From Pelagicoccus sp. SDUM812005 (lineage in GTDB: Bacteria; Verrucomicrobiota; Verrucomicrobiia; Opitutales; Opitutaceae): 64,000 nt of DNA. The notes below the pieces were generated by a model. It searched no databases, was not told the origin of the DNA, and saw nothing but the letters and a program-made list of their open reading frames with translations. The position numbers and the translations under genes were made by a program. Every line of letters starts with the position of its first letter. Position 1 is the stretch's first letter. The stretch lies in NCBI RefSeq assembly GCF_031127875.1, contig NZ_JARXIA010000026.1, positions 1 to 64,000 on the forward strand. Direction: 5' to 3'. Below are positions 1 to 64,000 of the stretch, piece after piece.

Positions 1-235
1 GGTAGGTGAGAGAGTGTTCGGTGTTCGTTGTCCTTGTTGGGGCGCGATTGTTTGTCGTGTCGGGGTCTTTCGAGAAGTTGGGAGCATAGTATCGATTGTG
101 ATCTAAGGTTGCGAGCGTACGCCCATTTCCTTGTTTCTTATCGGCGAGGTTGGAGGCTTTGCACCTGTCGTATCGGAAGAGTCTAATTTACATCTTCGAA
201 AGGCCTTCATATTCATGAGCAAAAAGATTGAAAAG

Positions 236-247
236 TTACCAGTGTAA
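236..247 (+). promoter_or_regulatory. Operator-like palindrome copy 1 (TTACCAGTGTAA)
   Basis: TTAC-N4-GTAA element 126 bases before the start codon of the TonB receptor. It lies about 37 bases upstream of a TATAAT hexamer, a position that suits an activator. The same element recurs before six other transcription units in the window. Confidence 0.6.
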
Positions 248-284
248 GTACTCAAAGGGTTTAAAACCGTTCTAGGGGTGGGTG

Positions 285-290
285 TATAAT
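285..290 (+). promoter_or_regulatory. Putative -10 box of the first TonB receptor gene
   Basis: An exact TATAAT preceded by the G-rich sequence taggggtgggtg. No recognisable -35 hexamer sits 16-18 bases upstream, so this is inferred to be an activated promoter. Confidence 0.4.
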
Positions 291-373
291 TTTTGCTACC
301 ACTAGTCGTGTTCGGATTTTGATCTGCCGAGCTCGCTAAAGCAAACTACAACCCCACATATAAAAGATCCTAT

Positions 374-3300
374 ATGAAAAGCCCTACTAAAGCCGTGCCC
401 TTCGTTCTTGCGAGCGCACTCTTGACTTCTGCACTTGCGCAGGACGACGGTTCAGCGATGGAGGAAGAGATCTTCGAGCTCACTCCTTTCACTGTAGATG
501 GTTCAAATGATACTGGTTATCGTGCGAAGCATTCCCTTACGGGAAGCCGCATGAAAATCAGTCTGGATGACGTCACCGTTCCGCTTGACGTTATCACTCC
601 TGAGATGATGGAGGATTTCAATATCACTGAGCAGGAAGAGCTCTTCGATATTGTTTCAAACATGGAGAGTCGTGACGACTCCTTCCTGTCCGGCGTTTAT
701 GAGTCGGGAGCGTCTTATAAGATACGTGGGTTCGTGGGCGTGAAGAGCTTGCGAAACTTTGCCGCGAGCAACATGACGTTCGACTCCTATAATTCCACTC
801 GTTTCATTGCCTCGAAGGGGCCGAATGCCATTCTTTTCGGTTCTGGTCCAGGTGGGGGCTCAGTAAGCTTCTTCACGAAACGTTACAACTTGGGCAGCAA
901 GGACAGTACGAATATAAGCGTTTCCGCGGACAGTTTCGGTTCGATGCGGTACCAAGTAACGGGGTCGAAGACCTTGATAGAGGATACCTTGGGTATTTTC
1001 TACGGCGCTTTCGATGATACCAAAAAGTACTATGAAAGACCGAGTTACCAGGCTCGTAACGGAATCTATTTGAGCGCGACGTATCGTCCTCTCGAGAATA
1101 CGGTGATCACGGGGAGTTACGAGTCGCGGGCGGAGGATGTTTTTCGTCCGGCTTCACATTACGGTACCTTAATCGACTACTATTCGCGTTGGGACGAGCT
1201 TGGTTCTCCCGTTACTCGTGAGGTAGACGACAACAACCGAAACACAACGCTCTACTTCCCGAACGGTACGGTGTTGTCGGACGGTACGGTCGTTGAGCCA
1301 GGCGGTAGCCTCAGTGGACAGCCATTGCGCAACTGGGGTATGGAAATGTACTCGAACCTTGCGACGATCAACGACGTTAGGAATCAACCGAACTATCGTT
1401 TCACGCTAGCTGATGGACAGGTCATGGACATGCGCGGCAGCGCCTGGACGGATCGTACCCGTGACACAGCGCTGACGGATGGTCAACGAAACTTCCTTGT
1501 AGACGCTTGGCCGAAGGACCTGAACCCTACGGGGCTCAACGGAGGAGCTGAAGTTGATACGGAGGCTATCGACCTGAATATCGAGCAGAAGTTGAGAGAC
1601 GATCTGTACCTGATGCTTGCCTACGGAAAGACTGAAAACAAGCGGGTACAGTACCAGCATCGTCATCGTCAACTGTATCGAGATCCTAACTACTACTTGC
1701 AGGATGGCGTAACGCTTAATCCTCATGTTGGTGAATTCTATGTCGAGAATACCAACTATAACTTCTTGGACCGTACGAACGAGTCTGAGACGTATACGGC
1801 TACTCTCGCTTACGAGCTGGATCTCGAAGAGCGCAACAAGTACCTCGGCAAACACAACTTCGCGGTAATGCATTCGAATGAAGTTGTGAGCAATATCAAC
1901 GTTCGCCAGTCGATGTTGATGACGGAGACTCCGGATGGGTCTCTACCATTGACGGACGTGGATCTCGGTACCCATCGCTTGTACACGCGTACCTATTTGG
2001 GCCACGACTTGAGCGCTCTCACGGCGGACGATATGCCAGAAGACCTGCGTTATATACACCGGACGGGAGTATTCAGCGCTGATGGATATACTTGGGAACT
2101 GTTTGATGGAGTCGGATCTACGGGGGCGAGTTCGATCGATACGACCTCCAATATGTTCGTCGCTCAAAGCAATTTCTTCCGCAGTCGCCTGATTACGAGC
2201 TTCGGGTACCGTGCGGAGGAAGTTGAGCAATATGTAGTCAACTTCGGTCAGAATCCTGCCATGCAGGATCGTTACACGATGTTTGAGCACTACACGAAGG
2301 AAGACGCGGAAACGGAAGGTTTCACGCCAGTCTTGACGGACGATATCGTCCCGACCTCGTTTCCATCGACCCCTTGGGATGTGGTTGATGGTGTGTCGCG
2401 AAATGTTGGCGCGGTGTTTAAGCTAACTCCGGATATTGCTTTGGTAGCCAATGCTGCTTCGAATATTAGCGGTTCTCCCAATCGTACCGGGGTTTTTGGG
2501 CAGGTAATGCCGAATTCCGAAGGCGAGAGCGAAGACTATGGTCTGCGTTTCAACCTGTTCGAAAACAAGCTTCGCGTAGAGTACACTCGCTACAACACGG
2601 CGACAACTAACCAAGCTCTGCAGTCAAGCCGCATGGGAATTAAGGATGGCGACGCCGAGAACATCTTGAAGATGATGATTCAAAGTGGTATGCCGGTTAC
2701 CAATGTATTCGAGTTCGGAGAGGGCTGGGACCTTCGCGATTTCCGTTCCCGCGGTCACGAGGTGACTCTATCCGGTTCGCCGGTCGATGGCTTGAGTCTT
2801 CGTCTTGCTGTGAGCTACAACGAGCAGGTAGCCACCAATATAGCCTCCGTGTGGATGGGGTGGATCAACGAAAATCTCGATTCGCTTGCCGCTTTCGTAG
2901 CCGCTAATCCGAATGCCTTGAACAACGAATCGGAATCGACGACGACCGCTGCTGAGCACTTCCAAAACATTCTGGATGGTCTCGCAACCAGAGAAGGGCA
3001 GGAAGGCATTCCTAACTTCAATGCTCCTCTTTGGACAGCGAAGGGCCTTGCTAAGTACCGCTTCCGTGATGGCGCTTTGAGAGGGCATGAAACGGGAGTC
3101 AATATCGCCTGGCGCGGCAAGCAAAAGTCGAACTTCTTCAGGAATACGGATGGGTCGTACGACTACGACCGTCCTTTCTATACGGATGATACGACCAATG
3201 TTAACTTCTTCTGGAACTATTCTAAGAAGATCAAGATCGCCGAACGCGACGTGAAGTGGAAAGTGCAGCTGAACGTAAACAACCTGTTCAACTCGCAGAA

Positions 3301-3421
3301 CTACACTGATCGTAACTTCTTCTATGCGATCCGTGGGGACGAGACTTCTGAGCTCCTCTCCAATGCGGTGAACATAAAGGAACCGCGCCGTATCTCGCTC
3401 ACGAATACCTTCTCCTTCTAA
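374..3421 (+). CDS. TonB-dependent outer-membrane receptor (Opitutia type)
   Basis: A 1015-residue outer-membrane transporter, expected to bind an oligosaccharide and import it with energy from TonB. Residues 1-22 form a signal peptide ending ALAQ. The mature N-terminus carries EEIFELTPFTVDG, whose FTVDG is a plausible TonB box. The plug domain follows (about 45-175) with KGPNAILFGSGPGGG, and then a long barrel ending in a terminal Phe (NTFSF), which suits BAM-dependent insertion. No SusD-like gene follows, unlike Bacteroidota loci. The gene is monocistronic, with an intrinsic terminator 30 bases after the stop codon. The family is clear; the ligand is inferred only from the neighbouring lyases and fucosidase. 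Confidence 0.9.
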   Translation: MKSPTKAVPFVLASALLTSALAQDDGSAMEEEIFELTPFTVDGSNDTGYRAKHSLTGSRMKISLDDVTVPLDVITPEMMEDFNITEQEELFDIVSNMESRDDSFLSGVYESGASYKIRGFVGVKSLRNFAASNMTFDSYNSTRFIASKGPNAILFGSGPGGGSVSFFTKRYNLGSKDSTNISVSADSFGSMRYQVTGSKTLIEDTLGIFYGAFDDTKKYYERPSYQARNGIYLSATYRPLENTVITGSYESRAEDVFRPASHYGTLIDYYSRWDELGSPVTREVDDNNRNTTLYFPNGTVLSDGTVVEPGGSLSGQPLRNWGMEMYSNLATINDVRNQPNYRFTLADGQVMDMRGSAWTDRTRDTALTDGQRNFLVDAWPKDLNPTGLNGGAEVDTEAIDLNIEQKLRDDLYLMLAYGKTENKRVQYQHRHRQLYRDPNYYLQDGVTLNPHVGEFYVENTNYNFLDRTNESETYTATLAYELDLEERNKYLGKHNFAVMHSNEVVSNINVRQSMLMTETPDGSLPLTDVDLGTHRLYTRTYLGHDLSALTADDMPEDLRYIHRTGVFSADGYTWELFDGVGSTGASSIDTTSNMFVAQSNFFRSRLITSFGYRAEEVEQYVVNFGQNPAMQDRYTMFEHYTKEDAETEGFTPVLTDDIVPTSFPSTPWDVVDGVSRNVGAVFKLTPDIALVANAASNISGSPNRTGVFGQVMPNSEGESEDYGLRFNLFENKLRVEYTRYNTATTNQALQSSRMGIKDGDAENILKMMIQSGMPVTNVFEFGEGWDLRDFRSRGHEVTLSGSPVDGLSLRLAVSYNEQVATNIASVWMGWINENLDSLAAFVAANPNALNNESESTTTAAEHFQNILDGLATREGQEGIPNFNAPLWTAKGLAKYRFRDGALRGHETGVNIAWRGKQKSNFFRNTDGSYDYDRPFYTDDTTNVNFFWNYSKKIKIAERDVKWKVQLNVNNLFNSQNYTDRNFFYAIRGDETSELLSNAVNIKEPRRISLTNTFSF

Positions 3422-3450
3422 AGAGAAAGTCCAGATTCATCATAATTGCT

Positions 3451-3487
3451 GCCCCTGTGGATTTTTCCACAGGGGCTTTTCGTTTTT
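3451..3487 (+). terminator. Intrinsic terminator after TonB receptor
   Basis: A perfect 10-bp stem GCCCCTGTGG / CCACAGGGGC with loop ATTTTT is followed by TTTTCGTTTTT. It closes the receptor transcription unit. Confidence 0.85.
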
Positions 3488-3681
3488 CGGTCGGAGAGTT
3501 TTTCGGTCGGTTTTTTCGAATTTTAGAAGCTCACGTTGATCGCTGCCGGTCCCACGTCGGCCATGGAATGGTGTTCGAGTAGGACGCGATTCCTGCGGGG
3601 TTCTTCTAGCTGGATCAAGAGAAGGTGTATTCAGAAGGTGAGTACGAACTAGGGTCAGCATGGGCGGCGGTCCTTATTTGT

Positions 3682-3693
3682 TTACCAAATTAA
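3682..3693 (+). promoter_or_regulatory. Degenerate half-site of the TTACCANTGTAA element
   Basis: TTACCAAATTAA keeps the left half of the shared palindrome but has TTAA instead of GTAA. It lies 261 bases before the 1524-residue lyase gene. It may be a weak site or chance. Confidence 0.25.
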
Positions 3694-3838
3694 ATGAAAA
3701 AGGAAGTGATGTTGGATCGGGAAGGGCTGAGTGTCTTGGCTGCCTCACTTAACCCCTTCACCTTCATCGCGGAGTACTCGTAGCTCTAGGATCCGACTTA
3801 CCCAACTCGTTTCTCGAAACATAAGCGCGACATCGAAT

Positions 3839-3857
3839 CAAGAGATATCCTCTCTTG
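3839..3857. promoter_or_regulatory. Short perfect inverted repeat upstream of the PL-like gene
   Basis: CAAGAGA-TATCC-TCTCTTG, with 7-bp arms and a 5-base spacer, about 100 bases before the start codon of the lyase gene. It could be an operator or a leader hairpin. The rest of the 3488-3954 gap shows nothing else beyond the half-site at 3682. Confidence 0.35.
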
Positions 3858-3954
3858 GTGGATCGTGTTTAAATCTGTTCTGACGTGTTGGGAATACGGG
3901 ATCGGGAGACTGTCGAGCGTTCGTGGATGAACGACAGCGAACCCAACATTCATT

Positions 3955-6900
3955 ATGTCAAAAAAAATGAGAATGTACGGCAGCCTTTGCGCCGCTCTGT
4001 TTCTTTTTCTTTCAACCATGCACGCCCAGTTCGTGCATCCCGGGCTGTCGCACAAGCAGTCTGACCTGCACCGTATGCGAGACATGATCGAAGCTAAAGT
4101 CGATCCGTGGTATACCTCCTATCAGGAGTTTTGCGCCGATCCGAAGGCGAGCTTTGACTATGTCGTGCAGGGGGATCCGTCTTTGACGGTCGTTTACCGC
4201 GACGCGCCGCGAACTAACAAGAACAAGTGGGTAGACGACAGTCGCGCCGCCTACTACAACGCCTTGCGTTGGTGCATCGAGGGTGACGAGCGGCATGCTC
4301 AGAAGGCGGTCGAGATATTTAACGCATGGACCGGACTTACCTACGTTCAGGCAGGTGGCACGGAAGCTCTAAGCGGGAGCATGATCTATGTCATGGTCGA
4401 AGCGGCGGAACTGATTAAGAGCACTTACGACGGGTGGCTGGAGGAGGATATCCAGAAGTTCAAGGACATGTTGGTGTATCCAGGATACTCAACCACCGAG
4501 GTTCCTACGGACTTGAGGACGCAAGGGACGTGGTACTGGCGCTGCTACAAGTTCGACCGAGCCCGTGCTGGCAATCAGGAATTGAGCGCCATTCGAGCGG
4601 TAATGGCGATGGGCGTTTTTCTCGATAACGAGATCATGTACGATCGCGCCCTTCGCTATGTGAGTGGCTTGCCCGCGCGTGCGGATGACCTTCCTTACCC
4701 ACCGGGACCCAATATCCAAGGCGATGTGATCGAGGAGACGGAATACCGTATTTCCTATTCGATGACGGAAGACGATTCGATCCCGGACTATGGCTTCAAT
4801 GGCGTCATGACCCATTACATCTGGGAGAATGGACAATGCGAGGAGAGCTCGCGCGACCAGGGACATACGATCTATGGAATTGGACTGCTTTGCTCTTTGG
4901 GCGAAATGGCTTGGAACCAAGGCGACGACCTTTGGGGGCATGCCGACTCCCGGACTCTGCTCGGACTCGAGTATACGCTTCGCTACAACGTTTCCTACCT
5001 GCAGTCCTACCCAGATCAGGCTTCTCCTTGGGAGCCGACTGTCGAGTCTGGCGAATTTATCCAACGAGTCGATCGGACGGCCCGCACCAAGTCTTTGAAG
5101 ATCAATCCGTACTTGGCTTCCGACTACACGCGAATCACCCGCGGCCAATTCTACAACCAGAACACCTTCGAGCTACCATTGGCGCACTATGTGGGGCGGG
5201 GGTTCAAGAGCACGGACAGCGATGCCAAATGGCTAGCCCGCGCGAGAGACTATTCCTATGAGGTCGACGGACAGTACGAAGGGCCTTCGACTGACAATGG
5301 ATATCTCGGCTGGGGGGCGCTTACCTTCCGGCGCCCAGAGCTTTGTTATGGAGATCCGATCAGCGGTTTCAACGAAGAGGGCTTGCCAATTTTCTCGATG
5401 CATAGTTTGCCGGCCACCATCGAAGCTGAAAATTTCGACTATTCGCCGGTCAGCGGCGAGGGGCGCATTTACCATGACACTACAGTTGGCAACTCCGGCG
5501 GCGCCTACCGAACGGATGAGAGCGTAGACATCGAGGCGCTGCCGGACGGTGGCAATGCGGTCGTTTCGATGGAAGCGGGCGAATACCTCGTCTACACGGT
5601 GAGCGTGCCGGGGAATGCGGCGTACAACCTGAGCGCTCGGGTTTCTGGCCTCGCGGCGGGTGGTACCTTGAGTGTATCGTTTGGAGGTGTGGATCTCGCT
5701 GGACCGATTGAGGTCCCCGCTACCGGTGGTTCCCAGAATTGGGTTGATCTTGAGCTGGCTAGCAACGTGAGCCTGACGCAAGGAGTGCAAGCGATGACGA
5801 TCACTGTCGGCGGAGCCAGCAATGTCGTGAACCTAGATAGCGTGACAGTGGACTTGGTGAGCAAGCTGGATCAGTCGATCGCGTTTCCTGCGTTGCCGAT
5901 CGTGGAGCTGGGCGAACCGGCGGTTTACTTGGAGGCCCAAGCAAGTTCCGGGCTAGCGGTTCGTTACGCGAATTCCAATGAAGAAGTCGCGACCGTATCC
6001 GGAAGGACCCTACACGCTGTGGGAGAAGGCGTGGCAACGATTACCGCGAGTCAAGCAGGCAGTGTCGTGTACAACGCGGCCCGAGACGTATCCCGCGTTT
6101 TTCAGGTCAACCCACGCGGCTCGTCGGTAAAGGTCGAGGCGGAATCCTACGTTGCCCAGTCGGGTACGCGGACGGAATTGACCGAAGACGATGGCAGCCT
6201 GAACCTAGGTTACATTGAAGAGGGCGATTACATGGAGTACGAGGTGGAAGTGCCTCTGGCCGGTACCTATGTCCTGCAGTACCGCGTTGCCTCGCGGGAC
6301 AATGGAGCTGCCTTGTCGGTGACTCGAGATGGTGTCGTGATCGATTCCTTAGCGAGTTTGCCGACAGGAGGTTGGCAATTCTTCGAGACGGTCGGTAGCA
6401 AGACGCCTGTCGAGTTCTCGGCGGGGACGCACACGATTCGTATCACGGCCGAAGGATCTGGTTGGAACATCAATTGGTTTCGATTGGCACTGGTCGAGCC
6501 GCTCGGCGGGAACCCGCCGGAAAAGTCCTTTCAGTTCATCGAGTTCGATGCTTTGGAGCCTGCGATCGTCAGTGATCCGGACATTGACCTGGCAGTGACT
6601 GCGAGTTCCGGGTTGCCAGTAGACATCGAGAGTTCGAATCCGTCAGTTGCGGTTGTATCCGGTGGAGTCGTACAGATTGTGGGTGAGGGCACCACCTTGC
6701 TGACTGCTTCGCAAGCGGGCAATGGAAGCTACTATCCTGCTTCGGACTTTATTCGAGCGTTGGTTGTTCGGCCTGAGCCAAGCCTGAAATTCGAGGCAGA
6801 GGACTTTTCGAGTCAGCTTGGGGTCAGCGTCGAAAATACCACCGATTTTGGTGGCGGCCGGAACGTGGGCCGAATCGACGCAGGGGACTACATGGAATAC

Positions 6901-8529
6901 AGCGTTTCGATTCCACGCAGCGGTCAGTACCTCCTCGCGTACCGAGTCGCGAGTCGCGACAACGGCGGATCATTTGATCTAAAGCTCAACGACGAGGTAG
7001 TGGATGGTCTCAGCTTCGCTCCGACCGGGGGCTGGCAGGACTGGGAAACGGTGCACTCAGGCAACTACCTGCCGATCGAAGCGGGTGACTACACCGTACG
7101 CATTGAGGTTGATGGAAGCGGATGGAATTTTAACTGGTTCCAGTTCCTTTATGCGGGAGCGATCGGAGCTCCGAGTCCGAGCAAGATCAAGCAGACGATC
7201 GAATTCAGCGGTTTTCCGGAGTTGCAGGTGGGCGATTTCGACTATCCGATTGAAGCTGTTGCCACTTCTGGACTCGAGATCAGTTACCTGAGCTCGGACC
7301 CTAGCGTTGCTAGCGTATTGGACGGGAAACTACAGTTAAATGGGGTGGGAACCGCCACGATCACGGCCTCTCAGGCCGGAGACTCGTTCTTTGCGGCAGC
7401 GTCGGAAGTTTCCCGAGTCGTAGTCGTGACCCCCGTGCCGGTAACGGTTCTTGTGGAAGGCGAGGACTGGGTGAACCAGTCGGGCTTGAGAACGGAGACT
7501 ACCAGAGACGTGGGTGGGGGGCTAAACGTGGCTTATATCGACACGGGAGATTTCGCCGAGTACTCGGTCGAATTTCCGGTGAGCGGTCTCTATTCCCTCG
7601 AATACCGCGTGGCGGGCCGCAGTTCCGGCGCGTTGGCCCTGAGTGTTGATGGAGACTTGCTCGACGAGGTGAGCTTTCCTTCAACCGGAAACTGGCAGAA
7701 CTGGGAAACTGTAAGCTCGGGGGAGACCGTGTTCTTATCCAAGGGGGGCCGCTATATGCGTCTCGACATTGCCAAAGGCGGGTGGAACTTGAATTGGTTT
7801 CGCTTCGTGCTGGAAGAAGGTGATACCGATGAGGATGGCGTCCTCGACGGCTCCGACGCATTCCCTGAAGACCCAAGCGAGTGGGCGGACAGCGACGGTG
7901 ACGGCATCGGAAACAACGCTGACCTCGACGACGACAACGACGGGGTAGCCGATTCCGAGGACGCCTTTCCGCTCGACCCGACTGAGTCCGAAGACCTCGA
8001 TGGGGACGGTATCGGCAACAACGCCGATTTGGATGATGACGGAGACGGCATTGAGGACGAGTGGGACAACTGTCCTACCATTCCGAATACGAATCAGGTC
8101 GACCTCAATGGTGACGGCTACGGTGACTTGTGCGTGGCCGCTGACGTGAACATCGACTCCAGCGTGGTAATCCTTTACGCTCCGCTGATCGGATCTGGGG
8201 TTTCGATCCACAAGGACGTTGTGATCGGCGACCATGTGAATATCGGAGCCGGCGTGGAGATCCATAAGGATGTCATCATCGGAAACGATTTCGCAGTGGG
8301 CGAGAACTCCAAGATCAAGAAGACCGTTTCGATCGGCAACGATGTCTTTGTCGGTGACGGCGTGGATATCGACAAGGATACGGTGATCGAAGACGAGGTC
8401 GTCATCGGCGACAACGCGACCATCAAGAAGAACGTGTTGATCGGCGCCGGTTCCTACATCGGCCGTGGCGTGATGATTGAGAAGGATACGGTAATTCCTC
8501 CGGGCTCTTATTATCCCGATGCAGAGTAG
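3955..8529 (+). CDS. Secreted alginate-lyase-superfamily polysaccharide lyase with CBM6 domains, TSP3 repeats and a beta-helix tail
   Basis: A 1524-residue secreted enzyme. Residues 1-24 are a signal peptide (ends TMHAQ). Residues about 25-480 match the alginate_lyase fold (PF05426, as in PL38 and relatives): LRWCIEGDE, ESSRDQGHTIYGIG and MAWNQGDDLWG give the usual (alpha/alpha) toroid signature, so cleavage of a uronate-containing chain is likely. Four carbohydrate-binding domains follow. The first (485-640) is divergent. Three are good CBM6 types (about 722-845, 942-1065, 1162-1287), each with TGGWQ/TGNWQ and NWFRF-like endings. They alternate with three Ig-like domains containing ATITASQAG. 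TSP3 calcium repeats (1288-1395) lead into an 18-residue-periodic hexapeptide beta-helix (1398-1524). There is no Shine-Dalgarno site; the ATG is chosen for the signal peptide. The exact substrate is unknown. Confidence 0.85.
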   Translation: MSKKMRMYGSLCAALFLFLSTMHAQFVHPGLSHKQSDLHRMRDMIEAKVDPWYTSYQEFCADPKASFDYVVQGDPSLTVVYRDAPRTNKNKWVDDSRAAYYNALRWCIEGDERHAQKAVEIFNAWTGLTYVQAGGTEALSGSMIYVMVEAAELIKSTYDGWLEEDIQKFKDMLVYPGYSTTEVPTDLRTQGTWYWRCYKFDRARAGNQELSAIRAVMAMGVFLDNEIMYDRALRYVSGLPARADDLPYPPGPNIQGDVIEETEYRISYSMTEDDSIPDYGFNGVMTHYIWENGQCEESSRDQGHTIYGIGLLCSLGEMAWNQGDDLWGHADSRTLLGLEYTLRYNVSYLQSYPDQASPWEPTVESGEFIQRVDRTARTKSLKINPYLASDYTRITRGQFYNQNTFELPLAHYVGRGFKSTDSDAKWLARARDYSYEVDGQYEGPSTDNGYLGWGALTFRRPELCYGDPISGFNEEGLPIFSMHSLPATIEAENFDYSPVSGEGRIYHDTTVGNSGGAYRTDESVDIEALPDGGNAVVSMEAGEYLVYTVSVPGNAAYNLSARVSGLAAGGTLSVSFGGVDLAGPIEVPATGGSQNWVDLELASNVSLTQGVQAMTITVGGASNVVNLDSVTVDLVSKLDQSIAFPALPIVELGEPAVYLEAQASSGLAVRYANSNEEVATVSGRTLHAVGEGVATITASQAGSVVYNAARDVSRVFQVNPRGSSVKVEAESYVAQSGTRTELTEDDGSLNLGYIEEGDYMEYEVEVPLAGTYVLQYRVASRDNGAALSVTRDGVVIDSLASLPTGGWQFFETVGSKTPVEFSAGTHTIRITAEGSGWNINWFRLALVEPLGGNPPEKSFQFIEFDALEPAIVSDPDIDLAVTASSGLPVDIESSNPSVAVVSGGVVQIVGEGTTLLTASQAGNGSYYPASDFIRALVVRPEPSLKFEAEDFSSQLGVSVENTTDFGGGRNVGRIDAGDYMEYSVSIPRSGQYLLAYRVASRDNGGSFDLKLNDEVVDGLSFAPTGGWQDWETVHSGNYLPIEAGDYTVRIEVDGSGWNFNWFQFLYAGAIGAPSPSKIKQTIEFSGFPELQVGDFDYPIEAVATSGLEISYLSSDPSVASVLDGKLQLNGVGTATITASQAGDSFFAAASEVSRVVVVTPVPVTVLVEGEDWVNQSGLRTETTRDVGGGLNVAYIDTGDFAEYSVEFPVSGLYSLEYRVAGRSSGALALSVDGDLLDEVSFPSTGNWQNWETVSSGETVFLSKGGRYMRLDIAKGGWNLNWFRFVLEEGDTDEDGVLDGSDAFPEDPSEWADSDGDGIGNNADLDDDNDGVADSEDAFPLDPTESEDLDGDGIGNNADLDDDGDGIEDEWDNCPTIPNTNQVDLNGDGYGDLCVAADVNIDSSVVILYAPLIGSGVSIHKDVVIGDHVNIGAGVEIHKDVIIGNDFAVGENSKIKKTVSIGNDVFVGDGVDIDKDTVIEDEVVIGDNATIKKNVLIGAGSYIGRGVMIEKDTVIPPGSYYPDAE
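8148..8526 (+). repeat. C-terminal beta-helix segment shared with the 2091-residue protein
   Basis: This 3' end is nearly identical in base sequence to 63157-63534. For example, both read gtttcgatccacaaggacgt and gtgatcggcgaccatgtgaa. It encodes repeats of 18 residues of the form xxIxKDVxIGxxxxIGxG. The high base identity between otherwise different genes points to recent duplication or gene conversion. Confidence 0.85.
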
Positions 8530-8556
8530 CTGTAGCTAGAAGATTGCTACAAGGAG

Positions 8557-8590
8557 ACGGCTCCAGCTTTCCGCTGGAGCCGTTTTTCTT
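8557..8590 (+). terminator. Intrinsic terminator after the PL-like gene
   Basis: Stem ACGGCTCCAGC / GCTGGAGCCGT with loop TTTCC, followed by TTTTCTTT. A strong rho-independent terminator. Confidence 0.85.
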
Positions 8591-8682
8591 TATGTTGGCC
8601 GGCGGCACGAGGACTGCCTCCTTGCTCCACTTCGAGTTCGATTCGAGCGATTTTCTTCCCGGGTTTTGCGATTTTCAGGAGG

Positions 8683-8694
8683 TTACCAGTGTAA
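8683..8694 (+). promoter_or_regulatory. Operator-like palindrome copy 2 (TTACCAGTGTAA)
   Basis: TTAC-N4-GTAA, 140 bases before the beta-helix gene at 8835. Six bases after it comes CTTGTGTCGT, aligning with the secondary CTnGAWTCG block seen after copies 3, 4, 6 and 7. The rest of the 8591-8834 gap contains no gene I can support. Confidence 0.6.
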
Positions 8695-8834
8695 CATTGG
8701 CTTGTGTCGTGTGTGGCAGAGCCGATTTGCATAGATTGAGGTTTGATCCCCTGTTTCCCTGAACGCCCGCCCCTGCCTCGAATTTGGAGGGATCGTTGCG
8801 CGCGGGGCGAGTGGACATGATTCCCCCAGTTGTT

Positions 8835-10145
8835 ATGAAAACCGTTTCCAAGACTTTTCTGTTTCTCGCAGTATTTCTGCCCACGTGGATTTCCTGGGCC
8901 GCTCAGGAAGAAGCATTCGTCCGCATCGATTCGATCGCTGAGCTGAAGTCGTACGCGTCGCAGTCCGGCGTTCGGGTCAGGATGGAGCCGGGAACCTATC
9001 GTCTGGACGAGGCGGACGACCATCATTTCATTCGGTTTACGGGCGACGGCTCGCATTACGACCTGAGTGGCGTGACCTTCGAGATCGACAACAAGCTGTT
9101 CAGCAAGTTCGGGGTGGTGCCGGGCAAGGACGGCTTTTACTGCGTGATCGATTTGATCGGGGACGGCATTGTATTTGAGGGGCTCACCACCCGAAATGTC
9201 GGGCCTGAGGCGAGCGCCCAGAGTCGGAACAAGATTTTTAACGTCGTAGGCTCGAACGTGGAGCTTCGTAATGTAGATATCACTACGTCGGGATCCAGCC
9301 CTTGGGGCTACGGAAGCTTGTACGGCCTCGGGGGAGGCGACGTGCGTAAGATGAATGGCATTCGAGTGGGTTGGCCGGCGAAGAATTCTAAGCTGATCGG
9401 TTGCCACGTGCATATGCGGGCGATGGGGCATGCCATTTTCGTGCAAGGTGCGGAGGATACGCTTATCGAGGACTGCCATGTCGATGGCTTATTGAGGCCT
9501 ACCAATGAGATTTTGCTGGAAAACTCCGGCTATGCCTACGATCGCGACTTCAAGGCTCGGACTGGATCCTATGTCGAGGGAGTGAATGTGGGGCTTGAGG
9601 GCGAGATCCTGCCAGACGAGATAATCGCGTTGAGCGAGGATGGGATTCGCATGTACGGGCATGGCGGGGAGGGGAACCATCCCACCGGCAATACCACCAT
9701 TCGGAAATGCACGGTGCGGCAAATGCGTCGTGGGATCTGCACGGGGCTCGGTCCGGGAGCCGATGTAGTTATCGACTGCGAAGTGACGGACAGCGTCGCT
9801 GCAGGCTTCAACATCGGAAACGGCGACACGCTCGAGAACTGTCGCGTGAATGCGCGCTATGCGGAGGGCTTGAGCTGTCCTTACTATGGATCTCGAAACG
9901 CCAAGGTTGAGCTTGAAATCCTCGATAGCCGTAATGGCTTGGCGAATACGGTTCTCGCGACCGTTAACGGCAAGGGGCATGATATCGTGCTGACCGTTGC
10001 GGAACCCGAATACGTGCCTGAGGATTTCACTATCGAGATGGCGACGAATAAGGGCTATGCATTTTACCAAGCGAAGGGCGGAGCCCCGGTTGCTGAGAAC
10101 ATTTCTTTGAAGAACGGGACCCGAGCGAAGGTCGTGGAGCCATAG
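8835..10145 (+). CDS. Secreted right-handed beta-helix protein, putative polysaccharide lyase or glycosidase
   Basis: A 436-residue secreted protein. I start it at the ATG giving MKTVSKTFLFLAVF, a clear signal peptide; longer in-frame starts upstream (TTG at 8784, ATG at 8817) would bury it. After an N-terminal segment SIAELKSYAS...MEPGTYRL come beta-helix coils with recurring IEDC, IRKC and VIDCEV stacks. Conserved motifs are GSSPWGYGSLYGLGGG (from residue 153) and GHAIFVQGAE (from 198). The same motifs recur inside the two giant proteins at 51011 and 57262, so this is the minimal member of a three-protein family. No characterised CAZy family was recognised. The gene is probably under the palindrome at 8683 and may be read through into the heparinase-like genes downstream. 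Confidence 0.8.
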   Translation: MKTVSKTFLFLAVFLPTWISWAAQEEAFVRIDSIAELKSYASQSGVRVRMEPGTYRLDEADDHHFIRFTGDGSHYDLSGVTFEIDNKLFSKFGVVPGKDGFYCVIDLIGDGIVFEGLTTRNVGPEASAQSRNKIFNVVGSNVELRNVDITTSGSSPWGYGSLYGLGGGDVRKMNGIRVGWPAKNSKLIGCHVHMRAMGHAIFVQGAEDTLIEDCHVDGLLRPTNEILLENSGYAYDRDFKARTGSYVEGVNVGLEGEILPDEIIALSEDGIRMYGHGGEGNHPTGNTTIRKCTVRQMRRGICTGLGPGADVVIDCEVTDSVAAGFNIGNGDTLENCRVNARYAEGLSCPYYGSRNAKVELEILDSRNGLANTVLATVNGKGHDIVLTVAEPEYVPEDFTIEMATNKGYAFYQAKGGAPVAENISLKNGTRAKVVEP

Positions 10146-10221
10146 GGAGCCTGCTCCCGGTTTTTCCAAGAGGACGAAAATACTGCGGTGGGAGTGGGGG
10201 CGATGATGACCTTCCTTGCCG

Positions 10222-10233
10222 CCTGTTAACAGG
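10222..10233. promoter_or_regulatory. Perfect 12-bp palindrome before first heparinase-like gene
   Basis: CCTGTTAACAGG lies 11 bases upstream of the ATG at 10245, where it could block promoter or ribosome access. It differs from the TTAC-N4-GTAA element. Function unknown. Confidence 0.35.
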
Positions 10234-10244
10234 GCCTAACAATT

Positions 10245-13200
10245 ATGAAAAAGCTGTTTTGTATTTTAATCGGTTTATGCTGTTTGGGGATTGTTTCGGC
10301 GGCTGCTCGTGGCGGCGTCTCGAACCTAGAAGACTGGGACGGACTAGCGTTGGAGGCCGACGCAGGGGTGGCGTCGCTGGCGCTTCCTGGCAAGGCTTCC
10401 TATACGTATCCAGATGGTGAGCGGGGCGGATATCGCTATGGTCTTTCCTTCGTAAACGACAGTGCCGCGAACTGGCGGGGATTCTATGGTATCCGGTTCG
10501 ATGTGTATTTGCCGCAGCATACCGTTCTGAAGCTTAGGGCGACCATCGAGAACGCGCCCTACAAGCTGAACAAGGGCAGCACCGATGTAACGGATGTCTT
10601 CACCGCTGAATTCGGATTGCAGGGTGAAGGTTGGCAAACCGTGACCCTTCCGCTGGAGTCGTTCAACGTGCCGGCGGCTCGTCCTTTTGCTCTCGAGAGC
10701 GTGAAGACGTTTTCCTTGCAGGCGTCCTTTGCCGATGGGAGCGATGGCGCGATCAAGCTGCGTAAGCTGAAGCTGGTAAAGGCCGACACGCTCCATTTTG
10801 AGAGCGAGATCCGCTCCGCTTCGGCTGAGGGCGGAGAGCAGGTGGAGTATCGACTTCGAATCGAAAACTGTGCGGATGTGGCTCAAGCGGTAAGCCTGTC
10901 GCGTTCCGTTCGCGGTCGCGAGGTAATGGATACCCGGATCGAGCCCAAGGAATTCTTGCTGCAAGCGGGCGAGAGCAAGGAATGCAAAATTACCGTTACG
11001 GTTTCGGAACGCGTCGCTCCGGGCGGACGCGAAACGCAGACCATCCAAGCGATGTCCAATGGCAAGCCCGCGGGGCAGATTGAATACATCACCGCAGCCT
11101 ATCTGCCGCATCCTTACCTCATCCATAACCGTGAGCGCTGGGACGCGGTGCGCCAAAAGGCGGAATCGGTCGAATGGGCAAAAAAGGAAGCCGCGGATTA
11201 CCTGAAGAAAGCCGATGCCTGGCGGGTTCCGGAAGTGAACCAGGCCAAAATTTCGCGAGCCAGCAACTCGGTTTACCTCTTTGGCAAGGACCAGGAAAAG
11301 AGCGCCTACGGCGCGGCCGTTGCATGGCAGCTAAGCGGCGACAAGAAGTACGCGGAAAAGGTGGCCTTGTTCTTGCGTCGCCTTTCCGATCCCGAAACCG
11401 GCTACCCGAAGACGCTGCAAGCTAGCGTCGGCAGTCTAGTGCAGGAGGGTGTCTTCTTCCAGCATACCGCTTGGGCTTATGACACGATTTATAACTCAGG
11501 TGTATTGACGGAGCAGGACCACGCCAACATCGCCCAAACCTTTCGCCGCTATTTCTACGTCATCGATCAAAGTATCAGCCAGGGCATTACCGGAAACTGG
11601 GAAGTCGCTCAGCTCTGCGGGGCGGTTTATTGCGCTCTGGCGATTCAGGATCTTGCCGCAGTGGAGCGTTTCGTCGAGGGGCCGGGTGGATTCTACGATC
11701 AGGTTAGCAATGGCATTATGGCCGATGGCTGGTGGTACGAGTGCGCCATCGGCTACAATGGATGGGTTACCAGCGAGTTTACGCAGCTGGCCTTGGCCCT
11801 GCAGCCGTGGGGAGTGGACTACCTGCATGCCTCCTTTCCGGCAAGCTATTCGAAGGAATACAGCATTTTCCCGGTCGATGCTGATGAACGTCGGCAGATC
11901 ATCTACGGGAAGCCGTTCCAAAAATGGGGACCGGTCTACAAGCCGTATGTGAAAATCCAGGACATGTGGAACGCCATGCTGCCGTACATCGATTACGACG
12001 GAGTGATGTTCGCCAACAACGACGCGGTGGAAAATCGCTTCGATGCGAACTACTACGAGATCGCCTATTTCGCCTACCGGGATCCGAAGTATGCGGCCCT
12101 CGTCAAGAGCTCGGGCAAGCGCGACTTGATCTACGGCGTTCCGGAACTACCCGACGATACGCCGGTGCTCGGAGAAGGTTCTGCTTTTTCGGATAATGTT
12201 GGACAAGCCATGCTGCGCTCCACGCAAGGGGAGCCTCGCGAACGGATTCAGGCGGTTTTGAAGTACGGTACCCATGGGGGCTACCACGGGCATTTCGACC
12301 GTACCGCCTTGAATTCGCTGATGCGCTATGGGCGGAGCTTCTACAATCCGGAGCACATATGGTACGGGTATCCAAATTTCATGTACGCCTTTTTCGTGCA
12401 GAGCTCCTTGCCGCACAATATGGTCGTGGTCGACATGAAGCAGCAGGAGGCAGTGGAGAGCCTTAAGCTGATGTTCAGCACCGATGAGCTGATGCAGGTG
12501 ACAGCTGTCGAAACCAAGGCCCGTTGGTCAGCCCCGCCGTATGGAGGAATCAACTACCCGTGGTTTACTGGCGACACCTTCCAAGAAAAATGCTGGGAGG
12601 AAGGGCGCTACATGCCCGTCCCTGAGAACGAACCGCAATGGGGCAGGTTAGGCCCCTTCACGGAGCGGGTTACCCAGCGTCGCCTCATGGCGGTGACCGA
12701 TGATTATGTAGTGCTGGCTGACTATCTCGAGTCGCCGGAGGAGCACACCTTCGATTGCCTTTTCAATATCAAGGGCTTCCAGGGAATCGAAGCGGAAGGC
12801 GGCATTGGATCGGTGCGGCATACGGAGCAGATGAATTCTGACCCAGTGCTGTCGGCCCAGCTGATTACGGATTGCAACTGGTATGAGGCCGAAGGTACCG
12901 CTAAGGTCAGCTTCGAAACGCAGTTCGGCAAAGACGCCGACAATGCCGGCACGCGAATTTACGGCAAGGAAGGCGTTCTGAAGATGGATGTTTACTCCGC
13001 CTGGCCGCGCGACCGAGAGGTAATGATCGGTACGCTGCCGGAAGCTCATGGCGTGAATCGCAAGTTCTGGTATTCAGTGAATGGCGACGATGAGGAGCTG
13101 GCCTCTGGCAAGTTCGGAGCGTGGGTATTGGGCAGGGAAGAAATCGATGTTTCGATCGAAGGACGGAAGACCTTGACCTTGACTAGCAAAGCCGAGTTCG

Positions 13201-13769
13201 ACTCGGATGCTCCGAAAACGCTCTTTTGGGGAGATCCAGTGATCGTAACGGCGGACGGCAGGGAGCTGAAGCTCTCCGAGCTGATGTTGCGCTTTGAGCA
13301 GATCGACGATGGGCCCGCGAGCGGCGTCGACTATTATGGTGGTCCGGTGAAAATTTCCGGAAAGCAGTTCGCCGAGAGCGTTCCCGCAAATCCGCTTAAG
13401 TCAGGGGCCTTGGGCTCCATTACAGTGGATTTGGCGGGCCTTAACGCGGTTCGCTTCAAGGCCAGCATAGGGGGCGACTACCCGTTGGGCGACGAAACGT
13501 GGCGCCGCAAGTCGCTCAGCTTCCGCAGCTCTGGAGAACAAGCCCGCTACCTTACGGTGATTGAGCCCTTCGAAAAGGAGAGCATGGTAGCCTCGGTTGT
13601 AGCCGACTCGGCTGAAAAACTGACGGTCACGCTCAAGGACGGTCGAACGCAAGTGATTGAGATTCGGGGACTGGAAAAGGGGCAAGACCTACGGGCCACG
13701 ATTCAGGAGTTCAAGGGCGGCAAGTTGATTCGCAAAGAACTGCACGAAGGAACGAACGCGAAGCCCTAG
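10245..13769 (+). CDS. Heparinase II/III-like polysaccharide lyase, paralog 1
   Basis: A 1174-residue secreted protein. The signal peptide ends about residue 20 (GIVSAAA). Residues 25-180 form a beta-sandwich resembling a carbohydrate-binding domain, with GWQTVTLPLESF. A NEW3-like domain follows (about 185-285), then the alpha/alpha toroid (about 290-640) with LPHPYLIHNRERW, TGNWEVAQLCGA and GWWYECAIGYNGW. The heparinase II/III beta-sheet domain carries GTHGGYHGHFDRT (His677, His681, His683), likely the active-site and metal region. The family cleaves uronate-containing glycans by beta-elimination. It starts a + strand cluster with a close paralog 29 bases downstream. At over 1100 residues it is much longer than the 600-770 usual for the family, owing to the N-terminal domains and a C-terminal beta region. 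Substrate unknown. Confidence 0.85.
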   Translation: MKKLFCILIGLCCLGIVSAAARGGVSNLEDWDGLALEADAGVASLALPGKASYTYPDGERGGYRYGLSFVNDSAANWRGFYGIRFDVYLPQHTVLKLRATIENAPYKLNKGSTDVTDVFTAEFGLQGEGWQTVTLPLESFNVPAARPFALESVKTFSLQASFADGSDGAIKLRKLKLVKADTLHFESEIRSASAEGGEQVEYRLRIENCADVAQAVSLSRSVRGREVMDTRIEPKEFLLQAGESKECKITVTVSERVAPGGRETQTIQAMSNGKPAGQIEYITAAYLPHPYLIHNRERWDAVRQKAESVEWAKKEAADYLKKADAWRVPEVNQAKISRASNSVYLFGKDQEKSAYGAAVAWQLSGDKKYAEKVALFLRRLSDPETGYPKTLQASVGSLVQEGVFFQHTAWAYDTIYNSGVLTEQDHANIAQTFRRYFYVIDQSISQGITGNWEVAQLCGAVYCALAIQDLAAVERFVEGPGGFYDQVSNGIMADGWWYECAIGYNGWVTSEFTQLALALQPWGVDYLHASFPASYSKEYSIFPVDADERRQIIYGKPFQKWGPVYKPYVKIQDMWNAMLPYIDYDGVMFANNDAVENRFDANYYEIAYFAYRDPKYAALVKSSGKRDLIYGVPELPDDTPVLGEGSAFSDNVGQAMLRSTQGEPRERIQAVLKYGTHGGYHGHFDRTALNSLMRYGRSFYNPEHIWYGYPNFMYAFFVQSSLPHNMVVVDMKQQEAVESLKLMFSTDELMQVTAVETKARWSAPPYGGINYPWFTGDTFQEKCWEEGRYMPVPENEPQWGRLGPFTERVTQRRLMAVTDDYVVLADYLESPEEHTFDCLFNIKGFQGIEAEGGIGSVRHTEQMNSDPVLSAQLITDCNWYEAEGTAKVSFETQFGKDADNAGTRIYGKEGVLKMDVYSAWPRDREVMIGTLPEAHGVNRKFWYSVNGDDEELASGKFGAWVLGREEIDVSIEGRKTLTLTSKAEFDSDAPKTLFWGDPVIVTADGRELKLSELMLRFEQIDDGPASGVDYYGGPVKISGKQFAESVPANPLKSGALGSITVDLAGLNAVRFKASIGGDYPLGDETWRRKSLSFRSSGEQARYLTVIEPFEKESMVASVVADSAEKLTVTLKDGRTQVIEIRGLEKGQDLRATIQEFKGGKLIRKELHEGTNAKP

Positions 13770-13798
13770 GTGTAATATATAATTTTGGAGATATTGAT

Positions 13799-16700
13799 AT
13801 GAAGAAGCAGGTGATAGCTATTTTGGCCCTAATGATTCCGCTATGGGGACAGGCGGAGGTACGAACATCGGTTGGAAAAACCGATCTATCCGATTGGGTG
13901 GGTATCGAGAATCTGGATAACGGGGTGGCAACCATCCGGAGTGGGGATTCGATTTCCTTCACCTATGAGAACATGAACCGTCGCTACTCCGGTTTGCTGC
14001 GTCCCTTCCTGGGCGACGCCGCGGATTGGTACGACTATGCGGGCGTTTCCTTCGAGCTTTATTTGGAAAAGGACTCTGCTGCTGAGGTGTCCGTTACCTT
14101 CAACACAGACCCGCTCGACCACTTGGAGCTGAACCCTTCAAGCTCCGCGAAGGTTTTGGTGAATGGGCAAGGTTGGCAAAAGGTTTACCTACCTTGGGCC
14201 CTCTTCGATGTGAACGCTGGCCAGCTAGGCAACACCCTGCAGGCGGTGAAAGAGCTGAAGATCTCGGCGAGCTCCGCAAAGAATAAGTCGATCAAGCTTC
14301 GCAAGGTAGAGCTTCTTAAGGGCGAGCAGATCGCTTTGGATGCGGAAGTCCAAGGGCATTCCGCTCCTGCGGGTGAATCGGTCCAGTATGTATTCGAAAT
14401 TGGCAATACAACTGATGAGGTGCAGGCGGTGCAGTTGCTCGTTGAACGAGTCGGCTGGGAATCCATGACGGCGTCGCTATCGACTGCCTCGCTCAAAGTG
14501 TCGCCAGGCGACGTGAAAACCGTGACTTTGGACGTAGCCATTCCGGCCTCGTTGCCGCAAGGCATTCGCGAGAAGCAGGTCGTCAGGGCCGTGCCGAACG
14601 GGCAGGGGAGCGCCGCGGAGACGATCGCCTTCCATACTGCAGTGAAGGTTCCGACTCCGAACATCGTGTTCACTGCTGAAAAGTGGCAGGCGGTCAGGGA
14701 CAAGGTAGACAACTACGCTTGGGCCGCTGAGGAGTTGGCTGATCTGGAACGGAAGGTTTCCAAGTGGGAGGTTCCCGCTGGCGCTCCGGTAGAGAAGCAC
14801 GACAACCGAAACGAGTATAAACCGATTTTTACCAAGCACGAAGGCGGCCACTTGTACGACTGCGGAGTGGCCTATCAGTTGACAGGGAAAGTTGAATACG
14901 CGGAGAAGGTAGCGAAGCTATTCCGTCGCTTGATCAGCATGGAGGACGGCTATCCCGTTACGCTGCACGGCGGATCTAACTCCTTCGTAGGCGAGGGCGT
15001 TTTCTTCCAGGGAGTGGGGCGCGCCTATGACATGGTTCGGGATTCCGGCGTTTTCACCGAGGAGGAGCATCGCTTGGTCGAGCATACCTTCCGACTTTAC
15101 GTGGAGCGTACCATAAAAGGAAATACGCGCGGCGCGATCAGTAACTGGAACGTTGCGGAGCTGACCGGCGCTTTCTACTGCGCCCTGGCGTTGCAGGATT
15201 GGTCCCTGGTCGATTCCCTGCTCAATTCCCATTCCGGCCTCTATGCCCAGATGTACCACGGCATCATGGGCGACGGCTGGTGGTATGAGTGCGCGGTTGG
15301 CTACAATACTTGGGTGGCGAGCGAGTTCTCTGAAATCGCCCTCGCTTTGGAGCCATGGGGATTGAACCTCAAGGATCGCAAGTTCCAGATCGGCACTACG
15401 CCGCACTTCTCCTTGCAGGCCAGCCGTCGGGTAGGCGGGCTGCACGGCATGGAGTTCGAGAAATGGGGCTCCATCAACCAGAATTCAATCGGGATCAAGG
15501 ACATGTGGGATGCTGCTATTCCGTTCCTCGACTACCGCGGGGTGATTTTCGCGGTCAACGATGCCCAGGAAGCTTACGTTACCGGGAAGCCCTACGAGCT
15601 TGCCTACTATATGTATGGCGATCCCGAATACGCTGCCGTAATCAATCGAGGAGAAAAGCGCGACTTGCTCTACGGAGTTCCGGAGCTGCCGCAGGTGACT
15701 TCCGAGAAGATGACGCAATCGGCTTATGCTGACAATTTCGGAGCGGTGATGCTACGTTCCCAGACACCGAACCGCGAACAGCGGGAGCAGATCCAAGCGG
15801 TATTGCACTACGGCTCGCATGGAGGACACCATGGTCACTTCGACCGACTGAATTTGATCAGCCTCATGCGCTACGGTCGCAGCTTCTACAATCCGGAGAT
15901 GTTCTGGTACGGGTATCAGTCCTACCTATACAAGTTCCTCGTTCAGACTTCGATGACCAAGAACATGGTCGTGGTGGACCAGAAGCAGCAGGAGCCGCGG
16001 GAAAGCTTCCGCACTTTTTATCACGAAGGCGAGATGATGCAGGCTACCGTAGTGGAAAGTAATTCGAGGTGGAGCCACCCTCCCTATGGCGGCATGACCT
16101 ATGGTCAATTGGGAGGGATCAGCTTTAAGGAGAAGACCGAAATGGAGAATCGTTCTCTATTCATCCCGGAAGACCAGCCGGAGTACGGGCTTTGCACCGA
16201 CTACACGGAAGAGATTATGCAGCGTCGTTTGATGGTGGTGACGGATGACTATGTGGTGCTGGCGGATTATTACGACGCCGAGCAAGAGCATACCTACGAC
16301 TGGCTGATTCACGTAAAGGGCTTCCAAGGGATCACGGGCGATTCGCTCGAAAAGGTTCGCCACACGGGGCAGATGAATACGGATCCCCTCAGCGCTGCTC
16401 AGTTTTTCACGGATTGCCAATGGTATCGCGCTGATGGCGCTTCGCGCGCTTCCTTCGAAACGCGTTGGGGCGAAGGCGCGGACAACAAAGGCGCCCGCAT
16501 GCCTAATAGCGAAGACGGCGTTCTCAAGATGGACGTGTTCAATGCTTGGCCCCTTGAGAAGGAGATCATGATTGGAACCGCTCCGGAAAACTTCGCTGTT
16601 AACAAGCGCTTTGCCTACACGGTCGCGGCCGATGGCGAAACGCTTGTGGACGACAGTACGGGCGCCTGGGTCCTCGGGGCCAAGGAGATCGAAGCTGACC

Positions 16701-17290
16701 TTCGGGGAAAGAAGGAACTCGTACTTCGCTCCCGTACGGAAAAGCCGCGCAACAACACGCTCTTCTGGGGGGACGCTCGTCTCGTGCTGAAAGATGGTTC
16801 CGAAGTATTCATTTCTTCCTTACCGGCGCGCTACGAAAATGTGATTCAACCGCAGCAGGGCCAGGATTATTATGGTGGTCCGATTAAGATTCAGGGTATC
16901 CCCATGGCCAAGTCGACGCCGGCCCAGCCGAAGGACCCGAAGCAGGCGGGCGTGGTTACGGTTGACCTGTCGGGCATGGAGGTCGTGAGTTTCAAGGCAA
17001 CGGTCGGCGGTGATTTTCCGTTGGGCGACGAATCGCAGCGTCGCAAGACTCTGGCCGTGCGCAGCAGCGGCAAGGAAGCTCGCTATCTATCCGTGATCGA
17101 GCCGTACGAAACGGAAAGCCTCGTCGAATCGGTGGAGGCGAAGTCAGCCAACGAGCTCACCGTAAAGCTCAAGGATGGTCGTATCCAAGTTATCAAGTTT
17201 CAAGGTTTGGAAGAAGGAGAAGACATCAAGTTGTCGATCCGCGAATACAAGGATGGAAAACTGATTCGCGAGGAATTGCGGGATGCTTAG
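13799..17290 (+). CDS. Heparinase II/III-like polysaccharide lyase, paralog 2
   Basis: A 1163-residue secreted paralog of the 10245 protein with the same domain order: signal peptide (ends GQAE), N-terminal sandwich (GWQKVYLPWALF), NEW3-like domain, toroid with SNWNVAELTGA and GWWYECAVGYNTW, and sheet domain with GSHGGHHGHFDR followed by MRYGRSFYNPE. The catalytic-type residues match paralog 1, so cleavage of a related linkage is likely. A GGAG at 13787-13790 sits 8 bases before the ATG, one of the few good ribosome sites here. The gene is 29 bases after paralog 1 and surely co-transcribed. Its 3' end abuts the tandem hairpin repeat. Paralog origin is certain; substrate is not. Confidence 0.85.
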   Translation: MKKQVIAILALMIPLWGQAEVRTSVGKTDLSDWVGIENLDNGVATIRSGDSISFTYENMNRRYSGLLRPFLGDAADWYDYAGVSFELYLEKDSAAEVSVTFNTDPLDHLELNPSSSAKVLVNGQGWQKVYLPWALFDVNAGQLGNTLQAVKELKISASSAKNKSIKLRKVELLKGEQIALDAEVQGHSAPAGESVQYVFEIGNTTDEVQAVQLLVERVGWESMTASLSTASLKVSPGDVKTVTLDVAIPASLPQGIREKQVVRAVPNGQGSAAETIAFHTAVKVPTPNIVFTAEKWQAVRDKVDNYAWAAEELADLERKVSKWEVPAGAPVEKHDNRNEYKPIFTKHEGGHLYDCGVAYQLTGKVEYAEKVAKLFRRLISMEDGYPVTLHGGSNSFVGEGVFFQGVGRAYDMVRDSGVFTEEEHRLVEHTFRLYVERTIKGNTRGAISNWNVAELTGAFYCALALQDWSLVDSLLNSHSGLYAQMYHGIMGDGWWYECAVGYNTWVASEFSEIALALEPWGLNLKDRKFQIGTTPHFSLQASRRVGGLHGMEFEKWGSINQNSIGIKDMWDAAIPFLDYRGVIFAVNDAQEAYVTGKPYELAYYMYGDPEYAAVINRGEKRDLLYGVPELPQVTSEKMTQSAYADNFGAVMLRSQTPNREQREQIQAVLHYGSHGGHHGHFDRLNLISLMRYGRSFYNPEMFWYGYQSYLYKFLVQTSMTKNMVVVDQKQQEPRESFRTFYHEGEMMQATVVESNSRWSHPPYGGMTYGQLGGISFKEKTEMENRSLFIPEDQPEYGLCTDYTEEIMQRRLMVVTDDYVVLADYYDAEQEHTYDWLIHVKGFQGITGDSLEKVRHTGQMNTDPLSAAQFFTDCQWYRADGASRASFETRWGEGADNKGARMPNSEDGVLKMDVFNAWPLEKEIMIGTAPENFAVNKRFAYTVAADGETLVDDSTGAWVLGAKEIEADLRGKKELVLRSRTEKPRNNTLFWGDARLVLKDGSEVFISSLPARYENVIQPQQGQDYYGGPIKIQGIPMAKSTPAQPKDPKQAGVVTVDLSGMEVVSFKATVGGDFPLGDESQRRKTLAVRSSGKEARYLSVIEPYETESLVESVEAKSANELTVKLKDGRIQVIKFQGLEEGEDIKLSIREYKDGKLIREELRDA

Positions 17291-17299
17291 TTTTAGAGG

Positions 17300-17850
17300 C
17301 GCCAGTCCCGGAGCCGCTCGTTTACCTGCGCAGCAGGCGGCGAGCGAAGCGTTGTTTAAACGTTTTCGTTTGCAGGATCTTGGATTTAACATCGCTCCTT
17401 CGTCGCTGGACCCGCTGCCCGGCGATGATCCGACTCCGTCGGCAAGGACCGAAGCGAGTAGTCGAAAGAAAGGCATAATCAAACTCCTCGCCGCTCGTAG
17501 ACTGGATCCTCGCCCTGCGCAGGAGGCGGCGAGCGAAGCGTTGTTTAAACGTTTTCGTTTGCAGGATCTTGGATTTAACATCGCTCCTTCGTCGCTGGAC
17601 CCGCTGCGCGGCGATGATCCGACTCCGTCGGCGAGGACCGAAGCGAGTAGTCGAAAGAAAGGCATACTCAAACTCCTCGCCGGTCGTAGACCGGATCCTC
17701 GCCCTGCGCAGCAGGGGTCAAGCGAAGCGTTGTTTAAACGTTTTCGTTTGCAGGATCTTGGATTTAACATCGCTCCTTCGTCGCTGGACCCGCTACGCGG
17801 CAGTGATCCGACTCCGTCGGCGAGGACTGAAGCGAATATGTTTATGAAAG
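17300..17850. repeat. Tandem hairpin repeat, array A (about three 189-bp units)
   Basis: Three copies with an exact 189-base period; the shared word agcgaagcgttgtttaaacg starts at 17343, 17532 and 17721. Units contain short perfect hairpins with 3-base loops, for example CCGAC-tcc-GTCGG, CCGC-tgc-GCGG, CCGGTC-gta-GACCGG and CCCTGC-gca-GCAGGG. The same family occurs in the opposite orientation at 42030-42660. Because 189 is a multiple of three, the array stays open in frame (17283-18032), but in the other array the spacing is 194 and 192, so I treat it as non-coding repeat DNA. Confidence 0.85.
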
Positions 17851-17897
17851 GGGCAGCTGTTTGTTCCAATTGCTCCGATGCAGTACGGTTGCGTCTT

Positions 17898-17980
17898 GTA
17901 GGGCTGCCGCTTGCGGCACGCCGCATTGCAGGAGCTCGATCGACCGGGAACATACGGCACGCCGCGAGCGGCAGCCCTAC
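17898..17980. repeat. Palindromic REP-like element
   Basis: Arms GTAGGGCTGCCGCT and AGCGGCAGCCCTAC pair perfectly, extended after one mismatch by GCGGC/GCCGC, around a loop of about 40 bases. This resembles bacterial REP/BIME palindromes. It lies in the non-coding stretch between the hairpin array and the gene at 18059; the remaining bases to 18058 show nothing else. Confidence 0.7.
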
Positions 17981-18058
17981 GAGGTGTGTGCGATTCTCAC
18001 GAATTGAAGCGGGCGTGTCGTTGAACGTGTAACAAAAAAGAGGATACCTGAATTATTT

Positions 18059-18850
18059 ATGAAGTATAAGACTGGATTGTGTTCGATTTCCTTTCGGGGC
18101 TTGAATGCCCAAGAGCTGGTCCGCTTGGTTAAGCAAGCGGGGCTGGATGCGATCGAATGGGGAAGCGATGTGCATGTGCCTTTTGGCGAGGGCGCAGTGG
18201 CCCGGGAGGTTCGGAAGGTGACCGAGGATGCGGGCTTGGAAGTGTCGTCCTACGGTTCTTACTGGAAGGTAGTCGACGAGAAGGGGGCAGCCGTGCCCTT
18301 CGAGCCGGTCTTGGAAAGCGCTAAGGCTTTGGGTACCGATACGATTCGGGTTTGGGCAGGGCACCAGCCGTCCGACGGACTTAGCTCGCAAGAGAGAGCG
18401 ACCCTTGTCGCGCACCTGCGACAGGCCACCGAGATGGCGGCTGCGGAAGACGTTCGGCTCGGTTTGGAGTTTCACGCGAATACCTTATCCGACAGCAACG
18501 GGGCGACTCAGGCGCTATTGCGGGAAGTCGAGCACCCGAACCTCTACACTTACTGGCAACCGATCTATTGGCTGACGGATCCGGAGTACCGTTTGCGGGG
18601 CTTGCGGGAGCTCGCGGACCGAGTCCTGAATCTGCATGTATTCCAATGGATGTTCCGCCCGGGAGCCGGTTCCTGGGGGGAGTCGACCGATCGTCGTCCG
18701 CTCGAAGAGGGCGCGAAGGAGTGGGAGCAGTATTTGAAGGTGCCGCTTGGCGGAGATTTTCAGCGCTATGCATTGATGGAGTTCGTCAGGAATGACGACC
18801 CGGATCAGTTCCTCAAGGATGCCAGCGTCCTTAAGGATTGGGTACGCTGA
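18059..18850 (+). CDS. Sugar phosphate isomerase/epimerase-like TIM-barrel protein
   Basis: 263 residues without a signal peptide, so cytoplasmic. The fold is the xylose-isomerase-like TIM barrel (PF01261, AP_endonuc_2): ISFRGLNAQELVRLVKQAGL, AIEWGSDVHVP, AKALGTDTIRVWAG, RLGLEFHANTLSD and HPNLYTYWQP are typical strands, with acidic and His residues (Glu in LEFH, His in NLHVFQW) placed as metal ligands. Such proteins isomerise or epimerise monosaccharides, so it may process the released sugar. It precedes a propeller glycosidase by 72 bases and is probably in the same operon. The exact reaction cannot be told. Confidence 0.8.
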   Translation: MKYKTGLCSISFRGLNAQELVRLVKQAGLDAIEWGSDVHVPFGEGAVAREVRKVTEDAGLEVSSYGSYWKVVDEKGAAVPFEPVLESAKALGTDTIRVWAGHQPSDGLSSQERATLVAHLRQATEMAAAEDVRLGLEFHANTLSDSNGATQALLREVEHPNLYTYWQPIYWLTDPEYRLRGLRELADRVLNLHVFQWMFRPGAGSWGESTDRRPLEEGAKEWEQYLKVPLGGDFQRYALMEFVRNDDPDQFLKDASVLKDWVR

Positions 18851-18922
18851 CTTGACCGTATGTTTTGTTTAAAGTAAGTAGGAAATGGATACCCCTTTCG
18901 TGAGTCGCTAGAAATTGCCGTT

Positions 18923-20041
18923 ATGAAGAAAATTACGCTTTGCTTTGTTTGTTTCGCCTTCGCTTTTGCAACGCTCGGGTTCGCCGAGCCTGACGAATGG
19001 GATATGGATTTGAAGGAACGCTTTGGCGTGGTGCCGGTTGACGGCGGCTTCAGGCAGGAGGGCTACTGGGTTTGGGGTAGCTCGATCGTGAAGGGCGACG
19101 ACGGGAAGTATCATATGTACGTTTCCCGTTGGCCGAAGACTTTGAAGTTCCATCCCGGTTGGATGGTGGCTTCGGAGATCGTGCATGCGGTTTCGGATAC
19201 GGCAGTTGGGCCTTACGAGTTTAGCGACGTGGCGCTTGGGAAGCGTCATCCCCAGTATTGGGATGGCCGTTCCCAGCATAACCCGAAGGTGTTCAAGCAT
19301 GGCGATACCTATGTGCTGTTCTACATGGGATCCACCCATCCTTTCGAGGAAGCCACTGAGCGTCCGGAAGAGGTGACGCTTGGATCCAAGTATTCAATCG
19401 TTGGGCGCTCGAACAAGCGAATCGGCGTGGCGACTTCGAAGAGTCCCTATGGCCCTTGGACCCGCCTGGATGCTCCCGTTTTGGATACGAAGCCGGATAC
19501 TTTCTATAGCTTTTTAACTTCGAACCCGACCCCCGTTATCCACGAGGACGGAAGCGTGCTGCTGATCTTCAAGTCGAGAAAGTATAAAGACGAGTTTCCC
19601 TATCAAAGCGACATGATGCTGGGAGTGGCGAAAGCCCCTCATTACACGGGTCCGTACACGGTGGCCATGGATGAACCGATTTTCAGCGATACCCGTTTCG
19701 GCGTCGTGGAAGATCCGTACCTATGGAATGACGAAACCGGATACCACATGCTGGCCAAGGATATGCGGGGGGTAATTGGCGGCAAGCATCACGCTGGAAT
19801 CTTGGCTCACTCCAAGGATGGCCTAAATTGGGAAATAGGGAAAAATCCTTTGGCCTATACTCGAAGCATCAAATGGGACGATGGGACCGAAGTCGAAATG
19901 GGACAGCTCGAGCGTGTTCAGGGACTGCTGGAAGACGGTAAGCTGACCCACCTTAGTTTCGCGGTGATGGACGGGCCGGGCGGATTCGGAAACGGAAAGA
20001 ACACTTGGAATTTTGTAGTACCGCTGGAGCAAGCCGACTGA
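18923..20041 (+). CDS. Five-bladed beta-propeller glycosidase-like protein (GH43/GH117-like fold)
   Basis: 372 residues with a signal peptide ending about residue 21 (LGFAEP). The sequence shows repeated propeller blades: GYWVWGSSIVKGDDGKYHMY, YWDGRSQHNPKVFKHGDTYV, GVATSKSPYGPW, LLIFKSRKYKDE and GVVEDPYLWND, the last giving the VEDPYLW motif common in this superfamily. Acidic residues after WGSS, in HNPK and in VEDP would form the active centre. The family hydrolyses terminal or internal sugars in plant and algal glycans, but many members remain uncharacterised. The stop codon shares one base with the next gene's start (TGATG), implying translational coupling with the third heparinase paralog. 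Confidence 0.75.
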   Translation: MKKITLCFVCFAFAFATLGFAEPDEWDMDLKERFGVVPVDGGFRQEGYWVWGSSIVKGDDGKYHMYVSRWPKTLKFHPGWMVASEIVHAVSDTAVGPYEFSDVALGKRHPQYWDGRSQHNPKVFKHGDTYVLFYMGSTHPFEEATERPEEVTLGSKYSIVGRSNKRIGVATSKSPYGPWTRLDAPVLDTKPDTFYSFLTSNPTPVIHEDGSVLLIFKSRKYKDEFPYQSDMMLGVAKAPHYTGPYTVAMDEPIFSDTRFGVVEDPYLWNDETGYHMLAKDMRGVIGGKHHAGILAHSKDGLNWEIGKNPLAYTRSIKWDDGTEVEMGQLERVQGLLEDGKLTHLSFAVMDGPGGFGNGKNTWNFVVPLEQAD

Positions 20042-23000
20042 TGAGAAGCCTGATCGCGTTCCTTGCTGTTGGGGTAGCCGCATGCTGCAGTTCCGCTTGG
20101 GCGGAGACGGCTAAGGTGGGAGATTTCCAGACCTTGGAAAACTGGAGTGGGCTGAGCCCGACGAGCGAGCAGGCTCCAGACGGCGAACTGGCGGCCCGTT
20201 TGAGTATTCCGGGGAAGGCGGATTTTGAATACACGGAGGCGAAGACCTATTCGAGCGGCGAAACGGTTCATTTCTCCGACATGCTCGACGCGGTGCGAGT
20301 CGAGGATTGGTACGACTATCGTTACCTGGAGTTTCAGGTGAAGCTGCCGAACGAGCAGCCGCTAGAGTTGGAATGCACCCTTTATCCTTTGAAGGTAGGC
20401 CGGCCGGATTACGTGGACTCGCTCTCCTCGAAATTGACCGTACAAGGAAGCGGGTGGCAGACTGTCGTTTTTTCTCTGCGGGATTTCGACTACTTGCGTC
20501 ACCAAGGAACCTTTTGGAAGTATATCCAGAGCGTGAGCCTGTCGGCGAGCGGAGATGCGGATTCGATCCTTGTCAGCCAGCCGCGGCTTAAGAAGAGCAA
20601 GCGGGTAGCGATCTCTGCGAGCGTGAAGTCGAAACCAGCTAAGGTCGGGGAAACCGTTTCCTATGAACTGCTGCTGGAGAACGAAACGGGGCAAACGCGA
20701 AACGTAACCTTGTCCTTGGAGAACACCGGATGGGAAGCCTGTCCGACGGAGCTTTCCGCGACTAAGCTGTCGCTGGCCCCCTGGGAGAGCCGCTCGCTTG
20801 AGATGACGGTTGAGATGAATGAGCTGGTTGCTCCAGGCGGTCGCGAGCGTCGTACGGTGACGGTGATCCCCGATGGGCGCGGCGATCTCAAGGAGGAGCT
20901 GAGCTTGATTACGGTTCGCAAGCTGCCGCACCCGTACCTGATCCACACCGAAGAAGGTTGGGAGAAGGTGAAGCAAAAGGCTGCGACGGTGGAGTGGGCC
21001 AAGGAAGCGAAGCAGGAATATTTGGATACAGCCAAACGCTGGCGGGTGCCGAGTCCGCGGACGAGCGGAGACTACAGCTACAATCACACGGTGGCTCAAG
21101 ATGCGCTGCGCTGCGCTATCGCTTGGAAACTCAGTGGCGATGAGGAGCTGGCCAGGAAGGTTACCCGCTTCTTGCGGGAGTTCGCGGACTCTGAAACGGG
21201 CTACCCCACGACCAATCGGGTGAGCGGAGCTTTCGTGCATCGCGGCAACTTCTTTCTCAATCTCGCCCGCGCCTACGATCTGATGTACGATCACCCCTCG
21301 CTCTCGGCGCAGGATCACGCGAATATGGAGCATGCCATGCGGCTTTTCAGCCGCTGGGCGGACTACATGCTCACCACCGGCGACGGCAACAACCATCAGG
21401 ACGGCATGGCGGTCGGGGCGCTCTTGAATGGCCTCGTCATGCAGGATTTCGCCGAGGTGGAGCGCTACCTCTATGGAACAGGCGGCATCCTTGATTTGGT
21501 GGGGCAGGGCATCCTTGACGACGGCCACTACTTCGAAGGCACGATAAACTATAATTTGCTAACTGGCGACATCTTCAATGCGGCTGCCATTGGGCTCGAA
21601 CCGTGGGGGCTGAACCTCAAGGATTGGAAAGTCCCTGCCAAGTACGGCAAGCATATCATGGTTTCGCCCTGGGCCTTGAGCGGCGAATTCCTTGGCATGT
21701 CTTTTGAGCGGCAGGGGCCGAGCACCCGGAGCTACCGTGGCCTGAAGGACATTTGGGACGCGGTGATTCCAATGGCGGACTGGCGTGGCGTGGTATTCGC
21801 GTCAGCCGATTCGGGGGGCAAGGATCTCACCGATGGTTCCAACAACAAGCCAGGTCTTGGCTATGACTTGGCATACTACCTGTGGCGCGATCCGGCTTAC
21901 GTTCCCCTGTTGAAGATCATGGAGAACCGCGACTTGCTCTACGGGGTGGCGGACTTGCCTGAGGTCGACGGCGAACTGGGCGCCGCATCGTATGTCAGCG
22001 ACAACGTTGGCTTCGCCGTGCTGCGTTCGAACGCGGAGGAGCCACGCGAACGCTATCAAGTCGTGCAGCGCTACGGCACGCACGGCGGCTACCATGGGCA
22101 TTTCGACAAGACCAGTCTGCTGTCGCTCTCGCGGTATGGACGCAGCCACTACAACACGGAAGCCTCTTGGTACGGTTACTGGTCGTTCATGTTCAAAATG
22201 TGGGTACAGGCCTCGGATTCGCATAACATGACGGTAGTGGACCACCGCATGCAAAAGCCCGCCGACGACCGCCGCATCCTTTTTCATGACGGCGAACTGA
22301 TGAAGGTTTCCGCCACCGAAATCGAAACCGTCTGGATCGATCCGCCCTATGGCGGGCAGACGCCTTACGCTCTCAAGATGCCGGAGGAAAAGTCCTGGGA
22401 GGAAGCCCGTTGGCTGCCGACCCCGAAGAACCCGCGTCCGCAAGGCGATACTGGCACACCCTCGGAGCCCATCCTGCAGCGTCGCCTGATCGTGGTAACC
22501 AACGACTACGTGGTCATGGCCGACTTCTTGAAGGGAGAGCAGGAACACGACTTCGACAATCTCTTCAACAGCAAAGGCCTCGTTAATCTGGCAGCCGAGG
22601 AGAAGGTCTTTCTCAAGCACACGCCGCAGGCGGATCCGGATCCGTACAGCAGCGCCCAGTTTATCACGAATTGTGATTGGTATTCCACCACAGGTACAGT
22701 GCAGGCCAGCTTCGTGCTCGATTGGTCCAAGGGCGAGATGGGCGGCCGCCAGTCCCATTCCGAACCTGGGGTTATGAATCTCGACTACTATTCCCTCTGG
22801 CCGAAGCAGGCGGAGGTGATGGTGGGCAACTATCCGGAGTCGTTGAACGTAGCCCGGCACCTTTACTACAAGGTCATCGGCGACGGTAAGATCCTGGATG
22901 AAGGGAAGTTGGCTCCATGGATACTGGGCAAGATCGATATCGACGTGGACGTGAAGAATGTGGATACGCTCGAAATCGAGACTCGCGTAGAAAAGGCGAG

Positions 23001-23547
23001 GGACGCGAAGACAATCTTCCTCGGCAGTCCGGTCCTCGTAACGGCAGGCGGCAAGCAAACGGCGATCACCGTCGAAGCGGTCGAGCTGCAGAATATCGCC
23101 CCTGCTGCGTCTCCAAATAAGGACTACGCCGGAGGGAAGGTCAGCATCTTTGGCGAAGACTACGCTCGTTCGCTGGCCGCAGAGCCGGAGAGCCGCCGGG
23201 AACCAGGCCGTATTCGCATCGACCTGAGGGGCAAGAATGCGTCACGCTTCCAAGCCACCCTAGGCGGCGACTACCCAGTCGGCGGCGACGATATCCACCG
23301 CAAGATCATCGCCACCCGCTCCAGCGGTACCGAAGCCCGTTTCCTATCTCTAGTCGAGCTGCACGAAGACGATTCCGTGATCAAGAGCGTCCGAGCCCTG
23401 AGCGCTACGAAGCTCGTGGTCGAGAAGACGAACGGCCAGACCGACACTATCGAAATCACCGGCCTCGACGGAGAAGGCGATGCGCTTGTATCGATGACGG
23501 TAGAGGAAAACGGTCGGGTGATCGCGAGCGAGAGGGCAAACCCGTGA
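20041..23547 (+). CDS. Heparinase II/III-like polysaccharide lyase, paralog 3 (divergent)
   Basis: A 1168-residue secreted protein. The ATG overlapping the previous stop gives a signal peptide MRSLIAFLAVGVAACC...AWA; a longer start inside the upstream gene would spoil it. The domain order equals the paralogs at 10245 and 13799: sandwich (GWQTVVFSLRDFD), NEW3-like domain, toroid with KLPHPYLIHTEEGW, and sheet domain with GTHGGYHGHFDKTS. The middle toroid motif differs: GDGNNHQDGMAVGALLNG and DGHYFEGTINYN replace GNWEVAQ and GWWYECAIGYN. It therefore likely attacks a different linkage or decoration. Cys residues in the signal do not form a lipobox. The gene ends 19 bases before a convergent gene, with no clear terminator. 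Confidence 0.85.
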   Translation: MRSLIAFLAVGVAACCSSAWAETAKVGDFQTLENWSGLSPTSEQAPDGELAARLSIPGKADFEYTEAKTYSSGETVHFSDMLDAVRVEDWYDYRYLEFQVKLPNEQPLELECTLYPLKVGRPDYVDSLSSKLTVQGSGWQTVVFSLRDFDYLRHQGTFWKYIQSVSLSASGDADSILVSQPRLKKSKRVAISASVKSKPAKVGETVSYELLLENETGQTRNVTLSLENTGWEACPTELSATKLSLAPWESRSLEMTVEMNELVAPGGRERRTVTVIPDGRGDLKEELSLITVRKLPHPYLIHTEEGWEKVKQKAATVEWAKEAKQEYLDTAKRWRVPSPRTSGDYSYNHTVAQDALRCAIAWKLSGDEELARKVTRFLREFADSETGYPTTNRVSGAFVHRGNFFLNLARAYDLMYDHPSLSAQDHANMEHAMRLFSRWADYMLTTGDGNNHQDGMAVGALLNGLVMQDFAEVERYLYGTGGILDLVGQGILDDGHYFEGTINYNLLTGDIFNAAAIGLEPWGLNLKDWKVPAKYGKHIMVSPWALSGEFLGMSFERQGPSTRSYRGLKDIWDAVIPMADWRGVVFASADSGGKDLTDGSNNKPGLGYDLAYYLWRDPAYVPLLKIMENRDLLYGVADLPEVDGELGAASYVSDNVGFAVLRSNAEEPRERYQVVQRYGTHGGYHGHFDKTSLLSLSRYGRSHYNTEASWYGYWSFMFKMWVQASDSHNMTVVDHRMQKPADDRRILFHDGELMKVSATEIETVWIDPPYGGQTPYALKMPEEKSWEEARWLPTPKNPRPQGDTGTPSEPILQRRLIVVTNDYVVMADFLKGEQEHDFDNLFNSKGLVNLAAEEKVFLKHTPQADPDPYSSAQFITNCDWYSTTGTVQASFVLDWSKGEMGGRQSHSEPGVMNLDYYSLWPKQAEVMVGNYPESLNVARHLYYKVIGDGKILDEGKLAPWILGKIDIDVDVKNVDTLEIETRVEKARDAKTIFLGSPVLVTAGGKQTAITVEAVELQNIAPAASPNKDYAGGKVSIFGEDYARSLAAEPESRREPGRIRIDLRGKNASRFQATLGGDYPVGGDDIHRKIIATRSSGTEARFLSLVELHEDDSVIKSVRALSATKLVVEKTNGQTDTIEITGLDGEGDALVSMTVEENGRVIASERANP

Positions 23548-23565
23548 GGATTTGTTAGAGCGGCT

Positions 23566-24219
23566 TCAGTCAGCAAGCGCTGCGAGGGCTGCTAGGATGT
23601 CGTCCGGTTCGGCTCGCTTGCGGTAGTCGACATCTACGTGTCGCCAGCGTACGATGCCTTGACCGTCGAGAACGAAGGTTGCCGGTATGGGAAGCACGCT
23701 GCCATTTCCGTTGTTGATCTGCTTGAGGTCCAGGTTTCGGTCCGCGCGCATGTGCTCCAGGATCAGCTCGGGCACTTGCCATGCGATACCGTATTTCGCC
23801 GCGACCTGGGCATCTTGATCGGAAAGCACGGGGAAGGTCAGGTTCGCGATCGCTTCAGGCGATAGGGACTCGTCGGGGACTTCGGGGCTGATCGCGACCA
23901 AGGTCGCTCCCAGCTTCTTGATCTCAGGCAAGCGTTCCTGCAGGGCCTTCAGTTCCAAGTTGCAGTAGGGGCACCAGCTGCCGCGGTAGAAATTTAGGAC
24001 CACGGGGCCCTCTTTCAGCAGCTGCGAAAGCGAGACGGTATTGCCGGCAGCGTCGGGCAGGGAGAAGTCCGGAGCTTTTTGTCCCGTTTCGAGAGCTTCC
24101 TTGCCCTCTGCGAAACTCCGTGCTGTGGCCATGATGTCATCGATGGCTTGCATGAACTCAGGCTTTGCCTGGCGTGTCTTTTCTATCTGCGCTTCCGTTT
24201 GTTGTCTTAGGCTCGTCAT
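23566..24219 (-). CDS. Peroxiredoxin-like (AhpC/TSA family) protein
   Basis: 217 residues, cytoplasmic. The thioredoxin-fold AhpC/TSA domain begins at about residue 45 (GQKAPDFSLPDAAG), with the redox motif RGSWCPYCNLEL (Cys83, Cys86). The N-terminal 40 residues are a helical extension typical of the alkyl-hydroperoxide/thiol-redoxin-like subgroup. It reduces peroxides or acts as a thiol oxidoreductase. It has no evident tie to glycan degradation and is convergent with the lyase cluster. It is probably a bystander, or protection during aerobic sugar catabolism (inference). Confidence 0.85.
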   Translation of the reverse strand: MTSLRQQTEAQIEKTRQAKPEFMQAIDDIMATARSFAEGKEALETGQKAPDFSLPDAAGNTVSLSQLLKEGPVVLNFYRGSWCPYCNLELKALQERLPEIKKLGATLVAISPEVPDESLSPEAIANLTFPVLSDQDAQVAAKYGIAWQVPELILEHMRADRNLDLKQINNGNGSVLPIPATFVLDGQGIVRWRHVDVDYRKRAEPDDILAALAALAD

Positions 24220-24573
24220 GTCTATGGACTGAGTCGGTACCCGTTAGCAGGGACATCCCAGTTACGGCAGAACGATCGAGGCCGCTCGATGATGGCCGCG
24301 GGTTGCGAATGCCTAGATTCGGAGAAGGAGGCTGTCGCGGCTAGGTGGGGCGGACCGGTTGCCCGAAGTCTCGACTGCAACGGAAAGGGGTTACCTACCA
24401 TGTTGTAGTTTGAGAACCTCGTGCGGTAGCCTTGCTCTGTTCCGTCGAGGTGGGAGTGGTATTTGCTCCATTCATACACGGGAACCGTCGGGGTGATCGC
24501 TCAGGGCTGATAACTGCTTTCATGTCATCCTCAGCGTTCCCTTCCTCATTGCGTTCCCTAGACGGTGAGTTGG
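24220..24573. other. Intergenic region between two minus-strand genes
   Basis: 354 bases downstream of the beta-helix lipoprotein gene and upstream of the peroxiredoxin gene. I see no terminator with a T tract, no shared palindrome and no convincing short gene. It should hold the promoter for the peroxiredoxin-like gene on the minus strand. Confidence 0.4.
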
Positions 24574-26436
24574 TCAGGGAGTGTCGCCCGTGGAAGGGTG
24601 GAAAGAGGGGACCCGAGGTCGCGGGATGGTGGGCATTGCTTGTCCGAAGGGGACCGCTCCCGCATCGGGGCGCTCGCTCCGGTAGGTTAAGTTTTCGAGG
24701 CCCGGCAGGATGCGGCCGAAGACGGAATCTAGATTGGTTCCAGCCTCGCGTGCCGGGCTTTGCTCGGTCAATGAAAGATCCAGAGGGTCGAGAGATGCGA
24801 AGGGCAGTTCAGGGTCGTCGATCCAGAGGCTATTCGCATCTTGGGGCAGGCGTTCAGCGATCGATTTGCTTTCCTCCCATTCCGGATGATTCGCTTGGCG
24901 GACGAATACATTGTAGTCGCCATGCCAGTTCGGCTCCACGGAGCCACCGGTATTGCCCCACCACTGCTGGGCATAGAACAGGTTATTGTAGACGAAGTAG
25001 TTGGGGGTTCCTATGCCCCTAACTTTGTTGCTCATAATGGCCGTACGGGCGGTGCTGGTATTGTGGTAGATGAAGACTTCTGCCGGGTTGAGTTCGAGTT
25101 CTCCGTAGAAGCGAATGTCTTCGCGGTTGTCGTCGAACAGGTTGCGGTAGATGTAGAGTGGACCGGCATCGATCACTTTGACCCTGAGGGCGCACCGACT
25201 GCGGACGATGAGGTTGTCATGCCATTGGCAGTTGATCTCTGCGCTGTTGGGTTCGAGGGCGTCGTCGTTCATGTCCTCGATACGGTTGTGGTGAATGTTC
25301 AGATTTTGATTGAACTCCGCCCAGCTCAAACGCTCTTCAGCGGTGGAGTCCCAATGCAGCCATCCCATGCTGCTGATGCCATCCCACTGGTGGTGGATGT
25401 AATTGTCGTGGACCTCATGGCCTCCGCGAGTCCGTTCGATTTTGATACCCCGCATGTCCCACCAGCCGCCACGCTTGTGCGCGGCCCAAGTCTCCCAGGA
25501 GTTAGCTTCCGGTAAATAGTTGCTGTAGGGGTTTTGGAAGATTTCGCAATAGCGCACGATGCAGTCCTGACTCTCAGGCCCGAGACCGACGCCTTCTCGG
25601 GTCGGTCCGATCCGGCAGTTATCTACCACGACTTGGCGAGCGTTCACTATCTCCACGCCAAGCGGGGTGTGCAGGATATCGAAACCCGAGACCTCGAGAT
25701 GGGAGGCGCCGTCCACCGTCACGGCGGGTTCGTTGGGGGCAAATGCAAAGGTGTAATCGGCAGGATTGGCCTGGTCTTTTAAGCGCACGTAGAACCGATT
25801 TCCCTCTGTCAAGTAAAGCCCCAATCCGTTCACTCCTTCCCAGGTGGCGCCCTGGCCACGGGAGTCGACGCCCTCCACGAAGAGAGTGGTCCAGAGCCAG
25901 TTGGGTTTAGGGCGGCTTTCCGCGGTCACGCGCTCCTGATTGAGTAGCGTCAGGAACTGTCCGTCTACCGTTACGCAACGTGGGTCGAAGGGCATGGGGG
26001 TGACCCAAACGCCCGGTCCGATGTCTGCGGCAGGAGTCCAGTCTAGAACGACCGGAAGGCTGCCGTCGATGGTGGCGCCTGCTTCACCGCGGATGCGGAT
26101 CGGTTGACCTGCCACACCTCCCTTTTGGATTAACACGCGTTCGTTATAAACGCCTGGCCTCACCCGTATTTCGTCGCCTGGTCTGGCCAGGTCCACCGCT
26201 GCCTGAATGGAGGCGAGCGGCGCGGCGGCTGACCCGGTCGCTTCATCGTCTCCGTCCGGAGCTACAAACAAAATCCGCTCCGATGGGCGCGAATCGTCGG
26301 TGGAGATGCTAGCGGTTTCGGCGATGGAGCCGTTTTCTGTCTTTTCGTTGCCTGTTGTCTCGGGTTGACCGACGGAACTGCAGCCCGAGAGGGAGAGGGT
26401 ACCGGCGAAAAGCAGGGACCAGATGAGTAAGTGCAT
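24574..26436 (-). CDS. Right-handed beta-helix lipoprotein (DUF1565-like), putative glycan-active enzyme
   Basis: 620 residues. The N-terminus MHLLIWSLLFAGTLSLSGCSS has a lipobox (LSGC), so it is an anchored lipoprotein. After a Ser/Thr-rich linker to residue 50 comes ILFVAPDGDDEATGS...LASIQAAVDLARPGDEI, the standard opening of DUF1565/beta-helix proteins, then coils such as HLEVSGFDIL, VVVDNCRIG, CIVRYCEIF, HEVHDNYIHHQW and DDALEPNSAEINCQW. This architecture occurs in several lyase and hydrolase families acting on uronate- or fucose-containing glycans; no family was assigned. It is transcribed away from the solenoid/GH97 pair across a 588-base divergent gap. Confidence 0.75.
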   Translation of the reverse strand: MHLLIWSLLFAGTLSLSGCSSVGQPETTGNEKTENGSIAETASISTDDSRPSERILFVAPDGDDEATGSAAAPLASIQAAVDLARPGDEIRVRPGVYNERVLIQKGGVAGQPIRIRGEAGATIDGSLPVVLDWTPAADIGPGVWVTPMPFDPRCVTVDGQFLTLLNQERVTAESRPKPNWLWTTLFVEGVDSRGQGATWEGVNGLGLYLTEGNRFYVRLKDQANPADYTFAFAPNEPAVTVDGASHLEVSGFDILHTPLGVEIVNARQVVVDNCRIGPTREGVGLGPESQDCIVRYCEIFQNPYSNYLPEANSWETWAAHKRGGWWDMRGIKIERTRGGHEVHDNYIHHQWDGISSMGWLHWDSTAEERLSWAEFNQNLNIHHNRIEDMNDDALEPNSAEINCQWHDNLIVRSRCALRVKVIDAGPLYIYRNLFDDNREDIRFYGELELNPAEVFIYHNTSTARTAIMSNKVRGIGTPNYFVYNNLFYAQQWWGNTGGSVEPNWHGDYNVFVRQANHPEWEESKSIAERLPQDANSLWIDDPELPFASLDPLDLSLTEQSPAREAGTNLDSVFGRILPGLENLTYRSERPDAGAVPFGQAMPTIPRPRVPSFHPSTGDTP

Positions 26437-27024
26437 TTTATGTGTGATTTAGAGGGATACGTGGAGGGTGCATTGGCATTGGATTGTGGGGTGCTGGCAC
26501 CTTAGGTAGGTGGAAGATATGCGCTACGGTCAAAGGGATTAATGGCTCCTTTCGTGACTAAACTTTCATGTTGCCCCTGAGGCTTCTCTTTGGGAGCCCT
26601 GTTATAGGGGTAATGGAGTCAAAAGGCATTGAGAGTCCTTGCTGATTCGCAAGGTGCTTGAGGGATCCTGCGGCTGCCTCTTCGCATGCCTTATTGCTAG
26701 TGCAAGTGAGTTGTATCTGAAAGTAGGATACGATAGCTGGATGGGGCGGCAGGCTGGGGGGCCTGCTGTGCCGAGGACCTAGAGTTTCTTGTTGAAGTGA
26801 GTTTCGCCATTAGCGGGAAGGAGAGCGATGGGGACGCCTTTGGGATTTTCGTCTGCTTACCAATGTAAAGTGGGCTTGATTCGACTGGTCGAAGGCGGTT
26901 GCGTTAGGTGCCTTTTGTTCCCTCAGGTTCTTTCATTGGGCTTGGGGCTTCTCTTTCCTCCCTGAAGCCGCGCATCGCGGATGCTTTGCGTCGTCACCTC
27001 AATACCCACAACCCAAAAATCAAG
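26437..27024. promoter_or_regulatory. Divergent intergenic region between the beta-helix lipoprotein and solenoid genes
   Basis: 588 bases with no gene I can support. It contains the palindrome at 26857-26868 and a weaker inverted repeat GTATC-N9-GATAC at 26713-26731. An AGGGGT run at about 26603 resembles the G-rich run before the first receptor's -10 box. Confidence 0.5.
26857..26868 (+). promoter_or_regulatory. Operator-like palindrome copy 3 (TTACCAATGTAA)
   Basis: 156 bases before the solenoid gene start. Six bases downstream follows CTTGATTCG, the secondary block also present after copies 4, 6 and 7. It probably governs the solenoid-GH97 pair. Confidence 0.6.
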
Positions 27025-27987
27025 ATGAACCTTCCCCTTCGTGCCTTGTCCCTCGCGTCTGCCTGCGTCCTTTCCGTTTCGATTTCTTTTGCCCAGGAGA
27101 ACAAATGGACAAACGAGGGCGGAAGTAACAATTTTGTAGATCCTCGTAATTGGAGCGCAGGGGCGGTGCCTGCGGGCGAGCAGGCTGCCTTGATCAACCT
27201 TTCGAAGGAGGACAAAGCGGTTTTCAACTCGGAGTCCAACGAGAACCTGAATGGCCTGAATGTAGGATCGAAAGGTCGGGGCGAATTTTGGATCGCCAAC
27301 GGTAAGTTCACGGCGACCAAGAATGCGGCTCGCGGGACCGCGGTTGGACTGCGGAAAGGCGTCGGGGTCATGGGGCAGCTCGGGGGGGAGGCCCATTTCA
27401 ATTATTTGCAGCTGGGTATCGGGAAGGGCTCGAGCGGAGCGTACACCCTACGCGGCGGAGATCTGATGCTGGCGCGAGCCAAGGGTGATTTTAGCCTCTA
27501 CGTTGGCGACGGAGGCAAAGGTTCTTTCGAGATCAGAGGCGGGTCCTTGAAGACTCGCCGCGGCGTCGTGATCGGGAACAACGGAGGCGTGGGCGGATTC
27601 ACGGTCCAGGGTTCGAGCATCGCGGAAATTGGAATTGGCAGCCACAACAAGTTGGATGGCAGTTGGGTTCAAAACGCGAGCAGTGTGCTCAAGGCGGTAG
27701 TCGACGAGGGCGGGATCACAAAGATTTTTATAGACGATACCGACAATGATGGCGAGGGAGGCGATGTGACTTTCGAGAAGAAGTCGGTACTCGACTGCGA
27801 TTTTGCCGGACCGAAGCAGAGCGGCAGCTGGGTGCTGATGGAATGGGAAGGCAAGTTGCTCAAGAAGGGGCTTGTTCTGAGTCCCGAGGCGAAGAAGGCG
27901 GGCTGGAGTTTCTCCTTTGAGGACCGCGGCGTGAACGGTAAGGTGAAGGGACCGGACGCGCTGGTAATTCGTTTTAAGAAGAAATAG
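27025..27987 (+). CDS. Secreted beta-solenoid protein related to the 1914-residue giant protein
   Basis: 320 residues. The ATG at 27025 is preferred because it gives a signal peptide ending SISFAQ; the open frame extends 117 bases further upstream without one. The protein shows W-x-N opening (KWTNEGGSNNFVDPRNW), glycine-rich solenoid strands (LNVGSKGRGEFWI, LQLGIGKGSSGAYTL, LYVGDGGKGSFEIRGG), AEIGIGSHNKLDGSW, FIDDTDNDG and a closing VLMEWEGKLLKKG. The same string of motifs occurs twice at the N-terminus of the protein at 51011. It resembles autotransporter-passenger-like beta strands seen in Planctomycetota/Verrucomicrobiota exoproteins. No enzymatic motif was recognised; a binding or structural role is possible. 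GH97 follows after 30 bases. Confidence 0.7.
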   Translation: MNLPLRALSLASACVLSVSISFAQENKWTNEGGSNNFVDPRNWSAGAVPAGEQAALINLSKEDKAVFNSESNENLNGLNVGSKGRGEFWIANGKFTATKNAARGTAVGLRKGVGVMGQLGGEAHFNYLQLGIGKGSSGAYTLRGGDLMLARAKGDFSLYVGDGGKGSFEIRGGSLKTRRGVVIGNNGGVGGFTVQGSSIAEIGIGSHNKLDGSWVQNASSVLKAVVDEGGITKIFIDDTDNDGEGGDVTFEKKSVLDCDFAGPKQSGSWVLMEWEGKLLKKGLVLSPEAKKAGWSFSFEDRGVNGKVKGPDALVIRFKKK

Positions 27988-28017
27988 CTGCTTGTTTGAG
28001 CGGAAAGTAAGGAATCC

Positions 28018-30030
28018 ATGAATACGTACTCTATTCGCCGTTTGTATTGGGGGCTCTTGTTGCTGGCAGCGCCAATATTCGCTTTGGCAAAGCAGGAAAC
28101 CATTAGATTGCTTTCGCCTGATGGCGAGAAAGCCTTCGTGTTGTTTCCTGACGAGGGAAAGTTGGGAGAGGAAGGGATTACCTTTTCCGTTTCCTATGGA
28201 GGGCGTGACGTGCTGCAGCCGTCGCTCTTGCGTCTCGAATCGCGGGATATCGATTTCAGCGGCCCCTTCGAAGTCGTATCGGTGCAGCGGCGTTCCGTGG
28301 ATAGCGAATGGGAAAATCGCTTGGGCGAGCTGAGCCGCGTGCCGGATCGTTTCAACGAATTGAGCGTTTCCCTTGAGGGACCAGCGGCAAAACTGACTCT
28401 GGTTTGTCGCGCTTACGATGAGGGAGTTGCCTTTTCCTACGAAATTCCGCGTCAGGGTGGACTGGATACAATCACTTTGGACGATGAGCTGGTGAGCTAT
28501 CGCTTCGATGCGGACTATCCGGTTTGGTCGACTCCGAAGCGAGAGAGGCGAGTGCTGACGGCCCAAGGCGAGTACCGGCGGATTCCGCTGAGCCAGCTGG
28601 AAGTGGGCGCGGAGCGTCCTCTGGTGGTGGAGATGGGAGAGGATTGCGTGATCGCCTTGGCGGAGGCGGCTTTGGTAGACTTTGCCCGCTTGAGTTTCGA
28701 CGCGGATCCGAACGCTGAATTTGGTATTCTCTCGAGTCTAGACGGTCCCATGACCCGCACGGTGCAGGATAAGGTATCGGGAGCCTTGCAAAGCGAGCGC
28801 AGCGAAGTCGCGAAGATTCGCTCTCCTCTTCCGCTGCGTTCCCCATGGCGAGTCGTCATGACGGGAGCGAGCCATGCTGAGCTGCTGGAAAACAATTACT
28901 TGATCCTCAACTTGAATCAGCCGAGCGCTGTCGCGGATACGTCGTGGATTACGCCGGGTAAGGTTTTGCGTAGCGAGTTGACCACTACGGGCGGCAAAGC
29001 GGTCATCGATTACGTGGCGGCTCACAACATGCAGTACGCCCATTTCGACGCCGGTTGGTATGGTCCTGAGATGGACGATGCCTCGGACGCAACGACAATT
29101 ACAGTCGACCCGAAACGCTATAAAGGGGAGCTCGATCTGCGGGCCTTGATCGACTACGCAAACGAGAAGGGCGTGAAGGTGATGCTTTACGTGAACCGCC
29201 GGGCTCTGGAGAAGCAGCTCGACGAGCTGCTGCCGCTGTTCAAGGAATGGGGCGTAGCGGGAATCAAGTTCGGCTTTGTGCGGGTGGGAGACCAGGACGC
29301 GACGGCCTGGATGCACGAGGCGATAGAGAAGGCGGCGGAGTACGAGATGGTGGTGGATGTGCACGACGAGTATCGGCCGACCGGCGTCTCGCGGACCTAT
29401 CCGAACCTGCTCACGCAAGAAGGGATTCGAGGCGACGAGGAAGCGATTCCCAATCGCCACACCTTGATCACGATGTTTACCCGCATGCTGGCCGGAGCAG
29501 CGGACAATACGGTTTGCTACTTCAATCGACGGGTGACCGAGAAGATGGGGTCGCATGCCTCTCAGCTCGCCAAGACGGTTTGCCTCTTTAGCCCGCTGCA
29601 ATTTTTGTATTGGTACGACCAGCCGCTGGAGTCGTATGAGAATCTTGGAGACAAGCAGGTCAGGTGGGGACGAATCGGATTGGAGCCGGAGCTGGAATTC
29701 TTCGAAGCCGTGCCCACTACCTGGGACGAGACCCAAGTGCTCGTAGCGGAGATCGGCGAACTAGGAGTGATCGCCCGTCGCAAGGGCGACGAGTGGTTCA
29801 TCGGCGGGATCAACGGAGAGAACGCTCGTACTGTTGATTTGGATTTCTCGTTTCTGTCCGACGGAGTGGACTATGCAGCGAAGCTCTACACGGATGACGA
29901 AAAAGTGGATACACGTTCGCAGGTAAGAATCGAAACGCTTGGTATTCGCAAGGGAAGCTCGTTGAGTGTGGAACTGAAGGCGAACCACGGGTTCGCGATG
30001 CGACTGAGGCCGGAAGGAGTTGGAGAATAA
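28018..30030 (+). CDS. Glycoside hydrolase family 97 enzyme
   Basis: 670 residues; signal peptide ends about residue 25 (IFALAKQ). The N-terminal beta-supersandwich contains LLSPDGEKAFVLFPDEGK and AYDEGVAFSYEIP; a TIM barrel follows (HFDAGWYGPEMDD, VKVMLYVNRR) and a C-terminal beta domain. GH97 enzymes are alpha-glucosidases (inverting, SusB type) or alpha-galactosidase-like (retaining). Here the strand that usually reads KVDF, with the Asp nucleophile of retaining members, reads GIKFGF, with Gly419 in place of Asp. HDEYRPTG (Glu451) and TQEGIRGDE (Glu468) are kept. That pattern suits an inverting mechanism or a changed one. The enzyme is periplasmic or exported. It is paired with the solenoid gene under palindrome copy 3. 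Confidence 0.85.
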   Translation: MNTYSIRRLYWGLLLLAAPIFALAKQETIRLLSPDGEKAFVLFPDEGKLGEEGITFSVSYGGRDVLQPSLLRLESRDIDFSGPFEVVSVQRRSVDSEWENRLGELSRVPDRFNELSVSLEGPAAKLTLVCRAYDEGVAFSYEIPRQGGLDTITLDDELVSYRFDADYPVWSTPKRERRVLTAQGEYRRIPLSQLEVGAERPLVVEMGEDCVIALAEAALVDFARLSFDADPNAEFGILSSLDGPMTRTVQDKVSGALQSERSEVAKIRSPLPLRSPWRVVMTGASHAELLENNYLILNLNQPSAVADTSWITPGKVLRSELTTTGGKAVIDYVAAHNMQYAHFDAGWYGPEMDDASDATTITVDPKRYKGELDLRALIDYANEKGVKVMLYVNRRALEKQLDELLPLFKEWGVAGIKFGFVRVGDQDATAWMHEAIEKAAEYEMVVDVHDEYRPTGVSRTYPNLLTQEGIRGDEEAIPNRHTLITMFTRMLAGAADNTVCYFNRRVTEKMGSHASQLAKTVCLFSPLQFLYWYDQPLESYENLGDKQVRWGRIGLEPELEFFEAVPTTWDETQVLVAEIGELGVIARRKGDEWFIGGINGENARTVDLDFSFLSDGVDYAAKLYTDDEKVDTRSQVRIETLGIRKGSSLSVELKANHGFAMRLRPEGVGE

Positions 30031-30066
30031 CAGCAGGGACGTCGTTTGAATTCGGTTGCCTTGCTC

Positions 30067-30735
30067 TTAGGCGTCCTCTCCCGGGGTGAAGATTCCGGTT
30101 TTGTAGGCTTTTGAGATGGCGGAGGGGGTGTTTCGTACTTCCAGTTTTGCGTAGATGCGGTTGGTGTGCGTGACGACGGTGGAGAGGCTGATGCCGAGCT
30201 CCGCCGCGATTTCCTTTTTCAGCAGGCCATCTGCGAGAAGTTTCAGAATCTCCAGTTCGCGTTCGCTCAGCTTCTTGGGGAGCTCGAGGGAGGAGACGTT
30301 GCTTTTGACGGTGTTCAGGATGAACTTGGCGAGCTTGTTGTCGATGGTCGCTTCTCCTTTGGCGACATTTTGTATGCTCTCCTTGATTTTGGATACAGAG
30401 GAGGATTTCAATAGGTAGCCAGCGGCCCCGAGCCGGATGGCGTCGAGCACGTCGGACTCTTTGTCGGACTGGGAGAGTACGATGATTTGCGAGTCAGGAG
30501 AATAATCCTTAAACCAAGGAATGGACTCCAATCCCGACATGCCGGGCAAGTTGAGGTCGAGGAGGATGATGTCTGGCCGCTCGGCCTTGCTCGCGTTTTG
30601 GATGCTGCGCAGGGCTCTTTCCGCGGTGGGGTATTCGCTGATGAGTCTCGTTTCGGATTGTTTGTCGAGAGCGATCGCGATGACTTCGGCGTAGTCAGGA
30701 TGGTCCTCCACGAGCATTACTTTGATTTCTTGCAT
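30067..30735 (-). CDS. NarL/FixJ-family response regulator
   Basis: 222 residues. The ATG at 30735 lies 12 bases after the kinase stop codon and gives MQEIKVMLVEDH; a start 10 residues earlier would overlap the kinase. The receiver domain has acidic pocket Glu10/Asp11, phospho-acceptor Asp60 (LLDLNLPGMSG), Ser/Thr in VLSQSDK and Lys in YLLKSS. The C-terminal LuxR-type HTH (about 150-210) shows LSERELEILKLLADGLLKKEIA and STVVTHTNRIYAKL. It is co-transcribed with the kinase upstream. Many NarL-type regulators bind inverted TAC/GTA half-sites, so it is a candidate for the TTAC-N4-GTAA elements here (inference). Confidence 0.9.
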   Translation of the reverse strand: MQEIKVMLVEDHPDYAEVIAIALDKQSETRLISEYPTAERALRSIQNASKAERPDIILLDLNLPGMSGLESIPWFKDYSPDSQIIVLSQSDKESDVLDAIRLGAAGYLLKSSSVSKIKESIQNVAKGEATIDNKLAKFILNTVKSNVSSLELPKKLSERELEILKLLADGLLKKEIAAELGISLSTVVTHTNRIYAKLEVRNTPSAISKAYKTGIFTPGEDA

Positions 30736-30746
30736 TTTGTATATAG

Positions 30747-32735
30747 CTACTTGCGAAGCCCCCATTTTCGGGTTTTGAGGTTCAGCGTGATTTGCGTGCC
30801 GTCCGAGGGGGCCTTTTCAACGGCGATGGTTGCCCCTAGGAGGTGGGCGCGACGTTTCAGCGATCTGGGAATGCCGCCTGCGGTTTCCTGGGAAATGCCT
30901 TGTCCGTTGTCCCTAACCAGGAGACTTATTTCTTTATCAGACGCCTTCAGCTCGGTTGTGAACTCGGTGGCTCCAGCATGGCGGCTGATGTTTACTAGGC
31001 ATTCCTTGTAGAAAAGCGTGAGGTCGAAGCAGGTTTTCGGTTTTAGCTTTTTTAAGTGCTCTTCTCCCTCGATCGAGATTGTGCTTTTTAGCCTTCGCAT
31101 AACGCGATTGGAGATTCGGTGAATATTTTCGGCTAGATTGGTGCTGGCGTGGTTTGCCTCGAGCATGTTCGTGCAGTGGCGGACGGCTGATCCTGATTTT
31201 TCGGTTTGGTTCCGTATCCGGAGTAGAATTACATCAAGTTCGTCGGGATCGCTTTTCGCTTCGGTGGCGAGGTCGCTCAATAGCCCGATCGTGTGGAGGT
31301 TGGCCCCCAGCTCGTCGTGCAAGTCCGCGGCGAGCCGCTCCTTGATCGCGGCGACTTGTCGCATGTTCGCGATGCGGTTGATGAGAATGGTCAGAATGAT
31401 ACCGCCGGCCAGCACGGCCAGGAGCCAATACACAAGTTTCAAGGTGTTTTTTTGCCGAGCATAGCGTTGGTTCAATGCAGCGAGGATCAAGGGGCGTTCT
31501 TTTTCGATGTCATGGCGTCGTGCGAGCTGTTCTATCCAAGTCCGCTCGGGCAGGATCGCTCCGAAGAAGTTGCGTCCGTCGGTTAGGGCTTCTATTTCGC
31601 GTAGTTGGAATTCGGGCACAGCGTTCGTTGAAGCGGTCTTGTGCAGGGCGACGTTTCTACCGTCGGCTATCAGTTCGATCTCTGCGAAGCCGATCTGGCG
31701 AAGATACGGATCGGAAGCTGAAGCGGCATCGATCGGTTCCGTTGTCAGCCGAAAGAAGCGATAAGGACTGGCTTTGATGGGAAAGGAGGCGATGGGACCA
31801 ACGTCACGGATGCCGTTCCGTTCATGTTCGACCAGAAGAGCGGCGTCGGTGAAATCCTCTCTGTTGGCTCCTTCCAAGGTGAAGCGCTTGGGGATGCCGA
31901 AATCGCCTGCAGTGCTCAGGGGAACTGTAGAACTCTGTTCGACGGTGTGCAGGCGGATCTGGCTGAGGGGGTGAGGCTTTCCTAGATCGAAGTCAAAAAC
32001 GGGGCGGTCGTGGGGCTTTGCGACGAAGGCAACGCTTTGCTCGCCCTGAGCGGCATCCATCAAGTAGGGGGCGAAGCCGTCGACCACGTGGTTGCGGTCC
32101 CATGCTCCCGGATGGTCTACTTCGATGGCGGGCACGGATGAGGCTCTGACGGGCTTTCTCAGAGCCACGTTTTCCGGGCCGCTGAAAACGAAGATTTCGG
32201 CGAGCTGTAGAAAGTAGCGGCCTTCAAATCCGCGGGGCGAGAGCTTTGTCGCTTCGACCCGTACCCAATCGGCGAAAGTGCTTGGAAATGGGACGACGAG
32301 GGGAGCGATGCGGGGAGACAGTTGGTCCTCTTCGGTGAAATTTGCGACCACGATGCCATCTTCCTCTGCGTTTTCACGTGTTCCCACGACGATTCGAAAC
32401 GCGACAGGGAATCCCTCGTCGACGAACCCTCGTTTCGTATCGCGCAGGATAGTCGGCACGAGGGCGATCTGATCGATTGCTACTTTCTCGCCTAATTCGA
32501 TTTCGACCCACTCCGTGTGGTCGGGGTCGTCGTGGCCGTCAGATCGATGCCCCTTGGTTCCCACGCCGCTTCGCAGGCTGTAACTCGCGAGCTCGTCGAG
32601 TTCTGCTTCGATGTCGGACAGTCTTTGTTCGAGGAACGCCAGCGACTGTTCTTCGAGTGGGCGCGCCGCATCTGGAGCGGCGCCCGCGGTCGCGGCCAGC
32701 AGGCAGAGCAGGGGAATCAATCGAAGGTATCGCAT
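30747..32735 (-). CDS. Sensor histidine kinase (NarX/DesK type) with discoidin-like extracellular domains
   Basis: 662 residues. A signal peptide (ends TAGAA) and a transmembrane helix at about 432-454 (YWLLAVLAGGIILTILI) place residues 20-430 outside the cytoplasm. That part holds two discoidin/F5-8C-like beta-sandwiches, with HTEWVEIELGEKVAIDQIAL and FDFDLGKPHPLSQIRLHTVE followed by NVALRKPVRAS and NVALHKTASTN motifs typical of this fold. The cytoplasmic part has HisKA_3 with DLHDELGANLH (His473) and HATPase with FYKECLVNISRHAGA and DNGQGIS. Discoidin-like folds often bind carbohydrate, so direct glycan sensing is plausible. It is divergent from the second TonB receptor. Family certain, ligand inferred. 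Confidence 0.88.
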   Translation of the reverse strand: MRYLRLIPLLCLLAATAGAAPDAARPLEEQSLAFLEQRLSDIEAELDELASYSLRSGVGTKGHRSDGHDDPDHTEWVEIELGEKVAIDQIALVPTILRDTKRGFVDEGFPVAFRIVVGTRENAEEDGIVVANFTEEDQLSPRIAPLVVPFPSTFADWVRVEATKLSPRGFEGRYFLQLAEIFVFSGPENVALRKPVRASSVPAIEVDHPGAWDRNHVVDGFAPYLMDAAQGEQSVAFVAKPHDRPVFDFDLGKPHPLSQIRLHTVEQSSTVPLSTAGDFGIPKRFTLEGANREDFTDAALLVEHERNGIRDVGPIASFPIKASPYRFFRLTTEPIDAASASDPYLRQIGFAEIELIADGRNVALHKTASTNAVPEFQLREIEALTDGRNFFGAILPERTWIEQLARRHDIEKERPLILAALNQRYARQKNTLKLVYWLLAVLAGGIILTILINRIANMRQVAAIKERLAADLHDELGANLHTIGLLSDLATEAKSDPDELDVILLRIRNQTEKSGSAVRHCTNMLEANHASTNLAENIHRISNRVMRRLKSTISIEGEEHLKKLKPKTCFDLTLFYKECLVNISRHAGATEFTTELKASDKEISLLVRDNGQGISQETAGGIPRSLKRRAHLLGATIAVEKAPSDGTQITLNLKTRKWGLRK

Positions 32736-32804
32736 GGGGAAAACGAAAGTGGCGGCAGCTCTACCGCGCCATGAGGTAGTTGGAGATAATACTCGTTTTA
32801 TGCG

Positions 32805-32833
32805 GTATCCTCTGTCCTAATTTATAAGGATAC
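32805..32833. promoter_or_regulatory. Inverted repeat GTATCCT-N15-AGGATAC between kinase and second receptor
   Basis: Perfect 7-bp arms lie 15 bases apart in the 207-base divergent gap. The right arm continues as AGGATACAAGAC; GGATACAAGAC recurs upstream of the giant gene at 51011. It may be an operator for the receptor or the kinase. Confidence 0.4.
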
Positions 32834-32942
32834 AAGACTTCTAGGAGGGCGCTATGCTAGTCGGCGTTCGATTGACGAACATACCCCGCACGCTTCGTTT
32901 GCGACGTGTGCCTTTAACCCTAACTTAAACTACCTCGCCTAT

Positions 32943-35708
32943 ATGAAAAAGCTTGTGCACCCCAGCTTGTTTAACCGTACCCAATTGAGTCGGTTCGCAC
33001 TCGTCAGCAGTGCCCTTCTAAGTCCGTTAGCGTTCGGCCAGGCCGACGACGGTATTTTTGAACTCGAAGCCTATACCGTTGACGGTATCCGAGGCAGCAT
33101 TACGAAGGCCCAAGAGATCAAGCGTTACTCGCCTGAGTTCGTTGACGCCATCAGTGCGGAGGACATCGGAAAGTTCCCCGACCAGAATCTCGCTGAGTCG
33201 CTGCAGCGTATCTCGGGCGTGACCATCACGCGAAATCGCGGGGAAGGGCAGAACGTATCGGTTCGAGGACTACCGTCGGATTTCACTCGCGTTCAGTTCA
33301 ATGGGCACACCTTGCCGTCGCCCAACGGATCGCGCAGCTTCGACTTCACCATAATTCCTTCCGCGTTCATAAGCGGATTGGAGGTCTATAAGTCGCCCGC
33401 TGCCGACTTGGAGGAAGGCGGGATTTCCGCGACGGTAAAGGTGGTAACCCCGCGACCGATCGACGTGGGCAAGCGCCTGTTTTCGGCCACCGTATCCGGC
33501 GTAAACGAAGAAAACTCCGGCAGTACGGATCCGAAAGTCTCGTTTCTCTTCAGTGATGTTTTCAGCGAGGGAAAATTCGGCTTCACCTTTGGCGCCCACT
33601 ACGACAAACGATCTCTAGAGACTCACCAGTTCCAAGCATTCGGGGCTGAGCTTGGGAACGAAAGCTCCCGAGGACCGACTCCACAAATCGACTACAATTT
33701 GGACGGGGACTTTGAGGACAGCGTCCGCTTCAACCACGCTACGAATTATGCGGCCGCTCCCGAAACGCGTGAGAGGAAGACTTTCCTGGCGACCGGACAG
33801 TGGCGTCCGAGCGAGGAGACCGATTTCTGGATCGAAACCATGATGTCCGAATTCGATGTCGAAGGGGAATTGCCTTTGAACTCGTTTCGTTGGACTAACA
33901 TTCGAGGCGAAGTGACGGACAGCAATATTGTGGCGAGCCCAATGACGGGCGACAGTGCGGATGGTTTTGCCGACTACTTGGAAGTCGATGGCGTTGACTG
34001 GAGATCCAATTCGCGTCAAAACAGCTACACCGACGACTTGCTCACCGTTGCCATTGGCGGCAATCGTGAGATGGGTGATTGGGTGATCGAAGCGGAGGCG
34101 AGTTTCAGCGACTCGGAGCGGCTTCAGACGAACCTCGCCCACGCGACGATCGGCCGCGCCCATGCTTCCTACGATGTCCGTGATGACATCGGCGCGATCC
34201 CTGCGATACGCTATGCGTCCGGCTTCGATCCTGCGGATGCGACGGCCTTCCGCGGTATCGGAGTAAACGGTAATCTTGATCGTGCGATTCGCGATGAGAA
34301 CACCGACTTCCGTATCGATGTAGATCGTGACTTGGACATTGGTTTCCTTGGGGACACTTCGCTGTCCAAGCTCGAGTTTGGCGCCAAGTACAGCACGCGT
34401 GAGCAGTTCTCCGGAGCGCGTAGACTGAGCGTGAGCGGACAGGCGGTCGCGAATTTGCTGGGTGAAGCCTTTGATCCCAGCATCGAGGGCGGCAGCTACG
34501 ACGCCAGCCGTTTCATGGTTCTGAATACGCCGAGCGATTTCTTCGGCGGTTATGACGGCCCTATCAATTTTCCGACAAGCTACCTGGCGAGCAACACCTC
34601 CGCTCTATTCGAGGAGGTCACCCTCGATCAACTCATAGAAGCGGGCTCCATCTCGGAAGGTGGTCCAGGACAATACACGGTAGATGAGGATGTGACGGCA
34701 GTGTACGTGAAACTCAACTTCGAGGATGCCCAAAAGAACCTGAGCGGTAACTTCGGTATTCGATACGTGACTACAGACCAGACTTCTAGCGGTTTTTTCC
34801 CGGATGTTTCCACCTTGTCCTTCAATCAAGGTGGCGCGGTTACCAACGTGGAGTCTAGCAATAGCTCGATGTCGCGTTCGTACAGCGAAATCCTGCCCAG
34901 CTTCAATATGAAGTACTACATTTCCGACGACGTCCTCCTGCGCTTTGCTGCGGCCCGAGTCATGTCCCGCCCGTCGCTTAGCATCCTCTCTCCTGCGACA
35001 TCGTACAACGTGAACGTTCGCTCGATCAGCTCCAGCAACCCGTTTGTGGAGCCGTTCCTAGCGGACCAGTTCGACCTCTCGCTGGAATGGTACCATGGAG
35101 ACGCTGGCTTGTTCACGATCTCTCCTTTCGTTAAGAAAATTGATTCCTTCATCGTTTCCGCCACGAACAAGGAGCAGGTGTCGTATTTCGACGAAACGGA
35201 AGGCGTTCAGAAAACCGCAGAATTCACCCGTTTCCAGCCTGACAACGGCGCGGGATCCGATCTCTTCGGATTCGAAGTGGCTTGGACGCGACCGCTCGAC
35301 TTCATCGCGGAAGGACTCGGTTTCCAGGCTAACTACACGGCGGTTACTGCCGACGACGTCCAGGCTTCTGAGGACGGTCCCTTTTTGCCGATCACGGGGC
35401 TCTCGGAAAATAGCTACAACATCGTGACCTACTACGAGAACGACAAGCTCGGCCTCCGTCTGTCCTACAACTACCGCGATGACTTCATCGTAAGCAACGC
35501 TAGCTATTTCGGCGATGGCGAATTCACCGAAGCGTACTCGCAGCTTGACCTGTCGGCTGACTACAAGCTGAACGAAAATGTGACGCTTTTCCTCGAGGGG
35601 CTCAATCTGACGGAAGAAACCTTGAGTCAGGTCAATTCCTTCGGACTGCTTCGCAACCTGGAAGACAACGGTCGCCGCCTCGTTTTCGGGGTCCGGGCAA
35701 AACTTTAG
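32943..35708 (+). CDS. TonB-dependent receptor (TIGR01782-like, Caulobacter/Xanthomonas glycan-receptor type)
   Basis: 921 residues. Signal peptide ends about residue 31 (LAFGQ). The mature start GIFELEAYTVDG mirrors the first receptor and offers YTVDG as TonB box. The plug is very typical: AEDIGKFPDQNLAESLQRISGVTITR, GQNVSVRGLPSDFTRVQFNG and a barrel with MSRPSLSILSPA and a terminal RAKL. Receptors of this subfamily commonly import oligosaccharides in Alphaproteobacteria, Xanthomonadales and Opitutia. It is divergent from the discoidin kinase, suggesting control by that system. There is no SusD partner. A stem-loop and a MITE-like repeat follow. Confidence 0.9.
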   Translation: MKKLVHPSLFNRTQLSRFALVSSALLSPLAFGQADDGIFELEAYTVDGIRGSITKAQEIKRYSPEFVDAISAEDIGKFPDQNLAESLQRISGVTITRNRGEGQNVSVRGLPSDFTRVQFNGHTLPSPNGSRSFDFTIIPSAFISGLEVYKSPAADLEEGGISATVKVVTPRPIDVGKRLFSATVSGVNEENSGSTDPKVSFLFSDVFSEGKFGFTFGAHYDKRSLETHQFQAFGAELGNESSRGPTPQIDYNLDGDFEDSVRFNHATNYAAAPETRERKTFLATGQWRPSEETDFWIETMMSEFDVEGELPLNSFRWTNIRGEVTDSNIVASPMTGDSADGFADYLEVDGVDWRSNSRQNSYTDDLLTVAIGGNREMGDWVIEAEASFSDSERLQTNLAHATIGRAHASYDVRDDIGAIPAIRYASGFDPADATAFRGIGVNGNLDRAIRDENTDFRIDVDRDLDIGFLGDTSLSKLEFGAKYSTREQFSGARRLSVSGQAVANLLGEAFDPSIEGGSYDASRFMVLNTPSDFFGGYDGPINFPTSYLASNTSALFEEVTLDQLIEAGSISEGGPGQYTVDEDVTAVYVKLNFEDAQKNLSGNFGIRYVTTDQTSSGFFPDVSTLSFNQGGAVTNVESSNSSMSRSYSEILPSFNMKYYISDDVLLRFAAARVMSRPSLSILSPATSYNVNVRSISSSNPFVEPFLADQFDLSLEWYHGDAGLFTISPFVKKIDSFIVSATNKEQVSYFDETEGVQKTAEFTRFQPDNGAGSDLFGFEVAWTRPLDFIAEGLGFQANYTAVTADDVQASEDGPFLPITGLSENSYNIVTYYENDKLGLRLSYNYRDDFIVSNASYFGDGEFTEAYSQLDLSADYKLNENVTLFLEGLNLTEETLSQVNSFGLLRNLEDNGRRLVFGVRAKL

Positions 35709-35724
35709 TCTATACTATGATGGG

Positions 35725-35753
35725 GCTGCCTACTGCCAATGTCGGTAGGTAGC
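35725..35753 (+). terminator. Probable stem-loop terminator after second TonB receptor
   Basis: GCTGCCTAC / GTAGGTAGC (one G-T pair) with an 11-base loop, 17 bases after the stop. There is no long T run, so termination may be weak or factor-assisted. Confidence 0.45.
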
Positions 35754-35770
35754 TCTCCTGTCCCGGCACG

Positions 35771-35877
35771 CTAGAGCATTTTTCGTTTGATCATTCGCAT
35801 AAGGTAGGGCGGGACCGCCGGGCACGCCGCGTCTCCCTCATCACACAGTAAGACTAACTAAACGAAAAACGCTCTAG
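35771..35877. repeat. MITE-like element with 18-bp terminal inverted repeats
   Basis: CTAGAGCATTTTTCGTTT at 35771-35788 and AAACGAAAAACGCTCTAG at 35860-35877 are inverted copies with one mismatch, 71 bases apart. The interior holds no ORF but contains GTAGGGCGGGACCGCCGGGCA, a GC-rich palindrome-like string. The size and structure fit a small non-autonomous element or a REP-type unit. No clear target duplication is visible. Confidence 0.5.
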
Positions 35878-35961
35878 AGCGTTCTGTTTTTCAGGAGGGA
35901 TGCTTCAAAGGCAATCGGTCGATCCTCAGGTCGGGGATGTGTAGTGACCATATTAATACAA

Positions 35962-35985
35962 AAAGGATAATTCTCTGAATCCTTT
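35962..35985. promoter_or_regulatory. Inverted repeat before the beta-helix/PDZ lipoprotein gene
   Basis: AAAGGAT-N10-ATCCTTT ends 19 bases before the ATG at 36005. The AT-rich surroundings (attaatacaaaaaggataat) suggest overlap with a promoter, so this may be an operator. Confidence 0.35.
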
Positions 35986-36004
35986 CAGAATACGTCATCA
36001 ATAA

Positions 36005-38404
36005 ATGAATTTCTTTTCGAATACCGTTCCCAAGATTCTAGCGGCCGCGCTTCTAAGCTCCGTTCTTTATGGTTGTGGGGCTAAGTCCATCTATTATGTC
36101 GCTCCGCAAGGAAATGACCAAAACCCGGGCACGGAAGACTCTCCATTTGCCTCGCTCGCGGGAGCTCGAGACTTCTTAAGGCAGTCGGGCGAACTGGGCG
36201 ATAAACCGATCGAAGTAATCGTTCGCCCTGGAGTCTATTACCTCCCTGAGACATTGCGATTTGAAGCGAAGGATTCTGGGAGCGAGGGAAACGAGGTCGT
36301 CTACCGAGCGGAGATCGAGGGGGAGAGTATTCTCAGTGGTGGTTCTAGACTTGAGCTAAAGTGGCGCCCGTATCGGGATGGTATTTATCAGGCGATTACG
36401 CCGGAGGGGCTCGCTATCGATCAGCTTTTCATAGACGGTAAGAGCCAGCGCATGGCCCGCTATCCGAACTACGATCCGAGCAAGAAGGCCCAGGCTTACC
36501 AAGGTTTTGCGGCGGATGCGTTTTCCAAGGAACGGGCGGCCCGGTGGGAAGATCCGGAGGGCGGATACATTCACGCGATGCACATATCGCGCTGGGGCGG
36601 CTACCATTACCGCATAACGGGTAAGGATGATGAGGGTAACGTCACCTTCGAGGGAGGTTGGCAAAACAATCGCCAAATGGGGATGCACGAAGAGTACCGC
36701 ATGGTTGAGAATATATTCGAGGAACTCGATGCGGAGGGAGAATGGTTTCATAATCAGAAAACGAATACGCTTTACTACAAGCCAATCGCTGGAGAACGCT
36801 TAGAAGAGGCGAAGGTGGAGGTTGTCCGCCTTAGGCACCTCGTGGAGTTTCAAGGATCCGAGTCGCAGCCAGTTCGTCACATTACGCTAAAGGGCTTCGT
36901 GGCGCGACATGCGGCCCGTACGTTTATGGATACCAAGGAACCGCTGCTTCGGTCGGATTGGGCGATCTACCGCGGTGGGGCTTTCAAGCTAAGCGGGACG
37001 GAAGATGTGAGCATTTTGGATTGCGAATTCGATCAAGTCGGAGGAAATGCGATTTTCGTAAACGAATACAATCGCGACACTTTGGTCCGCGGTTGCCATA
37101 TTCACGACGTAGGTGCGAGCGGGGTCTGTTTCGTGGGCGATCCGGATGCGGTACGCGATCCGCTATTTGAATACGCAGAGGTAAATGACCTTTCGAAGAT
37201 CGATCGTACGGTGGGACCCAAGACGAACAACTATCCGTCTGGCGGGATTGTTGAGGATTGCCTGATTCATGGAATAGGGACGGTGGAGCGACAGCCGGCG
37301 GGGGTGCAGATCTCTATGGCGATGGGGATTACGGTGCGAGACACCTCGATCTACGACACCGCTAGAGCAGGCATCAATATCAGCGATGGGACTTGGGGCG
37401 GCCATTTGATCGAACGGTGCGATGTATTCGATACGGTTTTGGAAACGCATGACCATGGTTCGTTCAATTCCTGGGGCCGCGACCGTTTTTGGAGGAACGA
37501 CCATTTGACCGCGACGCAAGCGGCGGTGGACGAGGATCCGGACCTACCGTTTCTGGATGCTATGAAAACCACTGTGATTCGCAACAGTCGTTGGCGTTGC
37601 GACCACGGTTGGGATATCGATCTAGACGATGGTTCTAGTAACTACGATATCTATAATAATCTCATGCTCCGCGGTGGATTGAAGTTTCGCGAAGGCTTCC
37701 GTCGGCGGGCCTGGAATAACATCGCCGTCAACAACGGCTTCCATCCTCACGTTTGGTTCAGGAACAGTGGGGACGAGGTGTTCAGCAACATCTTCATGAT
37801 TCCCCACCAGGAAATTCGCGTGGGATTCGGCGGCAAGAGAGTAGACGGAAACATTTTTCACTCGAACGACCCGTCGATCACCGAGTACGACGAGGCTTGG
37901 AACTGGGAGAACAATGCTCTGGTGGCGGAGCTGGAGTTCGTCGATCCTGCCAACGGCGACTTTCGCCTGAAGGACGGGTCTCCCGCTTTCGATTACGGCT
38001 TCGAGAATTTTCCGATGGACCAGTTCGGCGTCAAGAAGCCCTCGCTAAAGGCGATCGCTCGTACGCCCGATATCCCGCCTCTCAACATGGTATCTGTCGA
38101 GGATGGCGAGGAGGCGGTCGATGCCTTTTGGCAAGGCGGAAGAATTCACAGCCTGGATGGAGAAGAGTTTTCAGCCTACGGCGTTTCGAAGGAAGACGGG
38201 GGGATTGCGATCCTGGATGCTCCGGCAGGTTCTGGTCTTGCGACGAACGGATTAGTGGCTGGAGATCTCATTCAGAAGGTGAATGGCCATCCGGTCTCGA
38301 CCTTGCCTGATTTCTTCGCGGCCCTTGATCGGCTTGGCGACGGTTCGCTGGAGCTTTTAGTAATAAGGAACCAGCAGGCTAAGGTTGTAGCTTTCGAGCG
38401 GTAG
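36005..38404 (+). CDS. GH141-like right-handed beta-helix lipoprotein with a C-terminal PDZ domain
   Basis: 799 residues. The N-terminus MNFFSNTVPKILAAALLSS ends in lipobox LYGC, so it is membrane anchored. The opening IYYVAPQGNDQNPGTEDSPF, GVYYLPETLRFEAKDSG, ILSGG and QLFIDGKSQRMARYPNYDP is typical of the GH141-like beta-helix group, which includes alpha-L-fucosidase and xylanase activities. Coils follow to about residue 690 (ILDCEFDQVGG, LVRGCHIHDVG, IEDCLIHGIG). Residues about 705-799 form a PDZ-like fold ending APAGSGLATNGLVAGDLIQKVNGHPV. A PDZ on a beta-helix hydrolase is unusual and may bind a partner's C-terminus. Nearby GH29 and sulfatase genes support a fucose-related role. GH141 assignment is by resemblance only. 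Confidence 0.7.
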   Translation: MNFFSNTVPKILAAALLSSVLYGCGAKSIYYVAPQGNDQNPGTEDSPFASLAGARDFLRQSGELGDKPIEVIVRPGVYYLPETLRFEAKDSGSEGNEVVYRAEIEGESILSGGSRLELKWRPYRDGIYQAITPEGLAIDQLFIDGKSQRMARYPNYDPSKKAQAYQGFAADAFSKERAARWEDPEGGYIHAMHISRWGGYHYRITGKDDEGNVTFEGGWQNNRQMGMHEEYRMVENIFEELDAEGEWFHNQKTNTLYYKPIAGERLEEAKVEVVRLRHLVEFQGSESQPVRHITLKGFVARHAARTFMDTKEPLLRSDWAIYRGGAFKLSGTEDVSILDCEFDQVGGNAIFVNEYNRDTLVRGCHIHDVGASGVCFVGDPDAVRDPLFEYAEVNDLSKIDRTVGPKTNNYPSGGIVEDCLIHGIGTVERQPAGVQISMAMGITVRDTSIYDTARAGINISDGTWGGHLIERCDVFDTVLETHDHGSFNSWGRDRFWRNDHLTATQAAVDEDPDLPFLDAMKTTVIRNSRWRCDHGWDIDLDDGSSNYDIYNNLMLRGGLKFREGFRRRAWNNIAVNNGFHPHVWFRNSGDEVFSNIFMIPHQEIRVGFGGKRVDGNIFHSNDPSITEYDEAWNWENNALVAELEFVDPANGDFRLKDGSPAFDYGFENFPMDQFGVKKPSLKAIARTPDIPPLNMVSVEDGEEAVDAFWQGGRIHSLDGEEFSAYGVSKEDGGIAILDAPAGSGLATNGLVAGDLIQKVNGHPVSTLPDFFAALDRLGDGSLELLVIRNQQAKVVAFER

Positions 38405-38482
38405 TCGGATGCGTGGCAATTGAGTCATGGAGTGGCAACCTTTACCGCCTGGCAGGTCGCTCTTCGAGGGAGTTGGGGGCGC

Positions 38483-38494
38483 TTACCATTGTAA
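38483..38494 (+). promoter_or_regulatory. Operator-like palindrome copy 4 (GCTTACCATTGTAAGC)
   Basis: The best palindrome of the set: arms extend to GCTTAC / GTAAGC. It lies 130 bases before the heparinase-like gene at 38625 and is followed after six bases by CTCGATTCG. It probably controls the lyase-fucosidase operon. Confidence 0.65.
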
Positions 38495-38624
38495 GCAGCG
38501 CTCGATTCGCTAAAGGCAGCCGGGGCTCTCAGCGTATTGCCTGCACGAATTCCTACCTCTCGGTCGGAGGAATCGGAGCTCGTTTGCCAATCCCCCTGTT
38601 GCTGAACCCCTGCGAAGAATAGAT

Positions 38625-40535
38625 ATGAATCTCAAACTGACGTCCCTGTTGTGCGTCGCGTTGTTCTCCGGTCTGAGCGCCGCGGCGAAACTGGATATTG
38701 GCGAGTACCTCTCCCTCGCGGACGAGGGCATTATCTATCCATCGGAGGCGCAGCTGGAGCTGTTGAGGCCGCTGGTGCCCCGCGAGCGTTTCCAGGCTGC
38801 TCCGCCGATTTCGGACCGGGCGTTTTGGAATGCCATCGCGGTTTCGCAGTCGGGACGCGAGTGGGTGAAGGCGGCGCGGGCCAATCGGGACAAGAAGCCG
38901 GAGGTGCCGATTTCGGACGAAAATTATCGACGGGCTAACAAGGAAGGCAACCGTCCCATCTACAAGCCGCGCTACTATCGCACGATGGAGCGGCTCGAGC
39001 GCTTCATCTTGGCGGAGTGCATCGAGGACAAGGGGCGTTACTTGCCGCAGATCGAGCAGTACTTGAAGGCGATCATGGCCATGAAGTCGTGGTTGCATCC
39101 CAATCACGACGACAACGATAACGGCGTGCTGGAAGGGCGACGGGTTTCCATCGATTTGGGCGCTCGGAAATTTGGTTCGGACCTCGCTCTTGCGAAAACC
39201 TTGCTAGGGGATCGCTTGCCCGCGGCCCTGTTGAAGGAGATCGACGAGCAGCTGCGTTGGAGAATGTTGGATACGTATTTGACCAGCTGTCGCGAGAACG
39301 ATCAAAACAACCATTGGATCAAGAGCACCAGCAATTGGAACTCGGTGTGCACCAGCGGTACCGTGTATTCAATTATCGCTAGCGTCGACGATCACGAGAA
39401 GCGAGTAGCGGCCATCGGCAGCGCCTTGAACAGCATGGTGCACTACCTGAGCGGATTTGGCGAGGATGGCTATTGTTCGGAGGGCATTGGCTACTGGGGC
39501 TATGGATTCGGGCACTACCTGTATCTTGCCGAAATCTTGCATGACTATACCGGAGGCATGGTGGATCTCTTCGTTTGGAACAATCCGGAGAAGCTGCGGG
39601 CGGTCGGAAACTTTCCGGAGAATATCCACATCCAGGAGGGATGCTTTCCTGCGTTTTCGGATTCCAAGCCGACCGCGAAGATTGATGGTTCCGGTTTCCA
39701 GTTCGCGGGGGCCATGGCGGCCAAGCATTACGGTTCCAAGTGGCCTTACCAACTGGAGTTCAAGGACGCGGTCGAGCAGTTGATTCACTGGAAGGATCCG
39801 TTGCCGGAGTATGCGGGGGAGAAGATGGTCTTGGCGGACGTGACTTACTTTGACGACATGGGAATCGTGATCTCGCGCGGAACGCAGAAGGAACGTTTCT
39901 CGATCGCAATCAAGGCGGGCCACAACGACGAGAACCACAACCACAGCGACGTGGGCAGCTATACGATCGTGTTGGGCGATGACTTTCCGGTCGCCGATCC
40001 CAGCTCGCCTTCCTACATCGCGGGTGGCTTCGATCCCGATAACGACGCTCGCAGCTCCTGGGGACATCCGGTGCCCTACGTGAACGGCAAGCGCCAGTCG
40101 AACGGTCGGGAATTCGAGGGAAAGGTTTTGCATACGGAGTTTCGGGCTGGCTACGATCGCGTGGTGATGGATATCCGTCGCGCCTACGAGATGCCCGAGC
40201 TTCGTTCGCTGGAGCGAAGCATGGAGAACGACAAGGCGGGGGCGGGCACGATTCGGGTGGAAGACGTCTTTTCCGCTGCGGAACCGATCCCCTTCGGCAC
40301 TGCCATGATGACTTACTCCGATTACGAAGTGCTCGATTCCCATACGGTGCTATTTAAGACGGACGATCAGGTCGTTCGGGCGGAGATCCGGGCCGAGGGT
40401 GGGGACGTCGAAATCGTAGTCGACGAGATCACCACGAGGATGGGCAGCGGCAAGGTACCGCAGCGCATCGGGATCAATTTCAAGGAGCCGCTCGCGAAGG
40501 GGCTCATTTCCATCACCTACCGTCCGGTGGAGTGA
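38625..40535 (+). CDS. Heparinase II/III-family polysaccharide lyase (standard length)
   Basis: 636 residues; signal peptide ends about residue 21 (LSAAAK). This is a normal-length heparinase II/III protein, unlike the three 1170-residue paralogs. The alpha/alpha toroid (about 60-380) contains NNHWIKSTSNWNSVCTSG and CSEGIGYWGYGFGHYLYLAE; the beta-sheet domain contains IAIKAGHNDENHNHSDVGS (His near residue 432), the usual catalytic and metal-binding signature. The enzyme cleaves uronate-containing glycans or oligosaccharides by beta-elimination, probably as an exo-type oligosaccharide lyase (inference). It is followed after 45 bases by GH29, so the two are likely one operon under palindrome copy 4. 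Confidence 0.88.
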   Translation: MNLKLTSLLCVALFSGLSAAAKLDIGEYLSLADEGIIYPSEAQLELLRPLVPRERFQAAPPISDRAFWNAIAVSQSGREWVKAARANRDKKPEVPISDENYRRANKEGNRPIYKPRYYRTMERLERFILAECIEDKGRYLPQIEQYLKAIMAMKSWLHPNHDDNDNGVLEGRRVSIDLGARKFGSDLALAKTLLGDRLPAALLKEIDEQLRWRMLDTYLTSCRENDQNNHWIKSTSNWNSVCTSGTVYSIIASVDDHEKRVAAIGSALNSMVHYLSGFGEDGYCSEGIGYWGYGFGHYLYLAEILHDYTGGMVDLFVWNNPEKLRAVGNFPENIHIQEGCFPAFSDSKPTAKIDGSGFQFAGAMAAKHYGSKWPYQLEFKDAVEQLIHWKDPLPEYAGEKMVLADVTYFDDMGIVISRGTQKERFSIAIKAGHNDENHNHSDVGSYTIVLGDDFPVADPSSPSYIAGGFDPDNDARSSWGHPVPYVNGKRQSNGREFEGKVLHTEFRAGYDRVVMDIRRAYEMPELRSLERSMENDKAGAGTIRVEDVFSAAEPIPFGTAMMTYSDYEVLDSHTVLFKTDDQVVRAEIRAEGGDVEIVVDEITTRMGSGKVPQRIGINFKEPLAKGLISITYRPVE

Positions 40536-40580
40536 TATGTATGAGAACTGTGAATACTGTTAATTGTGATTTTTAGCCCC

Positions 40581-41930
40581 ATGAAGAGAAAAAAGATATT
40601 CGGACTTTTAGTTTTAATGGCCGTGATGCTGAGCTCTGTTGCCCAGAGTTCGGAGGTGAAGCAACCGCTGAGCGACGACGAGCGCATGGAGTGGTGGCGG
40701 GACGCCGGCTTTGGCATGTTCATCCACTGGGGATTGTATTCGATTCCGGCCGGAGAGTACAAGGGACAGCGCGTGAAGGGGATCGCCGAGTGGATCATGG
40801 AAAAGCTCGATATCCCGGTAGCCGAGTACGAGAAGTTTGCGGCTCAGTTCAATCCGGTGAAGTTCGATGCGGACGAGTGGGTCGCGATTGCGAAGAATGC
40901 GGGCATGAAGTACATCGTGATCACCACTAAGCACCACGATGGCTTCTGCTTGTGGGACTCCAAGGTGACCGATTACGACGTTATCGACGCTTCGCCCTTT
41001 AAGCGCGATATCCTGGACGAGCTGGCGGAGGCTTGTCGGCGGGAAGGGATCAAGATGTGCTTTTATTACTCCATCGTCGACTGGCACCACCCTCAAGCGC
41101 AGGCGCCCTTGTATCCAAATTACAATGCAGGCCAGAAGGACAAGTCCGTCTTCAATCCCGAGTTTCCAGAGTATTTCGAAAACTACCTGAAGCCGCAGAT
41201 TAAGGAGTTGTTGACGGAATACGGCGACGTGGGAGTGGTTTGGTTCGATGGGGACTGGATTCCTGACTACACCACCGAAATGGGCAAGGAGCTGTACGCG
41301 TTCATTCGCGAGCTCCAGCCTAATACGATCGTGAACAACCGCGTCGACAAGGGACGTCAGGGAATGGCGGGCTTGAACCGCGAGGGCAATTTCGCGGGTG
41401 ATTTCGGTACCCCTGAGAAGGAAGTCCCAGACACTGGCTTCGAAGGAGTCGACTGGGAATCCTGTATCACCATGAACCATACTTGGGGGTACAAGCACTT
41501 CGACCACGACTGGAAGAGCTCGGAGTACCTTATTGAGATGTTGGTGGAAATCGTATCCAAGGGCGGCAATCTTTTGCTGAACGTGGGACCGACTGGGGAA
41601 GGCGAAATTCCGCAGCCGAGCGTCGAGCGCTTGGAGGAAATGGGCGCGTGGCTGAAGGTGAATGGCGAGGCCATCTACGGAGCCAAGGCGAGTCCTTACG
41701 CCAAGCCCGACTGGGGACGCTACACGGCTAAGGACGGAGTGATCTACGCCCATGTCTACGACTGGCCGGAGGACGGCGTTCTGCCGATCGATGGGGCGAT
41801 CAAGGCGAAGCGGGTCAGTCTGCTCGCTGAACCGAAGTCCAAGGTTAGCTTCGATGCAAAGAAGGGAACGATCGCGCTTCCATCGAAAGTTGGAGACTCT
41901 CCTGTCACGGTAGTGAAGATCGAACTCTAG
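40581..41930 (+). CDS. Alpha-L-fucosidase, glycoside hydrolase family 29
   Basis: 449 residues. The ATG at 40581 gives signal peptide MKRKKIFGLLVLMAVMLSS; a GTG 15 bases upstream would add five residues. GH29 hallmarks are plain: WWRDAGFGMFIHWGLYSIPAG, AKNAGMKYIVITTKHHDGFCLWDS, RREGIKMCFYYSIVDWHHP and VVWFDGDW, with Asp223 as the likely nucleophile, then LVEIVSKGGNLLLNVGPTGEG. It removes alpha-L-fucose from oligosaccharides with retention, probably in the periplasm. The length matches the family. The compact form with a short C-terminal beta domain resembles GH29 enzymes from marine glycan loci. It indicates that the target polymer carries fucose. Confidence 0.93.
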   Translation: MKRKKIFGLLVLMAVMLSSVAQSSEVKQPLSDDERMEWWRDAGFGMFIHWGLYSIPAGEYKGQRVKGIAEWIMEKLDIPVAEYEKFAAQFNPVKFDADEWVAIAKNAGMKYIVITTKHHDGFCLWDSKVTDYDVIDASPFKRDILDELAEACRREGIKMCFYYSIVDWHHPQAQAPLYPNYNAGQKDKSVFNPEFPEYFENYLKPQIKELLTEYGDVGVVWFDGDWIPDYTTEMGKELYAFIRELQPNTIVNNRVDKGRQGMAGLNREGNFAGDFGTPEKEVPDTGFEGVDWESCITMNHTWGYKHFDHDWKSSEYLIEMLVEIVSKGGNLLLNVGPTGEGEIPQPSVERLEEMGAWLKVNGEAIYGAKASPYAKPDWGRYTAKDGVIYAHVYDWPEDGVLPIDGAIKAKRVSLLAEPKSKVSFDAKKGTIALPSKVGDSPVTVVKIEL

Positions 41931-42029
41931 GGTTGTTTCGCGTATATGTGAATCGAATACAGTATGGATATGCCTTGGGGCGTATCCATAGGGTGACAGT
42001 TAAGAGAATTCGACGGAAGGAAGGCGTAG

Positions 42030-42665
42030 CTTGTTTAGACCCTGCCACGAAGGTGTTCTTTAACAACGCTGCGCTTGATCCCTGCTTCGCAGGGCGAGGA
42101 TCCGGTCTTCGACCGGCGAGGAATTTGTTGATGGCTTCGGTCTTTCGACTACCCGCTTCGGTTCTTGCCGACGCAGTCGGATCCTTGCCTCGCAGCGGAT
42201 CTAGCGACGCAGGAGCGATGTTAAGATTTACGATCCCGCAACGATGATGTTCTTTAACAACGCTGCACTTGATCCCTGCTTTGCAGGGCATGGATCCGGT
42301 CTTCGACCGGCGAGGAGTTTGTTGGTGGCTTCGTCTTTTCGACTACCGCTTCGGTCCTCGCCGACGCAGTCGGATCCTTGCCGCGCAGCGGGTCTAGCGA
42401 CGCAGGAGCGATGTTAAATTTACGATCCCACAACGATGATGTTCTTTAACAACGCTGCGCTTGATCCCTGCTTCGCAGAGCGAGGGTCCGGTCTTCGACC
42501 GGCGAGGAGTTTGTTGGTGGCTCCGGTCTTTCGACTACTCTCTTCGGTCCTCGCCGACGCAGTCGGATCCTTGCCGCGCAGCGGATCTAGCGACGCAGGA
42601 GCGATGTTAAGATTATTAATCCTCCACGAAGGTGTTTTTGATTAGGTTGCCCTTGATCTCTTCGA
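42030..42665. repeat. Tandem hairpin repeat, array B (three units plus a partial fourth), inverted relative to array A
   Basis: The word tgttctttaacaacgctgc starts at 42054, 42248 and 42440, spacing 194 and 192. A partial fourth copy (cctccacgaaggtgttttt) begins near 42620. The reverse complement aligns with array A at 17.3-17.85 kb, for example caaactcctcgccggtcg. Units show hairpins CCGGTC-ttc-GACCGG, CCCTGC-ttt-GCAGGG, CCGAC-gca-GTCGG and CCGC-gca-GCGG, all with 3-base loops. Since spacing is not constant modulo three, coding is unlikely. The rest of the 41931-42729 gap holds no gene I can support. Confidence 0.85.
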
Positions 42666-42729
42666 CCAGTTCAGGACTGGGGTTATGGAAGGTTGACCGC
42701 CTATACTTCTAAGAATAAATTGATTTGGT

Positions 42730-44157
42730 ATGTATAAAATAGCTTGTTTGTTTTTGGCTGCCTTCAGCCTTTCGGTCGGCCTGCGTGCGGCCGATGAAAG
42801 GCCTAATATCATCGTCGTTTTGTGTGACGATTTAGGATACGGGGATTTGGCCAGCTACGGGCACCCGTACATAAAGACGCCGCATTTGGACCAGATGGCG
42901 GCGGAAGGGATTCGCTTCACTGACTTTTATTCCACGGCTCCGGTGTGCTCGCCTTCGCGGGTAGGCCTGCTGACGGGCCGCAGCCCCAATCGGGCGGGAG
43001 TTTACGACTGGATCCCGCCGGGACGTCCGGGAACCAAAGACCGTCGCGGGGACGTGCACATGCGCGCTTCCGAGGTAACGATTCCGCAGTTGCTCAAGAA
43101 ATCTGGATACGCGACCGCCATGGCCGGCAAGTGGCACTGCAATTCCATTTTCAACTCGCCAGCCCAGCCGCAACCGGGGGACGCCGGCTTCGACCACTGG
43201 CTCGCTACCCACAACAACGCGGCCCCTTCCCACGCCAACCCCATCAACTACGTTCGCAATGGCGAACCCGTAGGCGAGCTGGAAGGCTACAGCTGCCAGA
43301 TCGTGGTCGACGAAGGAATCGACTGGATGGAAGGGTTGCGCTCCAAGAATAGCGAGCAACCGTTTTTTCTCTTTCTCGCCTTCCATGAGCCGCACGAGCC
43401 GGTGGCGTCGCCGGAAGAGCTGACTGCGTCCTACCGCAATGTTGCCTTCTCGGAAAAGGAAGCGGAATACTTTGCCAACGTGGAAAACGTGGACCGGGCG
43501 GTGGGCCGACTGCTCGACTACCTGGAAGAATCCGGGGCGGACGAGGATACGCTGGTAATTTTCACCTCGGACAATGGTCCCGAGACCCTGAATCGCTACG
43601 AGCGCTCGTCCCGTTCCTGGGGACGCGCCGATCCGCTGCGCGGCATGAAGCTGTGGACGACGGAGGCAGGTTTCCGCGTGTCGGGTATAATGCGTTGGCC
43701 TGGGCAGATCGCAGCCGGACAAGTGTCGGACGAAGTCGTGTCGGCCCTCGATTTCCTGCCGACTTTTTGCGATCTAGCCGGTGCTGAGGTGCCAGCGGGT
43801 CTCGAGCTGGACGGAGCTAACTTTTTGCCAGCCCTGGAGGGTGAGGCGATCGAGCGCGAGAAGCCGCTGGTCTGGGCGTTCTACAATGCCTTGAACGAGC
43901 GCCAGCTCGCCATGCGTGACGGAGACTGGAAGGTGCTCGGCCGTTTGGATTTGGCCCGTACTCCAAACCTCGGCGCCCACAATATCGAGGAAGTGAAGGC
44001 GGCCCAGCTGGTCGACGTGGAAATCTACAACGTGCGCTACGACATCGGGGAAGCCCGAGATATCTCCTTCAGTCACCCGGAATTGAAAGAGCGGCTGACG
44101 CAAAAGCTGAAGACGCATTACAGCGAGCTGCTGGAAGGTTCCCACGTCTGGGAGTAG
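42730..44157 (+). CDS. S1-family sulfatase (formylglycine-dependent)
   Basis: 475 residues; signal peptide ends about residue 21 (LRAADE). The type I sulfatase signature CSPSR with Cys73, converted to formylglycine, follows VLCDDLGYGD, which gives the metal-binding Asp pair; SDNGP later supplies the second Asp-Asn metal site. It hydrolyses sulfate esters on carbohydrates; S1 sulfatases acting on algal and host glycans have this form. The partner maturase (anaerobic-type or FGE) is not in this window. It is the only sulfatase here, so the target is perhaps lightly or specifically sulfated. The gene sits between the hairpin array and a strong terminator, probably as a single unit. Confidence 0.92.
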   Translation: MYKIACLFLAAFSLSVGLRAADERPNIIVVLCDDLGYGDLASYGHPYIKTPHLDQMAAEGIRFTDFYSTAPVCSPSRVGLLTGRSPNRAGVYDWIPPGRPGTKDRRGDVHMRASEVTIPQLLKKSGYATAMAGKWHCNSIFNSPAQPQPGDAGFDHWLATHNNAAPSHANPINYVRNGEPVGELEGYSCQIVVDEGIDWMEGLRSKNSEQPFFLFLAFHEPHEPVASPEELTASYRNVAFSEKEAEYFANVENVDRAVGRLLDYLEESGADEDTLVIFTSDNGPETLNRYERSSRSWGRADPLRGMKLWTTEAGFRVSGIMRWPGQIAAGQVSDEVVSALDFLPTFCDLAGAEVPAGLELDGANFLPALEGEAIEREKPLVWAFYNALNERQLAMRDGDWKVLGRLDLARTPNLGAHNIEEVKAAQLVDVEIYNVRYDIGEARDISFSHPELKERLTQKLKTHYSELLEGSHVWE

Positions 44158-44185
44158 GCGCCGCGATCGATTCGAAATTTGCGGA

Positions 44186-44219
44186 GACGGTTTCCTGATC
44201 GGGAAGCCGTCTTTTTTTT
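44186..44219 (+). terminator. Intrinsic terminator after the sulfatase gene
   Basis: Stem GACGGTTTCC / GGGAAGCCGTC (one G-T pair), loop about TGATC, then an eight-base T run. Confidence 0.85.
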
Positions 44220-44235
44220 GCGGGATAAGCCACGG

Positions 44236-44247
44236 TTACCAATGTAA
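44236..44247 (+). promoter_or_regulatory. Operator-like palindrome copy 5 (GTTACCAATGTAAC)
   Basis: A 13-14-base palindrome 149 bases before the DUF3450-TonB operon, just after the sulfatase terminator. It lacks the secondary CTnGAWTCG block. It links the energy-transducing operon to the glycan genes. Confidence 0.6.
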
Positions 44248-44396
44248 CTTGAAGGGGGGCTTCCTAATTGTGGGGGACTGGTAATTAAGTAATTGGCCGC
44301 TGCGGCGGTTCCCCACAGAGTTATGCGAGCGTCGACCAACCGACGTTGGCGAGCGATGCCTTTTTCCACCCCCTTGGTTAACCGACCAAAGTAATT

Positions 44397-45167
44397 ATGA
44401 TGCGGCTATTTGGCCTCCGAAAATTCCTAGTCGGCTGCATGGTTGCAGCTGCGTCTGCGTTGCTGAATGCGGCCTCGGTCGATCACGTGCAGGATACGAT
44501 TGCCCAATGGGTCGATACTAAGCGCGTGATCGAGGAAACGCGTCGCGATTGGGCCGAGCAGCAACGGCTTTTGGCTCACGAGGCGAAGCTGATGCAGATG
44601 GAGCTCGAGGAACTTGAGGAGCGACGCGGCACGCTGAAGAGCGTTAACTCTCGGTCCGACGAAGCTCGTTTGGCAGCGTTGGCGGACAAGGATCGCTATT
44701 CCGATTTGCTGCGGATGGTGGAGTCGCGGTTGCTGAAACTGGAAACTCGCTTGATGGGCTTGTATTCCGCATTTCCGGATCCTTTAAAGGAGCGACTGGG
44801 CTCGGTGATTCCGGCGGAGAAGGACCGGTCTAGCTTGAACGCGAGCGCGCGATTGAGGTACCTGGTTTCGGTTCTGTCCGAGGCGGGCAAGTTCAATCGA
44901 GAGCTCACCTTCGTGAATGAGACCCGCCTGGTGGAGGGCCAGGAGCGACAGATGAAGGTTTTATATTGGGGCTTAGCGGCAGCCTATGCCATCGACTGGC
45001 AGGGCCAGTTCGCCCAGGTGGGCAAGCCGTCAGCGACGGGCTGGCGCTGGACGGACCGTTCCGACTTTTCGGAGCAGATCGCCCAGTTGATAGAGGTGCA
45101 GCAAGGCGCTGCGGACGCGGCGTTCGTGGGAGTGCCGGTGTCGATTTTGAAGGAGGTGCCGCAATGA
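44397..45167 (+). CDS. DUF3450 family periplasmic protein
   Basis: 256 residues; signal peptide ends about residue 25 (LLNAAS). A long coiled coil occupies about residues 30-110 (rich in Glu, Leu, Arg: QQRLLAHEAKLMQMELEELE), then a globular part with QMKVLYWGLAAAYAID and GWRWTDRSDF. DUF3450 genes are regularly the first gene of TonB2-type clusters in gammaproteobacteria and others, where they assist the TtpC-ExbBD-TonB complex. The same order is kept here. The gene overlaps the next by four bases (ATGA). The role is inferred from context. Confidence 0.85.
   Translation: MMRLFGLRKFLVGCMVAAASALLNAASVDHVQDTIAQWVDTKRVIEETRRDWAEQQRLLAHEAKLMQMELEELEERRGTLKSVNSRSDEARLAALADKDRYSDLLRMVESRLLKLETRLMGLYSAFPDPLKERLGSVIPAEKDRSSLNASARLRYLVSVLSEAGKFNRELTFVNETRLVEGQERQMKVLYWGLAAAYAIDWQGQFAQVGKPSATGWRWTDRSDFSEQIAQLIEVQQGAADAAFVGVPVSILKEVPQ
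45150..45157 (+). promoter_or_regulatory. Strong ribosome binding site for the TtpC-like gene
   Basis: AAGGAGGT seven bases before ATG 45164, inside the end of the DUF3450 gene. It decides the start: a longer open frame upstream in the same frame lacks a signal peptide. Confidence 0.8.
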
Positions 45168-46579
45168 TTCGGGCGTTTGCTGCGGTCGCCTGCGCAGGCC
45201 TGCTTGCTGCCGAAGGATGGGGCGAGGAGAGCCGGTTTCTAGAGGAGCAGGCTTTGCGTTTCGAGGAAAAATTGGCTGCGTCCATCGAAGAGCTGAAGCA
45301 AGTGAACGCTGAGATTTCGAAGGAAAAGGCGCCGCTTCTCGAGGCGGTTTCCGTCGATCGTTTGCAGGTGGCGCGCCTCAGGAATGAGATCGAGACTGCC
45401 TTGCTCTCGAAATCCGGCTTGCAAAGCGAGCTAAAGGAATTGCGTGAGGATGTGGACGAGAGAGCGCAGCATCTGAACTATGTGGATTCGATGTTGAACG
45501 AGTTTATCGGCGACTTCGAAGTGGGGATCCATGCCAGCGAGGAGCAGCTCTATGGAGATGGTTTTCGGGAGTTTCGCATGGGCGTGGGGTCGGAGCTAGC
45601 GCCTGCCAGCGCCGAGAAGATTACGGCTCAATTCGATTTGCTCGACAAGGCGACCGAGCGCTTGGAGCAGCTTTTGGGGGGAGCTCAGTTTTCGGGCAAG
45701 GCTGTTGCCAAGGACGGAACCTTGCTCGAAGGAGATTACCTTTTGTATGGGCCGTCGGTGTTTTTTATGAGCGGCGATGCAGCTCAAATCGGTTTGGCTG
45801 TGGCCGAGACGAACCTGTCGGAGCCGGTACTTTTGGATACGCCTGGCTTGGAGCCGGAAAGCTTCGCCAAAGCCCTGGGCGGCGGCGAAGGGGTGATGGC
45901 CTTGGACGCGAGCTTGGGCAAGGCGGCTGGTCTCCAGAGCGCCCGTTGGTCGATTCGCGAGCACGTGCAAAAGGGCGGGTACGTCGGTTATGCGATCATC
46001 GCGTTCGCGGGTCTGTCGCTTGTCGTTGCGTTGCTGAAGTTCCTGCAATTTGCCAGCCGACGCCGTTCGCCGAACGAGCAAGCGAACCAGATTCTGGACT
46101 TGCTGACGAAGGGGGAGGGTGATGCGGCCTTGGAAAAATCGAGTCAGCTGGGCGCTCCCTACGGCGAGATCGTGCGGCTCGCCTTGCAGAATCGGGATGA
46201 GGAGGACGAGGTCTTGGACGAGGTCGTTCTCGGTGTTTTGCAGAAGGAGAAGACGCGGCTGGAGCGCAAGCTTCCCTTGCTGGCTTTGATCGCCGCGACC
46301 ACGCCGCTTATGGGCTTGCTGGGAACGGTGGTAGGCATGATCAAGACCTTCGCGCTGATCACGGTCTTTGGCTCGGGGGAAGCGAAGTCGCTTTCGTCCG
46401 GCATTTCGGAGGCGTTGGTGACGACCGAGTTTGGCTTGTTGGTTGCGATTCCGACCTTGTTGCTGCACGGCTTGCTGAATCGACTTGCGAAAGAGCGGGT
46501 CGCGGAGCTGGAAGAGTTTGCGGCCGATTTTGTAGTGGGCCTGAGGAAGGCGAAGAAGCGAAAGGATCGCTGTGCTTGA
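45164..46579 (+). CDS. TtpC-like MotA/TolQ/ExbB proton-channel protein with N-terminal periplasmic coiled coil
   Basis: 471 residues. Signal peptide ends about residue 20 (AEGWG). A coiled coil (about 25-105) and periplasmic domain precede an ExbB/TolQ core: transmembrane helices YVGYAIIAFAGLSLVVALL, LLALIAATTPLMGLLGTVVG and TTEFGLLVAIPTLLLHGLL. This architecture is that of TtpC, the extra ExbB-like protein required by Vibrio TonB2 systems. It should form part of the proton channel that energises TonB, with the coiled coil spanning the periplasm. It is preceded by DUF3450 and overlaps ExbB by eight bases, so all are translated together. Confidence 0.88.
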   Translation: MIRAFAAVACAGLLAAEGWGEESRFLEEQALRFEEKLAASIEELKQVNAEISKEKAPLLEAVSVDRLQVARLRNEIETALLSKSGLQSELKELREDVDERAQHLNYVDSMLNEFIGDFEVGIHASEEQLYGDGFREFRMGVGSELAPASAEKITAQFDLLDKATERLEQLLGGAQFSGKAVAKDGTLLEGDYLLYGPSVFFMSGDAAQIGLAVAETNLSEPVLLDTPGLEPESFAKALGGGEGVMALDASLGKAAGLQSARWSIREHVQKGGYVGYAIIAFAGLSLVVALLKFLQFASRRRSPNEQANQILDLLTKGEGDAALEKSSQLGAPYGEIVRLALQNRDEEDEVLDEVVLGVLQKEKTRLERKLPLLALIAATTPLMGLLGTVVGMIKTFALITVFGSGEAKSLSSGISEALVTTEFGLLVAIPTLLLHGLLNRLAKERVAELEEFAADFVVGLRKAKKRKDRCA

Positions 46580-47171
46580 TGGGGCGATAGCGTTATACTG
46601 GAAGCTGTTTAGCGATGGAGGTTTGATCATCGTGGCTATCGCTTTGCTGTCGGTGCATATCTACGGGACCGCGTTTCGCTCCCTCCTGCTAGTGGGGCGG
46701 GTGGCGGCACCGTACCGGAGTTTGGATGAATGGGTGAGTGGTGGCGGCTGGAGGATGCGTGTACCAGACCCTTGGGTACGGATCGTAGGTTACGCGAATC
46801 GGCCGGATTTAGATGCGGAGGAGGTACGTTCGCTCTTCAAACGAGCGGTGCAGCGCTTTACGCTGAAGGCCCAGTCCGATTTGTTTCGCTTAAAGATCGG
46901 GGTCGCTGCGGCCCCGTTGTTGGGTCTGCTCGGGACCATTATCGGAATGATCGACACCTTCGAGGGTATCTCCGATACAGGAGGGGACACTTCCGTGATG
47001 GTGGCAGGCGGGATTTCGAAGGCGCTGGTTACGACGAACGCTGGTTTGGTCGTCGCCTTGCCGGCCTTGTTTCTCGGTTTTTTGATTCGTCGCAAGCTGC
47101 GGCAAGCGCGACTGGTCGCCAACGCGCTGGAGGTCGCGGTGGTCAAGGAAAAGGAGCTTGCTGCTGCATGA
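46572..47171 (+). CDS. exbB: ExbB/TolQ-family proton channel subunit
   Basis: 199 residues starting at a GTG that overlaps the previous stop, with AAAGGA upstream. Three transmembrane segments are visible: [40 protein letters not shown] and [19 protein letters not shown]. The Gly-Thr-rich second helix is the conserved ExbB channel segment. It forms the pentameric proton channel with ExbD and energises TonB. It is the second ExbB-type protein in the operon, after the TtpC-like one. A four-base overlap with exbD shows tight coupling. Confidence 0.9.
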
Positions 47172-47575
47172 TTCGCAAAAAGATAGTCGAGCAGTCTGCA
47201 GCAGACGAGCAAGCGGAGATCAACCTTTCGCCGCTGATCGACTGCGTATTCATTTTGTTGATATTCTATATCGTGACGACCGTCTTCATCGACGAAACCG
47301 GCGTCGATGTAAACAAACCGGAAGCTGCGTCGTCCAGTCCCCTCGACAAGCAAAGCATGTTGATCGCGATCACCGAAGACAATCGCGTCTTCTACGCGGG
47401 CAAGGAGATCGGCGTGTCGGGAGTAGGTCCGATGGTGAAACGTCAACTGGCGAGAGAGTCGATTCCGGTTATCATCCAGGCGGACAAGAAGGCGGATCAC
47501 GGGGTGTTCTCGGCAGTGTACGGAGAAGCGGAGGCGGCGGGCGCCGAGAAGGTTAATTTTTCGACGCTTGATTGA
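47168..47575 (+). CDS. exbD: ExbD/TolR-family protein
   Basis: 135 residues: a cytoplasmic start, one transmembrane helix with the essential Asp ([19 protein letters not shown]), and a periplasmic domain ending KVNFSTLD. The PLID Asp is the proton-carrying residue of the family. Works with the two ExbB-type proteins to drive TonB. Start ATG overlaps the exbB stop (ATGA). Confidence 0.92.
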
Positions 47576-47578
47576 AGG

Positions 47579-48271
47579 ATGGCGATGGGCAGCGAACAGT
47601 TATACGCGTATCCAGATTCGCTGAGCAGGTTGATCCCGTGGGGCGGCAGCCTGCTGATGTCGGGCCTTCTGCTCTATTTGGTCGCGCTTAGCGGAAAGCC
47701 GACGAGCCAGCCCGAGCTCGAGCGCCAGCTGCAGATCGCGGAAGCGATCGTCTTGCCGCCGCCGCCAGATATTCGCGAGGAGCCGCCAACGGTGGAGACT
47801 CCTCCTCCCCCTCCGCAGGCTTTCGATTTCAAGGCGTTTCGCTCGCAGGAGGCAGTGGCCTTGATGGATGTGAAGATCGAGCCGGAAAAAGATAAGGACG
47901 TATTAAGGCAGTTCGATGTGCGGCTTAACTCTGAATCGGTGACTATGGAGGCGGTGAAGGAGAGTTACGTATACGAGCGAAAGGAAGTGGATATTATACC
48001 TGAGGTCGTGCACCGAGTCATGCCAGAGGTGAGGACGAACGAGAAAGGTGGCAAGGTGCGGATCCGTCTGATGTTCGCGGTGGACGAGAAGGGGAAAGTG
48101 GGGCAACGCTACGTGCTCGAGTGCACCCATCCGGAAGTGAATGAACAGGTTTTGAAGTCCTTAGATTCTTGGGTGTTCTTCCCCGCCCGCAAGGGCAAGC
48201 GAGTCGTCCGCTGCTGGGTGAGGCAAACGATTGTGATTAACCTAGGCAGCGGTAGCCCTCTAAGCTTTTAG
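47579..48271 (+). CDS. tonB: TonB-family energy transducer
   Basis: 230 residues. One N-terminal transmembrane helix (GGSLLMSGLLLYLVAL), a short proline-rich stretch (LPPPPDIREEPPTVETPPPPP), and a C-terminal TonB domain (about 145-230) with GGKVRIRLMFAVDEKGKVGQ, LDSWVFFPARKGKRVV and VINL. The short proline segment is like TonB2-type proteins, which rely on an accessory periplasmic protein to reach the receptor; that suits the TtpC-like coiled coil. Spaced three bases from exbD and two bases from the TPR gene. It should serve the local receptors at 374 and 32943 (inference). Confidence 0.9.
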   Translation: MAMGSEQLYAYPDSLSRLIPWGGSLLMSGLLLYLVALSGKPTSQPELERQLQIAEAIVLPPPPDIREEPPTVETPPPPPQAFDFKAFRSQEAVALMDVKIEPEKDKDVLRQFDVRLNSESVTMEAVKESYVYERKEVDIIPEVVHRVMPEVRTNEKGGKVRIRLMFAVDEKGKVGQRYVLECTHPEVNEQVLKSLDSWVFFPARKGKRVVRCWVRQTIVINLGSGSPLSF

Positions 48272-48273
48272 AG

Positions 48274-49689
48274 ATGGAATACGGACTGAAGTTGTTTTTG
48301 CCCTTTCTCCTTCTGCTCCTGGCCTCAGGTGTCGAAGCGGAGGATTGGAACTTGAAGGGAATCGAGGTTGGCAAGCCGATTAGCAGGGAAGAGTTTGAGG
48401 CTCGGGTAAAGGGGAGTTTTGGTTTTTTGTCGGAGCGAGAGCCGAAACTCAATATGGCCGAATATGCTATCTTGGAAAAGTTCGTACCCTTTTTGGAAGA
48501 TGATCCGGACTTTGCTCTGGAAATGATCGAGGGACTGACCGAGAACAACAAGGACTTGTCCGCATCCTTTGATTACATGCTGGGGAATATGTATGCACAG
48601 CATGACCGTATTGAAAAGGCGGAGACAGCCTTCAAAAACGCGATCGGCAAGTATCCGGACTACTTGCGAGCGTGGCGGGCGATCGGTATGCTATACCTGC
48701 ATGGCGATAGTTTAGACAATGCCTTGGACGCTTTGACGAGGAGTATCCAATTGGGCGATACTGATCCTTATACCTTCGGTCAGATAGGCTACTGCTTTTA
48801 CCAAAAAAAGGAGTATCTCTCGTCCTTATCGGCTTACACACAGGCGATTCTCTACGAGCCGGGCAATATTCGGTGGATGCGTGGAAAGATCGCCTCCCTA
48901 AGGGCTTTGCAGGATTTTCGGCAGGCGAGCGTCCTACTGCAGGAGTTGGTCCGCAAGCGCCCGGACGAGGCCGCGTATTGGATGGAACTGGCGAATTGTT
49001 GGATTCGTTTGAAGGAACCGAGGAACGCGATCGCATGCCTAGAGTTTCTTCGAGGCGCCAGGCTGGGGAGCGAGGCTAGCTTAGCTATGCTGGGGACGCT
49101 TTACGTCAACGAGTCCTTGCCTTCGCTTGCTCGAGGCGTGTACGAGGAAATGATCGCTCAGGGGTACGGGGTGAGTGGGGCTTCCTTGCTTCGCTGCGCT
49201 CGCCTGCTGCACGGAAATGGGAGAATGGCAGAAGCGGACGAACTAGTTTCGACCTTCCTAGAGCAAGAGTCGGAACCAAGCGTCGAGGAGCGTAATGCGG
49301 TGTTGCTCTATCGGGCGGGAGTTGCTGAAGCGGCGGGGGAGTTGCATGACGCGACGCTTTTGGTGAAAGAGGTTTTGAACGTGTCGCCAAATGATGGCGA
49401 AGCGACCATCTTGTTGGGGCGTTTGCAGTACCGCAACGGTGACGCTGTAGGGGCGTTGTTGTCTTTGGAAAGAGCGGGACGTAGCCCCCTGTTTGCCGCT
49501 GAATCGCTTGTTTTGCAGGCCCAGATCAGGGTAGACCAGAAAAATTTTTCCGCAGCGTTGGAAGCGCTCGAGTCGGCTCTCGCATTGGGAGAGAACGATT
49601 GGGTTCGGGACTACTACTCCCGCATCGCTCAACTGGCTAAACGAAGCGAATTGGAGCGTATCGTTTATTCGAGCTTACTGGAAGATTAA
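48274..49689 (+). CDS. TPR-repeat protein of the TonB operon
   Basis: 471 residues with signal peptide (ends SGVEAED). Tetratricopeptide repeats run from about residue 90 to the end: AETAFKNAIGKYPDYLRAWRA, LDALTRSIQLGDTDPY, SSLSAYTQAILYEPGNI and ALEALESALALGEND. TPR proteins commonly close DUF3450/TtpC/ExbBD/TonB clusters and probably scaffold the complex in the periplasm. The start is two bases after the tonB stop, so it is coupled. Confidence 0.85.
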   Translation: MEYGLKLFLPFLLLLLASGVEAEDWNLKGIEVGKPISREEFEARVKGSFGFLSEREPKLNMAEYAILEKFVPFLEDDPDFALEMIEGLTENNKDLSASFDYMLGNMYAQHDRIEKAETAFKNAIGKYPDYLRAWRAIGMLYLHGDSLDNALDALTRSIQLGDTDPYTFGQIGYCFYQKKEYLSSLSAYTQAILYEPGNIRWMRGKIASLRALQDFRQASVLLQELVRKRPDEAAYWMELANCWIRLKEPRNAIACLEFLRGARLGSEASLAMLGTLYVNESLPSLARGVYEEMIAQGYGVSGASLLRCARLLHGNGRMAEADELVSTFLEQESEPSVEERNAVLLYRAGVAEAAGELHDATLLVKEVLNVSPNDGEATILLGRLQYRNGDAVGALLSLERAGRSPLFAAESLVLQAQIRVDQKNFSAALEALESALALGENDWVRDYYSRIAQLAKRSELERIVYSSLLED

Positions 49690-49702
49690 GGAAAGGACTG
49701 AT

Positions 49703-50599
49703 ATGAAAATGGTTAAATTGGGGGTGTTTCTTGTCGTTTTAGGTGGTTATCTATCGTATGTGCAAGGGCAGGATGACGATAATTTTGCAGCGGATCCAAA
49801 TTCCGAAAGCGGTCATTACGTTTTTCTAGGCGCTAAGCTCTTGGTGAGGCACAAGGACGAAATTTGTCCTGTAGTATCAGTGAAGGAAGGTAACCTGTAT
49901 TTGGATACAACGAACGGTTTAAAGCGAGCGAAGCAAACTGAACAATGTCTCGTCGAAGCGGTAGTGGGAATCTCGGACGAGTTCGTAAAGGTTGACGATG
50001 TTGAAATCGACTACTCGTACGGAAAGAAATTGGAGAAAGAGGATTTCCTGCTGAAGGAGGCGGAACGACGGAAGCGCGAAGTCGAATTTCAGATCTTCAC
50101 TGGTGAATTAGATGGAGGCGATGATGACGCGGAGGGGAATGCTGGTACCATTGATCCCTTTAGCGAGGCGGCGGAGGCAACGCAGGAAGCCGAGGATTAC
50201 GAGGAGGAGATTGAACAGATGGTTATAGATGACGAGTTCGACTTGGAGGGAGCGTTCGACACACTATACGTGAAGTTGCAACTTACCCCAAACGTTGATC
50301 TGGATGAAGTTATTTGTGCTGTTGTAGTAAACTACGTGAAGAACGACGCTTATTCCCGCTTCAAGAACGAGCGGGGCTCTGCCGTGCGCATCCATATGCT
50401 CAGTAACCTGATGGGACAGGTTCCCAACGAAATTTCGTTTCGGAAGGCATTGGGAACTGGCGCCTACCAGAAGGATTCTGCGGAAATCGAGTTCTATTTC
50501 TTCGATCGTGATGGGAAGCCGATTGCGTCGAATCAGGCTCGTGGCTTGAAGATGCTGACTTGGTTCCAGCTCGAGCGCTTGCAAGGATCCGAGTCCTGA
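49703..50599 (+). CDS. Secreted protein of unknown function at the end of the TonB operon
   Basis: 298 residues. Signal peptide ends about residue 22 (YVQGQDDD). A first folded part (25-130) reads YVFLGAKLLVRHKDEICPVVSV; a very acidic linker (about 137-180: DGGDDDAEGNAGT, AEDYEEEIEQM) separates it from a second part with LYVKLQLTPNVDLDEVICAVV and IEFYFFDRDGKPI. I recognise no family. A good ribosome site (AAGGAAAGGA) lies just upstream, and the 13-base gap makes it the seventh gene of the operon. It may modulate the energy-transducing complex, but this is only context. Confidence 0.7.
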   Translation: MKMVKLGVFLVVLGGYLSYVQGQDDDNFAADPNSESGHYVFLGAKLLVRHKDEICPVVSVKEGNLYLDTTNGLKRAKQTEQCLVEAVVGISDEFVKVDDVEIDYSYGKKLEKEDFLLKEAERRKREVEFQIFTGELDGGDDDAEGNAGTIDPFSEAAEATQEAEDYEEEIEQMVIDDEFDLEGAFDTLYVKLQLTPNVDLDEVICAVVVNYVKNDAYSRFKNERGSAVRIHMLSNLMGQVPNEISFRKALGTGAYQKDSAEIEFYFFDRDGKPIASNQARGLKMLTWFQLERLQGSES

Positions 50600-50684
50600 C
50601 GCCGGGCCGGAGGCGTGAAGGTTTTTGTGTTTTCTTTTGGCTAGGGTCTTTACCTGGTCGTGAATATTTCTGCGAGGGTGTCGA

Positions 50685-50714
50685 AGGCGCTTCAGTGGTA
50701 TTGCTGAAGCGCCT
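50685..50714 (+). terminator. Stem-loop after the TonB operon
   Basis: Perfect 11-bp stem AGGCGCTTCAG / CTGAAGCGCCT with loop TGGTATTG, 85 bases after the last stop codon. The T tract is poor (CTTCGTT), so it may be a factor-assisted terminator. Confidence 0.6.
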
Positions 50715-50766
50715 CTTCGTTGGCTACGGAAGGGGCGATTGCCTGCCTCGGCTACGGGGAGATTTG

Positions 50767-50778
50767 TTTACAGTGTAA
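50767..50778 (+). promoter_or_regulatory. Operator-like palindrome copy 6 (TTTACAGTGTAA)
   Basis: Variant with TTTAC; its right half CAGTGTAAGC equals copy 7. Followed after six bases by CCTGAATCG. It lies 232 bases before the 1914-residue protein gene. A GGATACAAGAC string at 50885-50895 matches one before the second receptor. The remaining 50600-51010 gap holds no gene I can support. Confidence 0.55.
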
Positions 50779-51010
50779 GCGTCTCCTGAATCGTGTTGAG
50801 GGCGGTTTTCTCAATCACTGGGACATTCCCCATACCTCGAGTATCGCCCGCTTCGGCCCTTATGTCACATGTGTCTGTAAATTTGGATACAAGACCTAGC
50901 TGGGCTGCGCTTTGAGTTCTCCGGTAATGGGGGACCTACCCTATGAAACGCCAATATGGAGCCAGCGAATCTATCGATAAGGATTCCCAGGCTCTGGACA
51001 GAAAGAATCA

Positions 51011-54000
51011 ATGATCGATAAAGGAAACAAATACCTCAAGGGCTTTGCGGTCGCTGGAGCTTCCTTGGTCGCAGCGAAATTTGGATACGCAGCGACCGTG
51101 AAGTGGGACAGCGGAGGAAGCGACTCCAAGTGGGAAACTGCTTTGAATTGGGATACGGATTCGTTGCCGACGAGCGCGGATACGGCCTATATCAGCGATG
51201 GTGGAACGGCAGGATTCGATGCCGTATCGGATTCCGCGTCCGTAAGCCGGCTCTATGTCGGATACACGGGCGATGGTACTTTAAATGTCTCGGGAGGCTC
51301 GCTGAAGGCGACGCAGACCGGATCGAACACTGTTTTCTTGGTTGGAAACGGGGCGATTGGTACTTTGAACGTGAGCGGCGGCGAGCTGGATGTCGGGCAT
51401 CGGGCCCAGATCGGCGCAGGCGCGAATGGGCAGGGGACCGTTAAGCTTAGCGGCGGCAGTTTTATCGTCAGTCGAGGTGGTAATTCGAAAATCGATACCA
51501 GTTTCGGTAGCACGTCCCTAGATTTGGGCGTAGCGGCAAGCGGCTCCTCAGGGCTGCTGGAAGTGAGCGGTGGCGTCTTCAAGACCCGTGCCGGGGCGGT
51601 GATCGGCCCGAACGGGACCCTCAAGGTCGAAGGTTCCGGCGCTACGGAGATCGGGATCGGCTCGCACGGTTCGGTTGACGGCTTCTGGCTGCAGAAGGCG
51701 GGAGGCGTGTTGCAGGTGCGTGTAGACAGCGACGGAGTGACTCCGATTTTCGTCGACGATGTGGGCGACGACGGCGCGGGCCTACAGGGCAACGTAAAGT
51801 TTGAAAGTGGCGCCTTGCTCGATGTGAGCCACATTTCCACTGCTGTGGATGGGACCTTCACCGTAATGGAGTGGGAAGGTACCGTGACCGACGAAGGCCT
51901 GGCTTTCGCTCCCGGAGTGGACACCAGCATCTGGAGCTTCGCGATCGACGAGACGGCCAAGAAGCTCACGGTCACGGCTGTCGGTTCCCCGGTTACTCAA
52001 CTTTTCTGGGAAAACAGTTTGAGCGACAACGACTTTGCCAAGGCCGAAAACTGGGACTTGGATATGAGTTTTGCGGGCATGAACATGATCGTGGATCGTG
52101 TGGGGGCCAACAAGGCGATCTTGGCAACTAATTTGGCCGACAACCTGATGGCGTTGAGAATTGGATACCAGATCGGCGATGGCGAATTCGAGCACACCGC
52201 AGGCAGCTTCAAGGCGACTCAGAACTCTTCCGCCTACAGCCGTGTCGGTGGAAATGGATACACGGGTACGTGGCGAATGAAAGGCGGCGCCGCAACGATC
52301 AATACCATCCATCTTGGATTGAGTGGCGGTACCGGAAATCTCGTCATCGAAGACGGGGCAATGGATATCGCGCGGGCGGCAGGTGATTACAGCTTGCAGG
52401 TCGGCAACGGCGGTACCGGATACTTCGAAATTTCCGACGGTCGACTTCGCACCCGTGCCGGAGTGCGGGTGAGCGGCACTGGAACCTTCACCGTCAACGG
52501 CAGCGCTCCAACAGCTGTGGGTATCGGGTCTCACAACAACGTCGACGGACGTTGGGTGCAGGAAACAGGTGGCGTCTTGAAGATCGGTATCGATGAAACC
52601 GCTACAGGCGTGACGCCGATCTTCGTAGACGAAAAGGACGGTACGCCCGGGAACTCCTGGGATGGCAACGTAACCTTCGAGGCGGGCTCCTTGCTTGATG
52701 TTAGCTTCTTGGGCGCCGAGAATTACGGCACCTTTACGGTGATGGAATGGGAAGGCGAGCTCGTAGACAATGGCTTGGAGTTTGCCCCTCACGTCGACCG
52801 CATGCGCTGGAGCTTCGATCTCGATGAAGCGAACAAGCGCCTCACGGTCACGGCTCGCGCCTCAGATGCTCCTCGCACTGCGTTGACGGTTGACACCATC
52901 GAGGATTTCCAAGCGGCAGCTGGTTTGGATCACCACGAGATCACTCTCGCTCCAGGTGAGTATTGGTTAGTTGGGGACAAGTCCCTGAGGGGGGCTGAGT
53001 TCGCTCCGCTTTTGAACCTCAGCGGTTTCAACACGCACTACAATCTGGAAGGGGTTACGCTCAACGTATCCACCGAAGACCTAGCGGGTTACGGCAACCG
53101 GACCATCGTGTTCGTTGTCCAAGTTTCCGGCGACAACTGTACGGTAGAAGGCCTCACCTTGAAGATGGTCCACACCTCGATCAAGGGTACGGATACTTGG
53201 GGCTATGAGCGTCAATGGACTGCGGATAAGAGTTCAGTGGTCGTTTGCGTTACCGGTTCCAACACCGTGATTCGAGATTGGGATGTTACCACGGGTGGAT
53301 CCTATCCCTATGGTTTTGGCGATGCTTTCGGTAAGGGCGCCCGCCCAAACTCCGGCGGAGTAACGAATGCGGCCTTCATCTCCCACAAGAAGCAGAGCGG
53401 GTTTTTGATCACTCATGGCGCGGACAATGTTCTCGTCGAGGATGTGACCTTGAACATGCGCAGCTTTGGCCATGGCTTCTTCCTGCAAGGGGGAGCCAGC
53501 AACATCGTCTTCCGTCGCTGCCAGGCGATCGGCGACGAGATGGCGGATAGCGACGATATCATCGCCCATCCCGTGTATCAGGAATGGGGATTCGCGACCT
53601 ATAAGGAACCCATCCCTTCCGGCATCAAAATCTCTAAGCACGAAGGTGGCTTCCGCTGGTACGGAAACTCCGCTTCAGCCACGAACGGTTGGCCGGCGCA
53701 AAGCAGCAACGTCTTGATCGAAGACTGTCGTGTCGAGCGGATGCGTACCGGCGTTGCTCCCGGATATGGCGAAGGTTTCCTCCATGTTAAGAATATGGAA
53801 GCCTACGACTGCGAGTTCGGCTTCGCGACCAGTGCCGGAGCGGACGACATTCTCTTCGAAAACTGCAAGGGCAATGCTGTGAACGGGCCGCTCGTCTACT
53901 TCCAGTACGGGGCTGACAACGCGGTGATGGATATCGAACTGACCGGCGACAAGCCTGCTAACGGCGTTTGGCCAATCGCCTTGATCGGCGGTGACAACAA

Positions 54001-56755
54001 CCACGTTACGATCACGAGCTCGGCCCTGCCTGGCATGTATCCGAAGGAAGCCTACGTTAACGTTTCCCAAACCTGGCGCGAATGGCGCCACCGTCCGAGT
54101 CCCGATCCGGACGCCTCCGGAAGCAACTACTCCAAGGCGGCTAGAAACAACACCATTCTCAACTACACCGACCAGATCATGGTGTTCGGCAAAAATGCGA
54201 CCGACAACGTGGGCTGCGTATCGCTGGGTGGAGTGATCAATAAGGGGCGCAACAACGAGTACGTTGGCACCACCTTGGTTCCCGAGCAGATTACGGTTAT
54301 CGATACTTGGAGTTCTCCGAACAATCCAATGGATGTACCTTGGGCCCAGTGGGATTCGAAGGGTAACCAAATTCTACCTACGCCTCCGGTCGAAATTTTC
54401 TCCGGCCACAAGCTGGTTGACGAAGCCTTGGCGCTGGGCGGTTCCTCGGATGAAGACGAGGGAACGATCGTCAGCTCCGGCGCGACCTTGGAAGTCGCTA
54501 GCGGCTTCGCTCTGCAGAACGAGATGATCTCGATTAGCGGATCCGGCATCGACGGCAAGGGCGCGATCTACTCGGAAGGCGCGGCAGGTACCGCGACTCG
54601 CCTGAACTCCAGTTCTGGTCGCATCACGCTCGATGGCGATGCCACGATCGGTGTCGGCGTGGAAGGAAACCAGCTGCTCGTCGGCCGTATCGATGGAGCT
54701 GGCGTCCTTACGAAGTCCGGTCCCGGCCAGCTTACGATGGAAGGCAACAGCAACCTGTTTACGGGGACGTTGGTAGTCGCCGAAGGCGTGGTTCGGGCCC
54801 GTCCGAACAAGGCCAATATGGATTTGCGTATCGAGCCGGGCGCCTTGCTGGGGCAGAGCGGAAACGCGGCCGTGAACCAGAAGGCTGACAAGTCTGCCAC
54901 CGTTGACGGCACCTTGGACTTGAACGCTCGAGGCGTAGCCGATGGCAATAGCCTGTCGGCAAGCGTTGGTTCGCTTCATGGAAGTGGACTGATCACCTCA
55001 ACCAGTGAAGCGGCTGTTCAAAGCTTGAACGTTCTTTCGGACGGCAGCTTCGATGGCACGATCGAAGGGCGAATCGCGCTCGTGAAGCGTGGCGCCAGCT
55101 CGGAACTCGTTCTCGGCGGCGCGAACACCTACTCGGGGCCGACTTCGGTTCTCGAAGGAAAGCTTAGCGTAAATGGAAGCATCGGCGCCAGCAGTGCGGT
55201 GATTCTGGATACAGGTGCCTCCCTTGGAGGCAGCGGAACGATCGCCGGTCCCGTCGAAGCGAAGGCTGGATCCGCTCTCGCGGCCGGCAGCAGCGTCGGC
55301 GAATTGACCCTTGGCAGCCTGAGCCTTGCAGCCGGCGCGGTCCTGGAGGTAGAAATGGACGATGCTCAAGGGCTTGCCGGTTCCACAGGCTGGGACTTGC
55401 TAAGCGTTCAGGGTGCCGTCAGCTACCTTGCTGGCCCGGATCCGATCGTCGTTAAGCTAAGCAGCCTGCAGGGATCCGTGGCCAACTTCGATGGAAGCGC
55501 CGATTCGAGCTGGGTGATCTTGCAGGCAGGTAGCGGCGTTTCTTCGCTCGCCGGCGCAGGGTTCTCGATCGAGGTTACCGATGTGCCTGGCTCGGAGAAC
55601 GGACTCTTTTCGGTCCAAGTATCCGAAACGGAACTACGTCTCGTCTACGAAGTGGACACGGACGGGGATGGCGTTGGGGACAATGCTGACGCTTTCCCGA
55701 CTGACCCAACGGAATGGGTCGATTCCGACGGCGATGGTACGGGCGACAACAGCGATGCCTTCCCGAGCGATCCGACGGAAAGCAAGGATAGCGACGGGGA
55801 TTCGGTAGGCGACAACGCCGATGCCTTCCCGTATGACGCGTCCGAATCCGCTGACTACGATGGAGATGGAATCGGCGATAACGCCGATCCTGACGACGAC
55901 AACGACGGCACCCCAGACAGCTCCGACGCCTTCCCCTTCGATCCAGCCGAGGATAGCGACAACGACGGCGACGGCGTGGGCGACAATGCCGACCTCGACG
56001 ACGACAACGATGGCGTTAGCGACTTGGAGGACAGTTGCCCGACAGCGGCGAACCCCGGGCAGGAAGATGTCAATGGCGACGGCTACGGCGACGTGTGCGT
56101 GGATACCGGTTCGGATATCTCCAAGCACGCCCGTATCGGCTACGACCCCTACGTCGGCGCCGGAACGGTTATCAAGCAGCACGTCTTGATCCTCGATCAC
56201 GCCGTGATTGGCGAGAACGTGGAAATTGGCCAGCGAGCCACGCTTGGCCACTCCGTTACGGTGGGCAATGGCAGCGAAATCGGCGAGCACAGCTGGATCG
56301 GCGACTCTGTTTTCATCGGCGAGAACGCTTCCATCGACCGCTTCGTCATCCTCCGTGACGGCACCCAAGTGGGCGACGGAGCCCGTATCGAGCGCTTCAG
56401 CGAGTTTGGCGAAAACGCCTTCTTTGGCGCGAATTCGCAGGTCGGCTTCTTCGCTCGCGTCGGGGAAGGCTTCTCCCTCGGCGAGGATTCCGAGCTGAGC
56501 TTCTTCGCTCGCATTGGCGACGATGTTACGCTTGGAGATCGCGTGGAAGCAGGCTACTTCTTCCGTGTCGCAACGGGAGCGATGCTTGGCGACGACGTGA
56601 AGATCGACAAGTTCGTTTCGATCGGAGCGAATACTCGCATTGGCAACGACGTCGAGATCGGGCGCTTCGTTCGTATCGGAAACAATGTTACGATCAAGGA
56701 TGGAGCCAAGATCCGCTCCGGCTCTCGCATCCAAGACGGAGCGGTCGTCGAATAG
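51011..56755 (+). CDS. Giant secreted protein: two solenoid domains, beta-helix domain, autotransporter-like strands, TSP3 repeats, left-handed beta-helix tail
   Basis: 1914 residues. Signal peptide 1-27 (ends FGYAA). Residues about 28-325 and 330-617 are two copies of the solenoid domain also found alone at 27025; both end with FTVMEWEG. A right-handed beta-helix domain (620-1110) has SIxDF-type opening VDTIEDFQAAAGL, then GSYPYGFGDAFGKG (about 763) and GHGFFLQGG (about 820), matching 8835 and 57262. Then come passenger-type strands (1140-1545) with ELVLGGANTYSGPTSVLEGK, the autotransporter-associated repeat. TSP3 repeats (1548-1695) lead to a beta-helix of about eleven 18-residue coils (1700-1914). 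No beta-barrel translocator is present, so it is not an autotransporter. Probably a cell-surface or released glycan-active protein; activity unknown. Confidence 0.8.
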   Translation: MIDKGNKYLKGFAVAGASLVAAKFGYAATVKWDSGGSDSKWETALNWDTDSLPTSADTAYISDGGTAGFDAVSDSASVSRLYVGYTGDGTLNVSGGSLKATQTGSNTVFLVGNGAIGTLNVSGGELDVGHRAQIGAGANGQGTVKLSGGSFIVSRGGNSKIDTSFGSTSLDLGVAASGSSGLLEVSGGVFKTRAGAVIGPNGTLKVEGSGATEIGIGSHGSVDGFWLQKAGGVLQVRVDSDGVTPIFVDDVGDDGAGLQGNVKFESGALLDVSHISTAVDGTFTVMEWEGTVTDEGLAFAPGVDTSIWSFAIDETAKKLTVTAVGSPVTQLFWENSLSDNDFAKAENWDLDMSFAGMNMIVDRVGANKAILATNLADNLMALRIGYQIGDGEFEHTAGSFKATQNSSAYSRVGGNGYTGTWRMKGGAATINTIHLGLSGGTGNLVIEDGAMDIARAAGDYSLQVGNGGTGYFEISDGRLRTRAGVRVSGTGTFTVNGSAPTAVGIGSHNNVDGRWVQETGGVLKIGIDETATGVTPIFVDEKDGTPGNSWDGNVTFEAGSLLDVSFLGAENYGTFTVMEWEGELVDNGLEFAPHVDRMRWSFDLDEANKRLTVTARASDAPRTALTVDTIEDFQAAAGLDHHEITLAPGEYWLVGDKSLRGAEFAPLLNLSGFNTHYNLEGVTLNVSTEDLAGYGNRTIVFVVQVSGDNCTVEGLTLKMVHTSIKGTDTWGYERQWTADKSSVVVCVTGSNTVIRDWDVTTGGSYPYGFGDAFGKGARPNSGGVTNAAFISHKKQSGFLITHGADNVLVEDVTLNMRSFGHGFFLQGGASNIVFRRCQAIGDEMADSDDIIAHPVYQEWGFATYKEPIPSGIKISKHEGGFRWYGNSASATNGWPAQSSNVLIEDCRVERMRTGVAPGYGEGFLHVKNMEAYDCEFGFATSAGADDILFENCKGNAVNGPLVYFQYGADNAVMDIELTGDKPANGVWPIALIGGDNNHVTITSSALPGMYPKEAYVNVSQTWREWRHRPSPDPDASGSNYSKAARNNTILNYTDQIMVFGKNATDNVGCVSLGGVINKGRNNEYVGTTLVPEQITVIDTWSSPNNPMDVPWAQWDSKGNQILPTPPVEIFSGHKLVDEALALGGSSDEDEGTIVSSGATLEVASGFALQNEMISISGSGIDGKGAIYSEGAAGTATRLNSSSGRITLDGDATIGVGVEGNQLLVGRIDGAGVLTKSGPGQLTMEGNSNLFTGTLVVAEGVVRARPNKANMDLRIEPGALLGQSGNAAVNQKADKSATVDGTLDLNARGVADGNSLSASVGSLHGSGLITSTSEAAVQSLNVLSDGSFDGTIEGRIALVKRGASSELVLGGANTYSGPTSVLEGKLSVNGSIGASSAVILDTGASLGGSGTIAGPVEAKAGSALAAGSSVGELTLGSLSLAAGAVLEVEMDDAQGLAGSTGWDLLSVQGAVSYLAGPDPIVVKLSSLQGSVANFDGSADSSWVILQAGSGVSSLAGAGFSIEVTDVPGSENGLFSVQVSETELRLVYEVDTDGDGVGDNADAFPTDPTEWVDSDGDGTGDNSDAFPSDPTESKDSDGDSVGDNADAFPYDASESADYDGDGIGDNADPDDDNDGTPDSSDAFPFDPAEDSDNDGDGVGDNADLDDDNDGVSDLEDSCPTAANPGQEDVNGDGYGDVCVDTGSDISKHARIGYDPYVGAGTVIKQHVLILDHAVIGENVEIGQRATLGHSVTVGNGSEIGEHSWIGDSVFIGENASIDRFVILRDGTQVGDGARIERFSEFGENAFFGANSQVGFFARVGEGFSLGEDSELSFFARIGDDVTLGDRVEAGYFFRVATGAMLGDDVKIDKFVSIGANTRIGNDVEIGRFVRIGNNVTIKDGAKIRSGSRIQDGAVVE

Positions 56756-56798
56756 CGTTTCGAAGTTTCCTTAGACTATTGTTCTTAAGATTAGATCG

Positions 56799-56829
56799 GG
56801 CGCCTCCCTTCGGGGAGGCGCCTTTTTTT
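56799..56829 (+). terminator. Intrinsic terminator after the 1914-residue protein gene
   Basis: Perfect stem GGCGCCTCCC / GGGAGGCGCC with a TTCG loop and seven T residues. Confidence 0.92.
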
Positions 56830-56920
56830 GCGCGATTCGTCGCCTTGGGCAAAGCAGGGCGAGGCATCTGGCGCCGCCGGCGATGAGCTCGAGTTGGATG
56901 CCGTTCCCGTTTGCAGAGAT

Positions 56921-56932
56921 TTTACAGTGTAA
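56921..56932 (+). promoter_or_regulatory. Operator-like palindrome copy 7 (TTTACAGTGTAA)
   Basis: Identical over TTTACAGTGTAAGCG to copy 6 and followed after six bases by CTGGAATCGT. It is 329 bases before the start of the 2091-residue protein gene, the longest distance of the set. The rest of the 56830-57261 gap contains nothing I can name. Confidence 0.55.
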
Positions 56933-57261
56933 GCGCGGCTGGAATCGTAATGGAAGGGGGATGTTTGCTTCAAGGGTAGTCCCCGAAAACCCGTGTTGCC
57001 CTCTCTTATGAATCTACCTGGCGCCTTGCTTCCGTTTCGATCTTTCGCGCTGTAAGCTGAGCTCAGGTCTTCGAGTTGGGGACGACGATTCCAAAACAAC
57101 TTAAACCCAAGGTTCGATTGTCTCGGCCGCATTACGGCGAGCCGACGATTCGTGCGATATAGATACTTAAACTAGGATGTGTCGTGGAAGGCTGTCCGTG
57201 TTTGTTAGCTGAACGGGACGCGTCTTCAGCTACTCGGTTAAGAGTGTCTTAGACCTAAATT

Positions 57262-60200
57262 ATGAAACGAATTATTAATAATACCCCTAGGTGGGCCGCC
57301 TCGCTATTCTCAGCTGGCTTGCTTGCTGCGGTGCCGATGCAAGCGGAAGTCGTTTTCCTGCATAGCTTTGACGGCGTTGAAAATGAAGTAGGGCCTACGT
57401 TGCAGTATTTTTATAATGGGGCAGGCACCGCCAGCCACGACCTTGCTACCGGAGAACTGTCAGGGGCTAGCAATGGGGCCCCCGGGTTCAACACCGTTAG
57501 TGGCTTGGACCTGAGCGCTTATTCTGATTTCACCATAGAGTTCGTAGTTGAGAACAACTACAGCGCTATCGTGAACGGAGGCATTAACGGCACGTTTTTT
57601 GGTATTACAAATTCCCCTACGGCGAACAATACCGACGGGGGCGCTCTCTTTAACAATGCCGGATCCACGACGGGAACGGCGATCGGTCTTCAGGTCGGAC
57701 CGGGGCGCGGCGGCGCGGGAGCGGATTTTGCCTTCGACGAAGTTGCGGGCAATGGAAGCTTCACCGCTATCAGCGAGCCAAGCGACGACGCTACGGACGG
57801 TTATTCGATTTTCATCAAGTATTCCGAGGAGGCGGGTACGGGGAATACAGCGGTGACCATCACCTCTACTGGTTTGGATGCTGATCTTAATTATAGCGCG
57901 GTTGCGGCTACGAGATTTTCGAATTTTGCAAGTTGGGTAACCCCGAATGTATCCGCCCAGAACGGGACGCTCAACCTTAGCAGCATCAAAATCACTGCTG
58001 AGGCGACTGCGTTGGATACCGATGGCGATGGGGTGCCGGACGACGTGGATACGGACGATGACAACGATGGTGTGCCCGATGAGCATGACGCGTTTCCGCT
58101 CGATCCATCGAGATCGTCCCTCGAGTCCGAGGTCGCGTTTTTCCATAGCTTCGATGGTAGCGACAATGAGGTCGGTCCGCTCTTGCAAGTTTTCGACAAT
58201 GGAGGCAGCCACAGCGATGACATCGCTACGGGAGAGCTTTCCGGAGTAGGCTCCGGGGCTGCCGGTTTCAACACAGTGAGCGGTATCGATTTAAGCGTCG
58301 CTTCGGAAATGCTCATCGAGTTTGTCGTTGAAAACAGCTACAGCGGCATATCGAGCGCCGGCTTGAACGGGACTTTCTTCGGTATCACGAATTCCACGAC
58401 GTCGAACGCGACGGATGGCTCAGCGCTCTTCAACAACGCTGGTTCAGCGACTGGAACTGCGATCGGCCTCCAAGTTGGGCCAGGACGCGGTGGTTCCGAA
58501 CTCTCGTTCGCTTTTGACGAAGTTCCCGGCAATGGAAGTTTTACGGCTATCGGCTCGGCTCTCGAAGACGGGACGGAGGGTTACTCTATTTTCGTAAAAT
58601 ACGCGGAAGAGGCGGGTACTGGAAATACGGTAGTCACGATTACGTCGACTGGATTGGATGCTGACATCGACTTTACTTCCGTAGCTGCCACGAATTTCGC
58701 AGCGTTGGCGAGTTCTGTGACTCCTAACGTATCCACGCAGGGCGGTAGCCTGGATCTGAGCAGCATCAAGATCACTTACGGCATCGCTGATGCGGACGGA
58801 GATGGCATACCGGACGGAACGGATACGGATGATGACAACGATGGCGTACCCGACGTCGACGACGCTTTCCCGTTTGATCCGACCGAAGATACGGACACGG
58901 ACGGCGACGGAATTGGAAACAACGCGGACACGGATGACGACAACGACGGTATCCTTGACGAAGACGACGAGTTTCCGTTGGACGGCACCATTACGGTCAA
59001 CTCCCTGGCGGAGCTCTATCCCTACCTGGACGACGACAACGTTTCAGTGAAGTTGGCTCCCGGTACCTATCGGATTACGCCGAGCGATATTACGAGCGGA
59101 GAGATCGGTTTCGTGGAACCGATTCAGGATACGCGGGCTTTGCTCATGTTTCAGGGCAACAACAGCGTCTACGACTTTGCAGGCGTAACGATTGAAGTTG
59201 AGACAGGCGTATTCAATGCTTTCGGAAACTACGCGGTGCATGAGCTGCACCTTCTCGGTAACTACAATGTAGTTAAAAACCTGACACTCGTAGACGTGGG
59301 CTCCGTTCACGACTATCCACGCAAGGGAGCCTTGAGCGCTTTGATGGACGGAATCGAGAACCGGCTAGAAGGCGTGCACATGACCGTGCGCGGTTCCTAT
59401 CCGTATGGCTACGGCGATGCTTTCGGCAAGGGTGGCTCTTATACCATCAAGCACTTTAAGCACAGCGCCTTGCTGGTTCGCGGTCAGCGGAACCACGTTA
59501 AGGATTGTACAATTATCCATCGCGCTTACGGGCACGCCATATTTATGCAGGGGGCTGATAGCCCTACGATCGAAGGCTGTTATATCGAGGGCGAGGTACG
59601 CAGCACGGATGACATGCTGGCCGAAACTTCGGGCCCGGCTTACGATATCGATTTTATGACTGATTGGGGCTACCGTTTGCCGCCTGGCTTTATGATGAGT
59701 CTGCAGGAAGAGGGCATTCGAGCCTACGACGGCGGACGAACCATCATCAACGGGGAGCAACTGGAACCGCGTGCAGCGAGCAACCCGACGGTGATAAACT
59801 GTACGGTGAAACGTATGCGTGGCGGAGTAACGCTGCCTCACGCCACTGGCACGAGAACCGTGATCGGCACTACCACTATTGAGTGCGAGCAGGGCTTCTC
59901 CATCGGTGGTGGAACCATTGAGGATTGCGCCAGCGACGCGAAATACGGTCCAGTGCTCGGATTCCCGTATTCTAGGTCCAGTGGCACCAATGCAGATATT
60001 ACGATTCTGCCGAGCGACGACTCGCTAAACGGTTCTGGGCTGGTTGCCTATATTGGAGGTCGGAACCATAACATTACGCTGCGAAGCTCGGAAGGCGCCG
60101 TGAATCCGAACCTGAAGATTGGCATGGGCATGCCCAGAGATGACGTGCGTGGCCTTGCGGATCTAACGGCCACGGACATTCAGATCAACAATTTGACCGG

Positions 60201-63200
60201 ATACCCGCTGGAGCTCGGACCCGATAGCGCGGGCACGACTGGCGCCTCCGTTGGCCCTGTGACGGATAACGGTACCGATAACAGCGTGAGTTCAACGACG
60301 GACGATAGCTGCGGCGGCTTTGGAGCCCTGAATTCGATCGAAGCAGAAGCTTACTGCGGGCAGTCGGGAGTGGAGATCGTTCCGAATTCCGATGGCGGCT
60401 TCAGCGTTAGCGGCATCGACGACGGGGATTGGATCAAGTTCGAACGAGTATACTTCGGAAACGGTCCGGACCTTGTCGATGCGGTTGTGTCGAGCGCCGC
60501 GGCTGGCGGTTCCATCGAGTTCCGCGCCGGATCGGTTAACGGCGACTTGATTGCATCGCTCGAAATCGGCGCGACAGGCGACCTTGCCACATTGGCTACC
60601 TTGACGACTGAGGCTGCAAAGACCTTAGGCCTGCAGGATTTGTATCTTGTATTCAAAACTCCAGTTAGTGGCCAGTATCAGCTCGACTCGATTCGTTTCC
60701 GCATGGATTTGGTGATCGATACGGATAGTGACGGCATTCCAGACGAAGTTGACGAAGACGACGATGGCGATGGTGTGAACGACGAGGAAGACGCGTTCCC
60801 GATGAACCCGGACGAGTCGGTTGACACGGACGGTGACGGGATTGGAAACAACGCCGATGCCGATGACGACAACGATGGCGTTGCTGATTCAGAAGACGCG
60901 TTCCCGCTCGACCCCACGAAGGCATCTATCACGGAAGACGTCGTTTTCGCTCATACTTTCGATGGCGTGGAGAATGAAGTCGGTCCCGCGTTGCAAGTTT
61001 TCGCGAACATCCCGAGCAGAACGAATTCCGACATCGGTGCTGGCCAGATCTCTGGCTCCAACAATGGGGCTGCTGGTTTCAACACGGATAGCGGATTGGA
61101 TCTCAGCTCTTATCCTGAGTTCACTATAAAGTTTGTAGTTGAAAACGACTACAGCAGTATCGCAAGCAGCGCGACCAATGGAGCATTCTTCGGGATCGCG
61201 AACTCTCCGACTGCCAACGCGACCGATGGAAGCGCGCTTTTCAACAATGCGGGATCTGAGTCGGGCACTGCTATTGGCCTTCAGGTAGGACCTGGACGTG
61301 GCGCTGCTGGTGCTGACTTTGCCTTTGACGAAGTTGCGGGCAACGGAAGCTTCACTGAAATTGGCTCTCCAAACGACGACGCGGTAGCTGGGTACACGGT
61401 TTCTGTTAAATACGGCGAAGACCCAGATACCGGAAATACGGTGGTAACGATTACGTCCACTGGCTTGTCGGAAAACTTCAATTACGTTACGGTCGCGCCT
61501 ACCAGCTACGCGGTTCTCGCTAGCGCAGTGACGCCGAACGTTTCAGCTCAAAACGGAGCTCTCGATCTTGCTAGCATTGCGATCACGTATCCCATCGATA
61601 CGGATGGCGATGGGGTTCCAGACGCGGTGGATACGGATGACGACAACGATGGCGTGCCAGACGAGGAGGACGCGTTTCCGCTCGATGCGTATGAGTCTGT
61701 GGATACAGACGGAGACGGCATCGGCAACAACGCGGACACTGACGACGACAACGACGGCGTCGCTGACGACGAAGATGTATTCCCCTTGGATCCGAGCAAG
61801 TCGGCTCACATCGAGATCCCGTTCTCGCATAGCTTCGACGAGATCGAAAACGAAGTCGGTCCAGCCCTGCAGGTTTTCGACAATGGGGCAGGCTCAACCA
61901 GCGTCGATATCGTGACTGGATTGCTCTCCGGAGCCGGCAACGGCGCTCCAGGCTTCAATACCGTGAGTGGTATCGACCTCAGCGCTCATTCGGAATTCAC
62001 CGTCGAGTTTGTGGTGGAGAACAACTACAGCTCGATTGTGGGCAGTGGAACCAACGGGGTTTTCTTCGGCATCACGAATTCGCCTACCTCCAACGCCACC
62101 AACGGAAGCGCGCTCTTCAACAACGCGGGATCGGCTGAAGGAACAGCTATCGGTCTGCAGGTCGGACCAGGCCGTGGCTCCGCCGGGGCGGATTTCGCGT
62201 TCGATGAAGTCCCAGGTAACGGAAGCTTCACCGCAATCGGCGCTCCAAGCGACGACGATACCGATGGTTACACAATCTCGGTGACCTACGCGTACGATGC
62301 AGCTACGGGGCATACCGCAGTTCAGATCGTATCCAAGGGATTGGATGTTGACCTCGATTATAGCACGATCGCTCCGACGGATTACTTGGAGCTCGCTAGC
62401 TCGGTTACACCGAATGTTTCCGCTCAGAACGGAACTCTGAATCTGGCAAGCATGCGAATCACCTATCCGTCTCCCGATGCGGATGGCGATGGCGTTCCTG
62501 ACAAACTGGATACGGACGACGACAACGATGGGGTGTCCGATGAAGAGGATGCCTTCCCGCTGGATGGATCGGAGTCGTCCGACTACGATGGCGATGGCAT
62601 CGGCGACAATGCCGATCTCGACGACGACAATGACGGAGTCGCGGATACGGAAGACGCGTTTCCTTACGATGCGGCGGAAGCTGTGGATACGGATGGAGAC
62701 GGCATCGGAAACAATGCTGACCCCGATGACGACAACGACGGCGTTAGCGATGCGGAGGACTTGTTTCCGCTGGATTCTACCGAATCAACGGATCACGACG
62801 GCGACGGTATTGGCGACAACGCGGATCTTGACGATGACAACGACGGCGTTGCGGATACGGAGGATGCCTTCCCGTACGATCCTGCAGAGTCTGTCGATAC
62901 GGACGGTGATGGCATTGGAAACAATGCCGATCTCGACGACGACAACGATGGGGTACCTGATTCCGAGGACGCTCTCCCGCTAGATCCGACGGAGACTGAG
63001 GACCTCGACGGAGATGGTATTGGCGACAATGCTGATCTCGACGACGATGGTGATGGCATCGATGACGAGTGGGACAATTGCCCCACTGTAGCGAATGTGA
63101 GCCAGCTTGACCTAAATGGCGACGGTTACGGCGACCTGTGCGTGGCGGCGGACGTCAACATCGATTCTAGCGTGGTAATCCTCTACGCGCCGTTGATTGG

Positions 63201-63537
63201 ATCTGGAGTTTCGATCCACAAGGACGTTGTGATCGGCGACCATGTGAACATCGGTTCCCGCGTGGAAATCCATAAGGAAGTGATTATCGGTAACGACTTC
63301 TCGGTGGGTGATGACTCCAAAATCAAAAAGGCTGTCTCGATTGGCAACGAGGTCTTTGTCGGGGCCGGAGTGGACATCGACAAGGACACGGTGATCGAAG
63401 ACGAGGTCGTCATCGGCGACAACGTGACGATCAAGAAGAACGTATTCATCGGTGCCGGTTCCTACATCGGTCGGGGAGTAGTGATCGAGAAGGATACGAT
63501 CATTCCTGCTGGATCCTACTATCCGGACCTAGACTAG
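57262..63537 (+). CDS. Giant secreted protein: four repeated beta-sandwich domains, beta-helix domain, CBM6, TSP3 repeats, left-handed beta-helix tail
   Basis: 2091 residues. Signal peptide ends about residue 27 (VPMQAE). Four homologous domains of about 222 residues lie at 28-250, 290-510, 1227-1448 and 1517-1738; each starts LHSFDG/FSHSFDE-like, contains SALFNNAGS and [13 protein letters not shown], and ends [13 protein letters not shown] with I-T-Y. I expect a lectin-type beta-sandwich. A beta-helix domain (575-1015) has [15 protein letters not shown] (711) and GHAIFMQGA (757). A CBM6-like domain follows (1020-1152; [20 protein letters not shown]). TSP3 repeats separate all units and form a long run at 1739-1950; the tail (1960-2091) is the 18-residue-periodic beta-helix. 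Probably binds and cuts a polysaccharide at the cell surface; activity unknown. Confidence 0.8.
62476..63110 (+). repeat. Long TSP3 repeat tract in the 2091-residue protein
   Basis: About 630 bases of near-periodic coding sequence (gatggcgatggcatcggc and variants) encoding Asp-rich calcium-binding repeats of the form [20 protein letters not shown]. Shorter runs occur between the upstream domains. It is prone to copy-number change by slippage or recombination. Confidence 0.85.
63157..63534 (+). repeat. Beta-helix tail segment, twin of 8148-8526
   Basis: Encodes the same 126-residue tail as the 3955-8529 gene with only scattered, mostly synonymous changes. It begins at [19 protein letters not shown] and ends YYPDLD (YYPDAE in the other). 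Confidence 0.85.
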
Positions 63538-63560
63538 GCGTAGTTAAAATTTAATCACAC

Positions 63561-63594
63561 AGAGGCGGCCGATATCGGGCCGTCTCTTTTTTTT
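63561..63594 (+). terminator. Intrinsic terminator after the 2091-residue protein gene
   Basis: Stem AGAGGCGGCC / GGCCGTCTCT (one G-T pair) around ATATCG-type loop, followed by a run of eight T residues. Confidence 0.88.
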
Positions 63595-64000
63595 GCCCAA
63601 TGTCGGGTGTTTTGGGTATGCAGAATGGGGGGAGGGCAGGCACCCCTAAAAATGGCGGTAGTTAAGCGGTGGGAGTTCTATATGCTAGGTTATCGGTTCG
63701 AGCTTCGTTAGATCGAGTCGTGTCGTTGTTAATAAAACTTTCACCTACCCCCCCGTTTATACCCCATACCCCTATCCAATACGCGTCCGATTTCGGATTG
63801 TCGTTCGGCTTGTCTTCTTATCGCTAGGCTCGAGCGTGCTCTTAGCTCAGCGCTATTGAGTCGGAGCTCAGTGAGAGCGGTCGAATTCGTCAACTGAAGG
63901 ATGATGCTGGGACCCTTTGTATCCACTCGAACCCGACGGATTTCCGGTCGTCGAATACGTTCGGTACGTGTTGGCTACGCCGGATTCTGCCTGCGTTTTT
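63595..64000. other. Non-coding end of window
   Basis: No supported gene. The minus strand at 63755-63774 reads TAGGGGTATGGGGTATAAAC, resembling the G-rich run plus TATAAT before the first receptor gene, so a promoter is possible. A run of seven C residues lies at 63748-63754. The rest shows nothing I can name. Confidence 0.35.

Follow-up and report, generated by a model that had tools for sequence, protein, structure and literature searches.

Left-handed β-helices (LbH) built from hexapeptide repeats are known from acyltransferases, which are cytoplasmic, and the fold is regarded as textbook cytoplasmic enzyme machinery. The locus analyzed here raises the question of what such a fold could be doing at the C-terminal end of three long, apparently secreted proteins of Pelagicoccus sp. 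SDUM812005, in each of which it follows thrombospondin type 3 (TSP3) repeats.

The whole stretch of DNA that was analyzed (the window, 64 kb) is part of an 80.1-kb contig in a genome of 6.65 Mb and 118 contigs. Genes for GH97, an α-L-fucosidase, a sulfatase, a TonB receptor, DUF3450 and an ExbB-family protein were found in a scan of the 20 other open reading frames (ORFs) of the window, a set that would be expected of a polysaccharide degrader. None of these 20 ORFs, which include large ones with secretion-like N-termini, matched TSP_3 or Hexapep, and no tRNA genes were found within the 64-kb window. In diatom blooms, Verrucomicrobiota reportedly consume sulfated methyl pentoses, and Puniceicoccaceae MAGs from such blooms are reported to contain rhamnosidases (excerpt of PMC8857213).

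The three proteins and the fold of their tails

The ORFs at 3955, 51011 and 57262 are each intact as one frame. Pfam matches and reading of the sequence agreed with the original prediction that all three end in TSP3 repeats and then in hexapeptide coils of 18 residues. The features are as follows.

3955–8529, + strand: protein A, 1524 aa; signal-peptide-like N-terminus (by eye), alginate-lyase-like domain, four CBM6 stretches, TSP3, short LbH
7822–8136, + strand: TSP3 array of A
8137–8526, + strand: LbH tail of A, short type; seven 18-residue coils, six of which have Lys at position 8
51011–56755, + strand: protein B, 1914 aa; PATR/autotransporter-type repeats, right-handed β-helix region (sub-cut-off), TSP3, long LbH
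55655–56101, + strand: TSP3 array of B
56102–56752, + strand: LbH tail of B, long type; 12 coils, with Phe at position 9 of coils 5–11
57262–63537, + strand: protein C, 2091 aa; repeated modules in the N-terminal part, CBM6, TSP3 as several pairs and as a terminal array, LbH of the short type
62476–63144, + strand: terminal TSP3 array of C
63145–63534, + strand: LbH tail of C, short type; 7 coils, 88% identity to the A tail
7894–8541, + strand: 3′ DNA cassette comprising the TSP3 end, LbH, stop and 12 nt; 82% identity to 62902–63549
62902–63549, + strand: second copy of the 3′ DNA cassette

The Pfam TSP_3 scores of A, B and C were 36.7, 43.4 and 95.9 bits (cut-off 25), and those of Hexapep (PF00132) were 60.6, 94 and 60.7 bits (cut-off 27). 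In all three the LbH begins directly after the G-Y-G-D-[LV]-C-V motif that closes TSP3 and runs without insertions for 130 aa (7 coils), 217 aa (12 coils) and 130 aa (7 coils), respectively. The expectation of one shared C-terminal module stood insofar as TSP3-LbH is present on all three; the tails nonetheless fall into two sequence types, with that of B 34% identical to the other two over 111 residues. Likewise, the N-terminal parts, which were expected to differ, are mostly unlike, except that CBM6 is common to A and C and that one region is distantly similar in B and C (24.5% over 1113 columns, E 4.8e-37). The right-handed β-helix region of B scored 23.7 bits, under its cut-off of 25.9.

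Among the best 25 of 34–40 NCBIfam matches of A, B and C, the autotransporter repeat TIGR02601 in B was the only model over its cut-off, and B is the only one of the three with PATR/autotransporter repeats. No enzyme model in that set passed (for example, 80.6 versus 242.5 bits), and the MtsC model matched through TSP3 only and under its cut-off. As predicted, neither Pfam nor those NCBIfam matches contained a PEP-CTERM, T9SS or autotransporter-barrel model for A, B or C.

According to Pfam and PDB sequence matches, the tail is predicted to be a left-handed β-helix. Acyltransferases, named beforehand as the usual bearers of this fold, made up 60 of the 89 solved-structure (PDB) matches listed, the nearest solved chains among them being LpxD, QdtC, LpxA and GlmU. 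AlphaFold gave a mean pLDDT of 80.9 for a 7-row tail alignment and of 70.5 for a 9-row TSP3-LbH alignment, and both models have two-residue strands about every six residues. Foldseek returned 0 matches at E ≤ 0.001 for either model. The matches listed (the best 50 of 314 and the best 50 of 241) were mostly right-handed solenoids, with some TSP3 chains for the second model, and LbH was absent among them. Because of this absence the models do not support the hand of the fold and permit no docking. They were set aside as fold evidence, and we regard them as a failure of shallow alignments.

Two tail types in seven proteins

A query of the whole genome with the tail revealed seven full TSP3-LbH junctions: the three of the window and four others, on contigs C63, C31, C39 and C53 (one per contig). 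The TSP_3 family search gave nine matches, all within the same seven ORFs, each of which carries an LbH tail. The remaining matches of the tail query were repeat matches to these tails, a broken copy of the C31 tail and three small ORFs resembling LpxA, gamma-carbonic-anhydrase and sugar-acyltransferase proteins (by eye). The other LbH ORFs matched are without TSP3, and the tail is therefore not a feature of cytoplasmic enzymes in this genome.

The seven proteins are all long (1524–2091 aa). PF00132 scored 60.6–97 bits in 7/7 (cut-off 27), and PF02412 passed its cut-off in 7/7 in the genome search and in 6/7 in the protein scans, where the C63 protein reached 23.4 versus 25. The N-terminal partners outside the window are GH42-like (C63), LamG and Ig-like (C31), GHL15 (C39), and LamG, Ig-like and a sub-cut-off right-handed β-helix (C53). 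The short LbH of the C63 protein is followed by a dockerin-like end (21.7 bits, just under the cut-off of 22.9). Read by eye, no terminal membrane helix, lipobox or barrel was seen in the seven proteins, and the tails as read have no membrane helix plus basic end as in known C-terminal sorting signals; TSP_C, β-barrel and YadA anchor were absent from the Pfam matches of the seven. Export of the tail-bearing proteins by a type II system is possible, given a near full-length GspD-like secretin in the genome (327.1 bits, under the model cut-off of 351.35).

Two features were seen next to these genes. The next gene after that of the C63 protein (L025:10304-10951) has a PEP-CTERM-like end by eye, so a PEP-CTERM sorting system may exist beside the LbH proteins. 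Three genes for proteins of about 1330 aa (L026:784-4812, L028:393-4358 and L030:7500-11492), with DNA 64–66% related to each other and AraC-like C-termini by eye, adjoin the C31 protein, the C53 protein and the broken tail copy.

Hexapeptide regularity was expressed as the share of Ile, Leu, Val, Met and Phe in one phase. In the tails of A, B and C these residues occupy 95–97% of one phase, compared to a maximum of 0.58–0.73 in 2000 shuffles of each tail, and regularity was far above shuffles in eight of nine Puniceicoccaceae tails (C63 left out). The short type comprises A, C and C63, and the long type comprises B, C31, C39, C53 and two proteins of a second genome, Puniceicoccaceae bacterium K14. 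Lys occupies coil position 8 in 6/7 coils of A, 6/7 of C and 3/7 of C63. The outward position 11 is hydrophobic in short tails (mean hydropathy 2.8 to 3.5) and polar in long tails (−0.4 to −2.1), so that the two types have no face in common that resembles an interface.

All six long tails, from two genera, have exactly 12 coils. At position 9 of coils 5–11, Phe, Tyr or Trp fills 41 of 42 places, the remaining one being Leu (C39, coil 11), and C53 is the only tail with Trp and Tyr there. Aromatics at this turn position amount to 0.20–0.29 in the long tails versus 0–0.07 in six enzyme LbH controls. Coils of the same number are 55% identical across the six long tails, compared to 25% for different coils, and the best kept are coil 11 (73%) and coil 1 (66%). 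The exact coil number and the difference in coil identity make tail length and coil order look selected. All tails are acidic, with a net charge of −8 to −23.

The tails do not follow the rest of the proteins. In their N-terminal parts, protein A and one K14 protein are 50% identical over 1292 columns, but their tails, short in A and long in the K14 protein, are of different types and 32% identical over 96 residues. Conversely, A and C have 88% identical tails, and their best N-terminal match is CBM6 at 30%. The tail DNA of A and C is 82% identical over 648 nt, reaching 12 nt beyond the stop. On contig C31, a 635-nt copy of the C31 tail (L030:6510-7144, 93% identical) lies about 17.5 kb from the original without TSP3 or N-terminal part and overlaps the end of another ORF. 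Together, these comparisons show that the TSP3-LbH tail behaves as an exchangeable cassette that moves between unlike proteins. They bear out the prediction of a shared module on apparently exported proteins with diverse N-terminal parts, the N-termini being signal-peptide-like by eye in 9/9 Puniceicoccaceae proteins (the seven above and two of K14).

Occurrence in other genomes

The genome under study is included in the family, genus and phylum counts, and the respective centre genome in the others; the large searches scored 13–21 candidates per genome (up to 36 in a 150-genome family sample). The junction was found in 2/252 genomes of the family, the same two as in the 150-genome sample, and in 1/387 sampled genomes of the phylum, together with three LbH-only matches. 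At the genus level, 1/8 genomes had a TSP_3 match at E 1e-4. This rarity indicates that related bacteria do without TSP3-LbH, and the family and genus counts weaken a general sorting or export role. The suggestion of a general surface or export tag was thus not sustained by these counts, nor by the G502 genome described below, in which LbH is internal in 23/23 ORFs read, or by Puniceicoccaceae bacterium K14, where one TSP3 protein has a different C-terminal domain.

The second family genome, that of K14 (Verrucomicrobiota, Opitutia), was unmatched in the 387-genome sample and presumably not drawn. It has four TSP_3 matches in three ORFs, of which 2/3 are LbH-terminated. In the third protein (L109 first frame, G008:C7) another C-terminal domain follows the array, possibly an alternative terminal module.

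Named genomes were scanned with one pattern, DGYGD[VLD]CV, which gave 29 stretches, 6 of them confirmed. Since this was a single pattern, unions with other TSP3 endings are missed and the named examples are biased to this ending. A mobile-element origin was also considered and rejected: viral contigs gave one pattern match, none confirmed, and plasmids gave no match.

Outside the phylum, the junction was present in 3/61 genomes from the order of a Kiloniellaceae MAG, with TSP_3 itself falling short of the E 1e-4 standard in two of the three, and in 1/398 sampled genomes of that MAG's phylum, namely the MAG itself. Kiloniellaceae belong to the Alphaproteobacteria. Two of the proteins from this order (L046 and L098) have a basic, hydrophobic segment after the LbH that is perhaps membrane-interacting, and L099 is without it. 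A further search, centred on the MAG G502 (an uncultured proteobacterium), was positive in 2/282 genomes of its phylum, the second being the Myxococcota MAG KLAP118 (G501), of the same phylum. G501 has at least 147 TSP_3 matches (150 of 436 candidates scored) yet 2 junctions, so TSP3 does not imply LbH there.

G502 itself has at least 23 matches at E 1e-9 (150 of 635 candidates scored). In the proteins read from Puniceicoccaceae, the Kiloniellaceae order and G501, the LbH lies at the C-terminal end or close to it, whereas other regions stand behind it in 23/23 G502 ORFs read. By eye, most of these consist of a hydrophobic N-terminal stretch, TSP3 or a variant (reduced, Asp- or Cys-rich), an LbH of about 200–300 residues and a differing C-terminal region; the exceptions are L080, cut by a contig end, and L093, without a hydrophobic stretch and with more than 200 residues in front. 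Of two ORFs run against Pfam, L047 matched Fibrinogen_C and L048 did not; the GGWT motif of Fibrinogen_C is visible by eye in L048, L081, L083 and L086. One G502 protein (L089) has a lipobox-like N-terminus by eye. The G502 LbHs are less regular, at 0.5–0.7 in 13 of 16 measured, near shuffled tails on a measure that assumes a single phase without insertions.

A profile of the six long tails scored most secreted LbHs above six enzyme controls (best 135.7 versus a best enzyme score of 59.0), but 5 of the 28 secreted ORFs, each of them from G502, fell below the best enzyme. A common origin of the LbHs across phyla is a possible reading of these scores, which are confounded by coil number.

Possible roles of the tail

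The TSP3-LbH tail is a new combination of known domains. Searches of the open-access literature, with subscription papers and preprints outside, found no description of it. No paper in the open-access literature searched joined "left-handed beta-helix" with "thrombospondin type 3", and "thrombospondin type 3 repeat" with "bacterial transferase hexapeptide" returned PMC9957290 only, an excerpt of which names the two apart, with TSP3 in an ice-binding protein and hexapeptides in its downstream neighbours. The hexapeptide coils and best PDB matches listed resemble LpxD, LpxA, GlmU and QdtC (PF00132); unlike those enzymes, the tails stand behind TSP3 in giant proteins with signal-peptide-like N-termini, without catalytic loops or enzyme-specific parts. 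As in thrombospondins and COMP (PF02412), a TSP3 wire lies near the C-terminus, and 3fby (COMP) matches the first 23 profile positions, but LbH takes the place of the TSP_C lectin-like domain, which is absent from the Pfam matches. Saccharophagus carbohydrases also carry TSP3 on secreted polysaccharide degraders, and LbH is not among the modules printed in an excerpt of PMC2386152.

We favor, tentatively and at somewhat below an even chance, the view that the tail is an exchangeable extracellular assembly module, an oligomerization element or stalk that would cluster or hold proteins together. The signal peptide, recognized by eye, would take the protein across the inner membrane; outside the cell the acidic TSP3 repeats would, judging from their family, bind calcium and serve as a spacer; and the terminal LbH would form a rigid prism, 7 or 12 coils long, that associates with further copies, most likely in a parallel trimer like those of LpxA, LpxD, GlmU and gamma carbonic anhydrase. 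Enzyme and carbohydrate-binding arms would thereby be clustered on a common stalk, which may let them bind algal polysaccharide with avidity or keep them close to the cell.

LpxA, LpxD, GlmU, gamma carbonic anhydrase and QdtC are trimers, and this property of the fold relatives makes self-association our first choice and attachment our second. The loop insertions of acyltransferases carry active-site residues, and the coils read here are continuous without them. The whole helix is likely to serve a structural purpose, judging from its exact length, its coil-wise conservation, its mobility and the lack of enzyme features. An assembly role is also supported by the hydrophobic position 11 of the short tails and by the dockerin-like domain, just under cut-off, after one LbH, dockerin being an assembly domain. 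The low regularity in G502, the rarity among relatives and the presence of LbH in only 2/3 TSP3 ORFs of K14 count against it, as do the polar position 11 of the long tails and the absence of LbH among the Foldseek matches listed for both models. The head repeat of YadA and BpaC differs from the hexapeptide repeat, and no YadA anchor match was found here. These heads are nevertheless similar as a secreted left-handed parallel solenoid within a trimeric adhesin (excerpt of PMC9543794).

In G502 the unit is followed by variable regions or, in L047, by Fibrinogen_C, an arrangement like that of animal lectins with a trimerizing stalk. A wider version of the assembly reading, in which TSP3-LbH would be an extracellular multimerization stalk in at least three bacterial phyla (Verrucomicrobiota, Myxococcota and, via the Kiloniellaceae order, Pseudomonadota) with unrelated enzyme or recognition domains displayed at either end, is conceivable but doubtful. 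Such a stalk would be a counterpart of collagen-stalk lectins and cellulosomal scaffolds, working via self-association instead of a scaffoldin. A fixed-length LbH cassette on polysaccharide-related proteins that appear to be secreted, which in another phylum forms a constant base to which variable domains are joined, would extend the ways in which bacteria assemble proteins outside the cell and might supply protein engineers with a trimer or spacer element.

The strongest rival, which we consider rather unlikely, is surface attachment, in which the LbH would bind the cell's own envelope or exopolysaccharide, with TSP3 as a spacer, in a role like that of MYXO-CTERM or a lipid anchor. The C-terminal or near-terminal LbH in Puniceicoccaceae, Kiloniellaceae-order and G501 proteins would fit this role, as would the different domain in the same slot of the third K14 protein, and the stacked Phe of coils 5–11 or the Lys edges could contact a repetitive polymer. 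TSP3 precedes the C-terminal MYXO-CTERM in MtsC as well, judging from the NCBIfam model name and matched positions; that element, however, is made up of a short cysteine motif, a membrane helix and an Arg-rich end and is cut by myxosortase (excerpt of PMC11980579), unlike the β-helix of 126–217 residues found here. Attachment is opposed by the regions that follow LbH in all G502 ORFs read and by the seven proteins of this genome, which show no terminal membrane helix, lipobox or barrel by eye, and the two unlike side-chain ladders in one genome would demand two ligands or two modes.

A very stable C-terminal fold could also shield the proteins from proteolysis or drive their folding on export, without a specific partner. 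We hold this to be improbable: the tails are always on long proteins in this genome and a secretin is present, near full-length but under cut-off, yet a mere cap needs neither an exact 12-coil length nor coil-specific sequence, and the 20 other window ORFs, large secretion-like ones included, do without TSP_3 or Hexapep.

About equally improbable is a glycan-binding surface, on which a ladder of side chains (Phe in the long type, Lys in the short type) would lie along algal polysaccharide. The partners (alginate-lyase-like, GH42-like, GHL15 and CBM6), the sulfatase, fucosidase, GH97 and TonB-receptor genes of the window and the aromatic content of the long tails relative to the six enzyme controls speak for it. 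Acidic tails are, however, poorly suited to anionic glycans, CBM6 already provides binding in several of the proteins, and edge Phe stacks often merely stabilize β-solenoids. Finally, an active acyltransferase domain fused to secreted enzymes is extremely improbable: acyltransferases are the closest sequence relatives among the matches listed, but the tails have no loops, no enzyme model passed among the best 25 of 34–40 NCBIfam matches, and acyl-CoA and acyl-ACP are not known to occur outside the cell.

Other features were observed beside the tails. An ORF outside the window (L029:1016-4138) runs into a masked (X) stretch of its contig. Within the window, 17325–17838 and 42034–42661 each consist of overlapping tandem copies (87–95% identity inside each site), and the two sites are in opposite orientation with 79–85% identity. 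A 102-nt element at 35772–35873 is 95% identical to L030:11492-11593 on contig C31.
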